Below, piece after piece: positions 1 to 43,892 of a DNA stretch of 43,892 nt. The notes under the pieces were generated by a model. That model was given only the letters and a program-made list of their open reading frames with translations. It did no database searches and was not told where the DNA came from. Position 1 is the stretch's first letter. Each line of letters opens with the position of its first letter. The DNA is from a virus: the IMG/VR virus record IMGVR_UViG_3300023179_003210, positions 1-43,892 of that record; one strand, 5' to 3'. The position numbers were made by a program, and so were the translations under genes.

Positions 1-852
1 ATCAATCATACTCATTCTATTCCAATGTTGGAAGAAAAACGTAAATTGTTCAATATCGAACATTATAAACTAACTAAAATTGTTCGTCAGGCAGAAGGCA
101 ACCCTATTATTGTTTATTCTCAGAAAATTCTAAAAGATGAATTTAAGATGGTTCCCGGTCATAAAGACATGGTTGATAAAACAGGGGTCGTGATGCTTAA
201 TGGTGATAAACAAGTTCTACGTAACCTTTTGCAATATTATTTCTGTTCAGAAGTCTTTGATAAGAATCCTAACCATGCTAAATTAGTAGCATGGACAAAT
301 AATACAGTTGATATGTTTAACTCAATTATCCGATCCATGAAATATGGTAAGGCACCTAAGATTGTACTTGGTGAAAAATTAATAGTTGATAAACCTATCA
401 AAGATATGGATGATGAAATTATCTTCACTACTAATGAAGATTTAGTAGTTCTTTCTATCGAGGAAAAGGAAAAAACCTTATCACAAGGCAAGTTCAGTTA
501 CTATGATTGCTTGGTTCGTGGTGATGAAGATCAAGAGCATTATATTCATATCTTACATGAGAAGTCTCAACGCAATTATGACCTGATTTTAAGAAATCTG
601 TCAAGTATGGCAGTAAAAGAGACAGATATTAAGAAAAAAATACAAGCATGGAAGAATTATTACGGTTTTATGGAGAATTTCGCTCTCGTCAACTATAATT
701 ATGCTTTGACGGTACATTGTGCGCAAGGAAGCACGTATGATAATTGTTTCGTAGTGTATAATGATATTATGCGTAACCATCGAGTAGATGAACGTAAAAG
801 AATCCTTTATACATCTGTTACCCGCCCTAGAAATTTACTTTATATTTTATGA
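1..852 (+). CDS. dda: Dda-like SF1 DNA helicase, C-terminal part (5' end outside window)
   Basis: The reading frame is open from base 1, so the N-terminal half with the Walker motifs lies upstream of the window. The visible 283 codons hold the C-terminal RecA-like domain of a RecD/Dda type (SF1B) 5'-3' helicase: a motif IV-like stretch KIVRQAEGNPII, motif V-like TVHCAQGSTYDN near the end and motif VI-like LYTSVTRPRNLLYIL at the very C terminus. In T4, Dda is an early helicase that helps start origin replication and removes proteins from DNA. The stop overlaps the next ATG (ATGA). The Dda name rests on family motifs and T4-like context; a generic UvrD/RecD-like helicase is the alternative. Confidence 0.8.
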   Translation: MNHTHSIPMLEEKRKLFNIEHYKLTKIVRQAEGNPIIVYSQKILKDEFKMVPGHKDMVDKTGVVMLNGDKQVLRNLLQYYFCSEVFDKNPNHAKLVAWTNNTVDMFNSIIRSMKYGKAPKIVLGEKLIVDKPIKDMDDEIIFTTNEDLVVLSIEEKEKTLSQGKFSYYDCLVRGDEDQEHYIHILHEKSQRNYDLILRNLSSMAVKETDIKKKIQAWKNYYGFMENFALVNYNYALTVHCAQGSTYDNCFVVYNDIMRNHRVDERKRILYTSVTRPRNLLYIL

Positions 853-1088
853 CATCACCTATCTCTGATACTACACCGTTAAGCGAATACATTCGTCATG
901 TACTATTCAAATCGAATAAGAAATGTACTGGATGTAATTTGATATGTTTTGAAGATGAAGCCGTCTGCCCTGAATGCCACGGATATATGTTCATTCCTTA
1001 CACTAAACATTTAGAGAACTATTCTTCTGCCGCACAAGTAACGGAACAAGAAGACGTTGAGACTTACTCCGAAATTGATTTACTATAA
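849..1088 (+). CDS. Small zinc-ribbon-like protein, unknown function
   Basis: A 79-residue protein with two CxxC pairs about 13 residues apart (CTGC around residue 26 and CPEC around residue 39), a typical spacing for a structural zinc ribbon. The tail is acidic. It starts inside the stop codon of the helicase gene (ATGA overlap), so it is probably co-translated with it. Such ribbons can bind nucleic acid or protein; nothing here allows a narrower role. Confidence 0.65.
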   Translation: MTSPISDTTPLSEYIRHVLFKSNKKCTGCNLICFEDEAVCPECHGYMFIPYTKHLENYSSAAQVTEQEDVETYSEIDLL

Positions 1089-1089
1089 T

Positions 1090-1263
1090 ATGGCGATACA
1101 ATATAAAGAATACTATATGGGGTTTTATCGGTACGAAGATACTAAAACGTGGACTAATACCCGATTAAACGAAGACCGAGAAGAACTTGAAAAATATTTA
1201 AAAGGATTACAGTACATTGATACTATATCAATCCATATAAAAACAATAGAATTACCAGCATAA
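1090..1263 (+). CDS. Small hypothetical protein
   Basis: A 57-residue protein beginning MAIQYKEYYMGF. I chose the ATG at 1090, directly after the stop of the zinc-ribbon gene (TAA-T-ATG), over an in-frame ATG at 1057 that would overlap that gene by 32 bases. No recognisable motif. The next gene begins one base after its stop, so it sits inside a tight operon. Confidence 0.55.
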   Translation: MAIQYKEYYMGFYRYEDTKTWTNTRLNEDREELEKYLKGLQYIDTISIHIKTIELPA

Positions 1264-1264
1264 C

Positions 1265-2056
1265 ATGAACATACACGACACAATAAGCTATAAATTACAA
1301 TTAATACCATTTGCATTAGGTATCCCAACTACTAACAATGTAGAAACTTTGGTACAGAACATCAATGTTCTGTACAAGTATATTACTAAGCAAGAATATA
1401 ATACGGGCTGTGAAAAAACATCAACATATAATGAAGATGTTGATGATATAGATGTTCATCAATTCGATATAGGGCCAATACCTACTTGTGGTAATACCAA
1501 GTCCAAAGATATTGAACTAGATTGTCAAGAGATAAAATATAATCCTGATAATCAAGCTGAACCATGGAATACTGACAAATTTATACGGGAGTATAGCAAC
1601 TTATTAGCAACATTATCAGATTTAGAAGCAGGTGGAAAATTTAAACTGCACTATGATGATGAAACGGACAAGTATCTAATAGATTCAGCATATGTAGGAA
1701 TATGTGACAAATATAAAAAAATATTAGAAGACCAAGACAGTAGGAAGGCTTTCTATAAAATGTGGACTACTAAAGATTGGGACGTAAGTAACGTCACTTC
1801 CATACCATTTACTGATAAACATACCGAAATTAATAAAGAAAGGGAGGAAGCATTTAGTAAATGTATTGACGCTGCTAACAAAAACGAAGACCTTTTGAAA
1901 GTGTACATGGAACATGTCTACAAACCTGTTAGTTCACCTGCCAAAAAAACCAAACATGTACAGAAATCTTATTTTGAAGAGTGGGATAAAGAAAGAACTA
2001 TTAGATTATCCAAATCTACACCTTCAACCGACCAACAATTACTTTTAAATATATAG
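1265..2056 (+). CDS. Hypothetical protein, acidic, 263 aa
   Basis: A 263-residue charged protein with no family I recognise. The first third has an acidic, low-complexity stretch (EDVDDIDVHQFDIG) followed by a mostly helical-looking, lysine/glutamate-rich region. No signal peptide, membrane segment or enzyme motif is evident. It is packed between small genes of one operon (stop of the previous gene at 1263, next start at 2060). Confidence 0.6.
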   Translation: MNIHDTISYKLQLIPFALGIPTTNNVETLVQNINVLYKYITKQEYNTGCEKTSTYNEDVDDIDVHQFDIGPIPTCGNTKSKDIELDCQEIKYNPDNQAEPWNTDKFIREYSNLLATLSDLEAGGKFKLHYDDETDKYLIDSAYVGICDKYKKILEDQDSRKAFYKMWTTKDWDVSNVTSIPFTDKHTEINKEREEAFSKCIDAANKNEDLLKVYMEHVYKPVSSPAKKTKHVQKSYFEEWDKERTIRLSKSTPSTDQQLLLNI

Positions 2057-2059
2057 CTT

Positions 2060-2695
2060 ATGCAGTTCAACGAAACACAACTACGCCAGAAACTAAAAAA
2101 AGAATTAGGCTTTGCCGATATTCCTGATGATGAATTGAAGAATCATCAAATTCAATTAAACTCTCCTACCGGACGATCAAACTCCCTATCTCTAACTGTT
2201 GCCGCATATATTGATGCAGAGGTCGAATTAACTCGACAATCATATATCGACCTTGGATTGATGATGGAGAATACAGAGGTTCCTACCCTTTTAGAAACTA
2301 CTGAAAATATCATTGTAGGTTCTCAAAGTTCTTCTAACTTAGAAGTTAATAATGTGAAATATTATGATATTTCCTTTGCTAAGGATGACCAAATACAAAA
2401 CTACACAGTTGCCCTTGGGTTTGATCCTTTAGATATTCAATCTTTACAAAATCTAAAGGAGCAATCCGATTTAATTAAATCACATTTCACTTTTGTTAAA
2501 GAACGAACCCGTGATCAATTAGTTGGATTTGAAATCATTATCTCATACTATCAATATGTTAACCTTGTAGGTGGATTAATCAATCCAAATCCTTTGTTTG
2601 GTGATAATTTAACTGAGAATATTGCTGCAAGATTAAGTACTATCTTTGAAGGTGCAGAAGATATTGATTTAATTAGAAAACAATTCAGTTTATAA
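2060..2695 (+). CDS. Hypothetical protein, 211 aa
   Basis: A 211-residue protein starting MQFNETQLRQKLKKELG. It looks like an alternating alpha/beta fold without known catalytic motifs. The next gene (an ATPase) starts two bases after its stop, so the two may act together, but this is only inferred from spacing. Confidence 0.6.
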   Translation: MQFNETQLRQKLKKELGFADIPDDELKNHQIQLNSPTGRSNSLSLTVAAYIDAEVELTRQSYIDLGLMMENTEVPTLLETTENIIVGSQSSSNLEVNNVKYYDISFAKDDQIQNYTVALGFDPLDIQSLQNLKEQSDLIKSHFTFVKERTRDQLVGFEIIISYYQYVNLVGGLINPNPLFGDNLTENIAARLSTIFEGAEDIDLIRKQFSL

Positions 2696-2696
2696 T

Positions 2697-3494
2697 ATGA
2701 TTCATAATATAAAATTCCTTTCAGGCTTCCCCACATCGTTTCCTCATTTAAAAGATAAAACAATATCTTTTAATACAGGGTTGAATGTACTCTTCGGAGA
2801 AAATGGATGCGGAAAATCCACTATTCTAAAAACTCTTGCAGCCTATTCAGGTATTCAAAAAGGTGGATGGAGTTCAATATCTGATCCTATGAAGCTAGCA
2901 TCACGGTCAACAGGACACTTCCCATATGTATATAATGCATACACCCCTGCTAATCTTGATGCACAAGTAGGATGGGATGGTGTCCCCACTTTCTACAATG
3001 ACTCTGAAATGCTTAACAAGAACAATTTCACATGGTTTTTTGATAGTGCAGTCCTTTCAGAAGATGGTATCACTACAGGTGCCGAGCAATTAGATGTAAT
3101 GGCAGCAAAGCCTTCTAGCGGACAATATCGGATTCATAAGATTAATAAAATCATGCAAGTGATTCAGAATCCACCTAACTTAGCTATTATTCCCCCTGAC
3201 ATTTCAGATAAACAAGCAGCAATGGCAGAAGTTCAATATATTCAAAATTTACCTCGTAATGGAAAGATTGCATTATTATTTGATGAACCAGAAAAGGCTC
3301 TTGCCCTTCCAAAACAATTGGATTTGTTTAATACATTGTTGACTCTTTCGGAACATTTTCAAGTTATTATCGCAACACACTCACCATTTATTTTATTCTT
3401 TAAAGGAGCAAATATTTTAGATATTAACCCCGGTTATGCTAATCTGTGCAGGGAATTGATTAAAAAACAAGTGACTCCTACAAAGAAAAAATAA
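2697..3494 (+). CDS. OLD-like/ABC-type AAA ATPase
   Basis: A 265-residue ATPase of the ABC/OLD/RecF fold. The Walker A motif GENGCGKST is at residues 34-42 after an ABC-type N-terminal strand pair. A short linker contains PSSGQYR (residues ~141-147), which takes the place of the signature motif. Walker B is IALLFDEPEKAL, and a terminal IIATHSPFIL supplies the H-loop. It lacks the Toprim nuclease domain of full OLD proteins, so alone it is an ATPase module. Family members act in DNA repair, plasmid and phage exclusion or defence. It lies directly upstream of a small membrane protein and an HExxH protein, a possible functional group. Confidence 0.8.
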   Translation: MIHNIKFLSGFPTSFPHLKDKTISFNTGLNVLFGENGCGKSTILKTLAAYSGIQKGGWSSISDPMKLASRSTGHFPYVYNAYTPANLDAQVGWDGVPTFYNDSEMLNKNNFTWFFDSAVLSEDGITTGAEQLDVMAAKPSSGQYRIHKINKIMQVIQNPPNLAIIPPDISDKQAAMAEVQYIQNLPRNGKIALLFDEPEKALALPKQLDLFNTLLTLSEHFQVIIATHSPFILFFKGANILDINPGYANLCRELIKKQVTPTKKK

Positions 3495-3495
3495 T

Positions 3496-3747
3496 ATGAT
3501 TTTTAGTTGGTGTACAGCATTTTTAGTTACTATGGCGTATATAGTAGTAGATGCTTTATATGCACTGTATACCATCCATATACAGAAAGGTAATGCGGTA
3601 AAGGCTGCGAGTGTGGGAGCAGGAATGTATGCTCTTATGGCATATGGCGTAATAACATTTACTTCACAACCCATCTATGTTATATTTGTTGCATTGGGTT
3701 CGTGGATAGGAACATATGTGATCGTAAAATGGTATAATAAAAAATGA
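3496..3747 (+). CDS. Small membrane protein, 2-3 transmembrane helices
   Basis: An 83-residue, strongly hydrophobic protein. Hydrophobic segments are visible at about residues 4-24, 38-56 and 58-76, and the C terminus is basic (WYNKK), which suggests an inner-membrane protein. It begins one base after the ATPase stop and overlaps the next gene by four bases (ATGA). Function unknown; holin-like or superinfection-related roles are possible but unsupported. Confidence 0.65.
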   Translation: MIFSWCTAFLVTMAYIVVDALYALYTIHIQKGNAVKAASVGAGMYALMAYGVITFTSQPIYVIFVALGSWIGTYVIVKWYNKK

Positions 3748-4352
3748 CACGGGAAATGTACATAGGTAAGGCTATAAAAGATATGATAGCCAGTGATATT
3801 ACGATTTCTTTCACAAGAAGAAAGAATTCTAGTAAGTTCTCTGCTAGTTATTTTGATCCCTTAACAGGACCATCTTATACTGCCCCACCTAAGTTCACCG
3901 TTAATTATTTTGATAATGACCTTCCTAATATTTTTGAATATTTCATTCATGAATATTGTCATTTTAAGCAATGGAAAGAAGGTTCGGAAATATGGAAAAA
4001 TGGTCAAGCAAATTGGTTACTTTTTGATCTATTTCTTAAGAAGAAGTTTGATAAATTCACTAAGGCGCAATTACTCACAATTCAAAAATTAGAATTGGAT
4101 TGTGATACACGCGTACTAGAGGAAGTTCGTAAATATAATCTTCCTATAGATATTCGGAAATATTGTAAAGAGAGTAATTCTTACATTTATTCATATAATA
4201 TCGTATATGATCGTCGTAATTTTATGGAGATTGTGGATTTTACTGATAAAGAGTTGTTGAAATATATGCCCTCTCGCCAAATATCTGCTGATAAAATACA
4301 GACCCGCATCCCCAAATATGATAAAATATATACTCAATTATTAAATAATTGA
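3744..4352 (+). CDS. Putative HExxH zinc metalloprotease-like protein (SprT-like)
   Basis: A 202-residue protein carrying HEYCHFKQW at residues 69-77, a good HExxH zinc-protease signature (H69, E70, H73). A conserved-looking LELDCDTRVLEE about 45 residues later could supply the third metal ligand or the supporting acidic residue. SprT/WLM-type small metalloproteins in phages share this layout. No secretion signal, so it would act in the cytoplasm. It follows the membrane protein with ATGA overlap. Confidence 0.6.
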   Translation: MTREMYIGKAIKDMIASDITISFTRRKNSSKFSASYFDPLTGPSYTAPPKFTVNYFDNDLPNIFEYFIHEYCHFKQWKEGSEIWKNGQANWLLFDLFLKKKFDKFTKAQLLTIQKLELDCDTRVLEEVRKYNLPIDIRKYCKESNSYIYSYNIVYDRRNFMEIVDFTDKELLKYMPSRQISADKIQTRIPKYDKIYTQLLNN

Positions 4353-4778
4353 ATGCCATATATAAATGTTTATGAAAGCTTTGATTTCTTTGTAGAATCT
4401 ATTTTAGAATCCAATGCATTAGGGTTAATAGGGTTTACCACTTCGGAAGGAACTGCATATTCATATGTGCATAGCCCAAATATTACACACTATCATATGA
4501 TAACTAATAAAGTGAATGTGTCGGGAAATAGAGACGCACTTATATCTTCTTGCGAAGAAGTTGATGATCCTAATAAATTACAGTGGAGATATAACTTTTC
4601 TAATAGATTAGTGTATATTTGGAAAGAACATAATTCCAAAAGCAAAGAGGTATTGGAACATTTAATGGGTTTTTTAGAAGCAAAAAGATGGCAGGTAAAT
4701 GGGGTAAAATATCTAAATAATTGGGATAACTCTGATGAAGCAGACGACCTATTCAAAGTTTCTCATTTCAAGCGTTAA
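4353..4778 (+). CDS. Hypothetical protein, 141 aa
   Basis: A 141-residue protein starting immediately after the stop of the HExxH gene (TGA-ATG). No motif recognised; it looks like a compact alpha/beta protein. It is the last gene of the left plus-strand operon and its end overlaps by four bases the end of the convergent minus-strand gene. Confidence 0.55.
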   Translation: MPYINVYESFDFFVESILESNALGLIGFTTSEGTAYSYVHSPNITHYHMITNKVNVSGNRDALISSCEEVDDPNKLQWRYNFSNRLVYIWKEHNSKSKEVLEHLMGFLEAKRWQVNGVKYLNNWDNSDEADDLFKVSHFKR

Positions 4779-5257
4779 CAGCATTTCCATGACATATCCT
4801 TAAATATTTCTTTTAGGTTTAAACTCGAAAGGAACTCTTTTAATAATTTTGGATTTGGTTCAATTGTTCCTAATACAAGGATTTCATCTTGAATACATCC
4901 GTCCAGTTCTGATACATGATTAGCTTGTTGAATCAAGCTCCGTTTTGTCTGTGATAGCATAAAAATCTTACCTGTCAATGAACGGATTTTATAAACAACT
5001 TTATTAAAGAAAGCATTAAATTTATCATAATCAATAAATTGAAAAACTTCAAGATCAGGACTTAACTGTTCCACATGATAAAATAATAATTGTTTATTCT
5101 CTAATAATTTATTAATATTTGTAAGGAATAGATACAACATTATTTTTTTACAATCAGGGGTAAACTTCCCCAACAGACCACAGGTTTCTAATAAATTGAT
5201 ATATTCAATTTGCCATGACTTAAAAAAGTCCTCTAATAACACAAATTGGTACTGCAT
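4775..5257 (-). CDS. Hypothetical protein downstream of the terminase-like gene
   Basis: A 160-residue, largely helical, leucine/phenylalanine-rich protein ending in MSWKCC. It is the last gene of a three-gene minus-strand block and begins 17 bases after the end of the GIY-YIG/terminase-like gene. No known family recognised. Its position would suit a partner of that protein, which is inference from context only. Confidence 0.55.
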   Translation of the reverse strand: MQYQFVLLEDFFKSWQIEYINLLETCGLLGKFTPDCKKIMLYLFLTNINKLLENKQLLFYHVEQLSPDLEVFQFIDYDKFNAFFNKVVYKIRSLTGKIFMLSQTKRSLIQQANHVSELDGCIQDEILVLGTIEPNPKLLKEFLSSLNLKEIFKDMSWKCC

Positions 5258-5274
5258 CGGATACCATATACCTT

Positions 5275-6435
5275 TTATGAGGCATATTCAAGGGCAAACT
5301 CTGTATTAAAAAACTCATCCCCTGCCATAGAACGTATTAACTTTTCAAATTCGGGGGTATTTTGCGGAGGAATATCTTTATAATTTATATATGTAATATT
5401 CCAACCTTTATCTTTAGATAATCCTAGTAGTTTACTATCAGGATTTTTAGGAGTTCCCCCTATAATAATTTTTGAACTCTTGCTACTAGCCATCATAGGT
5501 CTGATATATTTGAATACTTCATCAAATAATTCTTCTTGAATGTAATCAATATTATCCATTATAAGATTGTTTATACCAAATCCTCTCAACCCATACGAAT
5601 TAAAACTGCTAAACTTTATACGTGAACCGTTCATAAAAATCAAGTTCTCTTTGTCATGCCTATTAATTTCATCTTTTAACAGATTAGGAAGATTATTGTG
5701 TAAATTTATTATTAATTCCCTCATATGATCACTACCATGCTGTGATGACGAAAGTATTACATTGGTGATGTCCCTATGAAATATACAAGTATGTAATAGA
5801 AATATAGCATACAGAGTACTAACACCTGACTGCCTACTAGAATTAGTGATATTATATCTATTATCTCTCCAACTTGACAATATCTCTTTCTGTTTAGGAT
5901 ATAGTTTTATTAACTTGTCATTTATTCTGATATACTTTTCAGCAAAATATAAGATATCATCCTTACATGATTTAAACTCATTTACATCATTCTCATTATA
6001 TGTGATGGGATCATGAGCAAACTTGTACTTTTCAACTAATGCTTTCGGAGGACGACCTAGACGGATATGAATAATCCCATTAATATAATCATCACGGAAA
6101 AGAACGTTTTCATCGACCTGATACTTATGTTCTAACCACATATTTTCCCATGCACAAGAGGTAAGACAAAGTATCTCTCTTTTAAATGCATCTGGCCCAT
6201 CCTTGGCAAGTAACCGTTGAATTTCTTCACTGGATGAGAAATATTCCCGCCAATCACTCTCTTTAATAACCAATCTTTTACGTTTCTTGCCTTTAAGAGG
6301 GGGTTTACGAGTCTTTGAATGTAACTGCTTCTTACCAATGTACTTGATGCCACTAGGTAAATGTGTTATTCGGTAAATGAATCCAAATGAGTTATCAATT
6401 TCTTCTTGTGTAGGTATATTTTCCCAATTTGCCAT
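5275..6435 (-). CDS. GIY-YIG nuclease domain fused to a terminase-like ATPase domain
   Basis: A 386-residue protein with two parts. Residues ~18-125 form a GIY-YIG type domain: GFIYRITHL and KYIGKKQL give the two motif strands, followed by SDWREYFSSSEEI and FKREIL, the pattern of phage GIY-YIG nucleases. Residues ~150-386 look like the ATPase domain of a large terminase subunit: a Walker A-like SRQSGVST after YPKQKEILSSW, a degenerate Walker B (NNLIMDNIDYI in place of the usual DE) and a coupling-type IIIGGTPK. The protein stops at FFNTEFALEYAS, where the RNase H-like nuclease domain of gp17 would begin. It may be a split or degenerate packaging ATPase, or a homing-type nuclease with a captured ATPase. 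Confidence 0.7.
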   Translation of the reverse strand: MANWENIPTQEEIDNSFGFIYRITHLPSGIKYIGKKQLHSKTRKPPLKGKKRKRLVIKESDWREYFSSSEEIQRLLAKDGPDAFKREILCLTSCAWENMWLEHKYQVDENVLFRDDYINGIIHIRLGRPPKALVEKYKFAHDPITYNENDVNEFKSCKDDILYFAEKYIRINDKLIKLYPKQKEILSSWRDNRYNITNSSRQSGVSTLYAIFLLHTCIFHRDITNVILSSSQHGSDHMRELIINLHNNLPNLLKDEINRHDKENLIFMNGSRIKFSSFNSYGLRGFGINNLIMDNIDYIQEELFDEVFKYIRPMMASSKSSKIIIGGTPKNPDSKLLGLSKDKGWNITYINYKDIPPQNTPEFEKLIRSMAGDEFFNTEFALEYAS

Positions 6436-6438
6436 GAA

Positions 6439-6456
6439 TATACTTAAAGAAGTATA
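6439..6456 (-). promoter_or_regulatory. Short inverted repeat just upstream of the terminase-like start
   Basis: TATACTT-AAAG-AAGTATA, a perfect 7-bp inverted repeat with a four-base loop, ends three bases before the minus-strand ATG at 6435. It lies in the 27-base gap between the small basic gene and the terminase-like gene. It may modulate translation or be a protein-binding dyad. Confidence 0.4.
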
Positions 6457-6462
6457 AGTTCA

Positions 6463-6642
6463 TTATCTACTTCTTTTCTTACGTCTATTTTTAATAGAAC
6501 CTCTACGTTGCATCGGACCAAGAACATTAGGAGTACGGGTATCACTAGTATCATATGCACCGTCATTACCTAATACTCCTGCAACAGCCATACCATCCTC
6601 TTTAAGGATTTCAGCTACAAAATTATCAAAATTTTCTGTCAT
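6463..6642 (-). CDS. Small basic protein, 59 aa
   Basis: A 59-codon gene starting MTENFDNFVAEILKEDG and ending in a strongly basic tail (NRRKKRSR). The middle AVAGVLGNDGAYDTSDTRTP is glycine/threonine-rich and looks structured enough to be real. It starts divergently from uvsY and precedes the GIY-YIG/terminase-like gene by 27 bases, so the three minus-strand genes probably form one unit. The basic tail suggests nucleic acid binding. I do not recognise the family. Confidence 0.6.
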   Translation of the reverse strand: MTENFDNFVAEILKEDGMAVAGVLGNDGAYDTSDTRTPNVLGPMQRRGSIKNRRKKRSR

Positions 6643-6643
6643 A

Positions 6644-6673
6644 TTGAAATATTTAGTAGAAATACTATATTGT
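6644..6673 (+). promoter_or_regulatory. Candidate promoter for the uvsY-uvsW-55-47 unit
   Basis: TTGAAA (6644-6649), an 18-base spacer and TATTGT (6668-6673), 12 bases before the ATG at 6686. It lies in the divergent gap between the minus-strand block and uvsY. A weaker match than the other promoters in this window. Confidence 0.4.
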
Positions 6674-6685
6674 TTGATATATATT

Positions 6686-7087
6686 ATGGTTCATATGGAA
6701 CCCTATTTACAAATTGAACAATATGCTAAAGATTTAGACATTGATACGCAAGTAGATGTTACGAATATCATGGAAAAACAAATGAGTGCTCCAAATGTTC
6801 GTCATAAATGGCTTTATAAGCTTGTGCAATCTAAACAAGGACTCTTACGACTATTAGATGAGAAAGAGGCGCTAATGCAGCATAAAATGCAAGGAAACCC
6901 CCTACCAGTTAGTGCTCCGGTATTAAAAAGGAAAGCAGAAGGAGATTTGGATATCCAAACCCTTAATAAGAAGATACACCAACAGGAACTATTGGTAGAA
7001 TATCTTGATGGCGCAGTTAAACAGATTAATCAAATTGGATTTGATTTTAGAAATCTTGTAGAACTGATGAAGATGGAAAATTTATAA
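6686..7087 (+). CDS. uvsY: UvsY-like recombination mediator
   Basis: 133 residues from the ATG at 6686 (an ATG at 6644 would add 14 hydrophobic residues and overlap the promoter). T4 UvsY is 137 residues; it loads UvsX onto gp32-covered single-stranded DNA. Here the helical body includes HKWLYKLVQSKQG, a charged middle and a C-terminal LVEYLDGAVKQINQIGFDFR, which parallels the end of T4 UvsY (a helix followed by 'K..GF.I'). The position directly before uvsW, as in T4, supports the call. Sequence similarity by eye is modest. Confidence 0.65.
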   Translation: MVHMEPYLQIEQYAKDLDIDTQVDVTNIMEKQMSAPNVRHKWLYKLVQSKQGLLRLLDEKEALMQHKMQGNPLPVSAPVLKRKAEGDLDIQTLNKKIHQQELLVEYLDGAVKQINQIGFDFRNLVELMKMENL

Positions 7088-7090
7088 AAG

Positions 7091-8527
7091 TTGCGTGAAC
7101 TCATTTCAGTTGATATAAAAAATAAAAGCGCAATACTTAGCTGTGCTCCCCATATTTTTAAATTGATCAGAGAAAAATTCTCTGTCCCGAATCCATCGTT
7201 CCAAACCAGAAGATTTGCTCCTCGGAAATATATCATAACCCCTTCAGGTGCATTTGAAGTTGGATTATGGGAGGAAATTCGGCATTATATCTCCACAATG
7301 AAGATTCCTATCGAGTTAAAACTCTCGCCAGAATTTATTCATCATTTCTCTCCGAAATTCCCCGCATATAATATTCAAAACATTGATGGATTCACTTACT
7401 ATGATCATCAAAAAAATACCATAGAAGAATTTCTAAAAAATGGTAGAGGATTAGGAATCCTAGCAACATCTGCGGGTAAGTCAGTCCTTATAGGTGGTTT
7501 AATTAAAACTGTCCTTCATTATAATCCAAATTTTAAGATTCTGATTATAGTTCCCAATACTGCCCTTGTCAATCAGATGTATCATTCATTTATAGATGAA
7601 TATAACATGCCTGTTATTGATAGATGGGGCGATGGATATGTTCCCGATTGGAATTCTAATGTAATTATTGCTAATAGTCAAATATTAATCTCTGATATCA
7701 AATATACCGTGTCGATGGTTAAGGATTTTGATATGGTGGTAGTAGACGAAGTTCACAGACTAGGTGAAAAGAAGAACCAAATCAATAAAGTGGTTCATAA
7801 CATTACCACACCACATAAGTTTGGCTTAACAGGGACTCTTCCTGATAATTACATGGCATCATGGAATATTATCGGTAAGATTGGACCTATTTTATATGAG
7901 GAAACTTCTTATAATATTCGTCAAAAGGGTGTTGCGGCAGAAGTAGAAATCAAAGTGATTATATGTAAACATACAACTGAACCAGAGAAGACGGTTAAGA
8001 CAGCACTTAGCCTTCCTACTGATAAGTATAACAATGAACGGGTGTTTTTATATAGACATGTTACTCGTAACAATATTATTAAGAAGATTGCTGAGAAAAC
8101 TACAGGCAATACATTGATTCTAGTAGATGTGATAGAACATGGTGAATACCTAGAAAAATTACTAACAGATATTCCTAATAAACAAATTTATTTTGTTCAG
8201 GGGTCAATGGAAACTGATGATCGCAAAGATATTATAGATATAATGGAAAAAAATAACAACATTATTTGTATTGCGATGTCCCAAATATTTTCCACAGGTA
8301 TTTCTATAAACAATTTACCTTTCGTAATATTTTCCTGCATAGGAAAAAGTTTAATTAAAATTTCTCAATCAATTGGTAGATCAATGCGGTTACATGAAAA
8401 TAAAGACAAGTCAATTATTTATGACATTGCGGATGATACTGAATATTCTTTTGATCATTTAAAAAAGCGATTAAAGATTTATAAAGACATAAAGATACCT
8501 TTTGAGATTAAGAAAATAACAATTTAA
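7091..8527 (+). CDS. uvsW: UvsW-type RNA-DNA and DNA helicase
   Basis: A 478-residue SF2 helicase, close to T4 UvsW (about 500). Walker A ATSAGKS is at residues 125-131 (T4 has TSAGKS), the DExH box DEVH at 219-222, motif III-like LTGTLPD about 40 residues later and motif VI-like SIGRSMR near residue 430. The N-terminal ~100 residues match the small DNA-binding domain of UvsW. It unwinds R-loops and branched DNA, stopping origin replication and promoting recombination. The start is TTG at 7091, three bases after uvsY's stop; no in-frame ATG lies nearby. Confidence 0.9.
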   Translation: MRELISVDIKNKSAILSCAPHIFKLIREKFSVPNPSFQTRRFAPRKYIITPSGAFEVGLWEEIRHYISTMKIPIELKLSPEFIHHFSPKFPAYNIQNIDGFTYYDHQKNTIEEFLKNGRGLGILATSAGKSVLIGGLIKTVLHYNPNFKILIIVPNTALVNQMYHSFIDEYNMPVIDRWGDGYVPDWNSNVIIANSQILISDIKYTVSMVKDFDMVVVDEVHRLGEKKNQINKVVHNITTPHKFGLTGTLPDNYMASWNIIGKIGPILYEETSYNIRQKGVAAEVEIKVIICKHTTEPEKTVKTALSLPTDKYNNERVFLYRHVTRNNIIKKIAEKTTGNTLILVDVIEHGEYLEKLLTDIPNKQIYFVQGSMETDDRKDIIDIMEKNNNIICIAMSQIFSTGISINNLPFVIFSCIGKSLIKISQSIGRSMRLHENKDKSIIYDIADDTEYSFDHLKKRLKIYKDIKIPFEIKKITI

Positions 8528-8528
8528 T

Positions 8529-9275
8529 ATGGCAATACCTGACCTAGATGATGAAGATATAGAAACCGAATTAGTAGAAGATATTCTTCCAAGTGAAGAA
8601 TATCTTGATGATAAACCGATCAAGAAAAAAAAGGACAAAAAGAAAGAAACAGACATCTATGTGAAGCCGGAAGAGATGTGGGAGGAATTAAAGAATTATT
8701 ATATATCTTTAGGTGATAATTATGATTGGAAAACTCAAAAGATAGTTAGTAAAACTGAGGAATATCCTACATTTCCGCCAAAACTAGCAGTTATGATTAA
8801 TGATATTGCGGATAGAATGGCATTTCTTCCTAACTTTGTGCGTTATTCATGGAAGTCTGAAATGATTGGTGATGCCATTCTTAAAATGGTTAAAGCTGTT
8901 AGGGATTGTTCATTTAAAGGATACTCTACGGATAAGATTATTAAGAAAGATGAATCAAATGGATTTCACTATTTCTATCATTTTGATCGCCGTCAAAAAA
9001 TCCGTAAAAAGAAGATTCAAGAGGATGCAATATTTGAAACACGGGATGATGGAGAGTATATTACCTATAAGAGTGATGCATTCAATTACTTTACAGGAAT
9101 AAGTGCTAACTCTTTCATTAATAGAATCAAAAAGGAAAACCTTGCCAAAGAAACCATTGATGCATATCAGGCAGAAGTATGGGAAGCTACTCTTTCAACT
9201 GAAAACTATGCAAATGTTCGTCGTCCCAAGGTTTTCTCTGATGAAGATCATGAAGAAGTGACTTACGAGTCCTAA
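8529..9275 (+). CDS. 55: Late transcription sigma factor gp55
   Basis: A 248-residue protein resembling T4 gp55 (185 residues), the divergent sigma factor that recognises the late -10 octamer TATAAATA. The stretch ADRMAFLPNFVRYSWKSEMI parallels gp55's 'SKRFNFSGYTQSWKQEMI', and DAFNYFTGISANSFINRIKK parallels '[20 protein letters not shown]', the region 2 core. It has an extra acidic/lysine-rich N terminus (~55 residues) absent from T4. The start follows uvsW's stop by one base. Late-type octamers elsewhere in the window fit its presence. Confidence 0.85.
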   Translation: MAIPDLDDEDIETELVEDILPSEEYLDDKPIKKKKDKKKETDIYVKPEEMWEELKNYYISLGDNYDWKTQKIVSKTEEYPTFPPKLAVMINDIADRMAFLPNFVRYSWKSEMIGDAILKMVKAVRDCSFKGYSTDKIIKKDESNGFHYFYHFDRRQKIRKKKIQEDAIFETRDDGEYITYKSDAFNYFTGISANSFINRIKKENLAKETIDAYQAEVWEATLSTENYANVRRPKVFSDEDHEEVTYES

Positions 9276-9283
9276 AAATATAA

Positions 9284-10273
9284 ATGAAGTGCCTTGTAGT
9301 TGGTGATATACATGCCGGTAAGAAACGTAACAATAGTATCTTTCACCAGATACTACTGGATTATGGTAAATGGATAAAAGAAATATGTCATCAAAATAAC
9401 ATATCACATATAATCCAGCTTGGTGATATATACGACAATAGATTTACCATTTCTGCCGAAACACATAACTGTGTTAATAGTTTCATAGATGAATTAGATG
9501 AATTTACTATGGATATTATCGTGGGAAACCATGATGCTATGTTAAATGATAATGCATCTGTTAATTGGTTGACTCCATTAAACAAACATCCTAATATAAC
9601 GATACATGACAAGGTTACTGTTCGGGATGATATGGTTTTTGCAGGATGGGGAGTAAAGTTAGATGATATTCCCCCTTGTAAACTCTTTTTCGGACACATT
9701 GATACCATTGGATTTGAATTACAGAAGAATAAAATTGCCACACATGGGTTTAAAGCATCTGATCTAATGGATAAGGTATCAGGAGCGGCCTTTACAGGAC
9801 ATTACCACCTACCACAAACCCGTACATACGATAAAAAACCTCTGTGTTATGTAGGTAGTGCCTTCTCATTGGATTGGAACGATCAAGATAGTAAGAAATA
9901 TGTTTATATTCTTGACACTGATACATTAGAAGTGACTAAAATTCATAATAATGAATCACCCATCTTTATTCACATTGCTAATGAAACACAACTAGACCAA
10001 GTAAATGATAATTTTGTATCTATTAATTATGTTATGGGAGAAGAGGGTGAAAAATGGAAAAGAACCATTCAAAACCTTAAACCATTAGAGATAAAAACCT
10101 ATAAAATACAAGAAAGGGTTCAGCAAGTGGATAGTGAGATTGAACAATTTAAGGTTATTGACATACGGGATACATTAGGATTATGGCCCATTGATAATTT
10201 GAACAATATTCCTGAATATCTTAAAATAAAGATTGCAGAGAAAGCCCAATTAATGTATGATAAGCACATATGA
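9284..10273 (+). CDS. 47: Recombination endonuclease subunit gp47 (Mre11/SbcD-like)
   Basis: A 329-residue calcineurin-type phosphoesterase (T4 gp47: 339). Metal-binding motifs are in order: GDIHAGKK (residues 7-14), GDIYDNR (~47), GNHDAM (~85) and TGHYHLPQ (~170). With gp46 it forms the Rad50/Mre11-type complex that resects double-strand ends for recombination-dependent replication. Its partner gene 46 is usually next to it, but here lies 18 kb downstream beyond a glycosylation island. The stop overlaps an ATG (ATGA) of a short frame linked to the CoaC-like fragment. Confidence 0.92.
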   Translation: MKCLVVGDIHAGKKRNNSIFHQILLDYGKWIKEICHQNNISHIIQLGDIYDNRFTISAETHNCVNSFIDELDEFTMDIIVGNHDAMLNDNASVNWLTPLNKHPNITIHDKVTVRDDMVFAGWGVKLDDIPPCKLFFGHIDTIGFELQKNKIATHGFKASDLMDKVSGAAFTGHYHLPQTRTYDKKPLCYVGSAFSLDWNDQDSKKYVYILDTDTLEVTKIHNNESPIFIHIANETQLDQVNDNFVSINYVMGEEGEKWKRTIQNLKPLEIKTYKIQERVQQVDSEIEQFKVIDIRDTLGLWPIDNLNNIPEYLKIKIAEKAQLMYDKHI

Positions 10274-10282
10274 CAAATATGG

Positions 10283-10456
10283 ATGGCAAGGATGTGGGAG
10301 CATCCTATTACCCAAGAACATATATCTAAAATTAAATCATGGGGAATCAAAGTTATTGATCCTATCTCTAAAGAATTGTTTTGTGGTGATACTGGAATGG
10401 GAGCAATGGCTAATATTGATGATATTATTGAATGTTTTAATTATAAAAACGTATAA
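10283..10456 (+). pseudogene. Fragment of a phosphopantothenoylcysteine decarboxylase-like flavoprotein (CoaC/PPCDC)
   Basis: 57 codons encode MWEHPIT...WGIKVIDP...FCGDTGMGAMANIDDII. This matches the C-terminal third of PPC decarboxylases, including the lid cysteine region (ACGD.G.GAMA) and the MW.HPIT stretch that follows the PAMN motif. The flavin-binding N-terminal two thirds are absent. Just upstream, the frame from the ATG at 10270 reads MTNMDGK and would join MWEHP if one G near 10290 were removed, so a frameshift is also likely. It is a remnant, or a tiny retained domain. The enzyme family makes 4'-phosphopantetheine in CoA synthesis. Confidence 0.6.
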
Positions 10457-10461
10457 TTTGT

Positions 10462-10490
10462 TTGAAATGGCTCATAAGCTGTTGTAAATT
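10462..10490 (+). promoter_or_regulatory. Sigma70-like promoter abutting the first island gene
   Basis: TTGAAA, exactly 17 bases, TAAATT, then six bases (GTATAA) to the ATG at 10497. The start site about seven bases after the -10 would fall at or next to the start codon, so the mRNA would be leaderless. Confidence 0.6.
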
Positions 10491-10496
10491 GTATAA

Positions 10497-11324
10497 ATGT
10501 TAAACAAGTTCTCTAAAGACACTGCCCTTGTCATAATAACCTGTAATCGTCCTGATTTTTTTAAAAATCTCGTTGAGTCTGTTGATAGAACCGCTGTCGG
10601 TAAAATTTATGTGGTAAGTGCAGGCGATGCATATAAAGAATATCCTGCTGATGTAGAAGTTTTACAAGGAAAGCGTAAACTACCCGTAGGTATTGCTAAA
10701 AATATTGGTATGCGTAAAGCTCAACAAGACGGATACACCTATATCTTTGTAGCAGAAGATGATATTCTTATCAAAGATAATAAAGTTTTCGAGGAATATA
10801 TTCTAACCGCTGCTGATAGTGGTCTTTGGGCCGCACAACTTTCCTATGGTTTACATGGAGGAATCGGGGGAGGAAACGTTAATGATGATGGAACTCCTAA
10901 AAAACGAGCAACTGTAAAATACACTAATAAAGAAGTAGATATTTATCTATTCTCTTTCCAAGCATTTACCCTTATTCGTTCTGATATGTTAGGGGATGGT
11001 GCATATTTTGATGAACGTTTCTTAAATGCTGCGGAACATCTTGCCCAACATCAAAAGATTTTCTTAGGAGAAAAGGGTACGCCTCTTCTTTACCATGCAG
11101 ACGTTCTCAACTCATTCCTTTATATTACTGATCAAGATGCGAATCATGAAAAGTCGGTGATTCGAAATGATCCAGAATTTAAATCCAATTTCAGCTATTC
11201 ATGGCAACTCTTTAAAGAGCTTTTTGGGTATTATCCTCAAGATGCTCCACGATTTGCCCAAGAGGATGTTCTTAATATTCTTATTGATATTGAGTCCAGA
11301 TATGCTAATAAAGAACTATTATAA
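10497..11324 (+). CDS. GT2-like glycosyltransferase
   Basis: A 275-residue GT-A fold protein. The N-terminal strand ALVIITCNRPDFFKNLVESV is the nucleotide-sugar binding start of family 2 transferases, and FVAEDDILIKD (residues ~83-93) carries the acidic metal-binding motif. A later YFDERFLNAAEHL resembles the acceptor/catalytic loop. It is a paralogue of the gene at 12525: both share an '(F)V.EDD.LIK...F.EYI' block. First gene of the island, with its own promoter; its stop overlaps the next ATG (TAATG). Donor and acceptor unknown. Confidence 0.8.
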   Translation: MLNKFSKDTALVIITCNRPDFFKNLVESVDRTAVGKIYVVSAGDAYKEYPADVEVLQGKRKLPVGIAKNIGMRKAQQDGYTYIFVAEDDILIKDNKVFEEYILTAADSGLWAAQLSYGLHGGIGGGNVNDDGTPKKRATVKYTNKEVDIYLFSFQAFTLIRSDMLGDGAYFDERFLNAAEHLAQHQKIFLGEKGTPLLYHADVLNSFLYITDQDANHEKSVIRNDPEFKSNFSYSWQLFKELFGYYPQDAPRFAQEDVLNILIDIESRYANKELL

Positions 11325-12523
11325 TGACAACACGACACAGATTAATGGCAATAGCAGGCTCTCCAGATGTATCAGGGGATGGTGATTTTAAATCTTTTTT
11401 TGATTCATTTGATTTGAAATTATTTGATAGATGTTCAGATATTAAAACCGAAGAAAATATTCTTTTACATCGTGATTTGTTTCACTGTGAAGAAAATATA
11501 TACTACATTTTATATAAAAAACATCCTTCGACGTTTGATATAAAAATAAAAAAAGAATATCTTACAAAATTGGTAGAGTCTATTAGACAACAAGGATTAA
11601 CAATGATGTCATGTAGTAGTGATGCCCGCCACAAATTAACAGAAAATATATACTTTGTCAATAGGGAAAAGAATTTATTGATTCGAATTTATATAACATC
11701 TGAAAGAGAATATGAAGCAGATGCTGAAAAATTATTCACTGTATCTGTATTTTTTGATATTGCCGATACTCCAACTTACGAAATCGTTAAAAAATTAAAA
11801 GACGATTTCGCTCACATTCCCGATAATAATCATAATATCTATATGCTACAGAAAGATGCATATGGAGAAATGAGTTTACAGCCACATAGTATCAAAGGGT
11901 TTGAATTAGATATTAAAGAAAACTATGATGACTCTTTTGAAGAGGTTCATAACAAAATTCTTGAATGGGCTAAAGACTTTGATTTACCTAATAATCGTAT
12001 AACTTTATTACATGGTGATCCCGGCGCAGGTAAGACAAATTATATAAAACATATAATGAATGAACTGCCAAGTGTGCGAAAGATTTATATACCTCCCTTC
12101 TATGTATCTGCATTAAGTGATCCTGCATTTTTAGGATTTATTAGAGATTACAGTAACAGCCTTCTTATCATCGAAGATGCTGAAAACATCTTAGTATCAA
12201 GAGAACAAGATAGCGAGAACTCTGCAATGAGTATCATTCTTAACTTATCAGATGGTATAATGGGTTCTGTTCTTAATTTCAAGATCATTGCCACCTTTAA
12301 TACAGAAGAAAAGAATATTGATAGTGCATTAAAACGTCGAGGTCGTATGTTTATCAAACATCATTTTGGTAAATTATCCGAAGCAAAGACGAAAGCATTA
12401 TATCAAAAATTATATGGTAAAAACCCACCAGAAACACAAATGGTTTTAGCGGATATATACAATTCCGAAGACAATGGCAACAACGGTAAAAAAGAAAAAA
12501 GAGTGATGGGATTTATACATTAA
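11324..12523 (+). CDS. BCS1-like AAA+ ATPase
   Basis: A 399-residue protein with a C-terminal AAA+ module: Walker A HGDPGAGKTN (G231-T238 core), Walker B LLIIEDAEN (E284, D285), sensor 1-like KIIATFNTEE and an arginine-finger region ALKRRGRM. The N-terminal ~200 residues are mixed alpha/beta and unrecognised. The order and spacing resemble BCS1-type AAA proteins found in many T4-like phages, where the role is unknown. It is embedded between two glycosyltransferases with TAATG overlap, so it is probably co-expressed with them. Confidence 0.75.
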   Translation: MTTRHRLMAIAGSPDVSGDGDFKSFFDSFDLKLFDRCSDIKTEENILLHRDLFHCEENIYYILYKKHPSTFDIKIKKEYLTKLVESIRQQGLTMMSCSSDARHKLTENIYFVNREKNLLIRIYITSEREYEADAEKLFTVSVFFDIADTPTYEIVKKLKDDFAHIPDNNHNIYMLQKDAYGEMSLQPHSIKGFELDIKENYDDSFEEVHNKILEWAKDFDLPNNRITLLHGDPGAGKTNYIKHIMNELPSVRKIYIPPFYVSALSDPAFLGFIRDYSNSLLIIEDAENILVSREQDSENSAMSIILNLSDGIMGSVLNFKIIATFNTEEKNIDSALKRRGRMFIKHHFGKLSEAKTKALYQKLYGKNPPETQMVLADIYNSEDNGNNGKKEKRVMGFIH

Positions 12524-12524
12524 T

Positions 12525-13304
12525 ATGAAAAAAGGGCTTGTAATAACAACGTTTAACTCTCAAAGCTACTTTGAAGAATTATATAACACTATTCCTTTTG
12601 ATAGGATAGATCATGTGGTGGTGGTGAATGGGGGCGAACCCTATACCAAACAGTATGATAAAGTTCATTGGATTCAACATGATAGAGTACAGTTTGCATC
12701 CGTTGCTCGTAACGACGGGTTAAAGTATTTGATGAATAAAGGATGCGATTATTATTTTGTATGCGAAGATGATATGCTGATTAAGTCTGTTGATATATTT
12801 GATGAATATATAAAAGCATCAAAAGAATCAGGTATTCAGTATTTCGGATTCCGATCAAATGCATGGGGCGCTGGTGCGATTGGCGAGAGAACACCTAGAT
12901 TAGCTACTCAATATATTCAAGATGGCGCAATAATTCAACTCTATAAGAATACTTGTAACGAATTTACGTTCAGAACAAAATTAGCTATTGACGAAGTGGG
13001 TTTGTTCGACGAACGTTATCCATACATGTTTGATATTGATATGGTATATAGACTATCGGTAAAAAGTATGATACCGGGGTTCTGGTATTTCCCTGATATT
13101 TCTAATGCGGACGATCTGGTTATGAATAATCCTAATGCGGTTAGTAGAATGAATCCTAATGGTGAACGCAATAATAAGCTTGGTCCAGACTTTGAGAGAT
13201 TTAATAAAGATCATGGTTTAGAAGTAAATCGAATACCCGACAGTAGTAGGGAAGAAATAGTAGATAATATCAGATTCATCAGAAATAAATATGCAGCAAG
13301 ATAA
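12525..13304 (+). CDS. GT2-like glycosyltransferase (paralogue of the gene at 10497)
   Basis: A 259-residue GT-A protein. MKKGLVITTFNSQSYFEELY starts the nucleotide-binding fold; YYFVCEDDMLIKSVDIFDEYI (read in two parts, ~residues 78-98) holds the acidic motif; VGLFDERYPYMFDIDMVYRL is a typical GT2 'E/D-D' acceptor-binding segment. It overlaps the following ATP-grasp gene by 14 bases. Donor and acceptor unknown. Confidence 0.8.
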   Translation: MKKGLVITTFNSQSYFEELYNTIPFDRIDHVVVVNGGEPYTKQYDKVHWIQHDRVQFASVARNDGLKYLMNKGCDYYFVCEDDMLIKSVDIFDEYIKASKESGIQYFGFRSNAWGAGAIGERTPRLATQYIQDGAIIQLYKNTCNEFTFRTKLAIDEVGLFDERYPYMFDIDMVYRLSVKSMIPGFWYFPDISNADDLVMNNPNAVSRMNPNGERNNKLGPDFERFNKDHGLEVNRIPDSSREEIVDNIRFIRNKYAAR

Positions 13305-14067
13305 GTGGTTATTTCAAAAAAATATATGGAATGAGTACGGATATAACCGTTTCCTGAATTCTGTTCAGGATGCGGGAGTTTCCCATGAGGAAGTTCATAT
13401 CATCCCCTTCACAGACACTTTTGACAGAGAAATCGACTTCGTTCCGAAATATGTATTTGGTAGTAACCGATTTATCAATGTATGTAGAGTAAAGGGATTT
13501 CCTACGTTTAAATCTTTCAAACCTATTGAAGATTTATATTTGGAAATAGAATGGGTAAATGGCGCAGGACATGATGTTACATGGGGAAAATTAAACACTT
13601 TAACCTCGGAACATCTATGGCGACCATTTTTCATTAAACCATACACAGAAAAATTCTTTACTGGTAAAGTGTGTGAAAATGTTGATGACCTACAGAAAAT
13701 CCAATTAGCCACATCTTTCATAGGAGATGAAAATGATGAATTAATACGTATTTCTCCTGCGGTTAATATACGTGATGAAGTTAGATTCTTCATTATCGGT
13801 GGAGAGATTATATCAGCATCTTTATATAAAATAAAAGGTATTAATAAACAAGCCAGAATTGATGAATCGCATATTGCATGGCAACGGTGTAAGCAATTAA
13901 TTAGGGATTATGGCATCATAGATGATGCATTTGTTATGGATTTGGGTTTAGTTGGTGAAATGACTCATTCTCATTATTGGAAGATCGTAGAATTAAACAA
14001 TATCAATTCGGCAGGATTATACGAAACTGATACAGACGCTATCGTTAGTGCATTTAAACATTTATGA
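13291..14067 (+). CDS. ATP-grasp domain protein (R2K-clade-like, DUF4343-like)
   Basis: A 258-residue protein that resembles phage ATP-grasp proteins of the R2K clade. Visible points are a lysine-containing strand RPFFIKPYTEKFFTG (~residues 111-125), a basic/acidic strand IRDEVRFFIIGGEII, and a C-terminal metal-ligand block VMDLGLVGE ... WKIVELNNINSAGLY, where E and N would bind Mg-ATP as in ATP-grasp ligases. Such enzymes join carboxylates to amines. In a glycosylation island it could add an amino acid or similar group to a sugar or protein. It overlaps the next gene by four bases (ATGA). Confidence 0.65.
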   Translation: MQQDKWLFQKNIWNEYGYNRFLNSVQDAGVSHEEVHIIPFTDTFDREIDFVPKYVFGSNRFINVCRVKGFPTFKSFKPIEDLYLEIEWVNGAGHDVTWGKLNTLTSEHLWRPFFIKPYTEKFFTGKVCENVDDLQKIQLATSFIGDENDELIRISPAVNIRDEVRFFIIGGEIISASLYKIKGINKQARIDESHIAWQRCKQLIRDYGIIDDAFVMDLGLVGEMTHSHYWKIVELNNINSAGLYETDTDAIVSAFKHL

Positions 14068-14975
14068 AATTACTTCTTGGAACAAACTTATTCGGTAATA
14101 ATAATCGCCAGCACATTGCACGGGAATCGTGGATGCATATTCAGAAAGCACAGCCTGATAAACTGGATTTAATAGCAATTCAATTCAAATCAGAATTTCA
14201 AAATGTTAAGGAGAAAATGTTAAACGATGAATTGGTAGAATATCAAGATTATAAGATTCCTGCTTTACATATTTTAGAAAATTCTTCAAAGAATATCGTT
14301 GAAGGTTCTAATAGAACCCTTCCATTATTCTATGATATTTTAGAAAAAATATTTATTCAAGCAGAATTTCATAAAGACCATGAAAATATAACACATTTTG
14401 GTTATATCAATAGCGACTGTATTATAACTGATACGTTAATAGAATACCTTGAAGATAAGAACCCTCATGCACTGGCTATATCTCGTTTAGAAATAGAAAA
14501 TACCACGGATATTCTTCGTCTCAAGAAAGAAGGTGCTAAAGTTCTTCGTAATGAAATAGCAGGCTACGATTGTTTCATCTTCTCTAAAGAATGGTTTACA
14601 GACAATCGACATCTTTTCAATGCGCCATACTTGATCGGAGTTCCCACTTTTGATGTGGTAACGGCAGGTATTATTAAATTAAATGGGGGAGAATTATATA
14701 ATGATAGTTCCAAGCCCCTTGTATGTCATATGATGCATGAAAATGTCTCACATGATAGTACCGTGGAAAAGGATTATAATGAAAATCTAATGAAATCAAA
14801 TAAATTTCATCATCTGGTTATGAACGTCATGTTTTATCATTTACAATATAATCTATGTCGAAGAACACCTTGGGGAGTATTTTTAACTCCAAAAGAAGGA
14901 GAGAATGACTTCACTGATAGGTTTTTTAACATAATGCGACTTGACACTGACAACCATATCAACTATATTGCCTGA
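14064..14975 (+). CDS. Putative GT-A type glycosyltransferase
   Basis: A 303-residue protein. HFGYINSDCIITDTLIEYL (~residues 112-130) has the position and shape of a GT-A metal-binding 'DxD-like' segment (NSD), and IAGYDCFIFSKEWF with PYLIGVPTFD resembles the 'acceptor' half of similar phage transferases. No close family named. Its operon position among transferases supports the role. The start overlaps the stop of the ATP-grasp gene. Confidence 0.5.
   Translation: MKLLLGTNLFGNNNRQHIARESWMHIQKAQPDKLDLIAIQFKSEFQNVKEKMLNDELVEYQDYKIPALHILENSSKNIVEGSNRTLPLFYDILEKIFIQAEFHKDHENITHFGYINSDCIITDTLIEYLEDKNPHALAISRLEIENTTDILRLKKEGAKVLRNEIAGYDCFIFSKEWFTDNRHLFNAPYLIGVPTFDVVTAGIIKLNGGELYNDSSKPLVCHMMHENVSHDSTVEKDYNENLMKSNKFHHLVMNVMFYHLQYNLCRRTPWGVFLTPKEGENDFTDRFFNIMRLDTDNHINYIA
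14941..14969 (+). promoter_or_regulatory. Consensus sigma70-type promoter abutting the gene at 14979
   Basis: TTGACA, exactly 17 bases, TATATT, then nine bases to the ATG at 14979. Close to the bacterial housekeeping consensus. It lies inside the end of the upstream glycosyltransferase gene. The predicted start site leaves a leader of only a few bases. Confidence 0.65.
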
Positions 14976-14978
14976 TAT

Positions 14979-15266
14979 ATGCCAAACGTATACACTATAC
15001 CCCAAGTTAATGACACACAAGGTACTGCTCTCACCCCTTATGGAGAAGGCATGGATAATATCCAGCATGCTACAGAACTTTATAAATTTTTGATATTAAC
15101 ACATTGTAAAGAGTTTTTGGATTCTAACTATGTGGGTATGAATTATACAGAGAGAGTTCGCTACGAAATAAACGCCAATTTAAATGCATTAACTATGGAT
15201 ACTCCATATATAGCAAGTATAAGTGGATTACGAGATATTACTGTGAGTTTAACGGATAGACGATGA
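14979..15266 (+). CDS. Hypothetical protein, 95 aa
   Basis: A 95-residue protein (MPNVYTIPQVNDTQGT...) with no recognised family. It has its own near-consensus promoter that ends nine bases before the ATG. Its stop overlaps the ATG of a truncated glycosyltransferase remnant (ATGA). Confidence 0.55.
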   Translation: MPNVYTIPQVNDTQGTALTPYGEGMDNIQHATELYKFLILTHCKEFLDSNYVGMNYTERVRYEINANLNALTMDTPYIASISGLRDITVSLTDRR

Positions 15267-15379
15267 AGATAGTTACCTTGTACAGTCCTAGTCACACACG
15301 GATGTATGAAGAATATTTTCTTCCATCATTTCCGAAAGATCGACGTTTGGAATTGAATACCCGCTACAATTTAGAATAA
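15263..15379 (+). pseudogene. Truncated N-terminal copy of a glycosyltransferase
   Basis: A 38-codon frame starting MKIVTLYSPSHTRMYEEYF and continuing LPSFPKDRRLEL. The downstream gene at 15388 starts with the same layout: MKI, then Y...SQTHR, then E..LPSFPQNEKMQM. The frame ends in TAA where the paralogue continues for another 190 residues. It is most simply the stump of a duplicated or recombined glycosyltransferase. A promoter for the intact gene lies in its last 30 bases. Confidence 0.6.
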
Positions 15380-15382
15380 TAT
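15353..15382 (+). promoter_or_regulatory. Promoter candidate before the gene at 15388
   Basis: TTGAAT, 18-base spacer, TAATAT, five bases, ATG at 15388. Same layout as the other start-abutting promoters, with one extra base in the spacer. Confidence 0.45.
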
Positions 15383-15387
15383 AATAT

Positions 15388-16065
15388 ATGAAAATCCAGT
15401 GCTATACTGTTGTTAGTCAAACCCATCGGAATCTCTTAGAAAGAGAAATGTTGCCATCCTTTCCTCAAAACGAAAAGATGCAAATGAACATACAATATAT
15501 TCCACAATTATGCCCTACTGGCTCCTTTTATGAAAAAGGATGGCATGATACAATGCATAAAAAAGTTGACTGTTTTATAGAAGGTATAAACAGATTACAG
15601 GATAATGAGCTATTCATGTTTATAGATGCGGATATAGTATTTTTTAAAGATTTTTATGATGATATATTAAAAGAATTAGAGGATAATGATATCATTTTTC
15701 AAAATGATATTGGGGGTGGATGTAATACAGGTTTTTTTGTTGCCCGAAAAAATGAAAATGTTTTATTATTAATAAATGCTGTTAAAAAATATTTAAATAA
15801 TTTCGATTCAGAGCAAGTTGCAATGACGGAATATTGCTTCAATAATAAAAAATATCAAGAGTTGCAAAATTTAAAATGGAAAATGTTACCTGTTGAAAAA
15901 TATTGGACATATGGGGTATATAGAAAAGTATGGGATGGACATGAGAATTTCGATATTCCCAATGACATTATAATGGTGCATGGTAATTGGTGCTTATATA
16001 AGCATAAAAATCTTTTACTGGACACTGTAAAAAATAAAGTTAACACCTATCTAAAATCTGCATAG
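15388..16065 (+). CDS. GT77-like nucleotide-sugar glycosyltransferase
   Basis: A 225-residue GT-A protein. The metal-binding motif MFIDADIVFFKDF is at ~residues 73-85 and is followed by GGGCNTGFFVARKN, the 'NTGFF' signature seen in nucleotide-diphospho-sugar transferases of the GT77/PF03407 type. A late VHGNWCLY resembles the metal-coordinating His near the C terminus. A truncated copy of its N terminus lies just upstream. The last 26 bases overlap, in antisense, the end of a LAGLIDADG endonuclease gene; a hairpin terminator follows 26 bases after the stop. Confidence 0.75.
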   Translation: MKIQCYTVVSQTHRNLLEREMLPSFPQNEKMQMNIQYIPQLCPTGSFYEKGWHDTMHKKVDCFIEGINRLQDNELFMFIDADIVFFKDFYDDILKELEDNDIIFQNDIGGGCNTGFFVARKNENVLLLINAVKKYLNNFDSEQVAMTEYCFNNKKYQELQNLKWKMLPVEKYWTYGVYRKVWDGHENFDIPNDIIMVHGNWCLYKHKNLLLDTVKNKVNTYLKSA

Positions 16066-16822
16066 CTTTATCATATTTTCTTGAAAGACCGAGTTCATAA
16101 ATTTTATTTGGCCAAATAAAATTTATGAACTTTTTTAATTCACTTTTTTTAAAGATACGTATCTGAGAATTATTACCAGTTTTTGTTTCATTTTGTTTAT
16201 AATGATATTCAATATTTAATAATGAATATAAGTCAAAAAGATAATTCCAGTTATGATTCATATGCCCGGTGATAATAAATTGTCTATTATTATTTGAATA
16301 ATACCAACAACCATCACCATCTATTAAACCTAAGAAAAAAAATCGTATTAAATCAATTGGAATATGAGATAAAATTTTATTAGCCGATGATAAACTTTTA
16401 ACATGATAATCAGTCTCTAATAAAAATTGTCCTAAGTTTGAATCATAACACCTAACAAGTGTATGAATATTATCTTTTCTATTTAATATGTTCCATTTAC
16501 CTGTATAGTTAAAAATATCAATAATATTGTCAATATCACTTTTATCACAATGAAACGCAATCTCATAACCCTTTTTAGATTTACTAACATATCCATCTGC
16601 AAACATATAACCTAGTAAATATACAGATTCTTTACAGAAATCCGTAGTAAATAAATGCGATTTAATATTATTGTTTCTCTCATATTTTAATTTTAATTTA
16701 TGAGCTTTATTGATAATTGAAATATAACTTTTGTTTAATATCGAGGCAGCATATTTCGGACCTAACTTGTTATAATTTATATGCAACCATTTTATATCCC
16801 CATCATTCCATTTTTTATTCAT
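16040..16822 (-). CDS. LAGLIDADG homing endonuclease with Myb-like DNA-binding N terminus
   Basis: 260 residues from the ATG at 16822 (the frame can be extended to a GTG at 16855). The N-terminal ~45 residues, KWNDGDIKWLHINYN...SIINKAHKLKL, form a SANT/Myb-like helix-turn-helix seen in phage endonucleases. Two LAGLIDADG helices follow: YLLGYMFADGYV and FFLGLIDGDGCW, with acidic catalytic residues (D) in both. I prefer the internal ATG because a late-type octamer GATAAATA ends five bases before it, exactly as in the second endonuclease. Free-standing, in antisense between two glycosyltransferase genes; a likely driver of gene mobility here. Confidence 0.85.
   Translation of the reverse strand: MNKKWNDGDIKWLHINYNKLGPKYAASILNKSYISIINKAHKLKLKYERNNNIKSHLFTTDFCKESVYLLGYMFADGYVSKSKKGYEIAFHCDKSDIDNIIDIFNYTGKWNILNRKDNIHTLVRCYDSNLGQFLLETDYHVKSLSSANKILSHIPIDLIRFFFLGLIDGDGCWYYSNNNRQFIITGHMNHNWNYLFDLYSLLNIEYHYKQNETKTGNNSQIRIFKKSELKKFINFIWPNKIYELGLSRKYDKAMQILDRC
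16092..16136 (+). terminator. 40-bp perfect palindrome plus T6: intrinsic terminator
   Basis: Two 20-base arms (16092-16111 and 16112-16131) are perfect complements with no spacer, centred on GGCC, followed by six T (16131-16136). On the plus strand this is a strong rho-independent terminator 26 bases after the stop of the gene at 15388. The same bases are the coding strand complement of the endonuclease C terminus (around IWPNKIYEL). Confidence 0.75.
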
Positions 16823-16827
16823 AATGG

Positions 16828-16835
16828 TATTTATC
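16828..16835 (-). promoter_or_regulatory. Late-type octamer GATAAATA before endonuclease start
   Basis: GATAAATA on the minus strand, five bases before the ATG at 16822. One base from the T4 late consensus TATAAATA. The second endonuclease has the identical octamer and spacing. Confidence 0.5.
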
Positions 16836-16865
16836 TTGCGATAATACCTGTACACAGTATAAATA
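16836..16865 (+). promoter_or_regulatory. Late-type promoter TATAAATA before the gene at 16878
   Basis: TATAAATA at 16858-16865, followed by C, exactly the T4 late consensus, 12 bases before the ATG at 16878. A TTGCGA lies 16 bases upstream, so a sigma70 reading is also possible. It is divergent from the endonuclease's GATAAATA. Confidence 0.55.
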
Positions 16866-16877
16866 CTTAAATATATT

Positions 16878-17732
16878 ATGACATATGACTTTTCACTTTT
16901 AAGACCGGAACCGAGTTACCCGGTTTATCCTCCGTACCATCAAGGAAAATACCTTGAGGATTATTTCTTTGATTTCTATATTAAGAATAAAGAACAGTTC
17001 GATGTAAAGGGCCGAACACTTATACCTGTGTCATGGACTACTTTATATGTAGAGAACACGCCAATCAACATTCAGGAGTATTTGGATCAGTTAGACCCAA
17101 ATGGTGCCTATTTTACGGTGGTGCAGCATGATGAGGGGGTAAGACAGCGTTTACCCGCTAATACGCTTGTATTCGAGGCTGGAGGGCTAGGGAACGGTAT
17201 TCCTATACCATTAGTGTGTTCATCATTACCTAATGTACAGATAAATGATTATAGACCGACATTTTGTTCTTTTGTAGGTTCTTTAACGCACCCACTTAGA
17301 AAATCTCTATACAATATATATAGTGAACTTGGGTATGATTTTCCTACGTATAAATTTTCTATCCAACAGTGGACACAAGATGTGAGTGTTAATAAACTAG
17401 AAGAATTTATTGATATTACTAATCGTTCTATTTTTGCATTTGCGCCTAGAGGATACGGAGCAACTAGTTTTAGATTATATGAAATAATGCAATTAGGAGC
17501 AATTCCAATATATGTATCAGATAAACATTGGCTTCCTTGGCAAGATGAATTGAATTGGTCTGAATTCTGTGTTATAATTAAGCCAGATCAATTATATGAT
17601 GTCAATAGCATATTAATTAATATTGCTAATGATGGAGATAAGTTATCTCAGATGAGAAATAAAATTAAGGAAATATATGATGCCTATTTTTCATTAGAAG
17701 GCGTATGCACCCAAATACTTAAAAGACTATAA
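16878..17732 (+). CDS. Exostosin-like (GT47) glycosyltransferase
   Basis: A 284-residue GT-B-type protein. The C-terminal half carries the exostosin signature: IFAFAPRGYGATSFRLYEIMQ, then LGAIPIYVSDKHWLPW, the 'P.G....S.R..E....G.IPV...' pattern of GT47 proteins, where R and E contact the nucleotide sugar. The N-terminal half (YHQGKYLEDYFFDFYIK) is acceptor-side. Common in marine T4-like phages. Expressed from a late-type promoter just before its start. Confidence 0.8.
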   Translation: MTYDFSLLRPEPSYPVYPPYHQGKYLEDYFFDFYIKNKEQFDVKGRTLIPVSWTTLYVENTPINIQEYLDQLDPNGAYFTVVQHDEGVRQRLPANTLVFEAGGLGNGIPIPLVCSSLPNVQINDYRPTFCSFVGSLTHPLRKSLYNIYSELGYDFPTYKFSIQQWTQDVSVNKLEEFIDITNRSIFAFAPRGYGATSFRLYEIMQLGAIPIYVSDKHWLPWQDELNWSEFCVIIKPDQLYDVNSILINIANDGDKLSQMRNKIKEIYDAYFSLEGVCTQILKRL

Positions 17733-17734
17733 TT

Positions 17735-17959
17735 ATGAACCTTGCAGAGAAAATAGCAGAACTGAATACGCTTAATGAGAAATATAAACAAAGTAAAAAC
17801 AAATCATATGATGAACAGATATCAGCACATGATAAAATGGTAATGTTTATCACAGATAATGAATTAGTTGATGATATACTGATAATGTATCAAGACCTAG
17901 CTACATGGAAAATGAAATATAATCTATTGTTATCCGCACCCTCTTGTTGTAATGTTTAA
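17735..17959 (+). CDS. Small hypothetical protein, 74 aa
   Basis: A 74-residue, mostly helical protein (MNLAEKIAELNTLNEKYKQ...), ending SAPSCCNV. Probably a coiled-coil-like pair of helices. It starts two bases after the GT47 stop and overlaps the methyltransferase by eight bases, so it is likely translated with it. Confidence 0.5.
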   Translation: MNLAEKIAELNTLNEKYKQSKNKSYDEQISAHDKMVMFITDNELVDDILIMYQDLATWKMKYNLLLSAPSCCNV

Positions 17960-18893
17960 AGCAGATTTCCCCCTTCGTTTCCCTTGTATTGAAGATGCCG
18001 ACGAAGATTTTAATAAATTAGAATCCACATCATTTTTATCCCTTCTTAAAGAAGGCGAGTGGTTTTCTCGTTCTGATTTTTCTTCAGATTTGAAGATACC
18101 TCAATATATAGACTTTGATCAAACTGGAGCAACATCATCGAATATATTTCATGCCGCTACACGATATGCATGCGACAGCCTGAATAGCCCTTCGGTCATT
18201 AGAGGATGGTACGAACCTAAGATTAGAGCAACTTTAGAGAATAGTAAATTCTACGAAACCAATCCGGCTACGGCATTAGTTCTTAGGAAATATCTTCCTT
18301 CACAATTTCGACCTTCTGCTGCTAAATGTATTTTTGAAAAATATAAACCTCGCTCATATTATGATCCATGTGGAGGATGGGGAGATAGATTAACCGCAGC
18401 AATGGCAACACATATTCCCGAAATATATGTTAGAGACGTAAATCCTCTTGTGTTCTGTGGATATACCCAACAAGTCAATAGATATTGCCCCGACGATTCT
18501 ATTGTGAAGATGGAATTAAATGGTTGCGAAAATTCTATTCCAATGACAGATATTGATTTAATCTTTACTTCTCCTCCTTATTGGAAAGTAGAACATTATC
18601 AAGGAGAGTTACAAAGTTTTAGAAAATATAAAAAATTTAAGAATTGGTTAGAAGATTTTTTATTCGTTACTATACAAAATAGTTTATCTGCACTGTCTCA
18701 AAATGGAGTATTTTGTCTCAATGTCTCTGATATATATGCCAATCATGAATATAATAAAATTATTCAACCCATATTGGATACTTTCTCGTCTAATTGTAAA
18801 GGGGTAATGGGGTATAGAATGCGTAAAAGAATGAACTCTAAGTCAGATAATACTGGAATATTCTGTGAACCTATGTTAATTTTAAAGAAATGA
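17952..18893 (+). CDS. DNA methyltransferase-like protein with TSPPYW motif
   Basis: A 313-residue SAM-dependent methyltransferase. Motif I is DPCGGWGDRL (from residue 138), which binds SAM, and the catalytic motif IV is TSPPYW at residues 206-211, typical of N4-cytosine or N6-adenine amino-methyltransferases. The ~130-residue N-terminal extension is unrecognised and may recognise DNA. Motif order (I before IV) fits the beta/gamma groups loosely. It lies among glycosyltransferases, so methylation of another substrate cannot be excluded. Its stop overlaps the next ATG. Confidence 0.75.
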   Translation: MFKADFPLRFPCIEDADEDFNKLESTSFLSLLKEGEWFSRSDFSSDLKIPQYIDFDQTGATSSNIFHAATRYACDSLNSPSVIRGWYEPKIRATLENSKFYETNPATALVLRKYLPSQFRPSAAKCIFEKYKPRSYYDPCGGWGDRLTAAMATHIPEIYVRDVNPLVFCGYTQQVNRYCPDDSIVKMELNGCENSIPMTDIDLIFTSPPYWKVEHYQGELQSFRKYKKFKNWLEDFLFVTIQNSLSALSQNGVFCLNVSDIYANHEYNKIIQPILDTFSSNCKGVMGYRMRKRMNSKSDNTGIFCEPMLILKK

Positions 18894-19039
18894 CTTTAGA
18901 ACAAGAAGTAAAAGTGCAAGCCTTTATGAAAGGCGCATATGAAATGATGCAAAGAGAAAATTGGAATGAATCTCGCGCCCAAGAATTCATTATGGAATTA
19001 GCAGAATTATACGAAAAAATGTATCTATGTAAACAATGA
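18890..19039 (+). CDS. Small helical hypothetical protein, 49 aa
   Basis: 49 codons, MTLEQEVKVQAFMKGAYEMM..., overlapping the methyltransferase stop (ATGA) at its start and the next glycosyltransferase start (ATGA) at its end. The clean double overlap and amphipathic helical composition support a real gene. Function unknown. Confidence 0.55.
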   Translation: MTLEQEVKVQAFMKGAYEMMQRENWNESRAQEFIMELAELYEKMYLCKQ

Positions 19040-19797
19040 AGTATCTATTTGTCTTAGCAGCCTATTCTGATCATCGTCAACAAATATTTGATGAAGTTAT
19101 ATCCCCTCGCAATAAACAATACTGCGAGAAACATGGATTTAAATATGTCGAGATTCGGAAAGAAAATAACATTGTTCCTTTTAGAGGAAATCTGACTTGG
19201 AACAAATGGTCTATTATTAGGGATTTAATATATGCTGATAAGTTAAAGGATGGGGATAGCATAATACAATTAGACGCTGATCAATATATATACAATATTG
19301 ATATTGATTTAATTTCTAAAAAATCATTTAGTTATGCTATAGATTCTTGTAACTCACATTGTAATTCATTATTATCATTTAACATAAACCCGTGGACGAG
19401 ATTTTTAATAAATGAAATTCTTTCAGAAGAAAGATGGAATAGATTAAAGAACGTTCCATCCTTCCATGAAGGTTTTGAAGGAAAATATGATAGTTTTTTC
19501 CATGAATTTCGTGAACAGGCGATGATGTACACTTTATTTGGAATAAAAAGGCACTCTAATATACCATTTTGGTATTTACCTCATTATGGGTGGCACTCGC
19601 ATATTACCCACGATACCATTTTTTCATTGGAATCACTATATCAGAATGTTGAAGTTTGGCCATCATGCTATAACGTAACTTCATTTGAAGGTGAGTATGA
19701 AGGACTATTTTTCATGAATAAATGCCGTAAAGAAGATGTAATAACTCGACATTTTGCTGGAGGACAAGATTGGAAATTAGTAAAAAATTGGATTTAA
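19036..19797 (+). CDS. GT34-like glycosyltransferase
   Basis: A 253-residue GT-A protein. W-N-K-W-S-I-I-R-D (around residue 55) and IIQLDADQYIYNIDID (~residues 75-90) match the galactosyl/mannosyl transferase GT34-like pattern, with the DAD metal-binding motif. The C-terminal TRHFAGGQDWK contains the histidine seen near the end of that family. Overlaps its neighbour upstream by four bases; four bases of its 3' end overlap the antisense endonuclease gene. Confidence 0.7.
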   Translation: MKYLFVLAAYSDHRQQIFDEVISPRNKQYCEKHGFKYVEIRKENNIVPFRGNLTWNKWSIIRDLIYADKLKDGDSIIQLDADQYIYNIDIDLISKKSFSYAIDSCNSHCNSLLSFNINPWTRFLINEILSEERWNRLKNVPSFHEGFEGKYDSFFHEFREQAMMYTLFGIKRHSNIPFWYLPHYGWHSHITHDTIFSLESLYQNVEVWPSCYNVTSFEGEYEGLFFMNKCRKEDVITRHFAGGQDWKLVKNWI

Positions 19798-20675
19798 TGT
19801 CTATCTATTAATAATTCTAAACATTTATCATATTTCCGTTTTAGACCGAATTGAAATTTATTAGGATATAGATAATTATATAATTTAGTCAAGTTGGCTA
19901 GTCCTGACATAGTTAACACTGAACCTTTCCCGATTTTCGTAATTCTACGAGATATATAATACTTTATATCCAATTTGGATAGAATTTTTTCAAGATATGT
20001 CCAATCTTGATCATATGTTGACGCTACAATACATCTTCTAGTCCACCCCCCTTTATTTTTCTTAGTATTTTTACATAAATTAAAACATCCATCAGCATCT
20101 ATTAATCCCAATATAAAATAATTATGCAGATTAATAGGAATATTATTCAATATTTTATCAGCAGAGATTCCACTTTTTAAATGATAATCGTTCGCTTCTA
20201 AAAAGTTCACTAATAATCTATTAGATGTATGAATTCGTGTAAAAGGTTTTCGATTATAACCATCTTTCGAGTCAGGTATTTTTTCGTTAAAATTCCATTC
20301 ACCATGTAAATCAAAAATATGACGAATATGATTCATATCACTCGTTAATATATTAGTAATAACTCTATGCTCCACATGACCCTTTATATTATTATTAACT
20401 ATATGCCCATCACCCCATATAAATCCCAATAAATAAGCTGTTTCTGGTAGAATACACTCAATAAATTTATCAACATTCACTGCGAAATTTTGAGATTTCT
20501 TTAATCGGATTTTATATAAATTATTAATATCAAATTTAATATTTAATTGTTTTGCTTTAGCACATATACTTGATATTGAGCGTTTAGGTAATAACATATT
20601 ACATCCCTTTGCCCCTATACTAGTATAATTTTGTGTCAATGTTTCAAGTTCGTCTAATGTCCATTTATTTGCCAT
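19794..20675 (-). CDS. LAGLIDADG homing endonuclease, second copy
   Basis: 293 residues from the ATG at 20675 (the frame extends to 20732). N-terminal Myb-like helix-turn-helix KWTLDELETLTQNYT...SICAKAKQL, then LAGLIDADG helices YLLGFIWGDGHI and FILGLIDADGCF with both catalytic aspartates. The C terminus (YLYPNKFQFGLKRKYDKCLELL) closely parallels that of the first endonuclease (IWPNKIYELGLSRKYDKAMQIL), so the two are diverged paralogues. A GATAAATA octamer five bases upstream of this ATG supports the internal start. Free-standing, antisense, between two plus-strand genes. Confidence 0.85.
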   Translation of the reverse strand: MANKWTLDELETLTQNYTSIGAKGCNMLLPKRSISSICAKAKQLNIKFDINNLYKIRLKKSQNFAVNVDKFIECILPETAYLLGFIWGDGHIVNNNIKGHVEHRVITNILTSDMNHIRHIFDLHGEWNFNEKIPDSKDGYNRKPFTRIHTSNRLLVNFLEANDYHLKSGISADKILNNIPINLHNYFILGLIDADGCFNLCKNTKKNKGGWTRRCIVASTYDQDWTYLEKILSKLDIKYYISRRITKIGKGSVLTMSGLANLTKLYNYLYPNKFQFGLKRKYDKCLELLIDRH

Positions 20676-20680
20676 AAATA

Positions 20681-20688
20681 TATTTATC
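20681..20688 (-). promoter_or_regulatory. Late-type octamer GATAAATA before second endonuclease
   Basis: GATAAATA on the minus strand ending five bases before the ATG at 20675. Same octamer and spacing as at the other endonuclease gene. Confidence 0.5.
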
Positions 20689-20726
20689 CATGACAATGAT
20701 ATTTTCCAGTATATAGGTGATTTATG

Positions 20727-20755
20727 TTGCAATGGATATTATTTTGAAGTAACTT
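20727..20755 (+). promoter_or_regulatory. Promoter candidate before the gene at 20767
   Basis: TTGCAA, 17 bases, TAACTT, 11 bases, ATG at 20767. The -10 is weak, but spacing and position match the other start-abutting promoters and it follows the divergent endonuclease gene. Confidence 0.45.
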
Positions 20756-20766
20756 ATAGCAAAATT

Positions 20767-20991
20767 ATGGATACAGAATTAAATATAATAGATTTAAAAG
20801 AAGATGCACGGTATTTTATAGATAAATTTATAGAAGTAACCGAAAAATCAAATACTATAGAACATTTTAAACAAGCACAAAAATTTAGAGATAGATTGAA
20901 TACTATGGTAAATGCTTATTTTTTGAGCAAGATGCGTGATAATTTATCAGAAGATGACTTCATCCTCTTCTATACTCAAAATTTAATTTAA
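20767..20991 (+). CDS. Small helical hypothetical protein, 74 aa
   Basis: A 74-residue, helix-rich, charged protein (MDTELNIIDLKEDARYFIDK...). No family recognised. It heads the purine/fucose gene group after its own promoter and ends directly before the GMP reductase-like gene. Confidence 0.5.
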   Translation: MDTELNIIDLKEDARYFIDKFIEVTEKSNTIEHFKQAQKFRDRLNTMVNAYFLSKMRDNLSEDDFILFYTQNLI

Positions 20992-20997
20992 TTGAGA

Positions 20998-21963
20998 ATG
21001 AATAAAATACCTTTATATTACGACGACATTTGTCTAATTCCTGATAATTACAGTGAATTAGAAACAAGAGATAATGCAGACACTTCCGTTAATTTTTTAG
21101 GATTTAATGTAAGAAATCCGGTTATACCAGCTAATATGGTAAGTGTGGTTAATGTTGATGTGTGTAGAAAGCTAGCACATAATGGTTATTTCTACAGTAT
21201 GCACCGTTTCGGACATGTTGAAAATGGAGATTCTGTCACGGTTGACTTGATCAAAACTGCTAATACAGAAAGATGGCCCCTTGTAAGTGTTAGCACTGGA
21301 GTTGGTAAAGATTCTTATAAAGACCTTCAATGGATGATTGAAAATGGAGAAAATAATATTGATATTATTACCGTTGATGTAGCACTTGGATACCATAAAC
21401 AAGTTGGAGAGGTAATTACATTTATTCGTAAAAATTTACCCGATACTAAAATTATTGCAGGTAATATTGCGGCATCAAAAGCGGCACGCTTTTTAAGCGA
21501 TCTAGGAGTAGATGCTATTAAAGTGGGTATAGGCCAAGGGGCAGTTTGTTCAACGAAACTACAGACGGGCTTTACTGCTCCTATGCTGTGGAGTATTACA
21601 GAATCATTAAAGGGTTCTGATGTACCTATCATTGCAGATGGAGGAATTAAGAACATAGGGGATATTGCAAAAGCTATGGTTTTTGGCGCTGACATGGTGA
21701 TGTGTGGTGGTCTATTCGCTCCATGTATCGACAGTGCGGCTAAGATCAATAACGAGGGCAAGAAAGAGTATTTCGGTTCTGCATCATTCCATTGTAAAAA
21801 GCATGATAAACATGTTGAAGGATTTATGGTAGGTTTAGAATCAGACAAAACCATTTTGGAGAAGATGAATGAGATTAATCAAGCCCTTGCAAGTTCTATT
21901 TCTTATGCAGGTGGGCAGAAATTAAATGATTTGAAAGGAATTGACTACTTAATACTAAAATGA
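20998..21963 (+). CDS. guaC: GMP reductase / IMP dehydrogenase-family enzyme
   Basis: 321 residues from the ATG at 20998 (TTG at 20992 is an alternative). A TIM-barrel IMPDH/GMPR-family protein: start [33 protein letters not shown] with the catalytic cysteine (C184 from this ATG), [18 protein letters not shown] and GADMVMCGG for phosphate binding. It has no CBS domains and is short, like GMP reductase, which makes IMP from GMP with NADPH. The catalytic loop GQGAVCS differs from the usual GPGSVCT, so exact activity needs care. It overlaps the GDP-fucose synthase gene by four bases, suggesting a link to guanine nucleotide supply or recycling. Confidence 0.8.
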
Positions 21964-22880
21964 AGAAGAATCTTTTCATTGCAGGACACCGTGGTCTAGT
22001 TGGTAGCGCATTATTACGCTCCTTAGACATAACCAAATATAAACCCATCCTTCGCACCCATGAAGAGCTTGATTTAACCAATCAGAGGGCAGTTAATTAT
22101 TTTTTCGATTATAATAAAATTGACGAAGTGATTATTGCAGCGGGTAAAGTTGGCGGTATACATGCTAATAAAACTTATCCAGCCGAATTCATTTATAAAA
22201 ATATGATGATTGTGGCTAATTGTGTTCATGCGGCATATAAATCAGGAGTAAAGAAATTATTATTTTTAGGAAGCTCTTGTATATATCCTAAACACTCTAT
22301 AACACCCATCACCGAAGATCAATTACTATCAAGTGCATTGGAACCTACCAATGAACCATATGCAATTGCAAAGATTGCAGGTATTAAACTATGCGAAACC
22401 TATCAGAGACAGTATGGTGTCGATTACCATTCTATTATGCCATGTAATCTGTATGGTATAAATGATAATTATGATTTAGAAAATTCTCATGTTATTCCCG
22501 GTCTAATTCGTAAGTTCCATATTGCTAAATTGAAAAAAGAACCTACCATCACATTATGGGGATCAGGCAAACCTTTTAGAGAATTTCTAAATTCAGAAGA
22601 TTTAGCAAGAGCGGCATATAAAGTATTAGATACACAGAACCCCCCTTCTATTATTAATGTGGGAAGCGGAACCGATATATCCATTAAGGATTTAGCATAT
22701 ATTATTAAAGAAGTGGTTCAATATGAAGGAGAAATTATATTTGATGAAACAAAACCTGATGGAACTTTTAAAAAGACCATGGATAATTCATTAATTCGGA
22801 CATTTGGCTGGCAACCACAGATAGACATGAAAGACGGATTACACCTAGCATATAATGACTTCCAAAAAAGATACTCTTAA
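21960..22880 (+). CDS. fcl: GDP-L-fucose synthase
   Basis: A 306-residue short-chain (extended SDR) epimerase/reductase, the usual Fcl/WcaG length. NADP-binding motif [11 protein letters not shown] near the N terminus, SSCIYPKHS with the catalytic serine/cysteine region, YAIAK (Y134, K138) catalytic pair, and [13 protein letters not shown] plus [10 protein letters not shown] typical of this enzyme. It converts GDP-4-keto-6-deoxymannose into GDP-L-fucose. The first enzyme, GDP-mannose dehydratase, is not in the window, so the host or another phage region must supply it. Overlaps the next gene, a fucosyltransferase that uses its product, by 26 bases. Confidence 0.88.
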
Positions 22881-23774
22881 GATTAAATTCGTTGATTTCT
22901 GGCCTAATTTGGTCGAGACTGATAACTATTTTTATCATTTATTGTCACAAGAATATAATGTGTTAATTGATGCTCAAGAACCTGACATTTTATTTCATTC
23001 AGTTGACTATGCCAACAAACAAGAGCATAGAAATTATGATAGAGGGAATATCAAGAAGGTATTCTATACTGGAGAAAACATGCATCCTGATTGGAACAAG
23101 AGTCATTTCGCATTCACCTTTGATCATAATGATCATGACGGGCGGAATTATAGATTACCTCTTTGGGCATTACATATAAACTGGTTCAATGTGCCACATA
23201 ATGATGATAGGGATCAATCATATCTACATGATCCTGAATTATTACTTAATAAGAACTTCGATGAACGTATTTTTGATACAAAACCGGGGTTTTGTGCTTT
23301 TATAGCAGGACAACCTAAAGGTAAACGGATGGATTTCGTGCCTAAACTACATGCAAGAAAGCATATTCATTGTGCCGGACGAGTGTATAACAATACTAAC
23401 GGTGTTATATCTGGTAGAGGGGATCAGAAGGAGAAGATTGAGTTTCTTAAACAGTTCCGATTTAATGTTGCATTTGAAAATGAAGAAGCATATGGATATA
23501 CTACAGAAAAAATCATACATTCGATGTTTGCTAACTGTATTCCGATCTATTGGGGCAATCCTTATGTGGTCATGATTTTAATTTTAATTCATTTTTTAAC
23601 TATAATTCGTATCCTATTGAAGAAGTATTATTAGATGATATAATTCGATTCGATTCGGATAGAAACTTGTATTTAGAAAAGTTAAATACACCATGGTTTA
23701 ATAATAATGAATTTCCTTATCATGTTCGTCCTGAAAATGTATTGAAATTCTTCAAAAACACAATTTTAAAATGA
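22855..23774 (+). pseudogene. GT10 alpha-1,3-fucosyltransferase, interrupted by a -1 frameshift
   Basis: The first frame (22855-23634) encodes GFCAFIAGQPKGKRMDF and the GT10 hallmark NVAFENEEAYGYTTEKII followed by ANCIPIYWGNPYV, then runs into nonsense. The expected continuation GHDFNFNSFFNYNSYPIEEV is in the frame of 23550-23774. Adding one G at ~23568-23571 (GTGGTC to GTGGGTC) restores a 306-residue GT10 enzyme. This family transfers fucose from GDP-fucose, the product of the gene directly upstream. It may be a true mutation, a phase-variable or frameshifted gene, or a base-calling error; no classic slippery heptamer is present. Confidence 0.8.
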
Positions 23775-23965
23775 ATACAAAGACCTCTGAAATGAAACTA
23801 GGATACCAATTAGGGTATCGAGATGCTGCATTATACCATTTAGCTTTTTTAAAGCTAGGAGGAATGAAAGAGTTATTATCAAATATTATTCCACAATTGG
23901 AAAAGTGTCAAGAACATGATAATTTTCTATTGAAATGGGCAAAGGAACATATTAAAACATTATAA
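23771..23965 (+). CDS. Small hypothetical protein, 64 aa
   Basis: A 64-residue protein (MNTKTSEMKLGYQLGYRDA...) with likely helical structure and no recognised family. Its ATG overlaps the end of the fucosyltransferase (ATGA) and its last base is shared with the following ATG, so it lies within the same operon. Confidence 0.5.
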   Translation: MNTKTSEMKLGYQLGYRDAALYHLAFLKLGGMKELLSNIIPQLEKCQEHDNFLLKWAKEHIKTL

Positions 23966-24609
23966 TGAAGTTACCCCGAATAGATATATTTAAAAAGTAT
24001 GGAGAAGGACATTTACCTCGTCCACAACCTTCTGACATGGCAGTACACCTATTAAATGAATTAGAAGGTGGTTTCTTCGTGGATATTGGCGCATTCGATG
24101 GCAGATGTTGCAGCAATTCAGTCGTATTTGAAGAAGGATACGGATGGTCTGGTATCTGTGTTGAACCAAATCCTGAAACTTTTGAGACTTTGGTGAAACA
24201 TCGTCCCCTTGCTCGTAATTTTAATATTGGGGCAGGTAATGAGAATGGCTCCCTCGACTTCTGGAAGTGTGGAATGCTTAGTGGCTTTGAAAAGTATTGC
24301 TCAAACGAGCATAAACAACGCATCATACGCGAAGTAGGAGGGCCGGATAATATAAACATTATCAATATCCCTGTTAGAAATACTACAGAATTCCTTTTGG
24401 AACAAGGTGTTCAAAAGATTGATTATCTATCTATTGATGCAGAAGGTGGAGACTTGGAAATCATTCGTAGCATTGATTTTAATCTATTTGATATTAAACT
24501 CATAAGCATTGAAGCGGATCATAGCTTTGAAGAGATTAAGAATATTCTTCAACAGAATGGATTCCAATATGTTACTAAGTGTTGTGCCGATAATTTCTTT
24601 ATAAAATGA
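23965..24609 (+). CDS. FkbM-family methyltransferase
   Basis: A 214-residue SAM-dependent methyltransferase of the FkbM/Methyltransf_21 type. Motif I FVDIGAFDGRCCSNS, then GWSGICVEPNPETFE (ribose/adenine contacts) and DYLSIDAEGGDLEII, the family's SIDAEG signature. FkbM-type enzymes often O-methylate sugars. In this cluster it would cap or decorate the glycan. Overlaps the GT25 gene by four bases. Confidence 0.85.
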   Translation: MKLPRIDIFKKYGEGHLPRPQPSDMAVHLLNELEGGFFVDIGAFDGRCCSNSVVFEEGYGWSGICVEPNPETFETLVKHRPLARNFNIGAGNENGSLDFWKCGMLSGFEKYCSNEHKQRIIREVGGPDNINIINIPVRNTTEFLLEQGVQKIDYLSIDAEGGDLEIIRSIDFNLFDIKLISIEADHSFEEIKNILQQNGFQYVTKCCADNFFIK

Positions 24610-25325
24610 CTTCTAAACCTGATAAAATTTATTTAATCCATTATACTAAGCTAACCGATAGATTAGCAAAGATTAAACCTATACTTGATGCCACGGGAAT
24701 CCCTTGGGAGATTATTGCTGCATATGATAAAGAATTCTTTATTGATTATCCTGAACAATTAAGAGAGGTATATAGAACAGAACCTGATATATTTAAACAA
24801 AAGGTTGGAAGTCTATGGGACAGTAATGTTCATCATTATAGAGAGTTAAATTTACCAGAAATATCATGTACTGCTAAACATATTATGGCATTAGCCAAAA
24901 TATCAATGGAATGTCCTAATTATGGTATGATTCTTGAAGATGATGCTGTATTTGAACCAGAGTTTGCTGATAAATTTAGAAAATATATGAATGATACCCC
25001 CGAAGATTGGGATGCTATTTTTATGGGAGAAGGTTGTGGGGTAGATTATCAAAAATCTCGAATTTCTAGGGGGCAAGCATATTCCGATAATTGTTTTAGA
25101 GTCGGGCATCCCGCTACAAACTGTGCAGAAGCATATTTAATTAAACCCGATATAGCTAAATTGATTGTTCAATCAGTTATTCCATTTCATTTAGTATCAG
25201 ATTGGGAATTAGCCTATCAATTTTACAAGTTTGATGCTATTGTTTATTGGTGGGTACCTTCCATCGTGTCACAAGGTTCAAAAGATGGATCATATAAATC
25301 AGAATTAGACTTAGGACAACGATGA
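24606..25325 (+). CDS. GT25-like glycosyltransferase
   Basis: A 239-residue protein of the glycosyltransferase family 25 (LPS biosynthesis) type. The N terminus DKIYLIHYTKLTDRLAKI and CTAKHIMALAKI ('S...SH..al' position) are typical, and GMILEDDAVFEPEF holds the EDD acidic motif. CAEAYLIKPDIAKL fits the 'gY.i....a..l' segment. Family members add galactose or similar sugars to LPS or protein. ATGA overlaps on both sides. Confidence 0.8.
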   Translation: MTSKPDKIYLIHYTKLTDRLAKIKPILDATGIPWEIIAAYDKEFFIDYPEQLREVYRTEPDIFKQKVGSLWDSNVHHYRELNLPEISCTAKHIMALAKISMECPNYGMILEDDAVFEPEFADKFRKYMNDTPEDWDAIFMGEGCGVDYQKSRISRGQAYSDNCFRVGHPATNCAEAYLIKPDIAKLIVQSVIPFHLVSDWELAYQFYKFDAIVYWWVPSIVSQGSKDGSYKSELDLGQR

Positions 25326-26290
25326 AAACTTTAGCATTTTATCAACCACATATGGATTTACAAGGAACTGGAGTATCATACTTCGATTATTGTCATTTCA
25401 ACCAATCCTTATTAGGAAATAAATCTATTATGATCTATGATGAGAATAATTCTTATAATAGTCCATTAGTAATTGATAAATTTAGGAAGCATAATATTGA
25501 ATTGATATGATTGAAAGGTTCTGAAAATATGTCAGAACTCGAAGAAACATTATCACTCTGTAAGGCAGATGCTTGTTACATTCAGAAGACAGGTAAACTA
25601 CATGATGGTAGGTATGTTCGTAATGTCCCGATGTTTATTCATGTGGTGGGAATGTATAATGAACCACATGGCAAGGTATATGCATATGTCTCTGAATGGT
25701 CAAGTATCCATTGTTCACAAGGAACTCTCCCATATATTCCCTACTGTGTTCATTTACCTGATACTGAAGAGGATTTTAGAGCGCATTTAGGAATTCCTGC
25801 TGGTGCAATTGTGTTCGGCAGGATGGGTGGATATTACGGATGGGATATTCCATTCGTCAATGATACAATATCACATATTTTACAAAAAAGAGATGATATA
25901 TATTTCTTATTTGCTCAAACCCCTCAATTTATTAATCATCCGCATGTGATAAATGTAGAACCTTTTGCAGATTTAATGACTAAAAGGCGTTTTATCAATA
26001 CTTGTGATGCAATGATTCATGCACGGCAAGTTGGTGAAAGTTTTGGAGCAGCATGTGCAGAGTTTTCTTTATGTAATAAACCTGTCATAACTTATAAACA
26101 TAGTCCAGAGAAGAATCATATTTTTACATTGAAAGATAAAGGTGTATATTATGAAAATGCACGAGATTTATATAGTGTATTGTCTGGATTTTCTAAAAAT
26201 GAAGATGGTAAAGATTGGAATGCTTATAAACACTTTGCGCCTGACCAAGTGATGAAAAAGTTTAAAACTGTTTTCCTCGATGCCTTATAA
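25322..26290 (+). pseudogene. GT-B glycosyltransferase split by an in-frame TGA
   Basis: One continuous frame of 322 codons broken by a single TGA at 25508-25510. The first 62 codons (MKTLAFYQPHMDLQGTGVSY...) are the N-terminal Rossmann half of a GT-B enzyme. The following part continues seamlessly (ADACYIQKTGKLHDGRYV, GAIVFGRMGGY, ARQVGESFGAACAEFSLCNK, the GT-B 'E.fG...aE' donor site, then PVITYK). Translation of the larger piece could restart at TTG 25511 or ATG 25529. Nonsense mutation, readthrough, or two-piece protein are the options; I favour mutation or sequence error. Confidence 0.75.
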
Positions 26291-27015
26291 TGAGAACGGC
26301 CATTTGCTTTTCGGGAGAAATGCGCTCCCTAGATAAAACTTATCCACTTTTAGAAAGAAATATCCTTTCTAAATTTACAAATTATGATATTTTTATTTTT
26401 ACATGGCAAGATGATCCTGATTTGGATAAAATGAATATCCTTATAGATAATAAAAATGTTAAGGCATTTCATACTGAAACTAGACAATCATTCCATACAG
26501 AGTTAGTTAATGGGAACGCTACCCAAGCAATGTTTCGACAGTTATATTGTGTTCAACAGTGTAATAGATTGAAACAGAAATATGAAGAATCTGGAGGCTA
26601 TAAGTATGATACTGTAGTACGCATTCGTCCCGATCTTCTTTTATTAGACGACACCAGTTTACCTAATAATATTGAAAGTTATGATTTTTCTAAATTATGG
26701 GTGATGGACCATGATAATTGGCATGGATACTGTGACCGTTTGTATATTTCCAATTCAAAAAACATAGACATAATTTCTAATGGGTTTGAACAATTACCCT
26801 ATTATATTAAGACTGGTGCCACTAGTTTTTATGAAGCATTTCTTATGTTTATAGTTCATTGTAATGATATAAAAATTGAAACGTTAAACTCGTTAAAAAC
26901 TTGTTTACTTAGAACAAACGGTGACAAAGAGGGAGAATTGATACATGTTCAGCAAGGAACAGTTATTAAAAAACCCGAAGGAATATGGCATACTAAATTA
27001 TCTTGCTATATTTAG
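26290..27015 (+). CDS. Putative phage glycosyltransferase
   Basis: A 241-residue protein starting MRTAICFSGEMRSLDKTYP, a style common to a group of phage and marine bacterial transferases. YDTVVRIRPDLLL (~residues 108-120) is the 'R.RPD' segment typical of that group, and the C-terminal half contains WVMDHDNWHGYCDRLYIS with acidic residues near a predicted active site. No exact CAZy family assigned. The first base overlaps the previous stop (TAATG). Confidence 0.55.
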   Translation: MRTAICFSGEMRSLDKTYPLLERNILSKFTNYDIFIFTWQDDPDLDKMNILIDNKNVKAFHTETRQSFHTELVNGNATQAMFRQLYCVQQCNRLKQKYEESGGYKYDTVVRIRPDLLLLDDTSLPNNIESYDFSKLWVMDHDNWHGYCDRLYISNSKNIDIISNGFEQLPYYIKTGATSFYEAFLMFIVHCNDIKIETLNSLKTCLLRTNGDKEGELIHVQQGTVIKKPEGIWHTKLSCYI

Positions 27016-27044
27016 TTGAAATATCTATATGTAGTCTATTAATA
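27016..27044 (+). promoter_or_regulatory. Promoter abutting the gene at 27052
   Basis: TTGAAA, exactly 17 bases, TTAATA, seven bases, ATG at 27052. An inverted repeat TAATA-GTA-TATTA (27040-27052) covers the -10 and reaches the A of the start codon. Confidence 0.6.
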
Positions 27045-27051
27045 GTATATT

Positions 27052-27237
27052 ATGGCAATGACAACAACTGGCGTATTTGGCGCTTCTTCCTTTCACGATC
27101 CTCTTCGCGGACCCGCACCCACACAAACTCCTCCCGAACCCACAAATGCTGATATTCTCCGTGAGAATATTGAAAAATTTATTAAGGGTGAAATTACTGC
27201 GGCTCAATTAGAAGTTATTAAGAAATCCCTTAGTTAA
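27052..27237 (+). CDS. Small proline-rich hypothetical protein, 61 aa
   Basis: A 61-residue protein: a Thr/Pro-rich N-terminal half (RGPAPTQTPPEPTNAD) and a helical C-terminal half (ILRENIEKFIKGEITAAQLE). An ATG six bases later (27058) is a possible alternative start; the upstream promoter spacing favours 27052. Monocistronic by appearance, with a new promoter right after it. Confidence 0.55.
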   Translation: MAMTTTGVFGASSFHDPLRGPAPTQTPPEPTNADILRENIEKFIKGEITAAQLEVIKKSLS

Positions 27238-27240
27238 AGT

Positions 27241-27269
27241 TTGACCATTATCGCATCATATGTTATAGT
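27241..27269 (+). promoter_or_regulatory. Promoter abutting the nucleotidyltransferase gene
   Basis: TTGACC, exactly 17 bases, TATAGT, eight bases, ATG at 27278. A TGT extended -10 precedes it. The dyad ATAGTAT-G-ATACTAT (27265-27279) spans the -10 and start codon. Confidence 0.65.
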
Positions 27270-27277
27270 ATGATACT

Positions 27278-28288
27278 ATGGGAGGAAAACTTTTACAATC
27301 TGTCTGGAATTTACCAGAAAAACGACTATCGAATGACGAGTATTTGTCATTCAAATCTGCCGTTTCTGATAAATTATCCAAAATCTTTCCTAAGAGTGTT
27401 AGGATTGACTCTGCTCCCGCTATCCGTAGTAAGGAATCCCATGGGGATTTAGATATTATCTGCGGAGTTGATCATTATTTCAATTCAAAACAATTGATTG
27501 AAGATGCTTTTGGTGTAAAAGTTCATGCCAATTCCAATGTTTTATCATTTCCGGTGGATGGATTTCAAGTGGATATTACGTTTGTACCGATTGACGAATT
27601 TCAATCATCTATAGACTATACAAGTTGGGGGGATGCTTCTAACTTAGTTGGTAGAATCGCACATAAATTTGGTTTACATCATGGACATGTGGGATTGTCA
27701 TTTTGGATTCGTCAAGGTTTATTTGATAAATCATTAATGTTTCTTGATAATGATCATGTGATGGAAAAATTGATCCTTACTAGAGATTTTTCAATCATTC
27801 TGCCCCTGTTGGGATTCGATTATGACCGTTGGAAACAAGGTTTTGATACGAATGAAGAAGTATATCATTGGGTTGCATCTTCTAAGTATTTCAATGCTGA
27901 AATTTTCGACTATGAAAGCTTGAACCATATCAACAGAGTTCGTAATAAAAAGCGAGCAATGTATGCAGGTTTTATTGAATGGTTGGAACAAAACAGTTGG
28001 AAGTATAATAGATACGTTTTTCAACGTAGAGAATACTATCTTCCGATGTGGGCTATGCAATTCCCTAACTTAAAACCGTCAATTGAACACCATAAGTTAG
28101 AATATGAACAGAATAAAAAGTTCAAAAGCAAACTTAATGGTGAATTGGTAATGGAATTATTAGGTATTTCCAATGGAAAGGAAGTCGGACATGTTATATC
28201 TGAAATGAAGAGAATGTTTAGTAAAGAAAAATATATCAGTATGCCTCAAGAATTAATCAATAAATTAATTTTAAGCTTTAAACAATGA
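27278..28288 (+). CDS. Pol beta-type nucleotidyltransferase
   Basis: A 336-residue protein with a polymerase-beta-fold active site: SKESHGDLDIICG (about residues 50-62, GD.D metal ligands) and a third acidic residue in FQVDITFVPI (~90-99). The C terminus, LGISNGKEVGHVISEMKRMF, resembles the helical tail of CCA-adding/poly(A) polymerase enzymes ('G..iG.il..l'). It could modify RNA ends, a protein or a small molecule. Start at 27278 set by the promoter; an ATG at 27270 overlaps the transcription start. Overlaps the next gene by four bases. Confidence 0.65.
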   Translation: MGGKLLQSVWNLPEKRLSNDEYLSFKSAVSDKLSKIFPKSVRIDSAPAIRSKESHGDLDIICGVDHYFNSKQLIEDAFGVKVHANSNVLSFPVDGFQVDITFVPIDEFQSSIDYTSWGDASNLVGRIAHKFGLHHGHVGLSFWIRQGLFDKSLMFLDNDHVMEKLILTRDFSIILPLLGFDYDRWKQGFDTNEEVYHWVASSKYFNAEIFDYESLNHINRVRNKKRAMYAGFIEWLEQNSWKYNRYVFQRREYYLPMWAMQFPNLKPSIEHHKLEYEQNKKFKSKLNGELVMELLGISNGKEVGHVISEMKRMFSKEKYISMPQELINKLILSFKQ

Positions 28289-28584
28289 AAAAATATACAT
28301 TAAATGAAATATTAAAAAATCAAGAAACATTTGAAAAATGTTTACATGGTTCATTAATCTTGTTTCCTAAAGAATCTGAACAATTTCAATATAGTGGATT
28401 TATTACTGCTGCATTATTAAATGATTATGCTTCATCAGAAGCAACATTAGGAATTAAAAATTTCAGTGGATGGAATACTTTCCATTTTTCAACAAAAGAA
28501 GAACTTCGACAGTTTCTCTCATGTAAACCAGAAATATGTTCACCTACCGCAGCATCTGATAACGATTGTTATGTTTTAGAATAA
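28285..28584 (+). CDS. Hypothetical protein, 99 aa
   Basis: A 99-residue protein with no recognised family (MKKYTLNEILKNQETFEKCL...). It bridges the nucleotidyltransferase (ATGA overlap) and gene 46, so it marks the right border of the accessory island. Confidence 0.5.
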   Translation: MKKYTLNEILKNQETFEKCLHGSLILFPKESEQFQYSGFITAALLNDYASSEATLGIKNFSGWNTFHFSTKEELRQFLSCKPEICSPTAASDNDCYVLE

Positions 28585-28590
28585 TTATAA

Positions 28591-30339
28591 ATGAAAAAAG
28601 TAATTTTTGAAAAGATTCGATTAAGAAATTTCCTGTCATATGGTACAGAACCTACTGAATTGGTATTTCAAAATGGAATTAATTTCATAACAGGATTCAA
28701 TAAAGATGATAATTCCTATAATGGAGTTGGTAAGACTTCATTGATAGTAGAATCTCTTTCATTTGTTTTGTTCGGTAGCACTTACCGAACAATGACACAT
28801 AAGGAGATTAAGAATGATGATGCCCGAAATGACTGCATAGTAGAATGCTGGTACACCGTGAATGGTGTTCGGTATGCCATTATGCGGTCTATTTCACCTG
28901 ACATTTTAACCCGTACAATCATCCACGATGACGGTAGAGAAGAAGATAAGACAAAGACTAAACCTGAAACTACTAAGGATATTATCAATGATCTAGGCAT
29001 TACTAAAGAAGTATTCACCAATACTATCGTAATGACTAGTAAGGAATCGTCCTCGTTCCTGTCTCAAGATAAGTCTCTTAAGACTAAATTTATTGAAGGC
29101 ATTCTCGGATTAGAGGTATTTTCTAAGTTGGCAAAGGATGCTAAAGATGAATATACTGCCAAAAACACCGAATGGGGTAAAGAAGAAGCCCGATTACAAG
29201 AGCTTATAAAATCTATAGAACGGGATCAAGTCTATGCAGATTCTCATGAGGATCGTCGTGCTAAATTACTAAAGGATCATGATGAATTATTGAACCAACT
29301 TAAGGCTATTCATCCAATTGATTTATCCACTGAACTAGTTCAGATAGCGAGAGATATCGAACTTAAAAAAGCCGCTATAGTCAATATACAAGGTAAACAA
29401 CAACGGGCATCTACTAGAAAAACAGAACTTTCTATAGAATTGCGCAACGAACGCAACAAACTTAAATCATTAGTTGATAAACCTGCTAATTGCCCGACAT
29501 GTAAGCGTCCATTTGATAATCATCAAGAACATAATTTTGAGGAAGAGAGAAAACAGATCGAAATCTCAATTGCTGATTATGAAGACAAGCTTTCTAAATT
29601 AGAGGGTGTTATAAAAATATTAGATTCTAATCACTTGATAACCAACAATGAAGTGGCTGCATTAGTTAATAAAAATATCAAGACCCAAGAAGATCAAGAC
29701 AGATATCATAAATCTCAAGATCGAATATTAAGTATTACTAAAGAACGCGCAAACATTAGAACATCTACCAACCCATTTGCAGAAAAGATTGAACAAGACA
29801 AGGAACTTTTAAATAAAAAACGTGAGTTAGTTGATAACCTGAAAGAGGAAATGATAGTCTTAGAGGGATTAAAAATAACATTCTCTCCCACAGGGGTTAA
29901 AGCATATATCACTAGCAAGATTCTTGACGTAGTTAATGAACGTCTTAATTTCTATTTGAAAAGATTAAATACCCCATGTTCTATTAGCTTCGATGAATTT
30001 TTTGAAGAGACGGTAATTAATAAAGCAGGTAAAGAAATCTCATATGACCGTCTATCTGATGGTGAAAAAGGTAGAGTATGTTTCTCTATGCTATTCACTT
30101 TTAGAGATATACGTAGGTTACAAAGTAACGTAACCGTAAACATATCTGTGTTTGATGAATTATTTGATTCATCAATTGATATAAATGCAACAGAAGAAAT
30201 AATGGAATTGCTTAAAACTATGAGCGAACAGAACGAAGAAGCATACTATATCATAACACATAATCCTAGCAATGTCATGGTAGTAGATTCTAATATCATT
30301 CATTTAGAAAAGAAAAACGGCATAACAACAATCTTATAA
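28591..30339 (+). CDS. 46: Recombination nuclease subunit gp46 (Rad50/SbcC-like)
   Basis: A 582-residue SMC-like ATPase (T4 gp46: 560). N-terminal IRLRNFLSYG and Walker A GVGKTS (~residues 47-52). A coiled coil with the zinc hook CPTC at residues 301-304. The C-terminal signature RLSDGEKGRV, Walker B VNISVFDELFDSS and H-loop YIITHNP. It pairs with gp47 to resect DNA ends. Its partner is 18 kb away, whereas in T4 the two are neighbours. Confidence 0.93.
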   Translation: MKKVIFEKIRLRNFLSYGTEPTELVFQNGINFITGFNKDDNSYNGVGKTSLIVESLSFVLFGSTYRTMTHKEIKNDDARNDCIVECWYTVNGVRYAIMRSISPDILTRTIIHDDGREEDKTKTKPETTKDIINDLGITKEVFTNTIVMTSKESSSFLSQDKSLKTKFIEGILGLEVFSKLAKDAKDEYTAKNTEWGKEEARLQELIKSIERDQVYADSHEDRRAKLLKDHDELLNQLKAIHPIDLSTELVQIARDIELKKAAIVNIQGKQQRASTRKTELSIELRNERNKLKSLVDKPANCPTCKRPFDNHQEHNFEEERKQIEISIADYEDKLSKLEGVIKILDSNHLITNNEVAALVNKNIKTQEDQDRYHKSQDRILSITKERANIRTSTNPFAEKIEQDKELLNKKRELVDNLKEEMIVLEGLKITFSPTGVKAYITSKILDVVNERLNFYLKRLNTPCSISFDEFFEETVINKAGKEISYDRLSDGEKGRVCFSMLFTFRDIRRLQSNVTVNISVFDELFDSSIDINATEEIMELLKTMSEQNEEAYYIITHNPSNVMVVDSNIIHLEKKNGITTIL

Positions 30340-30342
30340 ATA
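30335..30342 (+). promoter_or_regulatory. Late promoter TATAAATA before thioredoxin
   Basis: TATAAATA followed by C, identical to the T4 late consensus and to the copy at 16858, overlapping the end of gene 46 and eight bases before the thioredoxin ATG. No -35-like TTG is present at the right distance, as expected for gp55-type promoters. Confidence 0.55.
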
Positions 30343-30350
30343 CATAACTT

Positions 30351-30644
30351 ATGGAAACAACAAACGAACAAACAGCAGTAATAAAGAAATCCCAAGACGA
30401 TAATCTTATCATCTATTACGGGGCAACATGGTGTGGTCCGTGCCGCGCAATGGCACCTACATTAGGACAATTAGAAGGAGTTATTAATATTATTAAAGTT
30501 GACATTGATGAATGTAGTAACTTAGCCAATGGCGAAGGAATTAGAGCAGTTCCGACTATTATTCATTATAAAAATGGATTAGAAGTTAATCGGGTTGTTG
30601 GAGGCAAGACAAAGGACGAAATAGTGAGACTTTATAATAGTTAA
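30351..30644 (+). CDS. Thioredoxin
   Basis: A 97-residue thioredoxin-fold protein with the active site WCGPC in YYGATWCGPCRAM (~residues 27-31), the cis-proline in AVPTIIHYKNG and the final VGGKTKDEI. It would act as electron donor for ribonucleotide reductase or other reductases. It has a late-type promoter of its own. Confidence 0.92.
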   Translation: METTNEQTAVIKKSQDDNLIIYYGATWCGPCRAMAPTLGQLEGVINIIKVDIDECSNLANGEGIRAVPTIIHYKNGLEVNRVVGGKTKDEIVRLYNS

Positions 30645-30657
30645 CCTAAAACATCAT

Positions 30658-30686
30658 TTGATAATGAAAAGAAGCCATGTTAAATA
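30658..30686 (+). promoter_or_regulatory. Promoter with -10 in hairpin, before the gene at 30695
   Basis: TTGATA, exactly 17 bases, TAAATA with an extended TGT, then eight bases to the ATG at 30695. The spacer forms the left arm of a 17-bp hairpin and the -10 enters its loop. Confidence 0.55.
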
Positions 30687-30705
30687 TTTTTAACATGGCT
30701 TCTTT
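30668..30705 (+). promoter_or_regulatory. 17-bp hairpin covering the start codon of the gene at 30695
   Basis: Perfect 17-base arms (30668-30684 and 30689-30705) with a four-base loop. The right arm contains ATGGCT, the start of the glycosyltransferase. A read-through mRNA from thioredoxin would fold the start away; an mRNA from the promoter at 30658 starts past the left arm and leaves it open. It may also act as a terminator (the right arm ends in TTT). Confidence 0.6.
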
Positions 30706-32044
30706 CGTTAATCCGAATACAAATATCAAAATACCGGGTATCACTCCGGTTAAACCCGTCGTTCAACCTATACATGGGCATCCTCTTTCTCCTTTCAGAC
30801 AGAAGTTAGGCGTTGTGGCTATTCAATCTAAAGGGTGGACTTCCCTTGCTAAACCGGAAGCATTCAAAATCCCTGTTCCCGGCGAAGGATTGCCTAGAGT
30901 AATTCATTACTGTGCAGACCAATCAGGATGTGGGTTCTGGCGTATGATATGGCCCGCTGATGATCTACTAGCCTATAATAAAGCAGTTGTAATGACTTTA
31001 TATCAAATGGTTACGTTTGCACAGTTTTATGGCGGTATTGATGCGGTGAGACTACAGCGCCAATGTACTGAAAATCAGTTAGAATTTGTTAAATTCCTTC
31101 GCACCGTTTCTGATGAAATCAAACGTCAAACAGGTAAAGGATTCCGTATTATTTGGGAAGTGGACGATGTGGTTCTCCCACATACTGATATCCCTGATTA
31201 TAATGCATGCAAAGCGGGATTCACTGATGATAAAATTCATGTTACTGTTAGGGAGATTGTAAAATATGTGGATGAAATGACCGTTGTTTCTGAATACATG
31301 AAACAACATTATAAAAAACATCTTGAATTTGATAAAATTTCAGTTGTTCCTAATTATGCTCCTAAACATTTAGTTGACGTTGGATTTAATCTAGAAAAGA
31401 TTATGTTCAATTATAAAAAGAGTAAGAACAAGAAACCCCGTATTCTGTACGCAGGTAGTGCCACTCATTTTGATGTAACTAATAATAATCATCAAAGAGA
31501 TGATTTCCAATATATCACTGATTATATATTAGATGATATTATCAATAAAAAGAAATATGAATGGGTCTTCCTTGGAGGCGCATTACCATATAGATTGCGC
31601 GAATATATCGGTAGAGGGGTAGAGTTCCATCCATGGATTCCTCTACCAGAATATCCTGATAAGATTAGAAATCTTAATTGCCAAATCATGCTAGCCCCTC
31701 TTGCTAATAACGTGTTCAACAGAGCAAAGTCAAATATCAAATTAACTGAAGGTGGAGCATTTGGTATCCCTGTTATTGCTCAAAATCTCGAATGTTATAA
31801 TTCAGACGGATGGAAATATCTATTCAATACGGGTGCAGAAATGATGCAAATGATAGACGATGTTCTCAAAACCCCAAGAGCATATGAAGAAGCTGTGGAA
31901 TTTGGTAGAGAATATGCAGCGAAATATCATTTAAAAGATCACCTAGATGAACTTGTCACTCTATATACTACCCCTTACGGCGACGAAAAACGCAAGGAAA
32001 GTAAATGGTTCTATGAACTAAACAAAGAACAGTTTAAACAATAA
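30695..32044 (+). CDS. GT-B (GT4-like) glycosyltransferase
   Basis: 449 residues from ATG 30695 (MASFVNPN); the ATG at 30677 lies in the left arm of the hairpin and is less likely. The N-terminal half has GCGFWRMIWPADDL and IIWEVDDVVLPHTD (acceptor domain); the C-terminal half has RILYAGSATHFD, WVFLGGALP and the donor-binding stretch NIKLTEGGAFGIPVIAQ, the E.ga.G.PVI pattern of GT4-like enzymes. It lies outside the main island, between thioredoxin and the replication genes. Confidence 0.8.
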   Translation: MASFVNPNTNIKIPGITPVKPVVQPIHGHPLSPFRQKLGVVAIQSKGWTSLAKPEAFKIPVPGEGLPRVIHYCADQSGCGFWRMIWPADDLLAYNKAVVMTLYQMVTFAQFYGGIDAVRLQRQCTENQLEFVKFLRTVSDEIKRQTGKGFRIIWEVDDVVLPHTDIPDYNACKAGFTDDKIHVTVREIVKYVDEMTVVSEYMKQHYKKHLEFDKISVVPNYAPKHLVDVGFNLEKIMFNYKKSKNKKPRILYAGSATHFDVTNNNHQRDDFQYITDYILDDIINKKKYEWVFLGGALPYRLREYIGRGVEFHPWIPLPEYPDKIRNLNCQIMLAPLANNVFNRAKSNIKLTEGGAFGIPVIAQNLECYNSDGWKYLFNTGAEMMQMIDDVLKTPRAYEEAVEFGREYAAKYHLKDHLDELVTLYTTPYGDEKRKESKWFYELNKEQFKQ

Positions 32045-32046
32045 GC

Positions 32047-32075
32047 TTGACATACTTTGAGAAGACATGTAATAT
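32047..32075 (+). promoter_or_regulatory. Consensus promoter overlapping a start-codon hairpin
   Basis: TTGACA, exactly 17 bases, TAATAT, five bases, ATG at 32081. The -10 sits in the loop of the hairpin at 32058-32091, the same design as at 30658. Confidence 0.65.
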
Positions 32076-32091
32076 GCCACATGTCTTCTCA
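32058..32091 (+). promoter_or_regulatory. 13-bp hairpin covering the start codon of the gene at 32081
   Basis: Perfect 13-base arms (32058-32070 and 32079-32091), eight-base loop. The right arm contains the ATG and first codons. Read-through mRNA would mask the start. Confidence 0.6.
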
Positions 32092-32488
32092 TGTCAAACT
32101 AGATAAACTCGTTAAATTAATTAATAAGAACCTTTACACCCTTTATAAACAAGGAGAGGTTTCTCACTATACTTATATTTTGGAGGTATTAAAAAATACC
32201 CTTCGATCTTCACAGGCTAATGAAATATTTGGTACTTTTCTTGGTCAAGTTCCACAGAAATACTCCAAACGCACATATATAACTTATGATATAGGATATT
32301 ATAGAGGAATGGAATATCCACAAACAACCCGTATTAAATTTTTTGGAGGCGAGGTAGATAATGACTGGTTAGATAATCGCATCAAAACATTAAATGCTAT
32401 GGCAGTTAAATTACCGTACGAAGATATGTGTCATACCGACGAAGAAGGTATTTTTGATTTTAATCACCTTCGCCGCTTTAAATTTTAA
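32081..32488 (+). CDS. Hypothetical protein, 135 aa
   Basis: 135 residues from the ATG at 32081 (MSSHVKLDKLVKLINKN); a TTG at 32057 would extend it through the promoter and is unlikely. The middle has a repeat-free alpha/beta look (YITYDIGYYRGMEYP). No family recognised. Own promoter and hairpin upstream; a further promoter follows its stop. Confidence 0.6.
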   Translation: MSSHVKLDKLVKLINKNLYTLYKQGEVSHYTYILEVLKNTLRSSQANEIFGTFLGQVPQKYSKRTYITYDIGYYRGMEYPQTTRIKFFGGEVDNDWLDNRIKTLNAMAVKLPYEDMCHTDEEGIFDFNHLRRFKF

Positions 32489-32497
32489 GATAATAGT

Positions 32498-32526
32498 TTG
32501 AACAAACCCCAAAAACATGTTAAGAT
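32498..32526 (+). promoter_or_regulatory. Promoter abutting the gene at 32537
   Basis: TTGAAC, exactly 17 bases, TAAGAT with extended TGT, ten bases, ATG at 32537. The dyad ATAGT-AATC-ACTAT (32525-32538) lies between -10 and the start codon, as at 27265. Confidence 0.6.
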
Positions 32527-32536
32527 AGTAATCACT

Positions 32537-32947
32537 ATGAGCACAGAAAATACAGAAGTCGATGTAAAGGAACAGGAAAATAAAATCGAGAAAAAATTTG
32601 CGATTACGATTAAAAAATTAATCGCAGTTGTCGATGGATCAGAAAATCTCAAACTTCCAAAGAAAGTTAAGAAGGATGACCTTGCTTCTATCGTTACAGA
32701 TTTGTTTAAAGAAGAACATGCTGAAAACATCAAACAGACAAAAGATTCCCTTAAGTCTCTTTTGAAACAATATGCAGAAATGAATAAAGCTTTCGATGAC
32801 AAGGAAAAGGAACTTGAAAAGCTTAGAAAACAGAAAAAAGAAGAATTTATTAAAGCAGCCGATGGCTTGTTTAATAAAATTGATAATATCTCCGTAATGG
32901 AGAAAGAATACTATCAAGGACTGAAAGTAGCTACCGAAACAGTTTAA
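32537..32947 (+). CDS. Lysine/glutamate-rich coiled-coil protein
   Basis: 136 residues from ATG 32537 (MSTENTEVDVKEQE). Highly charged, helical, with heptad-like stretches in the second half (FDDKEKELEKLRKQKKEEFI). No enzyme motif. A single-gene unit with its own promoter and a strong terminator directly after it, so it is likely expressed at high level; perhaps a structural or DNA-associated small protein. Confidence 0.6.
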   Translation: MSTENTEVDVKEQENKIEKKFAITIKKLIAVVDGSENLKLPKKVKKDDLASIVTDLFKEEHAENIKQTKDSLKSLLKQYAEMNKAFDDKEKELEKLRKQKKEEFIKAADGLFNKIDNISVMEKEYYQGLKVATETV

Positions 32948-32956
32948 TAGATTGAT

Positions 32957-32988
32957 AAAAACCCCCTAGAAATTCTAGGGGGTTTTTT
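32957..32988 (+). terminator. Strong intrinsic terminator
   Basis: A 13-bp stem (AAAAACCCCCTAG / CTAGGGGGTTTTT) with a five-base loop and a T tract, 10 bases after the stop at 32947. It separates the coiled-coil gene from the DNA polymerase unit. Confidence 0.9.
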
Positions 32989-33000
32989 CGTTTAAATAGG

Positions 33001-33029
33001 TTGCATATACCCTCATTTGAGGTTAAGTT
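33001..33029 (+). promoter_or_regulatory. Promoter abutting DNA polymerase gene 43
   Basis: TTGCAT, exactly 17 bases, TAAGTT, six bases, ATG at 33036. It lies just after the terminator at 32957. Confidence 0.5.
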
Positions 33030-33035
33030 ATTATA

Positions 33036-35624
33036 ATGTCTTACCGTAATGTTTACTATGACCAAAAGAAGTCCCAAATTCACCATTTCACATGGACAGA
33101 AGACGGCTCTCCTTGTAGAGTTATAAAGAATTATAAACCATATATAATGGTACCTGCCACGGTATCATCAAAGGTTGATGGATATGGTATTGATAATGCT
33201 CCGCTGATGAAGCGAGAGTTTGATAACAACTATGATCGTGCCAAGTATGTTAAAAATTCTAATGGGAAGATTTACTATAATCTTCCCCCTACGCAGCAAT
33301 ATCTACTAGACCTGTATTATAAAAAAGATATTGCTGAATTAACTCGACATCCGTTACGAACTTTCTTTTTCGATATCGAAGTTATTGCTAACGAATTTCC
33401 CGATCCAATGGAAGCGAAATTTCCAATCACTTCAATTACTATATATGATACAAATCTGAAAAAGTATTTTACATGGGGCATTGGTAAATACGATGATTAC
33501 TCTTGTAAAGATCATTTAGTTGGAATTGAACCCGAAGAAATCGTTTATGAGTATTGTGCAGGGGAAACACAACTTTTAAAGAAATTTATCAGATTTTGGC
33601 GTGCAAATTTTCCTGATGTTATCGTTGGATATAACTCATATAGCTTCGATGTTCCTTACATTGTTAATCGTCTAGAAACGGTATTGGGTGAAGGATATAG
33701 TAAAAACCTGTCACCTGTCAATAGTATATATAGTAAATCTGTTCAGAATAGATATGGTCAGGAATATATCGAATATGAATTTGGCGGTATTGCCCATATG
33801 GATTATATGGTTCTTTATAGATATTTCACTCCCGGTGAACGGGAAAGCGATTCCCTTGATTTTGTATGTTATTCTGAATTAGGAAGTGGTAAATTGGATT
33901 ACGGCGATACCTCCCTCCAAGAGCTTGCGAAACAGGATTGGAATAAGTTTATTAACTATAACATTTGGGATGTTAAGTTGATGATTATGTTGGACGAAGA
34001 GAAGAAATATTTAGAAATCGCCAAGTTCTCTGCATTTAGCGGATTCTGTAATTTAGATAAAGCATTTGGTAAAACTGCAATCATTACAGGTGTATTAGCA
34101 AAACAATCCTTAGAAGATGGAAAATATATTTCCACACAGAAAGGTGTGGAGCATGCAGAGAAAATACCGGGAGGATATGTCAAGGCTCCCGAAGAAGGAT
34201 TGTATGAAGATGTGGTTAGCTTCGATGCTAACTCCCTCTATCCGAGTAATATTATCACTTTAAATATTTCTCCTGAAACCAAAGTTGCCAAAATCCTCGA
34301 TAAGGATGCAGAAAAATACACGCTCTTACTTTGTAAAGAGAATAAGAAAATGACCGTGGCAAAGGATAGATTTTATGAATTCCTTCGCTTGAAAAATTGG
34401 TCATTTGCGGCTAACGGGGTAATGTATGATCAATCTGTTAAAGGTATTGCTGCTAGTTTCTGTGATACTCTTTATCAGAAAAGAAAAAAGGTTAAAGAGG
34501 AAATGTTTCTAATTGATCAACAATTAGAAACCATGGAAGAGGGAACGGCAGAATATAAGAGATTGAAAACGCTTTCTTCACAGAAGGATGTTGAACAATA
34601 TCTTTATAAGATTTTGTTGAATTCTACTTACGGTGCTTTTGCCAATAGATTCTTTGCTCTATATGAGTTGGATGTGGCAACCTCTGTAACAACCACAGGG
34701 CAAGCCATGATTAAAAAGAGTGCGCAAATTATTAATGACTACATTGCTTCTGAATGGGGTATTGATAAAAAAGATAGAGTCGTATTTTCCGATACCGATT
34801 CTGTAGGTGTTACTATTAAGGATATTGTCGAAAAACACAATCTTGTAATTTTTGACGAAGACAAGAACCTTACCAAAGAGTTTAATATTATTGAGAATAA
34901 AATCTCTGATCATCTTAATTCTGAGATTAATAAATGGTCTAAAGAGAAATTAAACTCTGCTGATTCTCGTTTCTTCTTTAAGAGAGAAAGTGTTTGCCCA
35001 AAAGCTATGTGGATGGGTAAGAAACATTACGTAATGTATATTCTAAACAAAGAAGGCAAGAAGATGAATAAGTTTAAATATTCAGGAGTTCGTCTTGCCA
35101 AGTCTACTTTATCTGATAAAGCAAAGGATATTTCTAAGAAGATTGTAGAGATTATCATGGGTACTAAAGATCAAAAGATAGCAGATCAAATGATCTTTGA
35201 TGCATATGAAGAATTTAAGGCGTTCGGAGTTAATGATATTGCAGAACGAGGGGGTATAAAAGTACTGAATAAATGGGACACTAAAAATAACGGGTTAGTA
35301 TGTGCAAAAGGCACAACTCGTTCTGCAAAACTTAGCATCTTTCACAACGAATTATTAAAAATGAATAATCTTGAAAATGTCTATAGAAAAATAGAAAATG
35401 GATCAAAGATAAAGATGTTACACATTAAGGATAATAAATATAACCTTGAAGGTATTGCATACCAAGATAAGTTGCCAGCGGAATTTGGAGTAGAACCTGA
35501 TTATGAGAAAATGTTTTTCTATGATATCATAAAAAGCTTACAACCCGTATATGATGCTCTTACATGGAAGATGCCCAACCCTAAATTACAATATGAAACA
35601 ACGCTTGAAGAATTATTTGGTTAA
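33036..35624 (+). CDS. 43: Family B DNA polymerase gp43
   Basis: An 862-residue polymerase (T4: 898). Exonuclease motif I FFFDIEVI (D113, E115), Exo II YNSYSFDVPYI, polymerase motif A SFDANSLYPSN (D397), motif B KILLNSTYGAF and motif C VVFSDTDSVG (D586, D588). All catalytic residues are present, so both replication and proofreading should be active. The C terminus (NPKLQYETTLEELFG) has the shape of a clamp-binding peptide. Gene 35593 starts within its last bases. Confidence 0.96.
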   Translation: MSYRNVYYDQKKSQIHHFTWTEDGSPCRVIKNYKPYIMVPATVSSKVDGYGIDNAPLMKREFDNNYDRAKYVKNSNGKIYYNLPPTQQYLLDLYYKKDIAELTRHPLRTFFFDIEVIANEFPDPMEAKFPITSITIYDTNLKKYFTWGIGKYDDYSCKDHLVGIEPEEIVYEYCAGETQLLKKFIRFWRANFPDVIVGYNSYSFDVPYIVNRLETVLGEGYSKNLSPVNSIYSKSVQNRYGQEYIEYEFGGIAHMDYMVLYRYFTPGERESDSLDFVCYSELGSGKLDYGDTSLQELAKQDWNKFINYNIWDVKLMIMLDEEKKYLEIAKFSAFSGFCNLDKAFGKTAIITGVLAKQSLEDGKYISTQKGVEHAEKIPGGYVKAPEEGLYEDVVSFDANSLYPSNIITLNISPETKVAKILDKDAEKYTLLLCKENKKMTVAKDRFYEFLRLKNWSFAANGVMYDQSVKGIAASFCDTLYQKRKKVKEEMFLIDQQLETMEEGTAEYKRLKTLSSQKDVEQYLYKILLNSTYGAFANRFFALYELDVATSVTTTGQAMIKKSAQIINDYIASEWGIDKKDRVVFSDTDSVGVTIKDIVEKHNLVIFDEDKNLTKEFNIIENKISDHLNSEINKWSKEKLNSADSRFFFKRESVCPKAMWMGKKHYVMYILNKEGKKMNKFKYSGVRLAKSTLSDKAKDISKKIVEIIMGTKDQKIADQMIFDAYEEFKAFGVNDIAERGGIKVLNKWDTKNNGLVCAKGTTRSAKLSIFHNELLKMNNLENVYRKIENGSKIKMLHIKDNKYNLEGIAYQDKLPAEFGVEPDYEKMFFYDIIKSLQPVYDALTWKMPNPKLQYETTLEELFG

Positions 35625-35880
35625 TATTAAACGGATATATAATATTATATTCGAAAACAGAGATTTAACCGATATCCAAAATGATTATTATTTAAATAAA
35701 TGGATTAGTAAATCTGAATTAGAGAAATTATTCGAATTTGAAAAAATACAGTTATTACAGGCATATAAAGAGAAAGAGCAAGAATCTATAGATTTGTTGA
35801 AAAGTTTCAATATGAATTCCTTATCTAATTATGAAGCATTGGAAAGAAAATATCAAGGTAGTTTAAAAAAGAAGCAATAA
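35593..35880 (+). CDS. Hypothetical protein, 95 aa, overlapping gene 43
   Basis: 95 residues from the ATG at 35593 (MKQRLKNYLVNIKRIYN); an ATG at 35551 would overlap gene 43 much further. Helical, basic and rich in K/E (LLQAYKEKEQESIDLLKSF). No family recognised. Coupled to the polymerase gene by a 32-base overlap. Confidence 0.55.
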   Translation: MKQRLKNYLVNIKRIYNIIFENRDLTDIQNDYYLNKWISKSELEKLFEFEKIQLLQAYKEKEQESIDLLKSFNMNSLSNYEALERKYQGSLKKKQ

Positions 35881-35883
35881 TAC

Positions 35884-35912
35884 TTGAAACATATTCACCT
35901 ACAGGATTAATA
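35884..35912 (+). promoter_or_regulatory. Promoter abutting the gene at 35918
   Basis: TTGAAA, exactly 17 bases, TTAATA, five bases, ATG at 35918. Identical -35 and -10 to the promoter at 27016. Confidence 0.6.
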
Positions 35913-35917
35913 CTAAC

Positions 35918-36325
35918 ATGGAACAAATCGTAGGAATTTACAAAGACATTAGCCAATTTATCATCGGTATTTTGGTTAAAGAAACAGATACACATGTGGT
36001 ATTACGCCGAGCATTATTGGTTAGTGTAGAAAGAGATAAAAATGGTAACGGACTAGTCCCTAACTTTTTCCCTGTAACACTATTAACACTTGACCCACCT
36101 TTCCATATGATGGGATTCTTGAAAGAACAAAATATTGATTTTGAAACTTGGTACAAAAAAGACACGCTCTTGAATCCAGTTCCTCAAGAACTTAACGATC
36201 AAGTTACCCAAGTATATATGCAAAACTTTATAGGAGTGCTACCTCCTAATGCATCAGCCCCTCTACCTGTAGAGGGTAAATCAGAGAGTAAATCACCTGA
36301 AAATAACATAGTCAAACTATTCTAA
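35918..36325 (+). CDS. Hypothetical protein, 135 aa
   Basis: A 135-residue protein. The first ~80 residues (IVGIYKDISQFIIGILVKETDTHVVLRRALLV, read in parts) look like a small beta-barrel, of the LSm/SH3 kind; the tail is Pro/Ser-rich and disordered with a terminal NNIVKLF. A single-gene unit between a promoter and a strong terminator. Possibly an RNA-binding or regulatory factor, but that is only suggested by the predicted fold. Confidence 0.6.
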   Translation: MEQIVGIYKDISQFIIGILVKETDTHVVLRRALLVSVERDKNGNGLVPNFFPVTLLTLDPPFHMMGFLKEQNIDFETWYKKDTLLNPVPQELNDQVTQVYMQNFIGVLPPNASAPLPVEGKSESKSPENNIVKLF

Positions 36326-36351
36326 AAAAAGGCGGCGAAAGCCGCCTTTTT
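36326..36351 (+). terminator. Strong intrinsic terminator with GAAA tetraloop
   Basis: AAAAAGGCGGC and GCCGCCTTTTT pair (11 bp) around a GAAA loop, directly after the stop at 36325. It isolates the upstream gene from the uvsX unit. Confidence 0.92.
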
Positions 36352-36353
36352 AG

Positions 36354-36382
36354 TTGTTATACACTGCGTTATAGAGTAAATT
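36354..36382 (+). promoter_or_regulatory. Promoter abutting uvsX
   Basis: TTGTTA, exactly 17 bases, TAAATT, five bases, ATG at 36388. It begins three bases after the terminator. Confidence 0.55.
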
Positions 36383-36387
36383 TATAC

Positions 36388-37413
36388 ATGTCGAAATTAC
36401 TCGAAAAGTTAAGAAAAAATACCATTGTTGATGCTCAATTATTAAAAAATAGCAAATATTTTGATGAAGGAAAATTCATCGCGACCCGTGTTCCATTGCT
36501 CAATCTAGCCCTGTCAGGAAAGATTCGTGGAGGGGGTCTTCCTAAAGGAATCGTACAGATTGCCGCTCCACCTAAACATTTCAAAACTAACTTCATGTTA
36601 GAATTGATGTTAGGTTTCCAAAATGATCCAGATAATGCGAATCAAGACTATATCATCGTTCTATATGATAGTGAATTAGGATCAACTCCTAGCTATTATG
36701 AGAAAATGGGGCTTGATACTAGTAAGATTGATCATCGTCCTATTAAGTCGGTTGAAGAACTTCGTTCAGATATTGCAAATCTTTTAAATGATATATCAGA
36801 AGGTGACAGAGTTCTAATTTGCGTTGACTCCATCGGTATGCTTCGCTCTAACAAGGAAACAGAAGATGCTAAATCCGGTCATGATGCTGCTGATATGACA
36901 AGAGCAAAGGCTTTGAATTCCTTGTTCCGAATCATTACTGCTGAATCTGCTATTAAGCAAATTCCGATTGTTATTATTAATCACTCATATGGAACCCTAG
37001 AAATGTTCTCTAAGGAAGTTGCCAGCGGTGGTCGTAAGACACAATATGCTGCTCATACCCTTCTATTCATTACAAAGGCACAGGATAAGGAGAAAGAAGA
37101 CGGTAAAGACGTTCTTAAGGGATTCCGATTCACGCTACGTGCGGGCTTATCGAGATATGTTAAGGAAAATGCTACATTCCCTATTACAGTGCATTTTGGT
37201 GAAGGAGTTGATCCTTTTTCAGGATTGTTTGACTTGGCCTTAGACTTGGGTTACATTATCCCACAGAAACAAGGCTGGTACAAGATGAAAGATTGGACAG
37301 AAGATAAAAAACAAGTTAGACGGGCAGACCTTGAAGAAGATGAAGACGTAATGAATGCGCTTCTAGATGATGACTCTTTCTGTGCAGCCGTAGAAAAAAT
37401 ATACAGTTTATAA
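36388..37413 (+). CDS. uvsX: UvsX, RecA-like recombinase
   Basis: A 341-residue RecA/UvsX-family recombinase (T4 UvsX: 391). The N-terminal start LLEKLRKNTIVDAQLLKNSK, then Walker A APPKHFKTN (K66, T67; T4 has GPSKSFKSN), Walker B VLICVDSIGML, and a DNA-binding L2-type loop after IVIINHSYG. It drives strand invasion in recombination-dependent replication with UvsY and gp32. First gene of a unit that also carries gp41. Confidence 0.92.
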   Translation: MSKLLEKLRKNTIVDAQLLKNSKYFDEGKFIATRVPLLNLALSGKIRGGGLPKGIVQIAAPPKHFKTNFMLELMLGFQNDPDNANQDYIIVLYDSELGSTPSYYEKMGLDTSKIDHRPIKSVEELRSDIANLLNDISEGDRVLICVDSIGMLRSNKETEDAKSGHDAADMTRAKALNSLFRIITAESAIKQIPIVIINHSYGTLEMFSKEVASGGRKTQYAAHTLLFITKAQDKEKEDGKDVLKGFRFTLRAGLSRYVKENATFPITVHFGEGVDPFSGLFDLALDLGYIIPQKQGWYKMKDWTEDKKQVRRADLEEDEDVMNALLDDDSFCAAVEKIYSL

Positions 37414-37414
37414 C

Positions 37415-37516
37415 ATGGATAAAAACCCTTTTCATTTTGAAGATTTATATATGTTGAAAGATGTTAGAGACTATCGTATCCTTCCTCCTAAAAAGAATTT
37501 AGGATTTAATACTTAA
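37415..37516 (+). CDS. Very small hypothetical protein, 33 aa
   Basis: 33 codons, MDKNPFHFEDLYMLKDVRD then YRILPPKKNLGFNT, between uvsX (one base after its stop) and the next gene (TAATG overlap). The tight coupling and non-random composition support expression. Too short to place in a family. Confidence 0.5.
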   Translation: MDKNPFHFEDLYMLKDVRDYRILPPKKNLGFNT

Positions 37517-37818
37517 TGATTGAAGCAACTATATCATATATAGGGACGTTTATAGATCGTCCCAACATAATACGCTTTACCTTTGCAGAAGATGATATTG
37601 CAATGGAAAGTAAAAATGAAACAACTGGTAAATTTGAAAAAATTACCGTTGGTCAATTATATGATATATTCTCCAAGAAAAACGAGTATATTCGTGATGC
37701 ATCTGATCCAGAGGATCGCATTGATGGCTCATTTTTTGAAGAATGGTTTTATCAAAAGCATATAGCCGATAAACATTTCAGAGACAAAATAACCAACCAA
37801 ACATTCCGACAAATTTAA
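37516..37818 (+). CDS. Hypothetical protein, 100 aa
   Basis: A 100-residue protein starting MIEATISYIGTFIDRPNIIRF. Looks like a small alpha/beta protein with an acidic face. It sits between uvsX and gene 41, where T4 carries gene 40, but I see no convincing similarity to gp40. TAATG overlaps on both sides. Confidence 0.55.
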   Translation: MIEATISYIGTFIDRPNIIRFTFAEDDIAMESKNETTGKFEKITVGQLYDIFSKKNEYIRDASDPEDRIDGSFFEEWFYQKHIADKHFRDKITNQTFRQI

Positions 37819-39155
37819 TGGCTAAAATTGATTTAGATTTTTTTGAGAAAATCATATTTTATAATATCCTTAAAAAAGATTGCACTTTCCTAGCATCATG
37901 TATTGATCATCTGGATAAAGAGTTATTTAAAGATAAAGATATAGGCATAATCGTCAATATCATCAAGGATTTCTATTTAGAAAATTCCACTACCCCGACA
38001 CTTACAGAACTTAAGGTAAGGGTAATGACTGCTCAAGCCAAAACGCATCTTGAAAATGCTATCAAGACAATCAGATCGCTTGATAGTGAATATAATGAAG
38101 ATGAATTAATCCGTAATACGGAACATTTTTTAAGACAGCGGAAAATTGAATTATTATTAAATAAGACAATTGATCAAAAAATTACTGATAAACAAGTTGA
38201 TTTAGAAAGCTTCCAAAAAGAAAGTGAACAGATTCATGCAATATCTTTAATTGATAATCTTGGATTAGAATACTTTGCAGAAATTGATAGAGTTACTGAT
38301 TACTTTAATCAAACTGATAATATTTTTTCATCAGGTTATGTTGGATTTGATCAAGCTATTGGTGGGGGATTCTTCCATGAAGGAAAACAGTTTGGCGTAA
38401 TTGGAGGGGAAACAAACGTAGGTAAATCTATCTGTTTAGCCAATATTGTAGTCAATGTATTATTACAAAATAAAAATGTATTATTGTATACATTAGAAAT
38501 GTCTGAAATGCGATATGCCAAACGTATATCTGCTATTTTAACAGGTATTGCATTAGCAAACTTACCAAGCAGCGTTGATAATTTTAAAGAATATATCAAC
38601 AATTTCATTCGAGAACATATGTCTCGGTTGATAATTAAAGAGTTTCCTACCAAAAGTGTGTCTGCAAAGACGTTGTTAGCACATGCGGGCTTGTTAAAGA
38701 GGCGCAAAGCGTTTCAACCAGACTTTATAGCCTTTGACTATCATGCGCTTTTAAAGCCATCTGTGACGCAAGCATCGAAGCATACAGAAATGCAGTTTAT
38801 TACACAAGAATGCCGTGGATTGACTTATCTACTAGGTGCTCCCGGTTGCAGCGTAGCACAACTTAATAGAGGCGCACATAAACAGGAATCTCCCGGTTTA
38901 AATTCTGTGTCGGGATCATGGGATATGATTTCTGATGAAGATTGGCATGTGAATATTTGGCAAACTGATATTGATCGTGAACAGAATATTCTTCGCTACA
39001 TTGGCGAAAAAGCTAGAGACGGTGCAAAAGGATACTCCGATTTTTGGACTATCGACTATGATACCTTAAAGTTGACAGAAAACGAACAAGCGTCTAGGGA
39101 TGTGCCACAAGTGGATAGAGAAATGACTAGTTTCACCTTTGAGGAATTGCATTGA
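37818..39155 (+). CDS. 41: DnaB-type replicative helicase gp41
   Basis: A 445-residue hexameric helicase (T4 gp41: 475). RecA-like core with Walker A GGETNVGKS (G196-S204), Walker B FIAFDYHALL, sensor-type GCSVAQLNRGAHKQE and arginine-finger region EKARDGAKGYSDF. The N-terminal ~160 residues form the helical collar. It unwinds DNA ahead of gp43 and would recruit a primase that is not in this window. It overlaps the following gene by four bases. Confidence 0.93.
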   Translation: MAKIDLDFFEKIIFYNILKKDCTFLASCIDHLDKELFKDKDIGIIVNIIKDFYLENSTTPTLTELKVRVMTAQAKTHLENAIKTIRSLDSEYNEDELIRNTEHFLRQRKIELLLNKTIDQKITDKQVDLESFQKESEQIHAISLIDNLGLEYFAEIDRVTDYFNQTDNIFSSGYVGFDQAIGGGFFHEGKQFGVIGGETNVGKSICLANIVVNVLLQNKNVLLYTLEMSEMRYAKRISAILTGIALANLPSSVDNFKEYINNFIREHMSRLIIKEFPTKSVSAKTLLAHAGLLKRRKAFQPDFIAFDYHALLKPSVTQASKHTEMQFITQECRGLTYLLGAPGCSVAQLNRGAHKQESPGLNSVSGSWDMISDEDWHVNIWQTDIDREQNILRYIGEKARDGAKGYSDFWTIDYDTLKLTENEQASRDVPQVDREMTSFTFEELH

Positions 39156-39448
39156 TTATAGATAGTGGTGGAATAAATAATTCCATGCTCCCCTATGAAC
39201 ATACAGTACCTAGCCCAAATGAAATAATTAATGAGATTGAGTTAGAGGAAACCATTAATAAATTTGGCGCATGGGTGTCAATTATAACTAATAAACCATT
39301 ATCGTGTGTGTCATTATTTTCAATGCTTAGAAAAGATGAAAATCTGCGCACATTATTACTTGAACTAACCGATCATTCATGGTACAATATCGTATCCTAT
39401 ATGAGCCATAGATGGCCCGTTTTAAATAAATCTAAAAAGATTAAATGA
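39152..39448 (+). CDS. Hypothetical protein, 98 aa
   Basis: 98 residues from a TTG start that overlaps the helicase stop (TTGA); ATG 39185 is an alternative giving 87 residues. Mostly helical (IELEETINKFGAWVSIIT), basic C terminus (NKSKKIK). No family recognised. Confidence 0.5.
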   Translation: MIIDSGGINNSMLPYEHTVPSPNEIINEIELEETINKFGAWVSIITNKPLSCVSLFSMLRKDENLRTLLLELTDHSWYNIVSYMSHRWPVLNKSKKIK

Positions 39449-39888
39449 ACTCCAAATTTCCAGATTTTGACTTTGACAAATGGTTAAACCATTTTGTAGA
39501 AATGCTATATACAGTAGACTCTCGGAATACTGATAATATGGAACATGAATGCCCTGTTGACATTCAAAAAGAAAAGTTCCTAACACAGGAACATATTTTT
39601 TATGATGATTTCGGGGTAGATTTCTGTGCCAATTATTTAGAAAATATTACTCGGTTTAATTGTTTCATGAGATATATAATGCAGGAGGATCGCACTTTTA
39701 AAGATTTGATTATTTTTATACTTCGTATTATAGTACCTGCATCTAAAACCCATGAGGATATAGCCCGTGCTATATTGAGAGGAAAATCATATAGAACAGT
39801 GAACGATATGTTGTTCACTCCACATACAGCAACTTGTATTTTTAATACCCTTAAAACCTTACAAATTCCTTTAAAAGATGATAACTGA
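39445..39888 (+). CDS. Hypothetical protein, 147 aa
   Basis: A 147-residue, mostly helical protein with a few cysteines and histidines spread along it but no clear zinc motif. No family recognised. Overlaps its neighbours by four and eleven bases. In T4, late co-activator gp33 lies near genes 59 and 32, but I see no gp33-like sequence here, so no name is given. Confidence 0.5.
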   Translation: MNSKFPDFDFDKWLNHFVEMLYTVDSRNTDNMEHECPVDIQKEKFLTQEHIFYDDFGVDFCANYLENITRFNCFMRYIMQEDRTFKDLIIFILRIIVPASKTHEDIARAILRGKSYRTVNDMLFTPHTATCIFNTLKTLQIPLKDDN

Positions 39889-40540
39889 AGCGCAAAAGAA
39901 TATCTATAATTGGTATTTAAGAGCACAGCGAGTTCATAATAATAAACCTTTCCGATATAGAAAGAATTTCGACAACTTAGATAAGGAAACCTTTTATCCG
40001 CATTTGTTAAAGATTGAGAGAGTTTTTCAGAAATACCCGCATCTGATGCGTAGAGAATTTTTTGATGCTCCATATATTATCTATAATGATGTAAAGAAAT
40101 TTTATGGTTTAAATTTCTTTTCTTCACTTAAAGGATTAACTACCTGCATAGCATATTTCAAGTTACTTGCTCAACAACAGCCCGATGAGCAAATAGATTT
40201 TCTGAAAGAGTCCCTTAGATTTGTTACTAATTTCTGTGCAGAACACGACCTAATGTTGAACCAATATATTCGGTTTAAATCTATCGCACAAAATGATTGT
40301 CTAAAACATCTTAAAAATCATCAAATATCATGGTATTTGGTTATGGCAATTCCGGGGTTTATAAATCTGGTGCAATCATTGCCACGGGACGAATTTTCAT
40401 TATATTTCGGTGAAGATATTGATCTAAATTTCTTGATTTCTGCGTATGGATCGAGTAAGTTAGCCAAAGTATTTCTCGAAAAAAAAATCAGAGAAATTGA
40501 TGAATTTCTTATCAAGAAAAAAGATAAAATACCTAGCTAA
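39878..40540 (+). CDS. Possible gp59-like helicase loader
   Basis: A 220-residue helical, basic protein directly upstream of gene 32. T4 gp59 is 217 residues and also precedes gene 32. The N terminus IYNWYLRAQRVHNNKPFRYRK resembles gp59's 'YNWCMRVSDAAYQKRRDKY', and KFYGLNFFSSLKGLTT is helical as in the T4 protein. gp59 loads gp41 onto gp32-coated forks. The match is by position, length and a short segment, so the name is tentative. Confidence 0.5.
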   Translation: MITEAQKNIYNWYLRAQRVHNNKPFRYRKNFDNLDKETFYPHLLKIERVFQKYPHLMRREFFDAPYIIYNDVKKFYGLNFFSSLKGLTTCIAYFKLLAQQQPDEQIDFLKESLRFVTNFCAEHDLMLNQYIRFKSIAQNDCLKHLKNHQISWYLVMAIPGFINLVQSLPRDEFSLYFGEDIDLNFLISAYGSSKLAKVFLEKKIREIDEFLIKKKDKIPS

Positions 40541-40554
40541 ATTCGGTATTTTTA

Positions 40555-40562
40555 GATAAATA
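40555..40562 (+). promoter_or_regulatory. Late-type octamer upstream of gene 32
   Basis: GATAAATA, followed by G, 59 bases before the gene 32 ATG. The transcript from it would carry a leader of about 50 bases, unlike the leaderless genes elsewhere in the window. Confidence 0.4.
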
Positions 40563-40568
40563 GCATAA

Positions 40569-40621
40569 AGGAGAATAACATATTTTCCTGATTAAAAAAT
40601 AAAATAAATAAAATAAATAAA
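40569..40621 (+). promoter_or_regulatory. A-rich leader of gene 32, possible autoregulatory operator
   Basis: A weak AGGA...TCCT hairpin (40569-40589) is followed by a run of A/T made of tandem AAATA/AAATAAATA units directly before the ATG. In T4, gp32 represses its own translation by coating an unstructured A/U-rich leader next to a pseudoknot. The repeat design here is similar; a pseudoknot was not established. Confidence 0.5.
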
Positions 40622-41563
40622 ATGACAAACCTAGACGAAATCCTTAATAATATTGGAACATTAAAAGATACAGAAGAAAAGAAAAATAAGACCGAAAATA
40701 ATAGTGCGATTGATAGCCGCATTCTACGCTTTAAAAAAGGGTGTAAATATATCGGTCTTTTCGTACCAACCGCTAAAGATACTTTAGTAACTTATGAAGA
40801 AATTGGCTTCACAAGTCGGGTAGATCAGAGTTACGTTTACACAGGTAGAGCATATGCCGATCCTGCGTTAAAGTATAAAGGTGAAAACATCCTTAATAAA
40901 ACTCAATGGGAAGCATATAAAACTGCAAAGGCTAACAATGATGAAGCAGCAATGAAGGAAACTTACAAGTTGTTCCCTCAAAGAAAACAACTAGTTAACT
41001 TCTTGTTACTTCAAGTTATCGGTGACGATGCCGCAGCAAAAGAACAAATCGGGGAAGTTAAAGTTGCCCGCTATCCTGCCGCATTAGACAAGGAAAAGAA
41101 CCCAAAATCTGCCGCATATAAAGCAATCTTTGAAGGTTTGCTCGGTGCAGGTCAGAAGAAAATCGGGAAGAAAGGTTATATTCTTCCGAATACCGTAAAT
41201 GATAATGTCAAATTTGTTTTTGATGTTATTGATAAAGGTGGTTTCCCGAATTATGATCAATCCAAATTTGATCTAATGGAAGAATACGAGATTGAAATGA
41301 ATTATACCAAAGAACAAGTGTTGGAAATTCTGAACAAGGCACATGATTTAAATGATTTGGTGCCGCCTCTCAAATCACCAGAGGAAATTAAGGAAATTCT
41401 TGATTTACATTGGTTTGGAACTAGCGCATCCGCAGAAGATGACGTTGATGTTGAAGACAATAATAGTATCGACACTACCGTTTCTGATGAAGATGATGAA
41501 ATCCCACATCTTGGAACAAAATCTAAGAATTTTGATGAAGAACTTGATGAATTACTAGCATAA
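40622..41563 (+). CDS. 32: Single-stranded DNA-binding protein gp32
   Basis: A 313-residue protein (T4: 301). A basic/hydrophobic OB-fold core (RILRFKKGCKYIGLFVP, NENILNKTQW-like region, RKQLVNFLLLQVIG) and a strongly acidic C-terminal tail ending in DEELDELLA, the gp32 hallmark for contacts with other replication proteins. Unlike T4 gp32 it has only one cysteine (in GCKYIG), so the T4 zinc site (one His, three Cys) is missing. Leader carries an A-rich possible operator. Confidence 0.85.
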   Translation: MTNLDEILNNIGTLKDTEEKKNKTENNSAIDSRILRFKKGCKYIGLFVPTAKDTLVTYEEIGFTSRVDQSYVYTGRAYADPALKYKGENILNKTQWEAYKTAKANNDEAAMKETYKLFPQRKQLVNFLLLQVIGDDAAAKEQIGEVKVARYPAALDKEKNPKSAAYKAIFEGLLGAGQKKIGKKGYILPNTVNDNVKFVFDVIDKGGFPNYDQSKFDLMEEYEIEMNYTKEQVLEILNKAHDLNDLVPPLKSPEEIKEILDLHWFGTSASAEDDVDVEDNNSIDTTVSDEDDEIPHLGTKSKNFDEELDELLA

Positions 41564-41572
41564 TTCTTTAAA

Positions 41573-42229
41573 ATGGCAAATGGATGGGCTAAGTAGAGTG
41601 GTACAATGAATGAAGACGTTGACATCGCTCTCTTAGCCCATCAAGCCAATATGGGTTTAAATCAAATTTATCAATCTCGCCAACCACAACGGATTGATCC
41701 CCGTCAATTTTTAAATAATAATTACGGAGGACAACAAGGCAGACCCAATTTCAATCCTAGCTATCCCCCGCAACAACAACCATATTATCCTCAAGTAGGA
41801 GGCGTAGAAGAATATGGTTTACCTTCACAGGTCGCTCCACAAACTTCACAATTACCTTTAGTAATGAGAGATAGAGACGGTAATGTAGTGGACCTTTCAC
41901 AAACACCTTCTGTGATGTCAGAAGGTCAAACCTATCCACCATACCAACAACCGAATGGTATGAATGATGTTAGAGGGTTTCAAATTCCAGACTATTCAAA
42001 ATATAACAAATCACCTTCTTCACAAGATAATGAAGCAAAGGAATCAACACTGGATATAATTTTAAGAGAAATAAAATCTTTAAAAAAAGCAGTAAATAAG
42101 TTGATTCGTGAAACTGAAAAGAGTAAATTATCAATAACAAGTCCATCACAACCTTTAGATATAAATGCAATTAACAATCAATCTCCGGTCATTTCAGAAG
42201 GAATTCCTTGCTCCAATTTTGGAGATTAA
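41573..42229 (+). CDS. Pro/Gln-rich protein with a C-terminal coiled coil, N terminus interrupted by TAG
   Basis: The main product is 207 residues from ATG 41606 (MNEDVDIALLAHQ). Upstream in the same frame an ATG at 41573 encodes MANGWAK, then TAG (41594-41596), then SGTMNEDV; reading through would add 11 residues. The middle is Pro/Gln/Tyr-rich and disordered (SYPPQQQPYYPQ), the C-terminal third is a predicted coiled coil (ILREIKSLKKAVNKLIRETE). Function unknown. Overlaps gene 45 by 65 bases. Confidence 0.55.
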
Positions 42230-42899
42230 TAAAGAAGGTAAGGCTGCAATTTTCGGTACAGATACAGAATTATATAGTATCTCACAGACAGCAGATAATA
42301 GAGTGGTATTATATAATACCTATACACCTGTGGCAATAGATGAACCTTTGACACGTTTCAATATTAATCTTGCCCGTGTGATTAAAGCCTTGAACTGTGT
42401 AAAACAGACAGAAAGTTTTTCCACTTTTAACATATTAAATAATTCACTTTCATATCAAGACGATCTAATTAAATTTAATATAAGATTGCTAAGTGACAAT
42501 CTCATGATGACTCCTAAGATCAATCCAGAGAATATTAAAAATTTCCCCTTTTCTTCAGAGATTTATGTAGAGTCTGATGTTATAAAAGATATTAAACGGG
42601 TTCTAGATTTTTCCACATCTACTGATAAATTTTATATAGAAGTTGAAGGCGATAAACTATATTTCTTGTTTGGCGATAAGGCAGAAGATACCGCTAATGT
42701 ACAGGATGATATTAGAATATTAGTTTCTGATAAGTTCAGCGGAACTATTCCATCAAATATATTCAATGTTAATATATTGAAATTAATCGAAAAGTCAAAA
42801 AATGACTTAATATTTAAAGTAGGTAAAAATGCTATGATGGTCAATATTCAAAATGAAAGTAGCACCCTGCAATATATAACAACTTCTTTAAAGAAATAA
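42165..42899 (+). CDS. 45: Sliding clamp gp45
   Basis: A 244-residue beta-clamp-type protein (T4 gp45: 228). N terminus INLRSFQKEFLAPILEINKE, repeated alpha/beta clamp units, and a C-terminal edge FNVNILKLIEKSKNDLIFKV then STLQYITTSLKK that fits the last clamp strand pair. It tethers gp43 and also activates late transcription with gp55. Adjacent to the gene 32 group; the clamp loader is not in the window. The identification rests on fold-like pattern and context more than on exact motifs. Confidence 0.7.
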   Translation: MQLTINLRSFQKEFLAPILEINKEGKAAIFGTDTELYSISQTADNRVVLYNTYTPVAIDEPLTRFNINLARVIKALNCVKQTESFSTFNILNNSLSYQDDLIKFNIRLLSDNLMMTPKINPENIKNFPFSSEIYVESDVIKDIKRVLDFSTSTDKFYIEVEGDKLYFLFGDKAEDTANVQDDIRILVSDKFSGTIPSNIFNVNILKLIEKSKNDLIFKVGKNAMMVNIQNESSTLQYITTSLKK

Positions 42900-42900
42900 T

Positions 42901-43170
42901 ATGGAGATAGATCATATACCCCTACCCCCACAAAAATATGTGGTTCATGAAAATAAATTATATAAAATTTTATGGGATTATGCCAACGTTCCTCCACGAC
43001 TCTTAATTACTAAAGATGGTAGAAGTTACTGGAGTATATCAAATACTATATTTTCTAGTAATATAGAAAAAAGAGATATACAAATAATTTCGTTAGTAGA
43101 ATTCTACAACTTATGCATAATATGGAACATACCAATAGAACAATTTAACTTTAATATACCGACATTATAA
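42901..43170 (+). CDS. Hypothetical protein, 89 aa
   Basis: An 89-residue protein starting MEIDHIPLPPQKYVVHENKLY, one base after the clamp stop. It looks like a small beta-rich domain. No family recognised. Confidence 0.5.
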   Translation: MEIDHIPLPPQKYVVHENKLYKILWDYANVPPRLLITKDGRSYWSISNTIFSSNIEKRDIQIISLVEFYNLCIIWNIPIEQFNFNIPTL

Positions 43171-43174
43171 TTTT

Positions 43175-43483
43175 ATGAGAGACACATACTTAGACTACGC
43201 TACCTTCTTAGGTAAAATTAAACATTATGAATGTACTATTCATAAATTAGACATTATCTATCATCCATCAGATCATAGATGCTGGACAGCATTAATCAAT
43301 CCTAAAAAGGAGAATATTGTTGTCACATACGGTATTAATAAATATGGACCGGGATCGAGATTCTTTGATATCTTAACATCTACTAAAACTATGATTGATG
43401 TTTATCAAGAGGATATATATCCAATTATTGAAAATCTGCTCGGCAAAGGAATTACAACAACAATATTTGAAATCAATGAGTAA
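43175..43483 (+). CDS. Hypothetical protein, first of a tandem paralogue pair
   Basis: A 102-residue protein. It shares an order of features with the next gene: a '.LD...' near the start, a 'D.R.W' motif, an 'I..T' strand, a 'G.RFF' motif and an 'I...LL.KGI' helix at the end. The pair therefore looks like a tandem duplication. Function unknown. Overlaps the next gene by eight bases. Confidence 0.55.
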   Translation: MRDTYLDYATFLGKIKHYECTIHKLDIIYHPSDHRCWTALINPKKENIVVTYGINKYGPGSRFFDILTSTKTMIDVYQEDIYPIIENLLGKGITTTIFEINE

Positions 43484-43799
43484 CAATCGCATAACAACAC
43501 AGTCATACACCATTAAACGTTTACGGGATAGTGGTTATATAGTAGATCGTTTAGACGCACTTTCTTACCAAGAAAGTGATAAACGAAAATGGTCTATCAT
43601 GGTAGATAATGGAGTATCATCTATCATTCTAACATGTTTCAAAGATTCATCTATCCAATTATATGATGGAGCCAGATTCTTCAATCCTAATCTTAGGCTG
43701 GATACTGATTCTGTAGAAGTATTAATTGAATACTTTAACGAACGAGGCATTGTTAATAAACATTGGAATTACGGTAAACCAAAGACCGAAACCGTTTAA
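43476..43799 (+). CDS. Hypothetical protein, second of a tandem paralogue pair
   Basis: 107 residues from ATG 43476 (MSNNRITTQSYTIKRL), chosen over an upstream in-frame ATG at 43395 that would overlap the previous gene by 89 bases. Shares RLD, DKRKW, IILT, GARFF and FNERGI with the upstream protein in the same order. Function unknown. Confidence 0.55.
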   Translation: MSNNRITTQSYTIKRLRDSGYIVDRLDALSYQESDKRKWSIMVDNGVSSIILTCFKDSSIQLYDGARFFNPNLRLDTDSVEVLIEYFNERGIVNKHWNYGKPKTETV

Positions 43800-43801
43800 T
43801 T

Positions 43802-43892
43802 ATGGCAAAGAAAAAACCGTCAAAAAAACAGATAAATGAGGAACTTAATACTTATGAGGAAGTAGAGAAAGTCATTGATAATCTCCCTCCTG
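43802..43892 (+). CDS. Start of a basic hypothetical gene, cut by window end
   Basis: The frame from ATG 43802 reads MAKKKPSKKQINEELNTYEE and continues open to the last base. A lysine-rich N terminus and an acidic following stretch. Too short for identification. Confidence 0.45.
   Translation, partial: MAKKKPSKKQINEELNTYEEVEKVIDNLPP

Follow-up and report, generated by a model that had tools for sequence, protein, structure and literature searches.

Single phage genes can be expressed without a leader (PMC9031893), and in some bacteria leaderless expression is a sizeable minority mode (PMC12340547, PMC3160421). In Deinococcus, a −10 motif located 6–7 bp before the ORF has been linked to leaderless mRNA (PMC12340547), and in Deinococcus-Thermus (PMC12340547) as in TA-led genes found in Actinobacteria and other groups (PMC3160421), a −10 box at ~6–7 bp goes with predicted or linked leaderless mRNA and with the lack of a Shine-Dalgarno (SD) sequence at those genes. 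These are cellular genomes in which the type is a minority one (~20–40% of genes) and many other genes carry SD sequences. The mRNA of lambda cI also begins at its AUG (PMC9031893). Late promoters of phage T4, which depend on gp55/gp33/gp45, have a TATAAATA-like box without a −35 element at late genes (PMC2988020), mostly 20–29 nt before the ATG. In the cultured T4-like Pelagibacter phage HTVC008M, TAAATA lies exactly 5 nt before ~10 late-gene starts, most of which agree with the GenBank annotation and which include tail and baseplate genes. The genes concerned include those at record positions 6280, 7562, 11972, 18943, 19456, 31132 and 49760, and at 16007 and 18916 on the minus strand.

We analyzed a viral DNA stretch of 43,892 nucleotides (the window; IMG/VR record IMGVR_UViG_3300023179_003210) together with 12 related contigs, hereafter the clade. 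The sequences argue that in this T4-like phage and its relatives gene expression very probably relies in the main on promoters of a sigma70 and a gp55 class that adjoin the start codon, with messages predicted to be leaderless or nearly so. Unlike the cellular cases, this is a lytic phage lineage in which most transcription-unit heads are predicted to be leaderless, two sigma systems are involved and no SD signal is present; what concerns a single gene in lambda is here predicted genome-wide. A lytic dsDNA phage lineage that is mainly leaderless in both sigma classes and without SD sequences was not found in the literature searched.

Probable promoters next to start codons in the window

The eleven sites with a 17-base spacer and the one with an 18-base spacer listed in the first-pass annotation were all recovered at their positions, with 5–11 nt between the −10 box and the ATG. 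The site at 10462..10499 (+), TTGAAA (10462)-N17-TAAATT (10485–10490) with a gap of 6 to ATG 10497 of a glycosyltransferase-like gene, was the top matrix match of the window (17.8 bits, with a matrix trained on other genes). Downstream of it lie 14941..14981 (+) (TTGACA-N17-TATATT at 14964–14969, gap 9, ATG 14979), the 18-base-spacer site 15353..15390 (+) (TTGAAT-N18-TAGAAT at 15377–15382, gap 5, ATG 15388) and 20727..20769 (+) (TTGCAA-N17-TAACTT at 20750–20755, gap 11, ATG 20767). At 27016..27054 (+), TTGAAA-N17-TTAATA (27039–27044) precedes ATG 27052 with a gap of 7, and the orthologue in the diverged relative L004 retains TTGATA-N17-TAAATA with a gap of 9. The site at 27241..27280 (+) (TTGACC-N17-TANNNT at 27264–27269, gap 8, ATG 27278) leads a gene matching phrog_24943 ‘DNA polymerase’ and has a short inverted repeat around its −10 box.

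A second glycosyltransferase-like gene starts at ATG 30695 behind 30658..30697 (+) (TTGATA-N17-TAAATA at 30681–30686, gap 8); an alternative in-frame ATG exists at 30677, but comparison of orthologues favors 30695, and the layout is preserved in orthologues at 54–70% identity. Two further sites are 32047..32083 (+) (TTGACA-N17-TANNNT at 32070–32075, gap 5, ATG 32081) and 32498..32539 (+) (TTGAAC-N17-TANNNT at 32521–32526, gap 10, ATG 32537). The family B DNA polymerase gene (gp43) is preceded by 33001..33038 (+) (TTGCAT-N17-TAAGTT at 33024–33029, gap 6, ATG 33036), and most of its orthologues (54–59% identical) have TTGCAA and a TATAGT/TATATT-type −10 box at most ~9 nt from the ATG. The layout at 35884..35920 (+) (TTGAAA-N17-TTAATA at 35907–35912, gap 5, ATG 35918) is preserved in orthologues as low as 25% identity, and that of uvsX at 36354..36390 (+) (TTGTTA-N17-TAAATT at 36377–36382, gap 5, ATG 36388) corresponds in relatives to TTGAAA-N17-TATATT near the ATG. 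A hairpin resembling a terminator, with a T run, lies directly 5′ of the uvsX promoter. On the reverse strand, TTGAAT...TATNNT with a gap of 5 occupies 5255..5292 (−), before the ATG at 5257.

A loosely defined pattern whose −10 variants were selected post hoc might reflect no more than chance matches picked by eye in an AT-rich genome. The pattern TTG-N17-(TANNNT/TAAATA/TTAATA), 5–11 nt before the ATG, occurred at 11 of 52 forward gene starts, whereas shuffling the 60 nt upstream of these starts with dinucleotide content preserved yielded 0.31 hits on average and never more than 4 (Poisson p 4.8e-14), and adjacent 7-nt gap bins held 0, 0, 1, 3, 0 and so on. Elsewhere in the window, 43 forward and 35 reverse occurrences were counted against ~30 ± 4 expected per strand; this total is slightly above chance, so the signal is the placement before the ATG. 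A held-out matrix, for which the copies of four genes in relatives were the sole training set, gave 10 window matches at gaps of 0–9 versus 0.43 expected. With a textbook matrix in agreement and the layout conserved in orthologues of only 25–70% identity, the excess that the first-pass annotation had anticipated is borne out, and coincidence is refuted for practical purposes.

Two promoter classes across the clade

The clade is made up of T4-like viruses whose hosts are uncultured bacteria, mostly from fresh water. Megablast found no cultured close relative, and the best DNA polymerase match was 30%. A genome scan with a UvsX alignment returned four loci, 39–44% identical, in MAGs of unrelated taxa; two of them (L151 and L153) showed some SD sequences. 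No tRNA genes were found in the scanned contigs, and a multisubunit RNA polymerase (Rpb2 domain) was absent from the window.

For the clade, gaps were counted from explicit hexamers and start codons were assigned by ORF rules (ATG only), a subset being confirmed by orthology; the contigs share ancestry, and cross-contig counts are thus not fully independent. A −10 box with its first T ~10–12 bp before the start codon exceeded chance. A textbook sigma70 matrix, built independently of these data, gave 53 clade matches in the 5–9-nt bin versus ~8 in each other bin, and no near-ATG peak in T4, HTVC008M, Milchi or S-RIM2. Unbiased hexamer counts placed TAAATA (gaps 5 and 6) and TTGAAA (gap 28) among the leading motifs of the clade, while the same counts in T4 and Melnitz returned SD words; the near-ATG pattern was absent from T4, Milchi and S-RIM2.

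Two classes were distinguished, a sigma70-like one with a TTG box and a larger TAAATA class resembling the T4 late promoter. TAAATA stood at gaps 5 and 6 before 88 and 68 starts, respectively, versus ~4.5 expected. The TAAATA core was present at 213 ORFs, with TTG at a spacer of 16–18 in 71 of these; most lacked a −35 element. The fused layout is genome-wide, as first proposed, but it is a trait of a whole lineage rather than of one phage, and its restriction to an early/middle class did not hold. The original site list, although every entry is real, had also overlooked boxes of the larger class: in the window, late-type TAAATA occurs at 4342..4355 (+) (box 4342–4347, gap 5, ATG 4353), 16820..16833 (−) (gap 5, ATG at 16822), its divergent partner 16868..16880 (+) (box 16868–16873, gap 4, ATG 16878), 20673..20686 (−) (gap 5, ATG at 20675; divergent from 20767) and 39174..39187 (+) (box 39174–39179, gap 5, ATG 39185), and a TAAGTA box at 6433..6446 (−) precedes the ATG at 6435 of a terminase-type gene with a gap of 5.

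The window encodes a late sigma factor (gp55) at 8529..9275 (+), matching phrog_234 ‘late sigma transcription factor’ (E 3.6e-13), and gp55 homologues are also present in relatives; against PDB sequences the candidate gave only chance-level matches. This gp55 is presumed to read the TAAATA boxes. gp45 was detected by profile in one of nine records, which are fragments. PHROG matches of ten box-led genes included terminase and baseplate hub/lysozyme, several genes having no match. Here, as in T4, the box is TATAAATA-like, a gp55 homologue is encoded and boxes precede structural and packaging genes. Unlike those of T4, the boxes lie 5–6 nt before the ATG without an SD sequence. HTVC008M, which shares the 5-nt spacing, differs from the clade in being mixed, with SD sequences at other genes, boxes 18–21 nt upstream and no sigma70 peak near the ATG. 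In our proposed scheme, early and middle genes would use host sigma70-type promoters (TTGaaa-N17-TATNNT), and late genes a TAAATA box recognized by RNA polymerase carrying the phage gp55. The −7 box of Bacteroidetes is TAnnTTTG; promoters of this type were rejected, as the trained matrix and the site lists gave TATNNT or TAAATA without TTTG.

Such promoters could be real while most transcription came from others farther upstream, so that typical mRNAs would be leadered. A few strong matrix matches do lie farther upstream, e.g., for 42165 at 36 nt, and some fall 20–100 nt upstream; compact genomes also necessarily have read-through from upstream genes. However, no matrix revealed a second positional peak at 12–100 nt in the clade, whereas T4 late boxes peak at 20–29 nt, and at several genes read-through RNA would conceal the AUG in a hairpin. 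We consider predominantly leadered transcription improbable.

Transcription start and the missing Shine-Dalgarno sequence

The T4 late box spans −13 to −6 (PMC2988020); since it ends at −6, a 5-nt gap sets +1 on the A of the ATG. At gap-5 late starts of the clade, base −1 was a pyrimidine in 85% versus 53% elsewhere (p 1e-9), while at gap-6 sigma70 sites it was A in 12 of 16. The initiator thus tracks the box and not the ATG, and the pyrimidine bias is an independent sign of initiation at the ATG. With the −10 box mostly ending 4–9 nt before the ATG (mode 5–6), RNA would start from the A of the AUG or carry a leader of ~1–5 nt; gaps of 7–11 nt imply leaders of a few nucleotides, and hence not all messages would be strictly leaderless. 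Also counting against the general reading, ~29% of divergent heads had no recognized box near the ATG.

SD-like words were found at 6% of 702 clade starts, equal to the 6% control, versus 42% in T4 and 43% in HTVC008M. The absence noted at the listed promoters is therefore correct and is genome-wide, not peculiar to fused promoters. A phage-encoded ribosomal protein S21 was considered as the cause of the loss and rejected, being absent in 13 of 13 records.

This genome-wide absence would also fit a reading in which the AT-rich box is no promoter, but an A/U-rich, Kozak-like translation-initiation signal as in Bacteroidetes without SD sequences; Flavobacterium relies on upstream sequence in place of SD (PMC6847099). 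Such a signal should mark internal genes equally, yet a box preceded 71% of divergent heads and 81% of the genes whose upstream gap is 11–40 nt, compared with 23% of tightly packed genes and 3–9% at the control position (p 1e-27 and 6e-35). Some boxes, moreover, have a TTG exactly 16–17 nt upstream, the box is T4-late-like in phages encoding gp55, and the −1 pyrimidine follows the box. We regard a purely translational role as quite unlikely.

On the preferred promoter reading, mRNA 5′ ends would fall at or next to the AUG, and messages with neither 5′ UTR nor SD would be translated by leaderless initiation, with ribosomes recognizing the 5′-terminal AUG. Operon-internal genes have neither box nor SD sequence and frequently overlap the preceding gene; they are probably translated by coupling.

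Hairpins over promoters and predicted leaderless expression

Promoter hairpins were found at 12 of 318 sites, at two window genes (30695 and 32081) and in a minority of relatives. At 30668..30705 (+), a 17-bp inverted repeat with a 4-nt loop has the −10 box in its 5′ arm and the ATG in its 3′ arm; the folding energy of the read-through RNA is −27.2 kcal/mol (z −8.7), and RNA beginning at the ATG is unable to form the hairpin. At 32058..32091 (+), a 13-bp inverted repeat encloses the −10 box, with the ATG in the 3′ arm (−20.4 kcal/mol, z −5.8). The weaker repeat at 27278 folded no better than shuffles in the window copy and has different letters in the relative G001. Hairpin loop lengths at 30695 vary among orthologues.

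In this minority of genes, the hairpin would bury the ATG in read-through RNA only, and RNA from the local promoter would leave the AUG open. The arrangement is like that of T4 genes e, soc and 49 (PMC3014915), where a read-through hairpin hides the start codon, with the promoter in the 5′ arm documented for e; those hairpins hide the SD sequence and/or the AUG, whereas here the hairpin can mask the AUG alone, and RNA from the local promoter is predicted to be leaderless. The repeats at 30695 and 32081 might instead be repressor operators or terminators of the upstream genes, as they are palindromes across the promoter and a short T run comes after one of them. But the arm letters differ while pairing is kept (window, G001, G004, G006 and G002), unlike a common operator, and the AT-rich stems reach into coding sequence; for the hairpins, we take the operator or terminator reading seriously but rate it as rather unlikely.

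Pelagimyophages are a group for which late-promoter prediction has been reported as unsuccessful (PMC7029224). The layout described here may explain the failure of promoter finders that seek intergenic, leadered promoters in such phages. For uncultured phages it offers a rule by which start codons and transcription units can be placed, and it would point to hosts with efficient leaderless translation. A broader proposal, which we hold tentatively and as slightly on the doubtful side, is that a whole lytic lineage has dropped leaders and SD sequences, with all units starting at the AUG through sigma70 and gp55, internal genes coupled and hairpins silencing read-through. If true, leaderlessness itself would be a device favoring phage mRNAs or setting timing.

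Near-ATG promoters in a T4-like phage record

The 43.9-kb record (33% GC) comes from a T4-like phage and encodes a late sigma factor gp55 (8529; phrog_234, E 3.6e-13), a gp47-like nuclease of the SbcD type (9284), an IMPDH/GMP-reductase-family gene (20998), the family B DNA polymerase gp43 (33036), UvsX (36388), a DnaB-type helicase (37818), an ssDNA-binding protein (40622) and a terminase-type gene (5275–6435, minus). The N-terminal part of the latter, which resembles a terminase large subunit, includes a GIY-YIG (SegE-type) domain, a fusion also present in the related contig L128 (840–1994, minus). The long stretch 10497–27015 contains glycosyltransferase genes and sugar genes, among them GT47 exostosin-like and Nucleotid_trans types. 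Sequence searches found no near relative among cultured phages; single proteins were 52–100% identical to those of the window in IMG/VR relatives.

The first-pass annotation had listed eleven TTG-N17 promoter sites, and one with an 18-nt spacer (15388), 5–11 nt before ATG; all were present, confirming the observation of near-ATG promoters. Of 52 forward starts, 11 were preceded, at a gap of 5–11 nt, by TTG-N17-(TANNNT, TAAATA or TTAATA), and the excess over shuffled sequence was clear: dinucleotide-preserving shuffles of each 60-nt upstream stretch gave a mean of 0.31 matches (maximum 4). The remaining gap bins up to 151 nt held 0–3 matches each. To guard against hindsight, we used one matrix built solely from four genes as they occur in relatives, and an unfitted textbook sigma70 matrix. 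The former gave 10 window matches at gaps 0–9 (0.43 expected), including untrained genes such as 10497 and 27052, and also scored 14979 and 20767, slightly outside that bin; the latter gave the same near-ATG peak across the clade. In the divergent pairs 16822–16878 (55 nt apart) and 20675–20767 (91 nt), both opposing promoters adjoin their start codons.

The promoter adjoining ATG was kept at 30695, 33036 (gp43), 35918 and 36388 (uvsX) in orthologues with 25–70% identical proteins, while the surrounding letters differed. Farther aquatic phages (38–45% identity in one protein) showed the same tendency.

Two promoter classes and the predicted RNA start

Clade counts covered the window and 12 related contigs, excluding a near-duplicate of the window. 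In an unbiased count, the top positional hexamers were TAAATA at gaps 5 (88 starts) and 6 (68; about 4.5 expected), with TTGAAA at gap 28 also among them. TTG stood at spacer 16–18 in 71 of the 213 ORFs with TAAATA at gaps 4–9, and at spacer 16–17 in 26 of 37 TATATT boxes. These TTG frequencies and hexamer counts indicate two classes, one sigma70-type, found at gp43, uvsX and further replication/recombination genes, and one of TAAATA boxes resembling T4 late promoters, whose box spans -13 to -6 and requires no -35 (PMC2988020). When ten proteins encoded behind TAAATA boxes were compared with PHROG profiles, they included a terminase and a baseplate hub/lysozyme type, while several had no match. 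The proposed early/middle class fused to the start codon, with its predicted (nearly) leaderless expression, appears right in essence but was too narrow in scope, since the late-type class is also present.

As the T4 late box ends at -6 (PMC2988020), the modal gap of 5 would place +1 at the A of ATG. At gap-5 late starts, base -1 was C/T in 85% and G in 1%, versus 53% and 12% at box-less starts (p 1e-9). Gap-5 sigma70 sites had C/T there in 88%, and gap-6 sigma70 sites had A in 12 of 16. This initiator signature in the sequence tracks box distance, not ATG, as expected if RNA started 6 nt after the box. Separately, where TAAATA lay 5 or 6 nt before a clade start, G was nearly missing at base +5 (codon 2, second base; 1–3% vs 16%), and C was enriched at this base of predicted leaderless starts.

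Promoter or translation signal

Boxes at gaps 4–11 preceded 88 of 124 divergent heads (first genes of transcription units) and 122 of 150 genes whose upstream gap was 11–40 nt. They preceded 94 of 403 genes lying ≤10 nt from the preceding gene, and at a control position they occurred at 3–9% of starts. A translation signal would not be expected to favour heads as these boxes do, making that explanation of the near-ATG box very improbable.

The reported absence of Shine-Dalgarno sequences at the listed promoters held throughout the clade, where such words preceded 6% of 702 starts, equal to the control stretch (6%); the figures for T4 and HTVC008M, a cultured T4-like Pelagibacter phage, were 42% and 43%. 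Internal genes must thus also start without Shine-Dalgarno, and as many overlap the preceding gene by 1 or 4 nt, they are likely translated by coupling.

Hairpins and comparison with known systems

Some promoters sit inside inverted repeats, the 3' arm of which spans or adjoins ATG. Strong stems of this kind were present at 12 of 318 starts with a promoter, versus 9 of 1045 other starts (p 8e-4) and 0.7% of shuffles. Read-through RNAs at 30695 and 32081 have predicted folds of -27.2 kcal/mol (z -8.7) and -20.4 kcal/mol (z -5.8), and neither stem can form in RNA starting at ATG. Hairpins recur at the 30695 gene in four relatives (G001, G004, G006 and G002), with differing arm sequences in the last three. 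Strong inverted repeats also surround near-ATG promoters at G003:79821 (minus, 12 bp) and G004:17220 (minus, 14 bp). In T4, the starts of genes e, soc and 49 are hidden in RNA structure, and late promoters of gene e lie within the 5' arm of the hairpin (PMC3014915). The hairpins at 30695 and 32081, known here from sequence and predicted folds, resemble these, and start-hiding of this kind is the best reading of the clade hairpins, one we hold with slightly better than even confidence.

No near-ATG promoter peak was found in T4, Pseudomonas phage Milchi or S-RIM2; T4 late boxes lie mostly 20–29 nt before ATG, whereas the modal clade gap is 5. Shine-Dalgarno words were the top positional motif in Melnitz, whose study looked for the T4 late motif and, in the portion available, makes no leaderless claim (PMC9004378). 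Late-promoter prediction in pelagimyophages was reported as unsuccessful (PMC7029224). HTVC008M (KC465899.1) has TAAATA exactly 5 nt ahead of about 10 starts, most GenBank-annotated, a layout on which the literature searched held no statement; unlike the clade, it has Shine-Dalgarno at its remaining genes, a mixed predicted leaderless/leadered late programme. By sequence, the clade's near-ATG promoters would work like the leaderless ones of Deinococcus-Thermus (PMC12340547), combined with a T4-type two-sigma programme.

Follow-up and report, generated by a model that had tools for sequence, protein, structure and literature searches.

A possible leaderless nested-promoter hairpin masking the start codons of two consecutive genes in a freshwater relative of phage T4

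Introduction

Why does the start codon of a phage glycosyltransferase gene lie in one arm of a long, perfect hairpin whose other arm overlaps the gene's own promoter? The locus belongs to a freshwater relative of phage T4, a virus record whose T4-type genes in the window (the whole stretch of DNA analysed, 43,892 nt) include homologues of gp46 and gp47, UvsX, DNA polymerase and a gp55-like late sigma factor. Many small glycosyltransferase-like genes, with homing endonucleases interspersed, lie at 10497-31000, within the initial two thirds of the window. In a minus-strand ORF (5275-6435), a domain like that of GIY-YIG homing endonucleases is joined to a piece of the terminase large subunit. Here we compare the locus with five related contigs (G001 to G005) and weigh masking of the start codon against termination, DNA binding and protection of upstream messages.

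Results

A 17-bp hairpin covers the start of the glycosyltransferase gene

The start codon (30695-30697) lies within the right arm of a perfect inverted repeat of 17 bp with a 4-nt loop, H1, which spans 30668-30705 (Table 1). Folded as a 101-nt RNA, the region has a minimum free energy of -30.4 kcal/mol (z = -6.5), which was equalled in 0 of 200 shuffles, and no ATG-covering stem in 4000 dinucleotide shuffles exceeded 10 bp. When approximately 800 candidate ORF starts from the window and the five related contigs were compared, such long stems covered only the start of the glycosyltransferase gene and that of its downstream neighbour. The original prediction of a 17-bp perfect hairpin with the ATG in its right arm and the end of the -10 element in its loop is thus borne out in pairs and coordinates. 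Its description of the left arm as the promoter spacer holds for most of that arm, which also takes in the -10-like hexamer up to its fourth base. A search of Rfam gave no match above the gathering score. The left arm contains a further in-frame ATG, at 30677, which we considered as the start and rejected: this codon is missing from G004, and the N-terminus of the G003 protein aligns with 30695.

Table 1 Features of the two hairpins and their surroundings in the window.
Feature	Position	Strand	Remarks
Late-type element TAAATA	30337..30342	+	8 nt 5' of the thioredoxin ATG
Thioredoxin gene	30351..30644	+	Pfam PF00085, E 1e-19; also precedes the hairpin in G001, G002 and G004
-35-like element TTGATA	30658..30663	+	TTGA invariant, at fixed spacing, in the window, G001, G004 and G003
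H1 left arm AAAGAAGCCATGTTAAA	30668..30684	+	Promoter spacer plus first part of the -10
-10-like or late-type element TAAATA	30681..30686	+	17 nt after the -35; TTAAATA invariant, at equal distance to the ATG, in four sequences, one of which lacks the hairpin
H1 loop TATT	30685..30688	+	TACG in G004
H1 right arm TTTAACATGGCTTCTTT	30689..30705	+	Contains the start codon and codons 2-4
Predicted transcription start, A	30692	+	Inferred; 3-nt leader AAC; A in all homologues
Glycosyltransferase gene	30695..32044	+	ATG 30695; PHROG 7162, E 1e-25; N-terminus aligns with G003 and G004
Second nested promoter, -35 TTGACA	32047..32052	+	Can also pair with 32092-32097
H2 left arm TGAGAAGACATGT	32058..32070	+	13-bp stem, 8-nt loop; z -4.7
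Second nested promoter, -10 TAATAT	32070..32075	+	17 nt 3' of TTGACA; largely within the H2 loop
H2 right arm ACATGTCTTCTCA	32079..32091	+	Includes the start codon
Gene for a 135-aa protein of unknown function	32081..32488	+	ATG 32081, 5 nt after the -10
Ordinary intrinsic terminator closing the gene array (comparison)	32957..32987	+	Score +38.6; intergenic

The promoter elements within and beside H1 are conserved in sequence and spacing, in support of the nested anatomy that had been predicted. The ATG follows TAAATA by 8 nt, and the transcription start in Table 1 is placed at the sixth base after TAAATA, a position that we take from the T4 late-promoter rule. Arrangements of the form TTGA-N16-18-(-10)-N3-9-ATG precede the glycosyltransferase gene in 22 of 46 distant homologues, compared with 0.8% of random positions. 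The TAAATA of H1 resembles that found at structural genes in a phage that encodes a gp55-like sigma factor, yet it is accompanied by the TTGA. Since this TTGA, at N17, is conserved alongside it, the promoter of H1, as judged from its sequence, is not clearly a late one.

Conservation of the hairpin among related phages

The same hairpin occurs in G001 and G002, and G004 has a divergent version, AAAGAAGCCATCTTAAA-TACG-TTTAAGATGGCTTCTTT, in which the loop is changed and a single stem pair is swapped from G-C to C-G, a compensated change. The window and G004 are 62% identical in thioredoxin and approximately 71% identical in the N-terminal part of the glycosyltransferase. Only 5 of 19 fourfold-degenerate sites in the thioredoxin gene and 19 of 49 in the glycosyltransferase gene are identical between them, and silent sites are therefore near saturation. 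Despite this, 16 of the 17 bases of the H1 left arm are kept in G004. The compensated pair is not significant alone (it was matched in 248 of 500 shuffles), and the hairpin-bearing lineages, of which only two are distinct, are too few for significant covariation statistics. The retained left arm is the stronger evidence. The G004 glycosyltransferase gene is itself interrupted at approximately residues 188-202 by an insertion with intein-like ends (L086 3380-3500, L004 2900-3010).

Promoter and hairpin are separable, because G003 keeps the one without the other: there gp46 lies directly upstream, thioredoxin and hairpin are both absent, and TTGA, TTAAATA and ATG stand in the same alignment columns. 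The idea that the hairpin accompanies this gene throughout the clade was rejected, since G003, G005 and the distant homologues keep the promoter only. A DNA-level search of phage records found nothing, and pattern scans of IMG/VR for wider occurrence gave mostly ordinary terminators or in-gene matches. In apparently unrelated phages (L121/L135 and L137), hairpins cover the ATG of tape-measure-like ORFs; these are not clearly related to H1 and were found by a pattern that required these letters.

The H1-type hairpin occurs only where thioredoxin is upstream, as would suit an intrinsic terminator for thioredoxin, possibly bidirectional, that overlaps the promoter and start of the next gene. Under this reading, the main rival to masking, which we consider doubtful and which might act jointly with it, RNA from the nested promoter would escape termination because it lacks the left arm. 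We took an intrinsic terminator to be a stem with a U-tract behind it that scores above zero on the coding strand by the d'Aubenton-Carafa method. The other terminators in these phages have scores of approximately +4 to +59. On the plus strand H1 scored below the threshold in the window (-5 to -16) and in G004 (-9 to -12), whereas the tail TTTTG of G001 and G002 gave +11.4, above it. The minus-strand score was positive (+4.0 in the window, +13.3 in G004), although no gene on that strand runs into H1. Stems of the form AAGAAGCCAT...ATGGCTTCTT with T-runs are ordinary intergenic terminators in other phages; in these phages, however, the confirmed-looking terminators have clean A/T tracts and are clear of start codons, and at H1 conservation extends to the stem but not to the U-tract. 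H1 is thus borderline and may in part be a terminator.

A second hairpin at the next gene

An analogous layout, missed in the original prediction, is found at the next gene, within 32047-32097. This hairpin, H2 (32058-32091), can be extended by pairing of the -35 with 32092-32097 across a 5-nt bulge. Its promoter, TTGACA-N17-TAATAT, is sigma70-like and does not match a late promoter in sequence. Outside the window, the gene, at 32081, was found in G001 and G002 alone, and the contigs that carry it are near-identical. A standard terminator as the explanation for both hairpins is ruled out here, for H2 has no U-tract and a score of -50.6. By sequence, H2 cannot be an intrinsic terminator.

The arms of H1 and H2 share AGAAGnCATG, and both palindromes overlap promoters. 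The repeats might then be DNA operators, at which a dimeric protein bound to both arms across the -10 would repress the promoter. The symmetric change in G004 preserves a DNA palindrome as well as an RNA stem, and to this extent it also fits an operator and counts against masking. Nevertheless, we consider operators quite improbable, because the separation of the half-sites falls from 14 bp in H1 to 10 bp in H2, and this difference of 4 bp would put them on different faces of the helix. Perfect arms of 17 bp also exceed those of usual operators, and the extra pairing of H2 across its bulge suits RNA.

Each hairpin lies just past the stop codon of the upstream gene in a compact gene array. Both could accordingly shield the 3' ends of the thioredoxin and glycosyltransferase messages from exonucleases, or mark processing sites, and overlap the next start simply for lack of space. 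This is very improbable, because no H2-like hairpin follows the glycosyltransferase gene of G004 and none lies between the tandem thioredoxin genes of G001 and G002. Moreover, both hairpins have the ATG within the right arm, and in both the -10 falls at the loop. The tandem thioredoxin genes (L087 17784 and 18119 in G001; L090 2821 and 3156 in G002) have near-identical starts, TATAAATAcataacttATG, and the window has one copy.

Leaderless gene starts are general in this phage group

The -10 elements of both genes abut the ATG, with TAAATA ending 8 nt and TAATAT 5 nt before it. We examined 417 unique gene starts in the window and the five related contigs and found TTGAA to peak at -35, and TAAAT, TATAA and TAAGT at approximately -12, relative to the ATG. 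A Shine-Dalgarno-like motif was present at only 25 of these starts. TAAATA is strongly concentrated 5-8 nt before the ATG, including at the genes for the tail sheath, the major head protein and terminase; control hexamers, save overlapping ones, are not. In T4 and cyanophage S-MbCM100, by contrast, TAAATA lies approximately 20-49 nt upstream, in T4 usually with a Shine-Dalgarno sequence. Applied group-wide, the T4 late rule puts the transcription start at the AUG or a few bases away. The leaderless start, which had been put forward as a special combination at this gene, is to judge from these sequences real but general in this phage group. In the isolated Pelagibacter (SAR11) phage HTVC008M (L202), TATAAATA ends 5-6 nt before the ATG at 10 of 62 annotated genes, which suggests leaderless late mRNAs in that phage too.

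Predicted masking and exposure of the start codons

We propose that H1 is an RNA start-codon mask that encloses the gene's own promoter. Read-through RNA, predicted from the gene order and the lack of a strong intervening terminator to come from thioredoxin or further upstream, would carry both arms, so that the glycosyltransferase AUG would be buried in the 17-bp stem and not translated. RNA from the nested promoter would begin at approximately 30692, without the left arm, and its near-leaderless AUG would be translated. Gene 32081 would work alike through H2, and the effect would be to uncouple both genes from upstream transcription. The transcription starts, the read-through RNA and the translation block are what we infer from the DNA; a role in early or late timing is speculative.

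Folding predictions fit both halves of the proposal. On the long RNA, the AUG is paired with a probability of approximately 0.999 at both genes, and for the glycosyltransferase gene the unpaired probability is 0.001 for all three bases. On the short RNA from the predicted start, the unpaired probabilities of the three bases are 0.91, 0.22 and 0.13 for the glycosyltransferase gene and 0.92, 0.61 and 0.53 for gene 32081. The predicted difference in pairing between long and short RNA, on which the original prediction turned, is thus present, but exposure of the H1 start on the short RNA is only partial. Masking is further supported by the second, independent gene with the same layout. An internal AUG without a Shine-Dalgarno sequence may be poorly used in any case, and masking could then be redundant. 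Overall, we regard a start-codon mask with a nested promoter as the best explanation for H1 and H2, and as somewhat probable.

Discussion

Our broader proposal is that, in a T4-related lineage whose genes are leaderless genome-wide, a leaderless form of the T4 nested-promoter hairpin evolved that masks the 5'-AUG itself, at two consecutive genes, and so insulates both from upstream transcription; we hold the case for it to be evenly balanced. If it is true, the read-through-insulating hairpin of T4 works without a Shine-Dalgarno sequence to hide, and its logic extends to leaderless mRNAs. It would also offer a simple test of internal-AUG use on long RNAs in a leaderless system. Promoters that abut the ATG throughout this T4-related group bear on gene expression by phages of streamlined aquatic bacteria.

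H1 resembles an intrinsic terminator in its GC-based stem near a T-rich stretch, but both hairpins differ from one in overlapping a start codon and promoter and in their U-tract, which is poor in H1 and absent from H2. In Deinococcus-Thermus, promoters with a -10 adjacent to the ORF are described in connection with leaderless expression (PMC12340547), and the -10 likewise lies a few bases before the ATG. Here, in contrast, the genes are those of a phage and both sigma70-like and late-type elements are so placed; as we read it, that account describes no hairpin.

The closest parallels are in T4 and Aeh1, where nested-promoter hairpin logic is documented for e, soc, 49 and I-TevI, as well as for segB and mobE (PMC3014915, PMC2988022); the comparison with e, soc and 49 in the original prediction is thus supported. 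At e, soc, 49 and I-TevI, a stable hairpin sequesters the initiation region on the long read-through RNA, and a promoter in or beside its 5' strand yields RNA without that strand. At both genes studied here the AUG is predicted to be paired on the longer RNA, and the anatomy places the promoter so that the hairpin 5' strand would be left out of RNA from the predicted start. Unlike in those T4 genes, there is no Shine-Dalgarno sequence and the masked element would be a near-leaderless AUG; the promoters are not plain T4 late promoters, given the conserved TTGA as -35 and the sigma70-like -10 of the second gene; and two adjacent genes carry the hairpin. T4 segB and Aeh1 mobE, which encode homing endonucleases, also combine promoter and hairpin at genes inside longer transcription units (PMC2988022), whereas the two genes studied here code for a glycosyltransferase and a protein of unknown function, and what would be masked is the AUG, not the ribosome-binding site. 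The likeness is one of layout and logic rather than of demonstrated sequence homology. On the best reading of the sequence, H1 and H2 would work like the T4 nested-promoter hairpin, as a variant that masks a leaderless AUG.
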